A stretch of DNA of 64,000 nt from assembly GCF_963675165.1 (NCBI RefSeq), contig NC_087380.1, positions 6,208,071-6,272,070 on the forward strand. Direction: 5' to 3'. The position numbers and the translations under genes are program-made. This DNA is from Halichondria panicea. Taxonomy: Eukaryota > Porifera > Demospongiae > Suberitida > Halichondriidae. The notes under the pieces are model-generated. The model was not told the origin of the DNA and ran no database searches. It saw only the letters and a list, made by a program, of their open reading frames with translations. Positions 1 to 64,000 of the stretch are shown piece after piece; the first letter of the stretch is position 1; each line of letters starts with the position of its first letter.

Positions 1-43
1 TCAATACTATAGCATGCTAGCGCGCTTATAAGTCTATACTTAC

Positions 44-213
44 TCTTTGTGTGTGTAGAATAACAGTCCAGCACAGTCTTCGCAGAGAAAATGCCCACAG
101 TTGGTCTGCACAGCATCCTTCAAAATGTCATTACAACCTGGACAAATATAGTGCTGGTACTTTTCAGTATCTCCAACTCCAAAGAGATCTTCAAGATACA
201 TTTTAGAAGACAT
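44..213 (-). CDS. TRAF-type RING exon, gene cut by left window edge
   Basis: First coding exon of a RING protein. The ATG (213-211) opens a 56-codon exon ending at a GTAAG donor (43-39); the rest of the gene lies outside the window. The residues show CPGCNDILKDAVQTNCGHF, that is Cys-x2-Cys, then Cys-x-His-x2-Cys-x2-Cys, the first part of a TRAF RING. It matches the first exons of the other TRAF-family genes here in length and phase. Whether it belongs to type A (with MATH) or type B (without) cannot be told from this exon. The likely role, by family, is E3 ubiquitin ligase or adaptor in the cytoplasm. Confidence 0.75.
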
Positions 214-296
214 TGTAGATCTATCAGAGTATTTTAGAGTAGACGTGCAAGGATAGCTACAGCTAGATCTAAACTAAATTATCTACTGTACAGACC

Positions 297-587
297 TAGA
301 CTCGCAAGCCGTCACTGTTGCAGGCGAACACAGTAGACTGGTCAAACTCCGTGTAGAGACTCGTGTAAGGTTTGCCACGATATTTGTGGCAACTAACCGC
401 ATGCGGTTAGTTGCCACTTACCGCAAGAGTTGATAGTGACGTTCTACGTAGCACAGCAGTATAGTGACGTCACGAAAACCGCAGCCACTTAGAATCTTAT
501 CTGATATGCTGACTGTGCAACACAAGTCTCTACACGGAGTTTGACCAGTCTACTGTTCGCCTGCAACAGTGACGGCTTGCGAGTCTA
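297..587. mobile_element. Mutator-like fold-back MITE (291 bp) with 9-bp target-site duplication
   Basis: Terminal inverted repeats of about 70 bp (297-366 and 520-587) begin TAGACTCGCAAGCC and match almost perfectly; the left arm has two extra bases. The element is bounded by the direct repeat GTACAGACC at 288-296 and 588-596. Long inverted repeats with a 9-bp duplication are typical of Mutator-like (MULE) elements. A second, perfect 32-bp palindrome lies inside at 386-417. There is no transposase, so the element is non-autonomous. It sits just upstream of the RING gene at the left edge. Confidence 0.85.
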
Positions 588-2091
588 GTACAGACCAGCT
601 GCCATTTCAGGCTGACCAGCAACCTGACATCTATATTATAGCTAGCTATCTAGCTACGTAGGTACCTGTAAGTGACTGTACTACGTACGTAGACTACGTA
701 CCTTTATAGAGCCCTTAGGCCTATTAGGGAAAGTACTTGAGAGCGCCCTGGAATCGAGGCTAACCCACAATTGCTGTAAATTTTTATTTCGCAAGCATTT
801 GTATAGTGACTGTCTCAAATATTGAGAAGAATTCTCGCACGCATGAATGCATACACAATTATTTATGACATTGTAGCAAATATGGAGTTGCCACGAAATT
901 ACTAGACTCTTAGTTCAGCTTCAGCTTTCAACCGCTGTATCTCAAAGTCTTTATGCTTACAGTGCACGCATTCACCGGAGGTAGGCTTTTGCTTTGGAGA
1001 ATGGACGAAGAAATTTTCTGCAAGGGTGGTAAACATATTTTTCGTGTGGGTGATGGAAGTCCAATGGCAAAGCATGTGGCCTTTGCCGAGGTAGGTCGTT
1101 TCCGTGGAGCAGACACATCAGCTGACACTAGTGGCATTGTGAGGGAAGTTTGTCTTGAACGGCAGTGAGACTTCTGTACTGCACTGGTGGTTTTGACACT
1201 TTCCATGAGAGGTTGATTACCCTTTACAAGGTTTAAAGGTATAGGTGGAAGACTGAGAGATCTGGAGTGAGACTTTTGGCCTTGTTTCACTGCCGACAGT
1301 TGATGGCGCTTACCTGATGACACTCTATTCACGGGTGGTTGTTGATGTGGATCGGGTATCTTTTGAAGAGAATCCATTTGCTTTGCTAATGGTTGCAGTT
1401 CGTGTTGAGTAAGGGGTAGTCTTGTGCAGAGATACTAAATGTATCGGAGAAGCCTGCACTTCCAGATACCAGCTGCGAAACCTCGCCCATGCGGTTGGTG
1501 CTCTCAGGGTCTGGTATACTCTCAAGATGAAGCTATTAAAAAAATTGCAGTATAGATGAGCATGCATGATATAAGGGTTTTACCTCGTTCTGAAAATAGT
1601 CTATCTGAGTGCCTGATACGTCTTGAAGAACCACCATAGGTTGAGTTACTTGTTCAAAGCATGAAAAGCTTTCAATTCCAGAGTCGAAACTTACTCTACT
1701 TTTAATGTCGGCAGCCACTTTTAGGGAGATACGATGTTGTGAGACTGAGGTGACACCTTTCCCTGGTAGCTCCTGAATCATGATAAGGCATCCATATGAT
1801 GGATGGAATGAAATACTCACACAACTTACCTGCACCAGAAACAAATGCATTTCTGTGTAATGGTCCTGAAAAAAGGAATAATTTATGTAAACATGACAAT
1901 ACTCGTTTACATAGTTTTTTCCTTAGTTTGGAACACTAGATTACCAGATTACCGTACAGTGAGACATTTTTGTGAGGTGCAAAATTGAATGTTTTTCGAG
2001 GGCAGAGCAATTAACACGAAATTTAAAACCGGGAAAAACTCCCACGCACTAGCTGGTACCGTCAGGAGCCCATATGGGCTCCTGCATGGTA

Positions 2092-2301
2092 CAGTATAGT
2101 CGGTAATTTTCGGGGGGCAAAACATTCGTGGTTGTGAGCAATATTTAGTCACTTCGTGGATAATATTTTCGTGGTTGCTGCTTGCACTGCAGGTAAAGGT
2201 AGGCAAGGTCGCTTCATTCGTGGGTAAAATATTCATGGTCTGAGCTCCAACCACGAAAACCACGAATATTTTGTCCCCCCCTGAAATTACCAGCTATACA
2301 G
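2092..2301. mobile_element. TA-flanked MITE (pogo/mariner-like)
   Basis: Imperfect terminal inverted repeats start CAGTATAGTCGGTAATTTTC on the left and end GAAATTACCAGCTATACAG on the right, with TA on both sides. The interior carries repeated CACGAATATTTT-type motifs in inverted order. A one-ended relative starts near 20431. It lies in an intron of the decayed type B gene. A 20-bp palindrome (AGGAGCCCATATGGGCTCCT) sits just upstream, near 2064-2083. Confidence 0.6.
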
Positions 2302-2588
2302 TATTTCACATGCAAAGCTATTAGTGGGTGTGGTTTCCTGGCATTGAACCATGAATATTAGAACCCACGAAATTTTATGCTGAGTGCGCTCTGGAGCCAA
2401 TAGCAAAAATGTGTACCTGCGAACATTTCCTGCTACTGCATGTATATGGTTTTACTTATTTCTTTACGTGTTTTAAGGGGAGCACCACCTTTGTAAGGCA
2501 ATGTTGCCCATATGCATATGTGACCCTTTCGACAACCACACGCATAATTAACCCAGGCGCACGGATGCCACAGAGTATAGTAGTCAGT

Positions 2589-2660
2589 CAGTATGCTTGT
2601 CTGTCTGTCTGTCTATCTGTCTGTCTGTCTGTCTGTGAGTGTCTGTCTGTCTGTCTGCAT
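2589..2660. repeat. (TCTG)n microsatellite
   Basis: About 17 tetranucleotide units of TCTG with a few interruptions. The repeat opens a spurious reading frame on each strand, so no gene is called here. Confidence 0.9.
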
Positions 2661-3964
2661 GTCTGTTGTTCTGAGTCTGCTCTGCACCTGGGTGCGATAG
2701 CGCTGCATGTGTTTGTGCCATGGATAGCCTCAACACAACAATGTATAGTAGTTGCAGATTTTGATGTTAAAGCTTCGTTGTCAAATGAAGCGAGCAAACT
2801 AAGAAGCTCGAACCTGCATGATGCTCTAGATGTACACGCGGCTTTGGCGCAAGGCTGTAAACTATGTACACTAAACCCCAAATTAACGCCGGAGGGTTTG
2901 CACACTTCAGTGCTCTAGTTATACTCGTTTTGCTGTTACAGTAATAGTATTTCTTTGAATATTGTTATCATTTATGGACTAGACTAACACACAAACACAT
3001 AAGTCTGCTCGAGTAGCTTCTCCCCTGCACAGATGTGGCTATGAATACAGTTATACCATTATTTTAGCGGCGATTTTCTGACAGTCATGAATATTTATCA
3101 CTATAATATGGACATTGTAATGGCTATTATAGCTAGCATAATTAACATGTGTATAGCAGGATTTTACTTGATAGTCTCTGATGTGACCTCGCCAGAAACA
3201 ATCCCCGATGCGACAATTCATCGCAGTCACGAGAAACCTGTTCACTTCTCTTTTTAGGTCCTCATTTTCGGAGAAACACTGTGGCGGAGATAAAACAGCT
3301 GTTAAATTGCAGATACATATTAAATCTATAACACTTTAATTTTGCATTTGTATTGCATAATAAATTACGTTTTTCAACAATTCTGTCGCAGTCCTTCTGT
3401 GGACAAATAGCCGCTCTGCATTGATGATAATTATTATAGTCATACATTGATTTTAATGATGAAACAACATTTACAAAACCTCACTTTTTGTTTTTCTGCG
3501 CAAAATATATCAATTTTTCAGTGCATGTCTGGCAAAGAGAGTGCCCACAGCTCCTAATCTGCACTGCTTCTTTCAGTATCTTGTTGCATTCCGGACACTG
3601 GTACTGCTGCATCACGCCCACGTACATACTGAATTACATAACTGACATTTACTGTTGACAGGGGTCTTCCCCGGGTAGTCCCCTAATATTTACCTAGATT
3701 ACGTACATGTAAACTGGGGGGCAGCTGATAGGGGTTTTACCCGGGTAGTCCCCTAATACTATTGCATTATCACATTACTTACACCCCATAAGTGCATTCA
3801 GTGGCATTGTTGAGGTTCAGGGTATCTTTAGTGATAATGCACTCCAAACATGGAAGTGTGTGTACAGATTTTGTAAACAAAACAGCAAGCACAAACTCAA
3901 ACTCAAACTCAAACTCCAAATGCATAATACTGGCACTGAAAGGGCATACTTTAAGGTTGTATAG

Positions 3965-5755
3965 TCACAGAGCAATAGAACACTTAATGAATACAGTGTC
4001 CTCAACAATAAAGCCTTGGTTTTTCAGTTCAGTGTGAGACACAAACCTTGGACAGCCTGAAGCAATGTTCATATCAGACTTCGGTTTCTGAAATGAGCTG
4101 CTCATGGGGTCTGGTTGGAAAGTGTCGATGATGTCCCTATTCCCTTTCTGATTGATCAGCTTGAAGGTCACCTTGGATGTGAAAGGCCATTTGAGAATGT
4201 TGTCAAACTCTCCCTTCATGATCACAAAGAACAGCGACATGTGCGTGTTTTTTCCAATACCGTCTCCCAGAATGTAGAGCCTCAAACACATTTTATAGCC
4301 ATATCGTCCTGAAAAAAATGGAAGGCTAAAGATGGATGTGTATTTGCCTGATTGTGCATCGGCCATCCTCTGGCTGAATTGTGGAATTTTCCAGATCATA
4401 GTGCCGTCATGGTTACTATTTTCAATTAGGGATAGTCGAAAATCTCTATCTTCGAACTCTGCATGTTTTGATCGCATTGCTTTCTCCATTTTCACCACTG
4501 TATTTGTAAGGGTGGCAATTTCCTCATCTTTTCGTCTAAAATGGGTAGATATTTTAGTATCGAGCTCCTTAGCAATTTTTGCAAGAGCAGTTGTATTTAA
4601 GAATTCTTGGTCTTCAACTCTTCCTCTAGTCTGACCATGCAAGGAGTGATAACCGAGGTCCTCGCTACGATTGCTACCAGAAACAACAGCATGAATTACA
4701 GGTCCTTTTTTACCAGCTCCATCTTTCTCGACAAGATCGCCACATCGTGAGATGGGCACATTCTGACCAATCATCTCATCAAGATTATCAACGCTTTGGT
4801 GATTCGATCTAACAAGCTTTAATACATCAGCAACGCTCTGAAGATGCTCCAATCCATGATCATTAACGTGTTGCTTTAGCTCTTCCCGTGTCATCTGAAA
4901 ATCAAAGATACAATGTTTTAATTTATAGTCCTATGCTATTACTTACCGTGCGGGTGTAACTGCATCCAAACTCAGCAAGTGGACACTTCATCAATGCCTT
5001 AGGGCAAACTCGTCCATGCGATCCAATTTGGTCAGGAGTCAAGACAACACCACATAGATTGCATTCTTCTGAAAGAAAGTCACACGCTTTGAGATGAGTT
5101 TCCAATTTTGCCAGCCTGCCCTCCCATTGGCATCCCTTCTGTTGGTGAGGGCAACCGACAATCATCCCCTCAATCTCCCTTCTCACAAATCGATCAGGAA
5201 AACACTGCAGAGGAGAGATCAGTAGATATGTAAAATATTATCGTAAAACCTTGATTTAAGGCGACCCTCTAAATAAGCGACACTTGGACATATCGCCCAT
5301 AATTATAGCACCATATAAATTCATTTTTTTGGTGTACATTAAAACTTTACTTTTGCAAAACAAAAAAGTGTTGCTTTAAATCGAGGTTTTACGGTAGTTG
5401 CTTCCCACAGACAAAAATTGCTCTGAGGCTTATCAATCAGTTGCTCTTAGTGTGGACCTACCTCAGCTCCTTCTTCGTCCGATTTCAGAAACTCTTCACA
5501 GTCAAGTTTGGGGCATTTCGGTAAGCTGTAAAAGTCGATACAAATAATGTGATGACAGTTCTAAAGCAAATATGTTGCGGCAGGCTAGGCTACTTACCTC
5601 TCTGCTAACAGCTGAACAGCACAGCATTCACACAGCCAGTGTCCACATATTGGCTGCACAGCATCCTTCAGGAGATGGTTGCAGTAGGGGCACTGGTACT
5701 TATCAAATAGTGCTGGAGTTTTGGATGTGCCTAGAGAGACTTTGTGTCCTGGCAT
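3965..5755 (-). CDS. TRAF-family protein, type A gene 1: RING, TRAF zinc fingers, coiled coil, MATH (469 aa)
   Basis: Exons 5598-5755, 5462-5525, 4947-5204 and 3965-4894, all with GT-AG borders and matching phases. The RING has C22-x2-C25, C37-x-H39-x2-C42-x2-C45 and a final C58-x4-C63. Zinc fingers follow at about 75-175 (CPHQQKGC, CNLCGVV, CPLAEFGC), then a variable linker with the motif EKDGAG, a coiled coil (about 260-315) and MATH (about 320-465, with MIWKIPQF and FFSGRYGYKMCLRLYI). By family it is a trimeric adaptor/E3 ligase acting under immune or death receptors in the cytoplasm. The C-terminus ends CSIAL instead of the CSIDCSSIKHP of two sister genes. The RING start is the only in-frame ATG ahead of the Cys ladder. 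Confidence 0.88.
5241..5394. mobile_element. TA-flanked MITE in TRAF intron
   Basis: Inverted repeats TCGTAAAACCTTGATTTAAG (left) and, read inward from the right, CCGTAAAACCTCGATTTAAA, with TA on each side. It is about 150 bp with no coding content and lies in intron 2 of the type A gene at 3965-5755. The sister genes lack it at this position, so it is a later insertion. Confidence 0.6.
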
Positions 5756-6300
5756 ATCAAATTCAGATCTGGACGTTGTGTACGTGTGATATGGTAGAGA
5801 TATATATCAGCACATTTAAGATATCTGACAATGACAATGACAGACCAGATAATTATAGAAGTATATAGCTTTTATACGACTTGTCTAGCTAGCTCTTAAT
5901 TGTGCATGTGGCGGAGGGAGGGGAATGAACCAGGGAATTCACCAGATCAGATTAGATTACTTATTATTATGCATCTAAACAAACTTTTGTTGTTGCTGTC
6001 TAGCTACCAGGCCAGCAAGAGTTCATCTTGACCAGGCTATAGATATATACACCCCTGATACATACAAGTACTCCTGATACATTTTTTTCAGTTGAATGTG
6101 AAAATAGTGAGTGTATATGTGTGTGAGTGAGAAATGAATGCATGGTGATAGAAACAGAAGATGAATGTATGCCAATGATGGCAATAAAAAAACATACGAG
6201 AAAGGTCCAGTGTAGATACAAATTGATCGACTGCTGGGATTAAGCCATGCGAAACATAATTTGGTGCATACCCATTCAACTCTGTACTTACAAAAGAATA
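5756..6300. other. Intergenic spacer between type A and type B genes
   Basis: AT-rich spacer between the start of the type A gene (5755) and the stop of the type B gene (6301). I see no exon with coding character, no strong promoter motif and no repeat beyond short AT runs. It must hold the type A promoter and the 3' UTR of the type B gene. Confidence 0.5.
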
Positions 6301-9300
6301 TCAAAATGTCTTGAGACGGCCACGAAAGGGTACCGGTACCTTGTTCTCCTTGTTGCGATTGCAAATACAGTTCTTAATCATATCAACGAGAATAATCTTT
6401 AAAGTCTTATTCTCAGCCATCAAAACATCAACAACTTCTGTGTTCTGGGTAGCCAAACTTTTTATCATCTTTTTATTATCCTTGCACTGAGAACATTCAT
6501 CAACTACAGGAGGCACAGCAGCATATGGGCAGAATAACATCTTTCTAGCTGGTGGTGCCTTAGAGGGAGGTACGTATGGTGTAGCTTGGGTTGAGGCAGG
6601 GACCATGAGAGAGGAGTTAGTGATTGGTGTCAGAGTGGACATTGCCTGCTGGCAGTTAGGAGAGAGTGGGGTCTGAAAAAGGTTAGCTGGAGCCATAGGG
6701 GGAAACGAAGAGAGTTTTCCTCGACGCTTTACAGGCTTTGGACTAGATGGACTTGCTCCAACGGAATCGGTGAACTTTAGGTCTCGTTCCTTCACAGGCG
6801 AAGAGAGTGGTGTAAGGCTGAGTGAATTCAATTGAGGGGTCAGCTGAGTTGATTCAATAGGTGGCAGTGCAGTATTTCCAATGACCATTTGATCTGGATT
6901 CCTCTCTTGGTTGGCAGCCTGTTGGATTGGCAAATGTTCACTCTCAGGCGTGATCTGAAAGCGTATCTACATGTATATACAAGGTAAACATAATATTTCC
7001 TTTTACTCTATCAGACACACCTTAGGACCTGCAGTGTGAGCATTTAGAGTCTGAGACCTGTCATCCAAGAAACATTTTAATCCAAGTTTGTTGTTCGAGG
7101 AAGCTGCACCATTAGCCTGGATCCTCTTTAATGAGTCAGCACTCACGCGCTTAACATAGCTAGCACTACCAGTAATTTGTTCAATGAGAGCTGCCCGCTG
7201 AAGTAGACTCTGTCTTAGCTGCTGGGCAGTTGAATCCAGACTTTCTTTGTGTTGAATCTCCACAATAATGTGCGATGCTTTTTTCTTTGAGACGGGCTTG
7301 TAGATAAAAAAAAAACATAATAGACTTGACTCAATTTAAAACTCAGTATTGACGTTTTTGAGCAATTCAACCCATATAAGTCTATGAAGTTGTATACACT
7401 TACCTCATAAATTTCAGGTGGATGCTCTCCAATGTGGTCCTGGAATTCAATAAACATATAATATATTATATTCGATTTTATATCGTTGTCAAGGTTACAA
7501 GCGTGTAATAAAAGTCATTATACCATTATTACATGGTCGCGTAAGGGGTTGTCGCGATATGATAAAACATGCATATAATAACATAAGAATCCTTGTGTTT
7601 TATGCAATAATTATACAGGCAACTCACCCTTGGGGCTGTGCCCCCGGGCTGTATATTTCATAAAACACTCAGTCTCATGATCATGCTTTGTATCACGTAC
7701 TTGTCAAAGTAATCCCCCCCTACCAGGGATAGGTGGGGATGACTTGAAATTGCTTCCCTAACTATAAGGGACTTAAGAGTTGGCTAATTCTCACATAACC
7801 CCCATGTTGTACTAGGGGCTACTAGGCTATTGGGGATTAGACCAAATAACATGCCCAAAGGTAGGGGATTAGATCATGTGCTAATCCTCACCTATCTCCA
7901 GTATGGGGGGTGGGGCATTAGTTTGACAAGTACATAAAGTAATAACCATATAATAAAAGTTATCCGTTTCTTCCGCATTAAAATTACACGGTCACGTAGC
8001 ATAATTTGGTAAGGGGTTGTTGTGATATAACCGTATAGTGAGTAAATTTGGTGAATGAGGCAATTGAACTGATTTTTAATTTGACGATCATGCTGCATGG
8101 CACTACTGGGACCGAGTGGCAATTAGCTAAAACATTTTCAATCAGTTTATCCGCTATACGATATAGCTGATTTTTCATGTTGTATAATAATTATTATAAT
8201 GAAAGCACCGCGGGTGCTGATGCCTCGGTGGAGATGCCAAAGCTACATAACATAAAGCTACTAAAGTCTATTTGTGTTGAATTCAACCTTCATTCCTTGT
8301 TAAAAGCGCTTCTATCTATAATTATGCTGTAGAGCTGATAAGTTAGCATTTCCATGTAGAAGTCCCAGGCATACTTGTCCACCACATAAAGCATAAAAAT
8401 AAACCCTTAATTGACCACATAATTTCCAGGGCTGAACTCAACGCAAATATACTTTAATAACTTTTATACACACATTTTATAGTTATCATGATAAACATTT
8501 TTGATCATGATTGTTGTTAAAAACATTCGATGCCAAAAGTTTAAGTTTAAAATTAATGGCTGCATCAGTAGAGCCTTGCAGCTTTCTTCTCACTCTTGCA
8601 GCTACCATGGAATAGCTAGCATTCTAGTGCAGAGCTAACTACTAAGTAAAGTAGCAACACTCGGTGAACAAGTTTTGCTACGCACTCTTCATTCCAGGCC
8701 AAGTAAACAAAACTAGATATAACTCGAGAACGAAGCATTATTTTGCAAATCCACGAATTAAAATCCAAGAAAACAGCCTACACACACAGACACAGACACA
8801 CAGACAAACACACTACCGTATATCTCGCTTGCGCACGCGCACTGAGGCATAATAAATATGCAATATACAGGCAGCTCGCCCTCAAACTTGTGACTATTAT
8901 TGCATACATTGCATACAACACTCAACCTCGTGCTGTATCTATTACGTACACTACTGAAAGCTTCACTGAGAAGGATCACATAAATAGAACTCACAGTGTA
9001 TGCTGTGTAGGTTCCATTCCAGGTGCAGCCATTAATAACGCACGACACATGCGACTGGCGTATCTGTTCACGCAAATCGACATCATTGGAATACTATAAA
9101 AAGAGTTGAAACAATCAATTAAGGTCAGCCAGATTTCCTGTGAATCATTCTACCTACCTGTAACCTTTTCTCGCAGTTTTTTATAGGGCATTGTGCTTGT
9201 CTGTACAGGAAAACAAACACATGTTGTTCAGACCATTCATCATACAATCACTACATATTACATATAGACTACATAGAGTAGCTAGCTTGCTTTTATATAT

Positions 9301-9534
9301 AATTATTATACCAAAAAAAGGATAAGGCACTTATTCTTACGAAAGCAACTAGCTATCTGAGCTGCATGCTCACCTTTTCAATGCTCTAGCCGTGTATTCA
9401 GTTTTGTCTACACAGTCTGCACAAAGATGATGTCCACAGCTTGTCTTGAAAGCATCTTTTAACAGGTTGTTGCAATTTTCACGTTGACAGAAAAAGCCTT
9501 CATTATCAAACAGTTCTCTAGGGTCGACAGACAT
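6301..9534 (-). CDS. Type B RING/zinc-finger protein without MATH (422 aa), gene 2
   Basis: Six exons in phase: 9374-9534, 9158-9200, 8995-9093, 7404-7439, 7021-7296, 6301-6954. The N-terminus has a RING-like ladder (CQRENC, SCGHHLCADC, then CPIKNC from exon 2), so both the first and last Cys pairs are spaced x4. A single zinc finger is split by an intron (CVINGCTWNG, then DHIGEH), giving C-x4-C-x11-H-x3-H. A predicted coiled coil follows (SLDSTAQQLRQSLLQRAALI), then a Ser/Pro-rich segment with repeated SPxP motifs and a C-terminal module DECSQCKDN ... NCICNRNKEN. There is no MATH domain. It alternates with type A genes on the same strand. The function is not known; a RING partner or regulator of the neighbouring TRAFs is an inference. 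Confidence 0.8.
7697..7933. mobile_element. Fold-back element in intron 3 of type B gene
   Basis: Ends are GTACTTGTCAAA and TTTGACAAGTAC. The interior is rich in related G/C runs in inverted order (for example CCCCCCTACCAGGGATAGGT on the left and ACCTATCTCCAGTATGGGGG on the right). No coding content. It lies in the long intron 7440-8994. Confidence 0.55.
8190..8860 (-). repeat. Interspersed repeat, copy 1 of 3 (reverse orientation)
   Basis: Shares blocks with 30208-30480 and 35160-35560, which run the other way: a CG-rich GCGCACGCAAGCGAGGTATA start, a GTCTGTCTG tract, then GGATTTGCAAAATAATGC and ACTTGGAATGCCATTGC-like blocks, ending near a CCACCGAGGCATCA motif. No reading frame is conserved between copies. 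A further block at about 8330-8470 (GGCATACTTGTC, CATAAAGCATAAA) recurs at 19845-19980. Confidence 0.6.
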
Positions 9535-10447
9535 TCTCCCTGTCAATTTCCTTTTATCGACGTGACATAAGATAAGGCATTACCTAGTGCAGCCAAATTT
9601 AGATAGATCTTATAATTATGTTATTCATTGCAAATTTGATTTCACAGTTTATGCATGGTTGCGTAGCCTCGATTCCAGGCCGCACTGAATGGCCTTGTGA
9701 AGGAGGGAGTTTCCCGGGGGACACCCCTAGGTTGTGTACATGTTGTGGGTATCTCCTTATGGTGCATTAGTCTCATGAATCAGCCGCCGTTCTTTTGGAA
9801 CGGTGGTTCCAAAAGAACGGCGGCTGATTCATGTTCCAAAAGAACGGCGGCTGATTCATGAGACTAATGGTGCATGTGAATAAGGAATGCAATCATGTTA
9901 CAAATGTACACTACGTAGCCCTACTATTGTTAATGTACCTTGCCACATAAACACAAAGTGGCCCAACACAAAGTTTAGCGCCACTGCATAACCAGCCCCA
10001 CTCTTTTGCTTGTGGCCACCGTGGCACAAACATAGAGCCACTCTTTTAGCTTATCGCCGTTGTTGCTAGTGCCACTTTCCCCCCCAACATGAACTAGCAC
10101 CATTCTTTTTGTGGCTCTAAGACTTTGAAACAAATAGCATGGTATCTTCCCTTCATTACTCCTGATGCAATAATTATAGCAATAATTATAGCACAATGTT
10201 CGACAAGACAAACACAAACTAACTGACAGGGTGCACATCATGATTAAACTGTTCTATATACATGGTAGAAGTGAAATAAAAATTCTGTACGATAAAAAGC
10301 ATATTTATTTTGACCCCACCAGAGTCCAACCATTTGGCTGGCATGCACGGCGTGCATCAGGCGAGCCAGGCGAGCAACACTCCCAAGCACCCTCCATGCA
10401 GGCAACTATATAGCCTGTAGGAGTTCTTATTACCTACCAGGTAATGA
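9535..10447. other. Intergenic spacer with fold-back hairpin
   Basis: No gene seen. It contains a perfect hairpin at 9766-9876 and blocks shared with 15254-15967 (for example GGGACACCCCTAGGTTGTGT and the GGTAATGACTATGGGTGCTT end), showing that the spacer was duplicated together with the type A gene next to it. Confidence 0.6.
9766..9876. repeat. Palindromic hairpin with duplicated arm
   Basis: The arm ATTAGTCTCATGAATCAGCC continuing to CCGCCGTTCTTTTGGAA is answered by TTCCAAAAGAACGGCGGCTG twice in succession, the second ending CATGAGACTAAT. The same GGCGGCTGATTCATGA core recurs alone near 20262. Likely the end of a DNA transposon joined tail to tail. Confidence 0.65.
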
Positions 10448-12093
10448 CTATGGGTGCTTGATGGAACTGCAATCAATGGAGCACTTGATAAACACTGTGT
10501 CATCAGCAATGAAACCACCGTTTTTCAATTCAGTGTTAGATGCAAATCGAGGGCAACCACTTGCAATGTTCATATCGGATTTTGGCTTTTGGAAAGAGCT
10601 GCTCATGGGGTCTGGCTGGAAAGTGTCGATAATGTCCCTATTCCCTGTCTGGTTGATCAGCTTGAAGGTCACCTTGGATGTGAAAGGCCATTTTAGAATG
10701 TTGTCAAAATCTCCCTTCATGATCACAAAGAACAGCGACATGTGAGTGTTCTTTCCAATACCGTCTCCCAGAATGTAGAGCTTCAAACATATTTTATAGC
10801 CATATCGCCCTGAAAAAAATGGAAGGCTGAAGATCGAGGTGTACTTCCCTGATTGTGCATCAGCCATCCTCTGACTGAATTGTGGGATCTTCCAGATCAT
10901 ATTACCATCATGGTTACTGTTTTCAATTAGCGACAATCGGAAATCTCTATCTTCGAACTCCGCATGTTTTGATCGCATTGCTCTCTCCATTTTCACCACC
11001 GTATTCGTAAGGGTGGTAATTTCCTCGTCTTTTCGGCTAAAATGGGTAGATATTTTAGTATTGAGCTCCTTAGCAATTTTTGCAAGAGCAGTTGTATTTA
11101 AGAATTCTTGGTCTTCAACTCTTCCTCTAGTCTGACCAGAGTAATGACCTGTGTCCTCGCTTTGATTGTTACCAGAAACAACAGCATGAATTACAGCTAA
11201 TCCTTTTTCACCAGCTCCATCTTTCTCGACAAGATCACCACATTGTGAGAGAAATACATTCTGACCAATCGCCTCATCGAGATTATGGTGATTCGATCTA
11301 ACAAGCTTTAATGCACCAGCAACGCTCTGAAGATGCTCCAATCCATGATCACTAACGTGTTGCTTTAGCTCTTTCCGTGTCATCTGAAAATCAAGATACA
11401 ATAGATAATTAGTGCACTGATTTTTTTTGCTATTACTTACCGTGCGAGTGTGACGACATCCAAACTCAACAAGTGGACATTTCATCAATGCCTTAGGGCA
11501 AACTCGTCCATGCGATCCAATTTGGTCAGGGGACAAGATAACACCACATAGATTGCATTCTTCTGAAAGAAAGTTGCACGCTTTGAGGTGAGCTGCCAAT
11601 TTTGCCAGCCTGTCCTCCCAGTGGCACCCCTTCAGTTGATGAGGGCAACCGACAATCATCCCCTCAACCTCCCTCCTCACAAATCGATCAGGAAAATACT
11701 GCAGAGGAGAGATCAGTAGGTAAAACATTCAGCTAGTTGCTGCCTCAGTGACCAAACTTGTTCTTAGACTATCAAAATTCAGTTGCTCTAGTTTTATAGC
11801 GTGGACCTACCTCAGCTCCTTCTTCGTCTGATTTCAGAAACTCTTGACAGTCAAGTTTGGGGCATTTCGGTAAACTGTAGAAGTAAATACAAATAATATG
11901 ACAGTTCTAAAACACATACATTGGGGGCTACTTACCTCTCTGCTAACAGCTGAACAGCACAGCATTCACACAGCCAGTGTCCACATATTGGCTGCACAGC
12001 ATCCTTCAGGAGATGGTTGCAGGAGGGGCACTGGTACTTGTCAAACAGTGCTGGATTTTTGGATGTACCTCGAGATACTTTGTGTCTTAGCAT
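10448..12093 (-). CDS. TRAF-family protein, type A gene 2: RING, TRAF zinc fingers, coiled coil, MATH (471 aa)
   Basis: Exons 11936-12093, 11811-11874, 11441-11698 and 10448-11383, same phases as the other type A genes. RING Cys/His ladder CPSCNHLLKDAVQPICGHWL, final pair CPKLDC; zinc fingers CPHQLKGC, CNLCGVI, CPLVEFGC; coiled coil with KIAKELNTKISTHFSRKDEE; MATH with MIWKIPQF and ending CSIDCSSIKHP. By family it is an oligomeric adaptor and ubiquitin ligase under cell-surface receptors. Both flanks and coding DNA are close to the gene at 15968-17685, so this is a recent tandem copy. The linker lacks several residues found in its sisters (for example after RSNHHNLDEAIGQN). Confidence 0.88.
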
Positions 12094-12727
12094 GATACAG
12101 ACTTGCTAGAATGCTGGATTTTGTAAAGTGGAAGTCATGAAGCAACTACTTTATTCCAGAATTAAAAACATAATTATTTATACTCATCAGGCCGGTGGGT
12201 ATAGGTTAGGGCATAGATTGAAACTCTTCAATCTATGGTTAGGGGTAGAACCCAGGGAAATCTCAACAAACTACCAGCCCCTCCCCCTATTGAGCATAGA
12301 TACATATTTATGGTTGTGAATACTGAACCCTCTGTACAATACATTCTAGCTCAGAAAAACAACAGTGCAACTTTTAACTATAGATCGAGTATATATCCCA
12401 AACTTTTTGCTCGCCAGCAGGTGCATCATTCACATCTGTTCCATAAGAGTGATGTTCACTTCATGAATTTTTTAAAAATCAAGAATCAAGCAGGATCAAA
12501 CAATGAGTGAGAATGAATACTTAACATACGATGATAGAATGATGAATTAGTTAAAGGGTAGATTACAACATGTATGACAGTTATGCCAATAAAATTAATA
12601 ATGGCAGCGAAAAAATATGCCACAAAACAACGGTGTAGATCACACAAAAATAGCTCTATAGGTATTATGATACAGACATACATACCTGATGACTTCAATG
12701 TGAAGCTACCGGCCTTGCAAAATAGTA
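12094..12727. other. Intergenic spacer
   Basis: About 630 bp of AT-rich DNA between the type A start and the type B stop. No supported exon, RNA gene or clear repeat. It corresponds to 5756-6300 in the neighbouring duplication unit. Confidence 0.5.
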
Positions 12728-15253
12728 TCAAAATGTTTTGAGACGGCCTCGAAAAGATTCCTCGTTCTCCTTGCTGCGATTGCAATGACAGTTCTTAATC
12801 AAATCAAAGAAAGTTTTCTTCATTTTAATCTGAGTCGTCAAAACTTTGAACATTTCTGTACTCTGAGCAGTCAAGATTCTCATACTCTCTTTATTATCCT
12901 TACACTCAGAACATTCATCAACTACAGGTGGCAGAATGCGCTTCTTTGGTGTGGCATCTGGACCAAACGACATCTTTCTAGCCGCTGCTTTCAGAAGGGC
13001 AGATGGTGGTACCTTAGAGGGAGGTATGTCTGGCGTAGCTTGGGGTGGGGCAGGGAACATGGCAGAGGAGTTAGTGATTGGTGTCAGAGGCGATGGAGTC
13101 TGAAAAGGGTTCCCGGGAACCATGGGGGGTTTTCCACGGCACTTTACAGGCTTTAGTTTGGTCGGACTAGACGGACTTGCTGCAGCGGAATCGGTGAACT
13201 TTGGTCCTCGTTCCCTCACAGGTGAAAAGAGAGGGGTAACCGTAAAGCTGCCAAGTGAATTCAATTGGGAGGTCAGTTGAGTTGATTCAATAGGTAGAAG
13301 GGGCTGGGGAGCAGTATAGGCAGTGCTTCCAATGACCATTTGATCTTGAGTGCTCTCTCGATTGGCAGCTTGTTGAACTGGCAAATTTTCCCTCTCTGGC
13401 CTGATCCCAAAGTGTATCTATATACAAGGTAAACAAAATGATTACATTTCCTCTTACTCAATCAGACACACCTTAGTATCTGCTCTCTGAGCATTCAGGG
13501 TGTGAGACCTTTCATCCAAGAACATTTCTATACCTGCTCGCTTCAAGCTGTTGTTCGAGGAAGCTGCACCATTAGCCTGGATCCTCTTTAATGAGTCAGC
13601 ACTCACGCGCTCAACATAGCCAGCACTACCAGCAATTCGTTCAATGCTATTGGCCCGCTGAAGTAGACTGTTAGCATTCTGTCTTAGCTGCTGGGCAGTT
13701 GAATCCAGGCTTTCTTTGTCTTTAATCTTCACAAGAATGTGCGATGCTTTCTTCTTTGAGACTGGCTGTAGATAATATAATTTTATTTAAGATTAAAAAC
13801 CCAGTATTGATGCTTTTTGATGGTTAATTTGCCGCCCTTTCGCACTAGCTTTTCAGATTGAAAGCTAAAGCTTTGCACATCTAATGATTGAGACACACCT
13901 TAAAAACGTGCATGGGCGTATACATTTTTCGCGTGCTCTCAGCACCCTCCTACTGCATTTCCTAGAAACGCCACTGATATGGGATTAACAGCACGAGTAA
14001 CAAGCAATGGCAAGGCTTAGCCGAGTGCTAATTGCTAGTACTTGTTAAGAGTGCTACTAATCCCTTATCGCACGAGTAACCAGATTTCTGTAGTTTTATT
14101 AACATTTTCAGCCGTGGCCGTTATTTGAACACAATACGTCGTCATTGACGACGTGCACTGGATGTGATACAGGGTTATAATTGCTGTACACTAATAGCAC
14201 ATCATACGCTTATGGATTATCATTGTCCAAAAAGCAAAATGACAAATTATGGCCCCCGATGGACAATTTGGATTTAGTTAAAGGTCACCAACTATCAATT
14301 TAGGTACATAGCATAGAAATTATGGTGCCCCCTTTAAAATTTGAGTTTAAGCATTTTGCCCCCTCTTGGAAATATTCTGAAATGAACCCTGCAATGCTAC
14401 AGTGAGTTTCGTAAGTCTCTATGAAGTATACACAAACTATTGTCACTTACCTCACAAATTTCAGGCGGGTGCTCGTCAATGTGGTCCTGCAATGAATAAA
14501 ACAATGATCTGTATTCTACTGAAGTTTGACTCACAGTGTAAGCTGTGTAGGTTCCACTCCAGTTGCAGCCATTAATTAAGCACGACACATGCGACTGGCG
14601 TATCTGTTCACACAAATGCTCATCACTGGAATACTATAAAAAGAGTTGAAACGATCAATTAAGGTCAGTCGAATTTCCTGTAAATTATTCTACCCACCTG
14701 AAACCTTTTCTCACAGTCTTTTATAGGGCATAGGGCTTGTCTGTACAGGAACAAATGAAAATGCACATAAAACAATCACTATAATTATCTAGATATAGCT
14801 CTATCGTCTTTCTTCTATACAGCGCCCTCTAATAGAAGTTCACAAATTAGAAAATAGATTATAACACGGCCTTTAATTGAGGCTCTACATACAACTGATC
14901 TATGAAAGCCTTGTGGAAACAGCTATATACTAGTACTCTACGTTCTATTGCTAAGTGCCACTCCAATATCAGTACCAATTTGTGCGCCAATGGAAAATCA
15001 TTCACTGTATAAGACGGTATATGTAGGTGATTATACCAACACAAGGTCTGCACTTAACAAAACAAAACAGACAGTTGCTGTCTGAGCTGCATGCTCACCT
15101 TTTCAATGCTGTAGCCGTGTATTCAGTTTCTCCTACACAGTCTGCACAAAGATAATGTCCACAGCTTGTCTTGAAAGCATCTTTCAACAGGTTGCTGCAA
15201 TTTTCACGTTGACAGAAAAAGTCTTCATTATAATCAAAGAGTTCTCTAGACAT
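12728..15253 (-). CDS. Type B RING/zinc-finger protein without MATH (about 434 aa), gene 3
   Basis: Exons 15099-15253, 14698-14740, 14535-14633, 14451-14486, 13472-13765 and 12728 to about 13405. RING ladder CQRENCSN, SCGHYLCADC, CPIKDC; split zinc finger CLINGCNWSG / DHIDEH; coiled coil SLDSTAQQLRQNANSLLQRA; Ser/Pro-rich tail; C-terminal Cys module DECSECKDN ... NCHCNRSKEN and the shared end RGRLKTF. Oddity: the acceptor before the last exon, TTTCAG in the sister gene, reads TTTGGG here. The next AG (ATCAG) would shift the frame, while an AG 12 bases further in (CCAGAG) keeps it. So the last exon may be shortened by four codons or mis-spliced. Function unknown. Confidence 0.75.
13766..14450. 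other. Intron 4 of type B gene 3
   Basis: Long intron between the 12-codon zinc-finger exon and the coiled-coil exon. I see no exon, RNA gene or element with clear ends. Its length differs strongly from the same intron in gene 2 (107 bp, 7297-7403), so it gained DNA after duplication. Confidence 0.5.
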
Positions 15254-15967
15254 ATCTTGTTCTTTATCTAGAACTATTCAAGGCATTACATCTTCTGTTT
15301 ACCTGCAGCCAAATTTAGATTAGATCTTGATCTAGATTTAGATTTTTATGGGAGTTTCCCAGGGGACACCCCTAGGTTGTGTACATGGGTGGGTATCTCC
15401 TTATGGTATGCGGTATGAATACGGAATGGCATTGTATGTTTTCAATCATGTCTAGTACACTAACCCCAAATTATCACATTGCAGCACAAACACGAAGTTC
15501 AGCGCCACTCTTTTTACATAGCCAGCCCCACTCTTTTGTTTGTGGCCGCACGAACAAATGATTTTCAGTGCCCAGAAACTGTAGCTAGCGCCACTTCCCC
15601 CCCCCCACGCCAAGAAATTTCTGCTAGCACCACGTACTCTTTTTTGTGGTTCTAAGACCACTTTTTTTTATTGCGCTTTTAGTATGGTACCTTCAGGTAC
15701 TTCTGATGCAATGTAGCAGAATTGTTGACAAGACAAACACAAACTGACAGGCTAGGGTGCACATCATTGATTAAATTGTTCCACATGGTAGAGGTAAAAT
15801 AAAAATGCTGCACTACAAAAAAATATTAATTTTGACCCAATAGAGTCCAACCACTCTTTGGCATGCACGGCATGCACCAGGCGAGCAACACTCCCTCCCA
15901 AGCACCCTCCACACAGGCAATTATATTAGCCTGTATATAGGAGTTCTTATTACCTACCAGGTAATGA
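15254..15967. other. Intergenic spacer duplicated from 9535-10447
   Basis: Shares long blocks with the spacer ahead of the type A gene at 10448, including the terminal stretch ending in the MATH stop codon. The fold-back hairpin at 9766-9876 is absent here, so that element was inserted or lost after duplication. Confidence 0.6.
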
Positions 15968-17685
15968 CTATGGGTGCTTGATGGAACTGCAGTCAATGGA
16001 GCACTTGATAAACACGGTGTCATCAGCAATGAAACCACCGTTTTTCAATTCAGTGTGAGAAGCAAATCGAGGGCAACCACTTGCAATGTTCATATCCGAT
16101 TTTGGCTTTTGGAAAGAGCTGCTCATGGGGTCTGGTTGGAAAGTGTCAATGATGTCCCTATTCCCCATCTGGTTGATCAGCTTGAACGTCACCTTGGATG
16201 TAAAAGGCCATTGTAGAATGTTGTCAAACTCTCCCTTCATGATCACAAAGAACAGCGACATGTGAGTGTTCTTTCCAATACCGTCTCCCAGAATGTACAA
16301 TCGAAGGCACATTTTGTAACCATATCGTCCTGAAAAAAATGGAAGGCTGAAGATGGATGTGTATTTGCCTGATTGTGCATCGGCCATCCTCTGGCTGAAC
16401 TGTGGGATCTTCCAGATCATATTACCATCATGGTTACTGTTTTCAATTAGCGATAGTCGAAAATCTCTATCTTCGAAGTCTGCATGTTTTGATTGCATTG
16501 ATCTCTCCATTTTCATCACTTTGTTCTTAAGGGTGGCTATTTCCTCGTCTTTTCGTCTCGAAACAGTTGTTATTTTAGTATCAAGCTCAATATTGAGCTT
16601 CTTAGCCATTTGTGCAAGAGCAGTTGCATGTAAAAATTCCTGATCTTCAACTCGTCCTCCAGTCAGGCCGTGCATAGAGTGATAACCAGGGTCCTCAACA
16701 ACAGCTTGAAATACAGGTCCTTTTTTCTCGCTACTTCCTTTGCTGTAAAGGGATTGACTGTTTTCACCAGCTCCATCCCTCTCGACAAAATCGCCACATC
16801 GTGAGAGAGACACATTCTGACAAGTTGCATCATCAAGACTATCACCACTTTGGTAATTCGGTATAAGAAGCTTTAATGCATCAGCAACGCTCTGAAGATG
16901 CTCCAATCCATGATCATTAACATGTTGCTTTAGCTCTTGCCTTGTCATCTGAAAATCAAAGATACAATGTCGTAATTTATAGCCCTATGATTATTCTTGC
17001 TATTATACTTACTGTGCGGGTGTGGCGACATCCATACTCAGCAAGTGGGCACTTCATCGATGCCTTAGGGCAAACTCGTCCATGCGATCCAATTTGGTCA
17101 GCAGTCAAGACAACACCACATAGATTGCATTCTTCTGAAAGAAAGTCACACGCTTTGAGATGAGTTTCCAATTTTGCCAGCCTGTCCTCCCATTGGCATC
17201 CCTTCTGTTGATGAGGGCAACTGACAATCATTCCCTCAACCTCCCTTCTCACAAATCGATCAGGAAAACACTGCAGAGCAGAGGAGAGATCAGTAGTTAA
17301 AACATTTGCTAGTTCCTGCTCAGTGCTCAGTGACCAATTTGTTCTTAAAATTCAGTTGCTCTTAGTGTACATGTACGTGGACCTACCTCAGCTCCTTCTT
17401 CGTCTGACTTCAGAAATTCTTGACAGTCAACTTTGGGGCATTTCGGTAAACTGTAACATGATAAAATGTGATGATGACAGTTCTAAAACACATACATTGG
17501 CCTAGATCTACTTACCTCTCTGCTAACAGCTCATCAGCACAGCATTCACACAGCCAGTGACCACATATTGGCTGCACAGCATCCTTCAGGAGATGGTTGC
17601 AGTAGGGGCACTGGTACTTGTCAAACAGTGTTGGATCCTTGGATGTGCCTCGAGAAACGTTGTGTATGTGTCTAGGCACAGGCAT
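15968..17685 (-). CDS. TRAF-family protein, type A gene 3: RING, TRAF zinc fingers, coiled coil, MATH (490 aa)
   Basis: Exons 17516-17685, 17387-17450, 17013-17270 and 15968-16948. N-terminus MPVPRHIHNVSRGTSKDP is four residues longer than in its sisters. RING CPYCNHLLKDAVQPICGHWL, with the final pair CPKVDC; zinc fingers CPHQQKGC, CNLCGVV, CPLAEYGC; linker with ERDGAGEN and a further EKKGPVFQAV block; coiled coil; MATH ending CSIDCSSIKHP. Role by family: adaptor/E3 ligase. The MATH exon is nearly identical to those of the other type A genes while the linker differs by insertions and substitutions. Confidence 0.88.
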
Positions 17686-18576
17686 GGTGGATATAATTAT
17701 ATCTGTATGTTGCGTGGTACGGTAGCGATATAAAACAGCTAAAGCCTTGGCTTTTATACCCAGCACCTAGCCTATAAACATTGTCAAAGTACCCAGGGAG
17801 AGTACCAGGGAGAGTACCAGGAATTGTCAATAGTAGTATAATCTATGAATACATGTACAAAATTTACTACAATGAATGATGATTCATGCATGCACTTCCT
17901 CCCCCTCCAGGGCTGGGAAAATACCAGGGAGATTTCAACTCTGCATGGCCTCGCTCTTAGCCTGTTCATATACTATTAATGGTACTTGCATGAGTTCTTA
18001 TACTGTACTTTATATCTTCTTTAATTTTATATAGGTCTCTCTTATTGCTTTGTGCTCTCCCGGTGGCCTGTTCTTAGCGGCGCCTTTTGTACAGTATCAT
18101 GCATGGGAACCTCTGCTCCACTGTCTTTGTTGTCTTAGTATTTACTGTCTATGTTTTGTGCATACTGTTAGTTGATCTATGGTTGATAATTTAATCTTGA
18201 ACTGCCTGCCGCACGCTGCTCGCGGTGCACGAACACAACAGAGTTCAAACTTGGTACTTGTGTAAATGCACTAATGTCCATACTGGAAACTTGTTTTTTG
18301 ATACTACCAGACTGATTTATATCTACCCTAAATTAAAGGGCAACTTAGAATCGGCTATATAAAAAGAATATACATGCATGGAATGTTCTTATCACTTTTT
18401 GTCGTACCTCCTTCATCTGGTTCGATATACTATAGGGTACCGTGTGTGTTAAAACACCTGTGTAAAAACGCATGTTCAATTAACGTACATGAATATCCAT
18501 TTCACTGTACTTGTGTTGTAAATTGTTGTCCAGATTAATGTCCCCACACTACTACAGAGATACCACCTACATCGAG

Positions 18577-18631
18577 TAGCCTCGTTCCCAGCCAAGTTGT
18601 CTCATAAAAATTGACCTGGGACCGAGGCTAT
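18577..18631. mobile_element. Short fold-back MITE with TAGCCTCG ends
   Basis: Begins TAGCCTCGTTCCCAGCC and ends GGGACCGAGGCTA, an inverted pair separated by about 25 bases. Relatives with similar ends are at 40479-40583, 43665-43766 and 55018-55075. Confidence 0.5.
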
Positions 18632-18677
18632 ATAGGTATCGAGCTGAAAGAGCAAAAAATTAATGCATGGTTATTGC

Positions 18678-18985
18678 TAGACTGGTGGCGACAGCCCCTG
18701 GCGTGCGTAGCGCGAGGGACTGGCAAACTGTCTATCAGTCACTCGTCTCAGCTGCAACGAGCATTGCAGCCTATCAGATTGCTCAACGTCATATTAGCCC
18801 TGTAATTGTACACTTCAGGGGATTCAGTGCATTCCATAGTAGCTGAATCTCATAGCAAAATTTAACCACATTATCTATAACGATATTCATGTTTAGTAGT
18901 GTCATACGATCTATTACACTTCCGCTGAGACGAGTGACTGATAGGCAGTTTGCCAGTCGCTCGGGCGGCTGTCGCCGCCAGTCTA
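18678..18985. mobile_element. Second Mutator-like fold-back MITE (308 bp) with 9-bp target-site duplication
   Basis: Begins TAGACTGGTGGCGACAGCC and ends with its near-complement GGCTGTCGCCGCCAGTCTA. Inverted repeats of about 70 bp hold the block GACTGGCAAACTGTCTATCA. Direct repeat GGTTATTGC at 18669-18677 and 18986-18994. The terminal TAGACT and the 9-bp duplication match the element at 297-587, so both were probably mobilised by the same transposase. Confidence 0.85.
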
Positions 18986-21654
18986 GGTTATTGCTACATT
19001 ATGAGTACAAATTAAGTATTGTATGCAATGAGTTGCCTGCAGTTGTTTGCAAATTTGCTCGTTGCTTACAACCATTGCATACAGTGTACAGTGGCAACGA
19101 ATTGCCTGAATGTTGCCTGGTGTATGCCTTAAGGACATAGAAATGAATAACGCAGAAAAAAAAATTGCATGAGTATACTATTAGACAGGTGTAGAAAAAA
19201 TTGCATAATAGCTATAGTAGAGACAGCTAGCTGTCTGATTACGTGGATGGGAGTTGTGAATGGCTGAGCCAGGATAAAAGGAATCATTACAACGTTACAA
19301 ACACACGGCTAAACCCCCTTCTACGGTATACTACCCCAGCATAGTGAATGAATATACATAATATGAATATATGAATATACATGTATACTGCATTGCAGTT
19401 GCTAACAACAAGAATGTAACTAGCCTCGATTCCAGAGACTAGAATGTAACCAAATACTGCAATCTGATAAAGAATAAATACAAGATTGGTTTGCAACTCG
19501 ACCTTGGAAAGTTCCTACGTTAAATTATCTACACAGTGTGTCGAATGCTATATTTGAAGCTGGCATTCATGTCTATAATGATAATAATAGCATGCAACTA
19601 TAGGCACATATAATTATACATATCATAACAAATTACAGTGTGAGCTCTTTGCACAGCAGCAAAAACTTTTTACCGTAATGACCTTAATTATAATTATTTC
19701 AGAATCTATAGAAAGCAACGTTAAGAAAACAGTGCTTCACCTTCGAAAATTGCCAAGTTTCTAAAGTCGAAGGTTTACTTAATGGTTTTGTGATTTTGTC
19801 TTAGCTTCGAAGTTTCATATACCATTGGATTCCGAGTATATGCTGTAGAGTTTCAACTTAGCATTTTCTATAGAAGTCCTTGGCATACTTGTCAACCACA
19901 TAAAGCATAAATGAAGACATAATTGACTACAAAACTTCCGGGGGCAAACTCAACGCAAATATCCTGTCTCATTAGCAGTTAAAGCAGTCAATGAAGTACG
20001 TGTCTAGTTCGCTTAAACAACTCATTTTTGTGTCCACACACACATAGGCCGCCCTGATAACTATTTCTTTAATCTTGAAAAGTGTGCCTAATTCTCATAA
20101 AATTATTCTCTGATTAATTCCCAACAAAATTAATATGACAAATTAAAGTTAAGACATAGAAATAAACACAACACACAACTGACTCAAGACATTTAATATA
20201 TAATTATCATGATTCTCAGTTCGCTGGCTTGAACTGATCCATAATATTCACTTAAAAGAAGGGCGGCTGATTCATGAATTAATATTCACCTTCAGCCATT
20301 TTTTGCCATGAAAACATTGTTATGCAAAACTTAATGTAATGATCTTTACCATTATTATTCCATCAGAGCCTAACCAAAACGCACACAAATCCCTCTACCC
20401 CTGCTGCGCACAATGCACGAAAAATTATACTGTATAGCCGGTAATTTTTGGGGGGCAAAACTTTCATGAACAATAGTCACTTTGTGGGATAATATTTTCG
20501 TGGTTGCTGCCTGCACTGCATGCAGGCATAATTATGAATCTCGGGGCACTTGTACAAGTCAGGGGGCATGCATAAAAGTGGATATATATATGAGCATTTT
20601 GAGCATTTTAACACAAAGGCACACAATAATAATTAAGATTGAATGAGCCACACCTCACTCCGGGTTATCTTCCACAAGAAGGGGCGGCTAATAAAGTAAC
20701 AAACTAACTAAATGGTCTAACAGGTGGCAGCTCAAGTTTAATGTAAGACCATGATGTGTACTTCCCAAAAAAAACCATCACCAACTATCAACTATAATTA
20801 TAAATACACAACAATATTCCAACCTTGGTTGGAATTGTGGTAGTTATTAGTTGTTGATATAGGTTCAAACTTTCAAGTACCTTGAATTGACATAGAGACC
20901 AAGTAACCAAGCGAACCAAATTTTTAAACTTGCTGAGGCGTAACATGCATAAATCATCTGAGCTAGCCAAATCAAGAGCCTTCACAGCCCTTGTACTCCC
21001 ATGCACACCTGCATGGAGTTATCAGCCCCAGTCTGGTTGCCCCACTTGAAGAGATATAATAAGCTTATAGAAAACATGCTTATATATTAATTTTCTTTCA
21101 AAAAAGAGCAGCATGATGGGTTGAGGCCAATTGGAACAAAGAGAATCACAGCTGGAGCAAATCTTATGATGAATGCCGGCTCTCACTGTCATGGTTGACG
21201 CTTGAGAATAGAAGAAATCTCCTCTCCTACTGCCAAACGTACAAGACATTCCACAATATGGACTGCGTGTGCTTCAAGAACCATTGCATGTATAACCAGT
21301 CAACAAGGAGTCACACCACCTATATCACTACTCTGCAAGCACTGCTACAGATACTCATACAATGTAAATAGCTGTTTCCAGTGTAACGTTTTACCCTCAA
21401 ACATTGTAAGCTGCACTATATAGGTAAGCTGCACTATATACCTCTTTAAGTCAGCATCAGCACTTAGACGTCACCTCATGCAAACGATATATTTCTGTGT
21501 CTTTTTTTGTGCAACGGGGGAGCACCTGGAGAGGCTGTAAAGCCTATTTGTGTGACCCTTTCACAGGGAAAATATTTAAATTTCCTGTTACAGTGCATGC
21601 CTTAAAATCTGCACATTTCCTGAAAATGTAAGTTGTTCTGCAACCTACTTACAA

Positions 21655-21761
21655 AGGATAGTGCAAAATGTTCTGTATAGTTTCCTTTACCAAACCTGAA
21701 GAAGTTCAGGACATGTGTAAGACTCATAAAGGAAAGTCTACAGGAAATTTTGCACTATCCT
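21655..21761. mobile_element. Small inverted-repeat element
   Basis: AGGATAGTGCAAAAT on the left and ATTTTGCACTATCCT on the right, the homology continuing inward through TATAGTTTCCTTTA / TAAAGGAAAGTCTA. About 107 bp, no coding content. Confidence 0.55.
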
Positions 21762-22103
21762 GAAAGTATAGAAAATTTATATGTTTTTCCCATTTGGGTA
21801 AAGATTGATTGAAACCACATGTGGCTTTTAATCGTGATTTGTACTAGAACAAGTGAGGATGCCTTAATTACCCAAAACTTCCAACCGCACAGGTCAAAGT
21901 TCAATTGCGTGTTACCTGCCAACAAGCACTGGCTATTTTTAGCTGCCAAGAGTCTGATTCGGGCACTCTAGGTTATAGATATTGCACCAGCTAATTAATT
22001 AAGGGACTAATTGGGTTAGTTTAATCTCTCTTACAGACTATAACTCAAGCCTGTGCCTGAAAGCTTAGTTCAACATACAGCTGGCTTCGAGACTTGTATT
22101 TCC

Positions 22104-22303
22104 GCTTCTGAGCAAAATTGGCAAAAATAAATTTGAAAAATAACGTTTTCAGCTATAGGCTTGAACCACTTGACCTTAGCTAATTAAGGTCACTAATTGG
22201 ATTTCTCTAACCTTACTTCAAGCCTAGTTTTTAGTGTCTGTAAGTTTAAAACGTTATTTTTCAGGGGGGTCAAATTTTATTTTCGCCAATTTTGCTCAGA
22301 AGC
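22104..22303. mobile_element. Fold-back element with adjacent partial copy
   Basis: GCTTCTGAGCAAAATTGGC on the left and GCCAATTTTGCTCAGAAGC on the right, about 200 bp. The interior has inverted AAAAATAACGTTTT and AAAACGTTATTTTT blocks. Related pieces continue to about 22560. Confidence 0.55.
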
Positions 22304-22685
22304 TTAAGCAGGATACAATCAAAAGTCTTGCTCTAGCTCTTGTACTAGCCTCGATATCATGAGCGGCTTGTTCTCGAGGTCCTGGCACAGCTGGCTTTGA
22401 GACTTGTATCTCTCTTCTTCTGGCAAAAATAAAATTTGACCCCCCCCCCCCCCTGAAAATAAAGTAAAAACTAAGCTTAAAGTAGAGAAGTTTGAATAAA
22501 TCCAATTAGTGACCTTAATTAGCTAAGGTCAAGTGGTTCCAGCCTTGAGGTAGTCTGCATGAGAAGTTTGCAATTTTTACTTGGTCTAGCCTCCTTTGAA
22601 CCCCCAATAAATGTGCAGGTAACTTTATATACACTCCGAAATATATACTAACTTACTAACTATATAGTAGAGTCTGATACGGCAG

Positions 22686-24069
22686 CTAGGGATGCTTAAC
22701 AGTGGCACAGTCAATGGAGCACTTGACAAATACAGTGTCCTCAACAATAAAGCCGCCATTCTTTAGTTCAGTGTGAGACACGAACCTTGGACAGCCTGAA
22801 GCAATGTTCATATCAGACTTTGGCTTTTGGAAAGAGCTGCTCATGGGGTCTGGTTGGAAAGTGTCGATGATGTCCCTATTCCCTGTCTGGTTGATCAGCT
22901 TGAAGGTCACCTTGGATGTGAAAGGCCATTGTAGAATGTTGTCAAATTCTCCCTTCATGATCACGAAGAACAGCGACATGTGAGTGTTCTTTCCAATACC
23001 GTCTCCCAGAATGTACAATCGAAGGCACATTTTGTAGCCGTATCGTCCTGTATAGAACGGAAGGCTAAAAATCGAGGTGTATCTGCCACTCTGTGCATCG
23101 GCCATCCTCTGACTGAACTGTGGGATTTTCCAGATCATATTGCCGTCATGGTTACTGTTTTCAATTAGCGACAATCGGAAATCTCTATCTTCGAACTCTG
23201 CATGTTTGGATCGCATTGCTTTCTCAAGCTTTGTCATGTTGTTTCGCAAGGTAGTTATTTCTTCATCTTTTCGTTTTAGGTCAGCATTAAATTTTGCCTC
23301 CAATACTGAAGTAGAATTTTTCAAAGTAGTAGCAGAAGAATTCCTGAAAGTAGTAGCAGCGTGCACTTCAAGTGCATTCCTGTCAGGTAGGCCGCCATAT
23401 GTTGATCCGTCCGTAGTTACTCCTGGACCATCTGCAAATACTGCTTGATAAGCTTTTTTCTCTCCAGCATAATCTCTCTCTAGCCCATCATAAGTTGTTC
23501 TTCGAACGTTTGGGAGAACTGCTCGAAATTCCTTCGATTTCACCACTTTCGGTACTGCACAATCTCTCTCAATTCCATCTGACATTCGACCAAAATCTTG
23601 ACCGGTTGCATTGCTGTCGTCGTCAGCTTGGGGGATAAGCGGTTTAATATGATGCATGGTTTCCTTTTTAAAAAGCTGTAAGGTATCAACCAGCATTTCG
23701 AAATGTTCCAACGAATGAGTAGCAATATGTTTCCTCAGCTCCTCTCTGGTTATCTGCATGAAGATAAGCCGTGTTAAATTACTATTACATTGTAGTTAGT
23801 TAGTACCTTTACCTGTTGAGTATGTTGGCATCCAAACTCTGCAAGTGGGCATTTCATTAATGCCTTTGGACAGACCAGTTTGTGAGATTCTATTTGGTCT
23901 ACTGGTAGGATTTTTCCGCAACACTGGCAACCTAGGATGGCAAATGAGCAGATATTTCGGTGATCATCAAGTTTCACCAGCCTGTCCTCCCACTGGCACC
24001 CCTCCGGGCGGTTGCTGCAGCTTACTATCAGCCCCTCGATCTCACGCCGAACAAACCGATCCGGAAAGT

Positions 24070-24111
<42 letters not shown>

Positions 24112-24575
24112 TTACATGTGTGAATGTGCACGTGTACATGACCTGTCATGGTCTGACAATAGAATATCCTCTCTAAAAGCTATTTTACTACAAAATGAAA
24201 ACTTACCTCTGCTCCCTCATTTGCGTCTGCGTTAAGATCTTCAAGGCAGTCAGGCCGAGGACACTTTGGTGAGCTAGTATAGTTGTGAGGGGTGAAAAAT
24301 GGGTGTATGGGTGTATATGAACGTGCTCTACGATTACAAAACTATCCAGCTATTAACTGTTAACTAGTTTGAGCTGTAGGGGGTAGTTCTATGCATTATC
24401 TATACAATAGAACTTACGAAGACTCAAGCAGTTCGTCAGCACAGCTTTCACATAACCAGTGACCGCAAACAGGTTGGACGGCATCCTTCAACAGTAGTTT
24501 GCAGTGAGGGCACTGGTACTTTTCGAACACACCTGGGTCCTTGACATTGCTGCGAGCTACACCATGTCCTGGCAT
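22686..24575 (-). CDS. TRAF-family protein, type A gene 4, most diverged: RING, TRAF zinc fingers, coiled coil, MATH (516 aa)
   Basis: Exons 24418-24575, 24207-24273, 23813-24070 and 22686-23753; phases agree. RING CPHCKLLLKDAVQPVCGHWL with a last pair CPRPDC; zinc fingers CSNRPEGC, CQCCGKI, CPLAEFGC; then a long linker, a coiled coil (KFNADLKRKDEEITTLRN) and a MATH domain nearly identical to its sisters. The linker holds the sister motif twice (DGIERDCA and DGLERDYAGEKKAYQAV), so it was lengthened by internal duplication. The acceptor before exon 3 is a (CA)n run ending AAACAG. By family it is a cytoplasmic receptor adaptor/E3 ligase. The RING and zinc fingers differ more than the MATH domain does. 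Confidence 0.88.
24074..24110. repeat. (GT)n microsatellite at a splice acceptor
   Basis: Runs of GT on the plus strand, (CA)n on the coding strand, ending directly in the AAACAG acceptor of TRAF exon 3 at 24070/24071. Confidence 0.9.
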
Positions 24576-24983
24576 TTCAAAGAGGGAGCGCAGAGAGTTT
24601 ACTTTCAAACCACAAAAGTCATACAGGCGAATGAACACTTAATGAAATTCATAGCCTTTTTAAAATTAATTATAATGTTGAATTCGGGGTTGTCCCGGGG
24701 AATTCCCCTGGGTCTGTCCCCGGGATTGCCCCATGTTGCACTGCGCATGCTCCATACATAGGCTTGTCTATTAGTGTAGTTCGAAGAAAGGTTGGAGTCG
24801 AGGCTAATAGGTGTACATGCACTCTTGATGTAATGAGATAGTTTTGATAATTAGCAAGCAAGCTAGTGTCTCTTTATGTCCAACATTAACAAGACACAAA
24901 TCAGATACTGCAATCACGCTGTAATAATAATAATGCCAATAAGCTAAATGGTTTCCCTAACATGGTCACAGCAAGTTCTTCAG
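24576..24983. other. Spacer between TRAF cluster and VCP
   Basis: Short spacer between the TRAF start and the VCP stop codon. It contains GC-rich inverted blocks at about 24682-24735 (CCCGGGGAATTCCCC and neighbours) but no exon or clear element. Confidence 0.5.
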
Positions 24984-39464
<14,481 letters not shown>

Positions 39465-39779
39465 TGTGTATGAATGTCCTCAATCAACGGAGTTTCCAAG
39501 ATTGAATATTCTGTTGAGGGTACTCTTCACGTGAATGTAGTGACTCTTTTAGTTCACACAGAGCTGACAGTGGACGTACGCACAAGAAGACAGGTTTTCT
39601 CTTTGCGTTGTCAGGCCAGGATAAAAGGTGACGTGTTGTATAAACCACAATTCTGCATCTGTAAGCATGCGGTCTTAGCAACATGACATCAAAAAATTAC
39701 TGCTATTTTTAGACTATAAGCCCCTCCTCCAAATCGACAGAAGAAATGAAATTCAGCTATGAAAATCGTGTGCAGCTAG

Positions 39780-39880
39780 CTACACTGGACATGCATGATG
39801 ATGGTATGTCATGTGTGTATAGCTAGCTACACTGGACATGCATGATGATGGTATGTCATGTGTGTATAGCTAGCTAGCTA
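39780..39880. repeat. Local tandem duplication
   Basis: The block TAGCTAGCTACACTGGACAT plus GCATGATGATGGTATGTCATG occurs twice in direct succession upstream of VCP. Confidence 0.8.
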
Positions 39881-40025
39881 TGGGTACTCACTCTAGCTAC
39901 TATAGTCTATACATGCTTGGCCCAACCTTTATTAATATTGCACTGTCCTTACGTATATATATCATCAGGTCGCGTCGACGTCTGGGCCGAGATCACACCA
40001 TACAGGTACATGCATACTGTCAATG

Positions 40026-40127
40026 ATGATGGCGGTTCACAATTCTATCCCGCCCAACCTCACAAGGCCCCCTCGTATCTATCCCTGTGACTAGCAAGCA
40101 ATCTCAAAGCCCACAAGAACTGGCAGT
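40026..40127 (+). pseudogene. TESK kinase exon 1 remnant
   Basis: ATGGCGGTTCACAATTC... followed by CCCTGTGACTAGCAAGCAA matches the start of the intact kinase at 55235, with internal deletions that put a TAG in frame after about 22 codons. Exons 2-6 are absent. Together with 40737-40918 it is all that remains of the left TESK copy. Confidence 0.8.
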
Positions 40128-40478
40128 GCTGAGGTAACATTGTCAAGATAACAAGCGTGTAATGTTCTAGGCATGATTTGGTAAGAGATATAAAACACAT
40201 TAATAACAGGGGTGTTTCTAGAAGGGTGCTAACATTTTATTACGTCCCTGCATTATAGGGGTAGGGGGGCAGGCTGAGACAAGAGACAGGAGAAATAGTA
40301 CTGTACCTATTCACTCAAATCATTTCATTATTAATATCAACCAACACCAATCAATCGTTTTTACACTACAGGCAAAGGTGCATGCCAGGTAAATAAATGA
40401 TCGCTTCATTTGCAAGTAAAATATTCATGCTCAGAGATTCAATCACAAAAAGTGTCCTTTTTGGTGTTGGTGCCAACC

Positions 40479-40583
40479 TAGCCTCGTTATACCAAGCCGA
40501 TTTTAACGAACGGAAGGAGGTAGGTATTTTCGACCTAGCGAAAAAAGTTGTAATAGAAAAAAGTCGGGTCGGGAATGAGGCTA
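40479..40583. mobile_element. MITE with TAGCCTCG ends
   Basis: TAGCCTCGTTATACCAAGCC at the left, GGGTCGGGAATGAGGCTA at the right, inverted. It lies between the two TESK remnants. Confidence 0.5.
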
Positions 40584-40736
40584 GTCAATCGTACCCATAC
40601 TTTCTCACTTTTTTACGAGTGTTTGGTACTTGCAGTATATAGAATACCGTGACGTATGTAGTGAGTATATACATGCATGCATGTAGAGTACGTAGCTGTT
40701 AAAAATATGCTACTGACTCATGCTCATTGTTTCCAG

Positions 40737-40918
40737 ATCCCCATTATAGAGACATACCTTAGTAGAGGCTAAAGATGCGTATCTTTGTGACCATAGACCT
40801 CAACCAAGTGGACAAAAGCATGGACACCATCCAACTTCAACCCATGGACAGACTCGGTGATCACAACCCTGATGGAAGACCTCGGTCGATATTGTTTACT
40901 TCCAGGCTGAGCTGAACA
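40737..40918 (+). pseudogene. TESK kinase last-exon remnant
   Basis: Matches 60011-60190 across the block ATAGACCTCAACCAAGTGGA and AACCCTGATGGAAGACCTCG, but with frame-breaking differences (CAAGGAAGA is lost near the start). Evidence that a full TESK gene once stood here. Confidence 0.8.
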
Positions 40919-41362
40919 GCAGTTATCTAGCTAGATCATGATACACTTTTAGAGAGGAAATTAAACTTCAGTACTAGTAGTGTTAGAGGCCAGCCAGTGT
41001 CTGCTCGTACGTACATGTAGTCATAATAAATTATATTATCACTGTAGTGTGTTCGTCAGCATAATTATTATTACCATTCTGAGTATTATCAACTTTTGTT
41101 CAATTTTTTGAAATGAAATAAGCTACAGATACATTACGTATTTGGGGTGGATCCACGATGACGCAATAAAGATTGTATTAAGAAAATGTCTATAACTGAT
41201 TAAGCTCAAGCATGCATGTGGGTGTACATACCATACATACAATAATATTATTTTCATATAATAATTATAACAATACCTTCATATAGAGGAGTAACAATTG
41301 TACAGAATATATGAGTGGGTGCATGGGAACTGAACGCAATGAGCAATGCTGTTCGTGCATAC

Positions 41363-41436
41363 TAGTTCTTTGTTGCCGTTTCTGCTTGTACTCTCTTCAT
41401 CTTGGAGGCGCTGTTTCAGATCCTGTATGCGAGCTG
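41363..41436 (-). pseudogene. Kinesin-13 last-exon remnant
   Basis: Matches 60780-60845 (GCGCTGTTTCAGATCCTGTATG, split here) including the acceptor. The C-terminal codons diverge after EESTSRN, so the original stop is lost. No other kinesin exon follows on the right; the copy is cut here. It marks the right end of the left duplication unit. Confidence 0.8.
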
Positions 41437-42235
41437 TGGGGAGGGGGAAGGCTGGGTAAAGTTACAGACTGTGTTTAATGATCACTCATAAAGAAAGGCC
41501 AACTGCGATGCATGAGCAAACTTATGTTTTGCAGCTTTTATAGGCTGCATGCATATGCTTTGGTTGCTTTGCATGTACATGTATGATCAGTTTGTGTACA
41601 ATCAACCCCAACCTTTGATTGAACCCCAAAAGTTACCGTTATAAAGGGATAAACGGGTTCCACTGTTACAGTATGTTATTACCAGAGGAGGTCGGACATC
41701 ACTTGAGGGTTCCTTTTAGTTACATTCCAGGCCAAATTGCTGCTGACTCAGCAGTAGAACACGACTAGATCTTGTATGGCTATTATGTGCTCATAGGGTT
41801 AGGTCCAGTAACCATCACAGACACCAAACACAACAATAAATGTATGTAAAGGCGGCTAATTTATGAGACTAGCAGAATCACAGTAGACACTACTGCTGAG
41901 TCAGCAAAATCGTAAAGCAAAATTGTCAAAAGGTTATAATTAGTGAACCCTCAAAAGATGTCTGACATCCTTTGTGTTATTACATTCAAAAGGCCACAAA
42001 ATTATCAACAGCATGTTCGTAGCTCAATCTTATTGAAACTAAAAGGCCTCAAATATAGGACATGATGTGGGAATCTACAACATAAGTTTTTTTGCTTCTG
42101 ATATTATTGTCAAAGGATGGATCAAACAGGCAATAGAGCTGCAGTAACACTCACTGTATATTATATGCAGCAACCAAAGTTTTGTCCCATGTTATACGAG
42201 TTCACCCACCCACAATGTCAGTACACACAACTCAC
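41437..42235. other. Junction region between duplication units
   Basis: About 800 bp with no supported gene. Contains GGCGGCTAATTTATGAGACT, related to the hairpin arms at 9766. The break point between the two VCP-TESK-kinesin units lies here or close by. Confidence 0.4.
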
Positions 42236-42241
42236 TTGTTA

Positions 42242-42376
<135 letters not shown>

Positions 42377-42709
42377 TCAAGCATGATTTACTACCATGCA
42401 ATTACAATGTTCAATATATACGTACAATATGTATAGAGTTAACAGCCAGAGCAGTTGTGTAACAATGGAAATTCTCATATTACAAGACTGATTGTTGGTC
42501 AAATGAGGCAACATAATAGCGAATAACAATACTTGAATGACAATAAAGAAAGCCACATGTACACTACAAGTAAACCTCCTCCTGTGGCTTAGCACTATCC
42601 AGGTACCTTAAAGCAATTCACATTAGTTTAATCAACCTATTAACCGAGGGTTTCCAATATGTATAAGGTATTGGAATAGGTATGTCCCTGAAATTTTAAT
42701 AATTAGCCG

Positions 42710-43060
<351 letters not shown>

Positions 43061-43664
43061 CTAATAATCATCACCTGTTATTGTGCTAAAACCATTAATT
43101 GTGTCCCAGTGTATACAACTACAGCTGTCACGGAATAAATTTCAGGTATTTGTTTAAGAGCATGAACAAATATCAGCAACAACAACATTTTGCCCGGACC
43201 ACTGCAAAGAGAAACATTCCAGTGCTATGTATTCGATGTGTTTGCGCTATACAGTATACACAAGAATACACGCATGCATAACCATGGAAACCACATATAT
43301 ACAGTGCATCCAGTCTAGAGAGTAGTAGTTGTTAATTTATTTGTGCAAATTCATGATAACCGGTTAGGTGGAGAAACGACCAATGGTTTTCGGCTAAGGT
43401 CTGGAACTTTGTCACAACGTCTCTATACATAGCCAACTATCATCTTATGAAAGGTTCCACGATGTTTGTATACATACATGTTACCATGCTGTAGGTTTTG
43501 CGAATTGATCAACCCTCTCAAAGTTCGATGCTCGCAAAACATGATACAGTATACTTGCAGTGCATGCATGGGTCAGTCTCAACTATCTGCACAGGGGGGA
43601 GAATAAGACAATAAAACAGGCAACACTTGTGGTACTGTACAGTGTATTTTGACAAATAACATCA

Positions 43665-43766
43665 CTGCCTCGTGCAGTCCCAGGCCGATTTTTTCATGAC
43701 GTTGAAAAATACTAGTTGGCGACCTATAGCGTTATTTTAGAGACAACGAGGCTGGGAACGAGGCTA
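43665..43766. mobile_element. MITE with TGCCTCG / CGAGGCTA ends
   Basis: Left end CTGCCTCGTGCAGTCCCAGG, right end GGGAACGAGGCTAG. Same family as 40479-40583. Confidence 0.45.
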
Positions 43767-44020
43767 GCAATACCTATGCATGTATGCACACTCGCAATAC
43801 ACTGCTATATATATAAAAGAGCAAGACTGTTGTGTAAGACTGTTGTGTAAGACTGTCAGTATAATTATCTGTCATCGCAATTTGCATGCATCAGCATGCA
43901 TGCATGGTGACCCACACAAAAAATCAGTTATGCATCATCACTCGGTGCAACATACGATATTGGCTGCGTATATATATAGTGGCCGCGGACCGGAACATAG
44001 ATGCATGCATGCATGTATTG

Positions 44021-44027
44021 TATAAAA
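44021..44027 (+). promoter_or_regulatory. TATA box of crystallin gene 2
   Basis: TATAAAA 43 bases before the ATG, in TTGTATAAAAGCTAGG. Confidence 0.7.
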
Positions 44028-44069
44028 GCTAGGAAATGCATAACATATTTGATAAGAATCTCATCAGCA

Positions 44070-44759
44070 ATGGCGGTCAAGTTCTTTGTTGCGACTCTCA
44101 TCGGTGTCCTCCTTGTGGAGACTGGATTCGTGAGAGCTGATCCACTGAGCACTAAGGTGTTCACCGAGGTAGCAGAAACTCAAGAATTTGGGTAAGTGCT
44201 TCAGTGTAACATTGGCTAGAGAACTCTTGCAACTTTTGTTTCCCTCAACAGAGTTTGTGGTTGTGAAGCTATTGTCTACAGTGGACCAGACTTCTATGGC
44301 AGGTTCGAGCTACACATCTTTCAACAGAACGCATGGTTTGAAAAAAACTTTCTTCCCTTTACAGCTGAATCGATTAAAATGCGTGGCAAATGCTTCTTCA
44401 TATTCTACGAGGAAGCCAACTTTCTAGGTACTGCACATATCTTGAAGATTGCAGGCGACTATCCATCTCTGACGAACTTTGGTAATGTCGTATCGGCTCG
44501 TGCTCTCCCTCCAGAAGGAACAAATGCAATCGTTTTCTTTGAGCATAGCAACTACGGTGGACGAATGGGTGTCCTCTACTCGTCCGAGGACTATTTGTAT
44601 TACTACAGCTTTATATCTTCGGTGATTGTGATTGGAGGATCCTGGACTGTGTACAAAGGCTGGTTCTATTCTGAATATGCCGTACGTTTGTATGATCGCT
44701 ACTATCCAACTCTATCTGCGATAGGAATGTCAAAAATCGTATCCGCTAAGAGCTGGTGA
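44070..44759 (+). CDS. Secreted beta-gamma crystallin, gene 2 (209 aa)
   Basis: Exons 44070-44191 and 44252-44759. The signal peptide is nearly identical to gene 1 (MAVKFFVATLIGVLLVETGF). The propeptide ends ETQEFG rather than the dibasic REKRQ, so the cleavage site seen in sisters is gone. The mature part starts CGCEAIVYSG and holds two Greek-key motifs (IFYEEANFLG; VFFEHSNYGGRMGVLY ... GGSWTVYKG). The C-terminal Greek key is aberrant (WFYSEYAVRLYDRYY). Frame is open throughout. It lies in the first of the amplified units in the broken VCP copy. Confidence 0.85.
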
Positions 44760-44799
44760 TAAAGTACTAAACAGATATGTACATGTAGATTATGAACAT

Positions 44800-46316
<1,517 letters not shown>

Positions 46317-46589
46317 TCAATCGCAGTGGATCACAGTGTCAGTGGCCACAATGCAGTGAGGGCTCGGGTCAGTCTCAATTATCTGGGAATATAAGATAAG
46401 CAAAACTTGTGGTACAGTATATGAAAACCTTATTAGAAAACACACTGCTACAGTGTACACAGTATATAGGACCACACTATCACACTATACAGGGTCTGTA
46501 CACATTAACACTTGTTAGCATACTCACAGCACACAGTTATGATACACAGTAAGAGCAAGGTACTCTTGGTGTACATGTAACTGTAAGTA

Positions 46590-47095
46590 TAAGTATCCGT
46601 CAGTGACATAAAGGTTAACCAGAAATACATGACAGTGACAATAACTATGAAGGCAGTAACAAGGGCCTACAAGACATTACAGCCACGTACGTAGCCTTTA
46701 AACATCAAATACATATACAGTAGACATGTCCTAAAACATATAGTACAACAATACCTGTACCATGGATATCTGCGTGTGTATTGTTATTGTACTACCTCGT
46801 GCAGTTGTATGTATTCCTCGGGCTGCGCCCTTGGGGAATACGTAAAACTGCCCTCAGTAGTACAAATCCAATACACCCTTGATATCCATGGTACAACTAT
46901 TACATGTATTTTGGTACATAAAAGGAATTGCAGGTGCAGAAAAGCACTCATACACCTCATAAATTATCGTCAAAAACCACTTATTGGAAAAACCAGCAGT
47001 TGCATATATTATACGCTAAATCAAGTATGCCAGTTTCTACAATATATAATCTTACAGCGATTAATGACACCATGACTCTGATCTCTTAATATGTA
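46590..47095 (+). pseudogene. Remnant of a deleted crystallin unit
   Basis: 46441-46720 matches 51480-51790, the DNA leading up to crystallin gene 4. The crystallin promoter block TTTTGGTACATAAAAGGAAT is present at about 46910, but is followed within 20 bases by the sequence that lies downstream of gene 4 and its minisatellite (AAAAGCACTCAT; CTTACAGCGATT at about 47055, compare 54160). The gene body has therefore been deleted. A fold-back element is inserted at 46756-46895. Confidence 0.65.
46756..46895. mobile_element. Fold-back element in the crystallin remnant
   Basis: TGTACCATGGATATC at the left and GATATCCATGGTACA at the right. The inside is also self-complementary (GTACTACCTCGTGCAGTT / AACTGCCCTCAGTAGTAC; ATTCCTCGGG / CCTTGGGGAAT). 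About 140 bp. The sister unit at 51700-51800 lacks it. Confidence 0.7.
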
Positions 47096-47159
47096 CACAG
47101 CTCTAGTTGTATGCACACGGAAGATTACAGCCTCCAATGAGCTGAGTGTATAATAATTA

Positions 47160-47273
<114 letters not shown>

Positions 47274-47393
47274 TCAAACAGATTGCTACAAGATAAGAAA
47301 TGGCAACAAGATACGAGAAAGGCCATTCATCTGTACTCTAACATGACACCTCAAGGAATGTGCATGTACATGTACAGTGTTATTACTAATGTT

Positions 47394-47525
47394 CACTCTG
47401 ACACGGTGTGGCCACACAGAGAAGACCCACTGCTATAAAATGAACACTCCCTCGATCTAGCTACTCCACACACACAGCACAGGACAGAGAGAGGTCCAGT
47501 GCTGCTCATACAGAGTGGAGAGCAC
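47394..47525 (+). promoter_or_regulatory. TATA-containing element, copy 3
   Basis: Same as 37693-37823: CACTCTGACACGGTGTGGCC, CTATAAAATGAACACTCCCT and the following block. Confidence 0.35.
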
Positions 47526-47770
47526 TATCAAGTACTACACTTAGTCTTAACAGGATAATTATAGAGAAATTGATGATCATTACCATTACGCTCAGGGCAC
47601 AGTAAAACAGGCATTTTTTGCTAGACAAAAACTGAAACCACATTGTGAATAGAGCTACTATAAACACACACACACACACACATTTCTGGTCAGTCAAGAG
47701 GTTTCATACAGAATTATTAGCATGGGGTCATGGGGAGAAGGAAGTAAAAATATAACTTATGATTTCACTA

Positions 47771-48100
<330 letters not shown>

Positions 48101-48713
48101 TCACTTTGTAAATGTGTCATCATCATAGGACCATTTGCATATTACTATAACACTTGGAATTAGATACTGAGTTACTGACTGAACACGAACAATATATTTC
48201 TGACAGTTGCTTAATGAAAGAGAAAGACAGCTACAACATTATTCCGTGTGCTATGAAAGGTAACACTGACATTCCAGTCACTTTGTTGTTGCTAACATTC
48301 TATTCACTGCATGGTCACAGCTGTATATTATATCCTGGTTATATATACACTGTCACCAAGGGCGTATGAAGAGAAGAGGGTATGCAACTCACAATGTATA
48401 CTGCGTATGCGTCGTATTATTGATGAGTCAGCAGGATATGCTATATTTAGCCATGATTTAGCCACCGCCCACTAGGAAATAAAGAGTATAAAGTCACGTG
48501 CAATACATTCTTTACTATTTTTAGACATAACCCCCCGCCCATTTGTAATAGGATAGATTGTAGTTGCATGCCCTCTTCTCTTCATACGCCCTTGCTGTCA
48601 CAGATCAGTGCATTTTGACATTCCGGTAAGTTGGTTGTACTCAACATGAACAGTAACATGTATACATGCATGACCACATACACAGCACAGCCTGCCCTAC
48701 ACTAACAGGAGGG

Positions 48714-48722
48714 TATATAAAA
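48714..48722 (+). promoter_or_regulatory. TATA box of crystallin gene 3
   Basis: TATATAAAA about 67 bases before the ATG, within GGAGGGTATATAAAAAGCGG. Confidence 0.7.
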
Positions 48723-48788
48723 AGCGGTAGTATCATACGTTTGGGTACCACACTGAGACTATTTCTTCCTAAAGTCACAAAAGTCGTG

Positions 48789-49542
48789 ATGACAGTTTTA
48801 ATCAAGATCTTCTTTTTGCTGGGAGCAGCATTGCTAACATCTGCAGGTCCACTGACAGAAAAGAGCAACGAAGAAAATGACATCGCTATTGTTCAACATA
48901 GAGAAAAACGACAGGCTGGGTGAGAGCATGCATGGTATGATAGTACCAATGACATATAGAATGCAACCAACTCTAATTCGTGTTCATGTGATTATTCTCT
49001 GTAGAGGATGTGACTGTCAGGCCATTGTCTACGATAGCAGCAATTTCGGTGGACACAGCCTGCTGATTAAACAACAAAATGCCAACTTTCGATACAGTTT
49101 CTTCGATGATCGAGTTGAGTCCATCAAAATTATGGGCTCATGTTCGTTTATATTCTATGAGCATCCTGGATTCAATGACCATGACTGGGACAGTGCCAAG
49201 AGTTTTCTCCTACAGCCTGGTGATTATTCTTCCCCTCAAACGTGGGGAGGACCAAGAAATACAATTTCTTCTGCACGAGCTCTTCAACCTCGTGGAACGA
49301 ATGCCATTGCTATCTTTGAGCACCCATACTTCTGTGGAGCCATGACTGTCCTGTACAATTCCCATACCTACTTGCCACACATTGATTTTAATGACAAAAT
49401 CTCTTCCGTCATTGTAACAGGAGGAAGTTGGTCTTTGTTTGATCATCCGAGCTTCACTGGAGTATCTGTTACTCGATATACAGGAACCTATCCTTGGAGC
49501 ACCTTAATGGACCGGGTCAGCTCAATCAGGAAAAATTACTAA
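48789..49542 (+). CDS. Secreted beta-gamma crystallin, gene 3 (222 aa), diverged
   Basis: Exons 48789-48919 and 49005-49542. Signal peptide MTVLIKIFFLLGAALLTSAG, different from the other three genes. The propeptide ends HREKRQAG (dibasic), then CDCQAIVYDSSNFGG. Greek-key motifs: IFYEHPGFND, IFEHPYFCGAMTVLY and GGSWSLFDHPSFTG, with full-length reading frame. The first Greek-key region carries a longer insert (DHDWDSAKSFLLQPGDYSS) than its sisters. It is the most diverged crystallin here, so either an older copy or one under different constraint. The first intron acceptor GTAG also differs from the CAACAG of the others. Confidence 0.87.
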
Positions 49543-50041
49543 TTACTGAGTTACTGTCGAGACTGAACATTAAAATTATTAGTACTGTATATGTACACGT
49601 AACATTACAAAAACATTGATAATTAATATTGTACATAACTATAAATACCACTTGATGTCTGGTATCATAGCAACTGGGTGGGGCATAAACTCCACATTCC
49701 TTAAACTGAGGGCACACTGATTTTAAACTAGATCTACACAACCAAAAAGAAGCTATAGATACATGTACGTACGTACTTGTTGTACTACTTGGACAAGTTA
49801 GTACGTGGAGCTAGAAGCATAGCACTGGCTACAAGCAGTCTGATCTTAGCAATATGCACAAGATTGTCGTTTGCTTTCAATAGTTTTTGAGACTAGTACT
49901 GTTAGCTAGTTGTATCCAAGGTGAGCTACATGTATAGCTTAGGTATTATAGCAAGCATTTTTCATTCCAGTGGCAATATAATTATAACATAATTATAACA
50001 ATTATTGTCCACTATATACATTCGAATTTATGGCAACGTAA

Positions 50042-50724
<683 letters not shown>

Positions 50725-50777
50725 TTATCTGTACTCTAAAATGATCCCTCAAACGGAAACCAGGAATGTGCATGTGT

Positions 50778-50910
50778 GTTCACTCCGACACAGTGTGGCC
50801 ACACAGAGACCCACTGCTATAAAATGAACACTCCCTCGATCTAGCTACTCCACACACAGCACAGGACAGAGAGAGGTCCAGTGCTGCTCATACAAAGTGG
50901 AGAGCATAGT
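50778..50910 (+). promoter_or_regulatory. TATA-containing element, copy 4
   Basis: Same as 37693-37823: CACTCCGACACAGTGTGGCC, CTATAAAATGAACACTCCCT and the following block. Confidence 0.35.
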
Positions 50911-51263
50911 ACAACACTCACTATTAACAGGATATAGAGGGTTTAAATGTGGTGATCCTTACCAATTCCCTCATTAGCTGGTATATTTTAGATTCGCCCC
51001 TGCCTACCCAAAGTTCCTTCTAAACAATGGCTACCCCTTTTTACAAAAGTCAAGAGATTTCATACAGAATTATCAGCATGGGAGGAATGGATAAAAGTGG
51101 AGTCAAGGGGGGGGGGGCAAGTTTATATCCCATGGAAAAATATAACTTGTGATTAGACTATATACCAACACTCGGAGTTGAATAGGAGGGTATCCCTCTA
51201 CCACCTCGCTGTGGCCATGACTAGTTGAGAACAGATCTGGTTTCTGTACACCATGCAACACTA

Positions 51264-51467
<204 letters not shown>

Positions 51468-51808
51468 TTATAAGATAAGCAACACTTGTGGTACAGCGTA
51501 TGAAAACCGTATTTGAGAAAACACGCTAGCTACAGTGTACACAGTGGGACCACACTATCACACTATATAGGGTCTGTACACATTAACACTTGTTAGCAAG
51601 CTCACAGCACACAGCTATGATACTCAGTAAGAGTAAGGTACTCTTGGTGTACATGTAACTGTAAGTATAAGTATCCGTCAGTGACATAATGGTTACACAG
51701 AAATACATGACAGTGACAATAACTATAAAGGCAGTAACAAGGGCCTACAAGACATGACGGCCACGTAGCCTTTGTACATCCTATACATGTACATGTATGT
51801 ATTTTTGG

Positions 51809-51818
51809 TACATAAAAG
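51809..51818 (+). promoter_or_regulatory. TATA-like box of crystallin gene 4
   Basis: TACATAAAAG about 60 bases before the ATG; it deviates from TATAAAA of genes 1-3. The same block survives at about 46910 without a gene. Confidence 0.5.
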
Positions 51819-51872
51819 GAATTGCAAAAAATAGAAGAAGTATTTGATTATTCGATAAGAATCTCATTAGCA

Positions 51873-52574
51873 ATGGCAGTCAAGTTCTTCGTTGCAACTC
51901 TCATTTGTGTCCTCCTTGTGGAGACTGGATACGTGAGAGCTGGTCCACTGAGCACGGAAGTGTTCACCGAGGTAACAGCAACTCGAGGAAAGAGACAAGC
52001 TGGGTAAGTGCTTCAGTGGAAGATTGGCTAGAGTGAACTCATGCAATTTTGTTTCCCCCAACAGAGCTTGTGGTTGTGATGTCTATGCCTATGATGGACC
52101 AACTACAGTGGCAGGGAGCTACTCATCCGTCAACAAAATGCACGATTTAGCAACGACTTTTTCAACGATCGAGTCGAATCGCTAAAAATAAATGGCAAAT
52201 GCACCTACTTGTTCTACGAGCATACAAACTTTCTAGGTAATGTTTTCATCAAGACTCCAGGTTACTATGCATCTCTGGCTAACTTTGGCAACAGTATCTC
52301 ATCGGCTCGTGCCCTCCCTCCACAAGGAACAAATGCAATCCTTCTCTTTGAGCATACCAACTACGCCGGACGAATGGTTGCCCTCTACTCGTCCCAACAA
52401 AATTTGCCTTTCCTTGATTACAACGATCACATCTCTTCGGTGATTGTGACAGGAGGATCTTGGACTTTGTATGATCACACTAACTATCATGGCTCTTACC
52501 AGACTATTGGTGTAGGCTACTACCCTCAACCTCCGGTAGGGAACGACAGGATTAGTTCCATTAAGAACAACTGA
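51873..52574 (+). pseudogene. Secreted beta-gamma crystallin, gene 4, with a one-base frameshift
   Basis: Exons 51873-52003 and 52065-52574. Signal peptide MAVKFFVATLICVLLVETGY, propeptide ending RGKRQAG, then CGCDVYAYDG. Near 52095 one base is missing relative to genes 1 and 2 (GGACCAACTACAGTGGC), which leads to a TAA about 30 codons on. The rest of the coding sequence is open in the shifted frame from 52209 to 52574 with normal Greek-key motifs (FYEHTNFLG; LFEHTNYAGRMVALY; GGSWTLYDHTNYHG). Either a very young pseudogene or a sequence error. Confidence 0.75.
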
Positions 52575-53040
52575 AATAGTACTAAAGAGATCAATGTAGA
52601 TAGGAACAGAATAATATGGTAGCTAAGTGATTGATAAGAAACTGTATATGAATTATAATTGTGGATGAACAGGACACATGTATAGAAAAAAATATGTAGA
52701 TGGGGTAGCTGCCTGTGCAATTTAAATGCTAACTAGCATAATTATACATGTACACTGTACACTCCCACAATTGAATTGCTATACCATAGAAACTGGATCA
52801 TTAGTGCGGTCAAAGCAGAGCACAAGCTCTATCATAATGGAGTCATTTTGAGCCCGGCCCACCCAGTAACCGGATGTCAACTGTGATGAGAGATGACTCG
52901 AGTAGCTATAGATGGCTAACATCTTGATAAGTGAGCAAATGAGCTAGCTAAGTAAGCAAACAATCAGAACTATTATCATAAGGCTCTCCTATGTATGTAG
53001 CTAAACCATTCACATAATAACAGGAACTGAAACAAAAAGG
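52575..53040. other. Spacer between crystallin gene 4 and minisatellite
   Basis: No gene, element or RNA seen. The VCP exon 5 and TATA element expected in this unit are missing, their place being taken by this spacer and the minisatellite. Confidence 0.45.
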
Positions 53041-54074
53041 GTCTAAGTCCATGCACGTCAGCATGAACATACATGTAGCTAGCTCAGGTCTAAGTCCATG
53101 CATGTCAGCATGAACATACATGTAGCTAGCTCAGGTCTAAGTCCATGCACGTCAGCATGAACATACATGTAGCTAGCTCAGGTCTAAGTCCATGCACGTC
53201 AGCATGAACATACACGTAGCTAGCTCAGGTCTAAGTCCATGCACGTCAGCATGAACATACACGTAGCTAGCTCAGGTCTAAGTCCATGCACGTCAGCATG
53301 AACATACATGTAGCTAGCTCAGGTCTAAGTCCATGCACGTCAGCATGAACATACATGTAGCTAGCTCAGGTCTAAGTCCATGCACGTCAGCATGAACATA
53401 CATGTAGCTAGCTCAGGTCTAAGTCCATGCACGTCAGCATGAACATACACGTAGCTAGCTCAGGTCTAAGTCCATGCACGTCAGCATGAACATACATGTA
53501 GCTAGCTCAGGTCTAAGTCCATGCACGTCAGCATGAACATACACGTAGCTAGCTCAGGTCTAAGTCCATGCACGTCAGCATGAACATACATGTAGCTAGC
53601 TCAGGTCTAAGTCCATGCACGTCAGCATGAACATACATGTAGCTAGCTCAGGTCTAAGTCCATGCACGTCAGCATGAACATACATGTAGCTAGCTCAGGT
53701 CTAAGTCCATGCACGTCAGCATGAACATACATGTAGCTAGCTCAGGTCTAAGTCCATGCACGTCAGCATGAACATACATGTAGCTAGCTCAGGTCTAAGT
53801 CCATGCACGTCAGCATGAACATACATGTAGCTAGCTCAGGTCTAAGTCCATGCACGTCAGCATGAACATACATGTAGCTAGCTCAGGTCTAAGTCCATGC
53901 ACGTCAGCATGAACATACATGTAGCTAGCTCAGGTCTAAGTCCATGCACGTCAGCATGAACATACATGTAGCTAGCTCAGGTCTAAGTCCATGCACGTCA
54001 GCATGAACATACATGTAGCTAGCTCAGGTCTAAGTCCATGCACGTCAGCATGAACATACATGTAGCTAGCTCAA
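53041..54074. repeat. 47-bp minisatellite, about 22 copies
   Basis: Unit begins GTCTAAGTCCATGCACGTCA, continues GCATGAACATACATGTAGCT and ends AGCTCAG. Nearly identical copies follow head to tail for over 1 kb; the main variable site is ACATGTAGC against ACACGTAGC. The unit contains the palindromes ACATGT and AGCTAGCT. No open frame runs through it. It replaces VCP exon 5 in the last crystallin unit. Confidence 0.95.
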
Positions 54075-54413
54075 GTAATTCTAAATTATCCGTCGAAAAG
54101 CACTCATTGCATGAATACGTTTAAATCGAGTACGTATACAGTTTCTACGGTATAAAATCTTACAGCGATTTAATAATGACACCATGACTGGTCTCCTAAT
54201 ATGTATTCACACCACAAAGCTTGAGAAATTGTACTTCTAATGGTGTTTTATTGAGGAGCTCACCCAGTGATCCCCTCTACAGTGTTGTCAATGGGCAGAA
54301 CATCATGGACCCTCTTCCCGTACACTGCATAGGGGAGGGGTAAATCAACAAGAGTACAGCACCAAGAAGGATACTACAAAATTTACCTCTGTGTATCACA
54401 GTACTAATTATTA

Positions 54414-54635
<222 letters not shown>

Positions 54636-54668
54636 TTACTGAGTAATCACACTGTGTGTTCTTGCATA

Positions 54669-54700
54669 ATTATGTGTGTGTGTGTGTGTGTGTGTGTCTC
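54669..54700. repeat. (TG)n microsatellite in VCP pseudogene intron 1
   Basis: Counterpart of 39397-39420 in the intact gene. Confidence 0.85.
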
Positions 54701-55017
54701 TCTAACCATGCTCTTAACTTACTAAGACCTCATGAGACCTGTATCTCAGCCATTTTAAATCAATGTTGGACTGGTCCTGTGACGTCTTACAGCAGCAGCT
54801 GCTATTTTTAGAAAGGTCAACAAGCCCCTCCTCCAAATCAACAAAAGAAAACAATGCTGTTGTTTTGCTGAGCTAACTTATTTCACGTTTCACCCTCTCA
54901 TCAAGCATGCTCTTAATCTTGCAAGCCAGTGCAGTCTAGCAGTCAACATTAATCAAGGTAAGGGAAGTTATTTAGTACACCTAGTAAGTCAAATAAGTAG
55001 CTAGCTAGCTCTGTATT

Positions 55018-55075
55018 AGCCTCGATCCCAGGCCGCACTTCCCACTTCACTTAGGGAAGTGGCCGGTGAAGGAGG
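55018..55075. mobile_element. Short MITE with TAGCCTCG end
   Basis: TAGCCTCGATCCCAGGCCGC, with CACTTCCCACTTCACTTAGG / GGAAGTGGCCGGTGAAGGAGG inverted arms. A related single end is at about 9666. Confidence 0.4.
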
Positions 55076-55234
55076 CTAGCTCTGCATCAGCCATGCATGC
55101 CTATTGTTTTATATTTATACTGGATGTTGTGTGTAGCTATGATTACTCAGTCTAGCTGCTATACATGCTAATGCTTGACCTATACCTTTATTAATGATCA
55201 TCACCATAATTATTCTGTGCACACAGTACAGTGA

Positions 55235-58200
55235 ATGATGGCGGTTCACAAGTCTGTCCTTCCCAACCACTACCTCCCACAAGACCCCCTCGACCTCGTA
55301 TCTGAGCCTGTGGCTATCCCTGTGACTAGCAAGCAACCTCAAAGTCCACCACTCACTATTGAAGAATGCAGCATCGTCTCGAGAAATCACTGGAAAGACG
55401 ATAAATCTCATCTCTCTTCTACTAGCCCGTGTGCTGTTAATCAATTATCAGAAAGCCCCAAGCGTGTTGGAAATCATTGCTACTATAGCAACAGTGACGA
55501 CCAATCAGATTCGCTCGCTGCCTCCCCAAAACACTCCCACTTGCAGGACGACCCGAGGCTACACAACACTCCCAGCTCTCCGCTCCTGGTTGCCATGAGA
55601 AACGCTGTAGACTCACTCAACAAGTACGAAGACTTCAAAATCTTGGAAAAAATTGGAGCTGGATTCTTTGCTGAAGTGTTCAGGGTCAGTATGATTACAC
55701 TGGTTGTGTTACAGCTACGCCATAATTAGATGCAGCTTGTTATAGTCTGGAAAAGCTTAACGTATGTCTGTAGAGAATGGCGTACAGTAGACTTGTATAC
55801 TATCTACAATTGCCTTATTGTACTCCTATTGTGCGTGAGGTGGTCCTATTGTGCATGTATGATGAATGTACATGGTGCTAGAGTTTTCATTGTCTCCACC
55901 TCTTGAGTATAATAAGCTGTTTATGGATTGAATGTGTTGTGTAGTAGCACTACGTGTCATAGTTATATATCCACATCTTTATGTATGTACACTGTTATGA
56001 AAGTGAGCATGTGTATTGGTTGAAATTCACTAAGTTTCAATTAGCTAGCATAATGGTGGAGCAGTTCAATTCTGTTTTTCATTCCCCACCATTGTGTGTA
56101 CATTCATATACCGGCCATATCATGTATAGGAAGCTTTGGTTCTGGTGCTGTTAACTGTGACACATACGAGTTTCACTCAAAGCTCTTTGTTTTGAATTTC
56201 CCTAATGATGACTGTTGTTAGCGTTATGATGAATGTGCAGAGTATTAATTTCAAGTTCACCACACACAAGGTGAAGTAATCCCTCAAGCCTAAAAGTTGC
56301 TTTGGAAGTATTTGCTATCTGTCTACCGTATAGCGGGTATATTTCGAGGGTATAAATGTTCGTGGTTTCGGGAAATTTATACCCTCGAAATATACCCGTT
56401 ATACGGTATGTACACTCTGATGTTATTGTCAGCTTATTGACAAGTGCCTGGGGCAACCCTGTACATTGAGTGCATGTAGATACAGTAATGTTTTTTACAG
56501 AAATAAACATTAATTAACTAATTATGCCCAATATGGCAAGGGTGGGTATAAACCCATTTGTAGATGTTCGTTTAAACACTGGTTTCGCAAATTGTTCAGT
56601 ATTTACGTAATTATATACGTAGGTCTTCGGTTTCACTACTATACAATCGTGTAGATTATCTTTCTTCATGCATTCAGTAAAGAATCAGATGAAAGAGAGT
56701 GCATGATGATGAATCTGATTGGACCGTTCCCTGGCTGTTGGTGGGCTTCGTAGTAGTGCTCACTGCTGTCACAGTATACCTTTCATTGTACTACAATGTA
56801 ACAGTGTTTACTAACCATTGAGGCTGCCATGTGGTTACCATAGCTTCCAATGGCATTCATCATGCTTAGACCACTATAGGTACACGCATGAGTCTTGTTT
56901 GGTTGTGCCCACTTTTGTCTCCCACAGCAATTAGCTGGTTTAGTGTACTTAAGGTTAATGGTTGATTATATGGTTGGTTGCCAATGTGGATTTTGGCTGT
57001 TATAATAGTGGCTAGTGTTTTGTTGGTGCTCATTATTTTTTGTATCAACCACCTAGTAAAAAATTGAGGCACCACGTCTCCCTGTACATATAGTTCCAAA
57101 ATGATAACGTAACACGTGTGTACATTACGATGGTGTCGTGTTGTTGCTTAATTGCTTATACCCTTGCGGGTAGATTTCAAGGAAATGCAGTGTACATATC
57201 TTAGTTGAAAGTGATATTAATTTTCTGCAGATTTTCAACATTTTATATTTTAAAAGTCTGATTACTGTGTAATAATGATTTGTTGACTACTATACAATGT
57301 GTCCTAAGCTCTGCATCCCTTCAGGTTCGACACATTCCCACCGATCAAGAGATGGTTCTAAAGTTAAACAAGAAGATGACGGGTATCAAGAAACTGAAGG
57401 AAGTGGAGCTGCTCAAGAAACTAGAGCACCCGAACATACTACAGTGAGTGGTGATGGGTGCAGTGAGAAAGTGTAATTTGTAGTACACTACAAACTAGTT
57501 TGGAAGTGGTATAATACAGTTGGGCACAGCTCTTAATTTGCATTGATTTTCTAGCAGCTTTCATCAGTAACACTACAACCGACTTCTTGCCTAATAACTG
57601 AACATTGTCGAAGTTAGCTACATAGGATGATGCCTTTGTAATCAAGTGACAGCCATCAACATGTACATTATATATTTTTTCTGTAATTGGTTCCTTGTAG
57701 CTATGTTGGAGCTTGCGTTCATGAAGGGCAGTTACACCCACTCACAGAGGTAAGGCATGTACCACCTTAGGCCCTGTGCTCTATATGGTTACCAATTGTC
57801 ATCCCTCAGCATAACCTAATTGTCATCCCTCAGCATAACCTATTCCATTAGTATCATTTCAGTGAACCCGTAATATGATCCTGCATACATTAAGATCACA
57901 TTTAGATCGATTTAAGAGCTGTGATCATCATATCAATCATACATGTACATGCATACTTTGTACCTTGTGTATACTAGATGTTTATACAGTCACCCCTACC
58001 TCTTCCAATACCCCCTTATGTACCTCTTTCAATACCCCCTTATGCACCTCTTTCCAATACCCCCTTATGTACCTCTTTTCAATACCCCCTTATGTACCTC
58101 TTTCAATACCCCCTTATGTACCTCTTTCCAATACCCCCTTATGTACCTCTTTCCAATACCCCCTTATGTACCTCTTTCAATACCCCCTTATGTACCTCTT

Positions 58201-58453
58201 TCAATACCCCCTTATGTACCTCTTTCCAATACCCCCTTATGTACCTCTTTCCAATACCCCCTTATGTACCTCTTTCAATACCCCCTTATGTACCTCTTTC
58301 AATACCTCCTTATGTACCAGTATTGTACTAAATATGTATTGAGTGAGTCAACCCTTTACCCCCTCCTAATAGTTACCCCACCCACACACACACACACACA
58401 CACGTCAGATAAGGCAGTTCCTCAATTTATTTTTTTGTTTCAACCCCCCCCCC

Positions 58454-58506
<53 letters not shown>

Positions 58507-60229
58507 CATGAATGGTGGAGCCCTTGAGCAGCTGATACAAAACAAGGACATTGAGTTGCTATGGCCGCTACGACTGTCCCTCTGTCTGGACATTGCTAAA
58601 GGAATGGAGTACCTTCACAAGAATGACATGTTTCACCGAGATCTCAACTCAAAGAATGTGTTACTACGGAAACAGGGAAAGAATTATACAGCAGTTGTGG
58701 CAGATTTCGGACTAGCTGCTAAAACACCAAGTCTCATGAAGTGAGCTGGTTTTGTCTAAACAAGAGTAGATACTCTTGGTCTAAGCTAATGGCTTCACAC
58801 GTTGCTCATAATCATTCAATCTGATTTTTGTTGGGAGTTTGTTAGGTGCATTGCTTATATGTACATGCATTTATGATTGGAAGTGCGATATGTCTGTACA
58901 GTAATCCTTAGTGTGTTTATGTAAAAGATTTAACCTTTAATTCTCTAGGCACTTGCGTAGACAGCAGTCCATTGTTGGCAACCCCTACTGGATGGCGCCA
59001 GAGGTACTGCGTGGACGACCCTACAATGAGAATGCTGATGTGTTCTCGTATGGTATTGTCTTGTGTGAGGTCATCTCTAGACTCGACGCTGACCCTGAAA
59101 ACCTCAGGAGAACAAGAGTGAGTGTGTTTCATAGAGGACATAATTCTACATTATTATTATTATTATGCCATTGAAGGTTTAGTACCAGCTCTAAGTACAT
59201 GTACGTACGTGAACTAGCAAGGACTGTACAATGTTCTGTGCAAGTAGTGCAGTTTATCTGTGTTGCTGGAACATTAAATTGTTGGTAATATACATGTACT
59301 AGTGTGAAGATCGTGTTTTTTATCTGCGTCTTTTACAGGATTATGGCATGGATGAGGAATACATAAGGTCTCTGGCTGAGGCCAAGGACTGTCCAGAGGA
59401 GCTCATGGGGCTGGCCTTCCAGTGCTGCAAGGTGGGGAGGTAGAGTGTAAAAAATGATGTGTGGTTTTAATGCAGATGAGTAACTATTGTGGCAAATATC
59501 AGGAAAAAACGCACATTTGCCACAATAGTCACCCACTCTGCGTCAAAACTACACATCATTTTTACAGTGTAGAGTGCATTTAGGGTGTCGTATGATGAAC
59601 ACCTTGGCGATGATATCATTACATGATGCTAAGTCATCTATTACTTCGTTAATTTGTACCCACGTACACTAGTACAGTCAGTACAATTAACCTCTGATAT
59701 AATAGGAAAAATAAATGCCTTTTTACCAAGCCAGTACTTCTGTCCCCAAATTGACTTTTCTGGGCAACCTCACTACAAACCTAGTACACGCATTATTTGT
59801 TTATGCTGCCCCCAAAGTGTCCAATTGTACAGTAGATTGTGCTTCCAGTATAAGAACAAGAGTCTTAATTTGTCTTGATGCATGATTTAAACAGCAGTCT
59901 ACACGTATGTTACTACGCATAATTAGTGTTCAATGGCTTCTGTACTGTACACGGTAAAATAATTATCCCAATTAATTTGCTCCTAACTCATTCATGTTCA
60001 TTGTTTCTAGATCTCCCCACAAGGAAGACCTACCTTCACGGAGGCTAATGTTCGTCTCTTGGTGATCATAGATCTCAACCAAGTGGACGAAAGCATGGAA
60101 ACCATCCAACCTCAGCCCATGAACAGACTCAGCGCTCACAACCCTGATGGAAGACCTCGGTCGAGATCGTTAAGTCCTGAGCTAAACGGTTTCAAAGATA
60201 TTACTCTTAAAACGGAAACTTCAGTCTAG
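55235..60229 (+). CDS. TESK: TESK-type (LIMK/TESK family) dual-specificity kinase, 444 aa
   Basis: Seven exons: 55235-55684, 57325-57443, 57701-57749, 58505-58740, 58949-59117, 59339-59431, 60011-60229; all phases agree. Residues 1-135 are Ser/Pro-rich and probably disordered. The kinase domain starts with [13 protein letters not shown] (Gly loop), then VLKLNKK (catalytic Lys about 163), [20 protein letters not shown] (catalytic Asp about 252), DFG (about 273), and [13 protein letters not shown]. These are TESK signatures; TESKs phosphorylate cofilin and so act on actin. The C-terminal tail after the kinase domain is short (mammalian TESKs have a long Pro-rich tail). Two in-frame ATGs stand in tandem at the start. 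Intron 1 is 1.6 kb; the minisatellite and (CA)n tract are in intron 3. Confidence 0.93.
55685..57324. other. TESK intron 1
   Basis: 1.6-kb intron. Contains the 81-bp hairpin at 56326-56406; otherwise no exon, RNA gene or element with ends. Confidence 0.55.
56326..56406. mobile_element. 81-bp near-perfect hairpin MITE, TA-flanked
   Basis: CCGTATAGCGGGTATATTTC leads to AGGGTATAAAT, a short loop, and the inverted ATTTATACCCTCGAAATATACC arm (given here in part), ending GTTATACGG. TA at 56324-56325 and 56407-56408. The terminal CCGTATAGCG is shared with 37134-37369. Confidence 0.8.
57999..58320. repeat. 23/24-bp minisatellite in TESK intron 3
   Basis: Units of CCCCTTATGTACCTCTTTC plus AATA or CAATA, about 13 copies. 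Because 23- and 24-bp units alternate irregularly, all plus-strand frames stay open and give false reading frames of 117-194 codons. Confidence 0.93.
58384..58504. repeat. (CA)n tracts and poly-C before TESK exon 4
   Basis: (CA)n at about 58384-58405, then poly-C at 58445-58457 and a long (CA)n at 58458-58503 that ends directly in the ACAG acceptor of exon 4. Confidence 0.9.
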
Positions 60230-60759
60230 CTAGTTTTGTATGTGTGTTTATAATTATCAGTATATTTACACCATTTTTCACTTTCTTATTTTCGTACTAA
60301 GTCTCTCCATTTCTATCATTTCTACATAATTATTATAATTATATTGTCTCCAGTTAAGTATATATATGCTACATTGTTTGCATATGTACATGTCCAATTG
60401 CAATATTTATAGCACAGGGGGGGTGTAATGCAATGCATTCATGCTATAAGTCATGATATCGATGATGAATGAAATGAGGCCTCTTTTTCTTAACCTATCA
60501 GCCTTTTTCTATACAAAGTCCGAACATCTTGCTGCGTGCTAAGAGTATTAAATTGCAGAATGATATATTTAACAAGACAATGCCTTAATTCACAACAGGA
60601 GTAAGAACTGTACATGTGACAGACTATAATATAAGTGGGTGGGACTGAACACCATGAGTAAAACTGTTTGTGAACACAGAGTCTATATAATAGCACCTGC
60701 AGATAAATATAATAAGGTGCTAAGGCTAGTACACACACACATCTAGATTGGGCACGGCT

Positions 60760-63648
<2,889 letters not shown>

Positions 63649-63674
63649 TCAATACGCAATGTACATATACATGT

Positions 63675-64000
63675 AATACCAGTACATTGCAACTGTACGT
63701 ACAACTACAATATGTAATTGTACCGGTACATTGCAACTGTACGTACAACTACAATATGTAATTGTACCGGTACATTGCAACTGTACGTACAACTACAGTG
63801 TAATTGTACCGGTACATTGCAACTGTACGTACAACTACAATATGTAATTGTACCGGTACATTGCAACTGTACGTACAACTACAGTGTAATTGTACCGGTA
63901 CATTGCAACTGTACGTACAACTACAATATGTAATTGTACCGGTACATTGCAACTGTACGTACAACTACAGTATGTACAGTATGTAATTGTACATGTACAT
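63675..64000. repeat. 44/42-bp minisatellite at the right edge
   Basis: Units of ACATTGCAACTGTACGTACA plus ACTACAATATGTAATTGTACCGGT, about seven copies. Spacing between units is 44, 44, 42, 44, 42, 44, the 42-bp form having ACAGTG for ACAATATG. Each unit has the palindrome GTACCGGTAC. Frames are open on both strands, without coding meaning. It lies in a kinesin-13 intron and probably continues past the edge. Confidence 0.92.

Follow-up and report, generated by a model that had tools for sequence, protein, structure and literature searches.

A tandem array of TRAF genes in a sponge, interleaved with a MATH-less sister family

In a 64,000-nucleotide stretch of the Halichondria panicea genome (hereafter the window), TRAF genes alternate with genes of a second, related type, which raises the question of whether the two encode proteins that work together. 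A first-pass annotation of the window had described genes of type A, with a RING, TRAF fingers and a MATH domain, and genes of type B, with a similar N-terminus and no MATH domain, and had proposed that the two are members of one duplicating unit and act as a pair. The order that it gave for 902..24575, B, A, B, A, B, A, A with every gene on the minus strand, holds within these limits (B1, A1, B2, A2, B3, A3, A4). However, the array is longer, since B0 and a further copy, B-1, lie to the left. The first exon of B0, which encodes the first half of the RING, is at 44..213 (minus strand, start at 213), and its exons 2-6 fall outside the window, to the left on the same contig, at C4:6203405-6208051 (minus strand, window positions -19 to -4665). 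B-1 is a broken, partial B copy 12.3-13.5 kb left of the window, and the full order is B-1, B0, B1, A1, B2, A2, B3, A3, A4. All of these are predicted genes, modelled by eye from sequence and homology.

The type A genes are TRAFs as described. A1 (3965..5755, 469 amino acids), A2 (10448..12093, 471 amino acids), A3 (15968..17685, 490 amino acids) and A4 (22686..24575, 516 amino acids) each have four exons on the minus strand with intron phases 2,0,0, and encode the N-terminal RING and TRAF fingers typical of the TRAF family, followed by a MATH domain that exceeds the cut-off for Pfam PF21355 in all four. For A2, searched as a single open frame reading through a short intron, the MATH match has an E-value of 3.3e-42 and the best PDB match is TRAF3 (5.1e-56); its match to PF02176 (9.5e-5, 23.5 bits) is below the cut-off of 27. 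A heptad-like stretch, a candidate TRAF-N coiled coil, lies upstream of MATH in A1, as judged from a simple count only. Sequence divergence marks A4 as an older paralog, with dS saturated against A1 and A3 upstream of MATH.

The type B layout is borne out in B2 (6301..9534, 426 amino acids) and B3 (12728..15253, 438 amino acids), both on the minus strand: a RING-like start, one zinc finger (C-x4-C...H-x3-H), a coil-like exon, a Ser/Pro-rich tail and a C-terminal Cys module (C-x2-C-K...C-x-C). The heptad-like character of the coil exon comes from a simple count only and is suggestive at most. Each gene has six exons that are open throughout and joined by GT-AG introns (B2: 9534-9374, 9200-9158, 9093-8995, 7439-7404, 7296-7021 and 6966-6301; B3: 15253-15099, 14740-14698, 14633-14535, 14486-14451, 13765-13472 and 13417-12728). 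B0 shares this architecture, with the same intron phases (2,0,0,0,0), exons 3 and 4 of 99 and 36 nucleotides, and 40% protein identity to B2 or B3, calculated on a B0 sequence without exon 4. In all three genes the only finger is split by an intron, its last two ligands falling in exon 4, and type B genes do not carry the several TRAF fingers that characterise the family. The remaining copies are less regular. B1, a divergent type B gene at about 902..3627 (minus strand), has five exons that splice in frame (3627-3485, 3415-3369, 3298-3168, 1865-1830 and 1772-1584), with a second intron of phase 1 rather than 0 (its first two phases are 2 then 1), and a tail at 902-1536 spread over three frames, one of which ends in a C-x2-C-K stretch, so that B1 may not be intact. 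The fifth intron of B0 requires a GC donor. B-1 contains frame breaks, and a search for its RING found none.

Profile searches agree with the claimed absence of MATH. Pfam found no MATH domain in B2 or B0, and across the searched stretch of C4 MATH matches occur at the four A genes only. No Pfam domain passed its threshold in either B2 or B0, the RING matches being sub-threshold, and a profile search of the B C-terminus against the PDB returned nothing significant (best E-value 0.39). The B0 query for Pfam and the PDB omitted four exon-2 residues and exon 4, and the B2 query for Pfam and the genome searches omitted four exon-6 residues. The RING-finger region of B0 best matches a TRAF2 structure (5.5e-12) and also matches TRAF6 structures; PDB 7l3l, a TRAF5-TRAF6 RING heterodimer, is among the structure matches listed.

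The shared N-terminal layout reflects common descent. Type B is a sister family of type A, judging by the sequence of RING and finger and by the phases of the first two introns, which are 2,0 in A1-A4 as well as in B0, B2 and B3. In a tree of 97 columns with long branches, whose A rows extend to C8 and to other places on C4, A (eight rows) and B (four rows) split in 92% of 200 bootstrap trees, with support of 71/94; once two long rows, B1 and L038, are dropped, the split appears in 100% of trees, with support of 97/95. The separation of A and B together from other TRAF rows has support of just 83/89. The structure matches of B0, the alignment and the tree together identify the B N-terminus as a TRAF-type RING with its first finger, and the C-x4-C spacing of that finger in B0, B2 and B3 is the same as in TRAF2 and TRAF6. 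Two simpler readings of type B were rejected. One is that B arose by recent truncation of the A genes next to it, which does not fit, given that the A genes, with those of C8 and other parts of C4, form a separate side of the tree, and that the first finger is C-x6-C in A versus C-x4-C in B. The other is that the B models are an artefact of open frames, which does not fit either, since exon phases are constant over three genes.

We then considered the origin of the alternation. The spacer between A3 and B3 (15254..15967, minus strand) is homologous to, and collinear with, that between A2 and B2 (9535..10447, minus strand; best E-value 7e-56). The B-to-A spacers, when compared, gave no match at 1e-3, nor does the spacer between A1 and B1 match the duplicated pair. 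Synonymous divergence is alike in the two gene pairs (dS 0.267 for A2-A3 versus 0.254 for B2-B3). Because the A-to-B spacers are homologous, the B-to-A spacers unmatched and the dS values alike, the alternation stems mainly from a single tandem duplication, in which some 5-6 kb running from A to B were copied (A3-B3, A2-B2). An A-B segment did therefore duplicate as a unit, as had been proposed; however, this is no evidence of partnership, because co-duplication follows from A and B adjoining. B-1, B0 and B1 are consecutive, with no A between them. The alternating order by itself does not show that A and B work as a pair.

Type B genes appear to be local. Genome-wide matches to the B coil and tail, with the B0 query lacking exon 4, are confined to C4:6194587-6221841, which is this cluster. 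The genome holds very many TRAF genes. In 70 kb of a related array on C8 there was no B gene, and all six RING matches fall in MATH-bearing genes. An array on C14 is too divergent for the RING queries at an E-value of 1e-3 and gave weak RING-like matches at 0.012. At C6:839495-840394, the one such frame examined combines a RING with zf-TRAF, and MATH was not found in the 4 kb covered. Pattern searches for relatives of the B C-terminus gave 16 matches in prokaryote genomes and 24 in viral contigs, none of which was confirmed. Among the matches listed for the open literature, the titles and opening lines of abstracts contain no report of an array of MATH-less TRAF paralogs.

The proposal that B heterodimerises with its neighbouring A through RING and linker, and so blocks or tunes it, draws on the kinship of the two families, the single duplication of an A-B segment and a precedent. 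TRAF RINGs can indeed heterodimerise: as described in PMC5702613, TRAF5 and TRAF6 do so, a linker-helix Arg is part of the TRAF RING dimer interface, and a TRAF6 mutant in this Arg still pairs with TRAF5. The Arg is kept in A1-A4, B0 and B1, and is Lys in two aligned C8 genes. However, both alternating copies, B2 and B3, carry Glu in its place, and a Ser where F-P-D has its Phe. The same paper describes a matching TRAF5 Arg mutant that did not recover activity on mixing. In addition, the duplicated unit supplies no A partner for B0 or B1, and the C8 sister array showed no B gene. We thus consider a dedicated pair unlikely. It is quite unlikely that B2 and B3 are instead heterodimer-only RING subunits, in which Glu and Ser would stop self-pairing and allow capping of A, with Arg facing Glu, such that receptor-free half-dimers tune the local TRAF repertoire. 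A third possibility is that B genes are TRAF duplicates decaying under relaxed constraint, as the partial B-1, the three-frame tail of B1, the GC donor of B0 and a dN/dS of 0.92 in the B2-B3 coil exon could suggest. B does evolve faster than A (dN/dS 0.54 versus 0.16-0.28), but the whole-protein B2-B3 value of 0.54 is below 1 (synonymous versus non-synonymous Fisher p 0.0004), and six open exons with constant phases persist in B0, B2 and B3 at 40% identity, so decay is very unlikely.

We favour the explanation that a single TRAF-derived lineage, arranged in tandem, split into sister families. A retains RING, fingers and MATH. B retains the RING and first finger, but its other fingers and MATH have given way to a coil-like exon, a Ser/Pro tail and a Cys module, all of them new; duplication of one A-to-B segment produced most of the alternation. 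This structural and evolutionary part is highly probable. We infer that B, lacking MATH, is unable to dock on receptor tails as TRAFs are known to do. Its likeliest role is that of an auxiliary factor that joins TRAF complexes in trans, rather than of a dedicated partner of the adjoining A, making contact through RING and linker in B0 and B1, or through coil and tail. The RING/linker route looks weak for B2 and B3, since the linker Arg and the Phe are missing, and a role for coil and tail would be read from composition alone, because B2 and B0 have no Pfam match over cut-off and no significant PDB match was obtained. This functional part is tentative, somewhat short of an even chance, and the explanation as a whole, of B as auxiliary TRAF-derived proteins in a tandem array, comes close to one. 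It is also possible, if well short of probable, that B proteins work independently, as RING/finger adaptors or ligases that serve their own clients via the new tail and adjoin A by tandem duplication only. Their C-terminus shows nothing of A, the duplicated unit does not include B-1, B0 or B1, and the frame on C6 offers another MATH-less RING/TRAF-finger layout. As regards a ligase, however, the Ile72/Leu74 pair with which TRAF6 contacts its E2 is absent in both families (Gly/Asn in B0, Asn/Asn in B2, and Tyr, Ser or His with Asn or Lys in A1-A4), and TRAF6-like, Ubc13-type activity is therefore not predicted for B alone.

Several known proteins come close to A or B. The A genes resemble TRAF3 and TRAF2 in RING, TRAF fingers and MATH, but differ from TRAF2 and TRAF6 in their C-x6-C first finger. 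B0 is closest to TRAF2 in RING and first finger, whereas B lacks further fingers and MATH and ends in a C-terminus with no significant Pfam or PDB match. RING plus a TRAF-type finger without MATH also describes TRAF7 and RNF151/RNF41-type proteins, and some of these have a coiled coil; TRAF7 carries WD40 repeats, and none is known to have the tail of B. Another shortened TRAF, TRAF1, retains MATH. B is its reverse, with a RING and no MATH. TRAF1 is RING-less and joins TRAF2 in 1:2 complexes, according to PMC5702613. The TRAF5-TRAF6 heterodimer described there offers a precedent for RING/linker pairing between TRAF paralogs, but both of its partners have the linker Arg that B2 and B3 lack.

The array shows how a lineage with a very large TRAF repertoire produces new MATH-less paralogs: the old RING/finger module stays, and a new tail takes the place of the end that binds receptors. 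Should B bind A, the TRAF array would have given rise to its own natural inhibitor or tuner, the reverse of TRAF1. The locus also cautions that one duplication can yield an alternating order in a tandem array. Elsewhere, the RING and finger exons of a gene at C8:5920723 are of type A, with no MATH match in the 6 kb covered there, and the 70 kb of the C8 array contain one extra MATH piece, a relic.

On the evidence of its sequence, B is a family of predicted MATH-less TRAF paralogs with a new C-terminus. The family layout is a RING, one finger, a coil-like exon and a Ser/Pro-rich tail with a Cys module. Its members (B0-B3, plus a broken partial copy, B-1) are interleaved with four TRAF genes that have RING, TRAF fingers and MATH (A1-A4), in the order B-1, B0, B1, A1, B2, A2, B3, A3, A4. 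The A genes, all on the minus strand, have four exons with intron phases 2,0,0 (A1, 3965-5755; A2, 10448-12093; A3, 15968-17685; A4, 22686-24575). B2 (6301-9534) and B3 (12728-15253), also on the minus strand, have six exons with phases 2,0,0,0,0, and all 10 of their introns are GT-AG. The type B gene B0 starts at 213 on the minus strand and extends left beyond the window; the donor of its intron 5 would be GC, and its 36-nt exon 4 has an H-x3-H-P-P pattern that, within a 36-nt AG-GT exon, appeared in none of 2000 shuffles of the letters of the region, the pattern having been picked post hoc from the exon itself. Exons 1-5 of B1, likewise on the minus strand, splice in frame with a phase 1 intron 2, and its tail is spread over three frames. 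B-1 (contig C4:6194587-6195790, minus strand) is a partial copy of the B0 coil and tail with frame breaks, in which no RING was found; a copy of exon 4 is located about 6.5 kb upstream of it. B0 intron 3 contains a 485-bp direct repeat (99.6% identical), situated on C4 roughly 0.6-1.6 kb beyond the left edge of the window (L024, L025).

The first-pass annotation had described A and B as sharing an N-terminal RING/finger layout and differing in their C-termini. A relation through this region is borne out in that the two form sister groups with shared phases; the spacing of the first finger differs. In A1-A4, B0, B2 and B3, the first intron interrupts the RING in phase 2, and the second, in phase 0, precedes the first finger. 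We built a tree of 17 rows (8 A, four of these being genes elsewhere in the genome; 4 B; 5 others), with row L038 entered without its second exon. A and B were each set off as one side of a branch, with support 71/94 and recovery in 92% of the 200 bootstrap trees; together they stood apart from the five remaining rows (83/89). The tree program gave a long-branch warning; with the long rows B1 and L038 removed, the A/B split had support 97/95 and a bootstrap of 100%. The first finger is C-x6-C in A but C-x4-C in B0, B2 and B3, as in TRAF2 and TRAF6. The tree and the finger spacing thus rule out that B is a recent shortened copy of the adjoining A genes.

The alternating cluster described in the first-pass annotation is present, but its order comes largely from one duplicated A-to-B segment. 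The A3-B3 spacer (714 bases) aligns collinearly with the A2-B2 spacer (913 bases) over five blocks, the best at E 7e-56, whereas the B3-A2 and B2-A1 spacers do not match at E 1e-3, the A1-B1 spacer matches no other spacer compared, and sequences upstream of A3 and A2 do not match at E 1e-4. With similar dS for A2-A3 (0.267) and B2-B3 (0.254), a single tandem duplication of the A-to-B segment accounts for A3-B3-A2-B2. A1 is an additional A copy, whose dS to A2 upstream of MATH (0.14) is smaller than that of A3-A2 (0.24). Within MATH, however, A1-A2 dS is 0.79, while A1-A4 dS is 0.65 in MATH and saturated upstream of it. These mismatches suggest gene conversion or exon exchange among the MATH exons of A1-A4 (3965-24575).

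Although B0 has only 40% protein identity to B2 or B3, with synonymous sites saturated, all three genes share their exon phases and have exons 3 and 4 of constant length. Between B2 and B3, dN is 0.137 and dN/dS 0.54, with changes at 58 of 269 synonymous and 119 of 952 non-synonymous sites (p 0.0004). Taken part by part, RING and finger have a ratio of 0.50, the tail 0.48 and the coil 0.92, so constraint on the coil is not clear for this pair. A gene pairs have ratios of 0.16-0.28 (n=5 pairs).

In searches of this one genome, the B2 query gave 20 matches at E <=1, the six that cover coil or tail all lying at C4:6195575-6221841, and the B0 query gave 54 at E <=5, those to coil or tail lying at C4:6194587-6221841 save one on contig C8 (6147566; query 50-146, chiefly RING end and finger, with an internal stop). 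Relatives of the B C-terminus were not found in prokaryote and viral contigs, which carries little weight for an animal family. In 70 kb of a related TRAF array on C8, all six RING matches are in genes with MATH, and one extra MATH piece is a relic.

That B works with its neighbouring A through RING dimers, as had been proposed, is possible but not favoured. The alignment of the A2 MATH with TRAF3 is full-length and covers R-x-Y, GDG and SSS, stretches that we take to be receptor-tail contacts; the Arg of R-x-Y is Lys in A2 and Arg in the remaining A genes. In the F-P-D motif, whose Phe presumably has a role in RING dimers, Ser replaces Phe in B2 and B3. Stable RING dimers of TRAF5 and TRAF6 need a linker-helix Arg, and RING heterodimers occur (PMC5702613). 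We assigned this Arg by alignment, as the R/K-R-E-I/V column at which TRAF2 and TRAF6 both have Arg; it is Arg in A1-A4, B0 and B1, Lys in two aligned C8 genes and Glu in B2 and B3. Canonical RING pairing is thus plausible for B0 and less so for B2 and B3. A heterodimer-only role of the B2 and B3 RINGs would be compatible with the TRAF6 Arg mutant, which retains TRAF5 pairing, but is not favoured; the TRAF5 Arg mutant gave no rescue in the matching test (PMC5702613). In the alignment, the TRAF6 E2-contact pair is conserved in neither family.

The genome (131.5 Mb, 39 contigs), in which the window spans C4:6208071-6272070, has at least 150 matches to TRAF MATH (PF21355; 150 scored among 317 candidates), the actual total probably being higher, and at least 150 to zf-TRAF (150 scored among 677 candidates). 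A large TRAF set is in itself already known, since enrichment of TRAF domain-like domains is reported for two sponges, Stylissa carteri and Amphimedon (PMC4772301), and the LPS-responsive genes of Halichondria include some annotated as TRAFs (PMC8242945). L041 (C8:5919501-5925500) has RING and finger exons of A type and no MATH match within the 6 kb, and is a decayed or incomplete TRAF. A dense zf-TRAF array lies at C6:0.84-1.26 Mb; the one frame examined there (839495-840394, in L042, C6:838001-842000) encodes RING and zf-TRAF, with no MATH match across the 4 kb. Elsewhere in the window, an AAA ATPase exon, presumably p97-like, lies on the minus strand at 26930-27355 (PF00004, 4.4e-12), and four consecutive beta/gamma-crystallin ORFs lie on the plus strand at 35899-52574 (PF00030, E 2.5e-12 to 2.2e-25).
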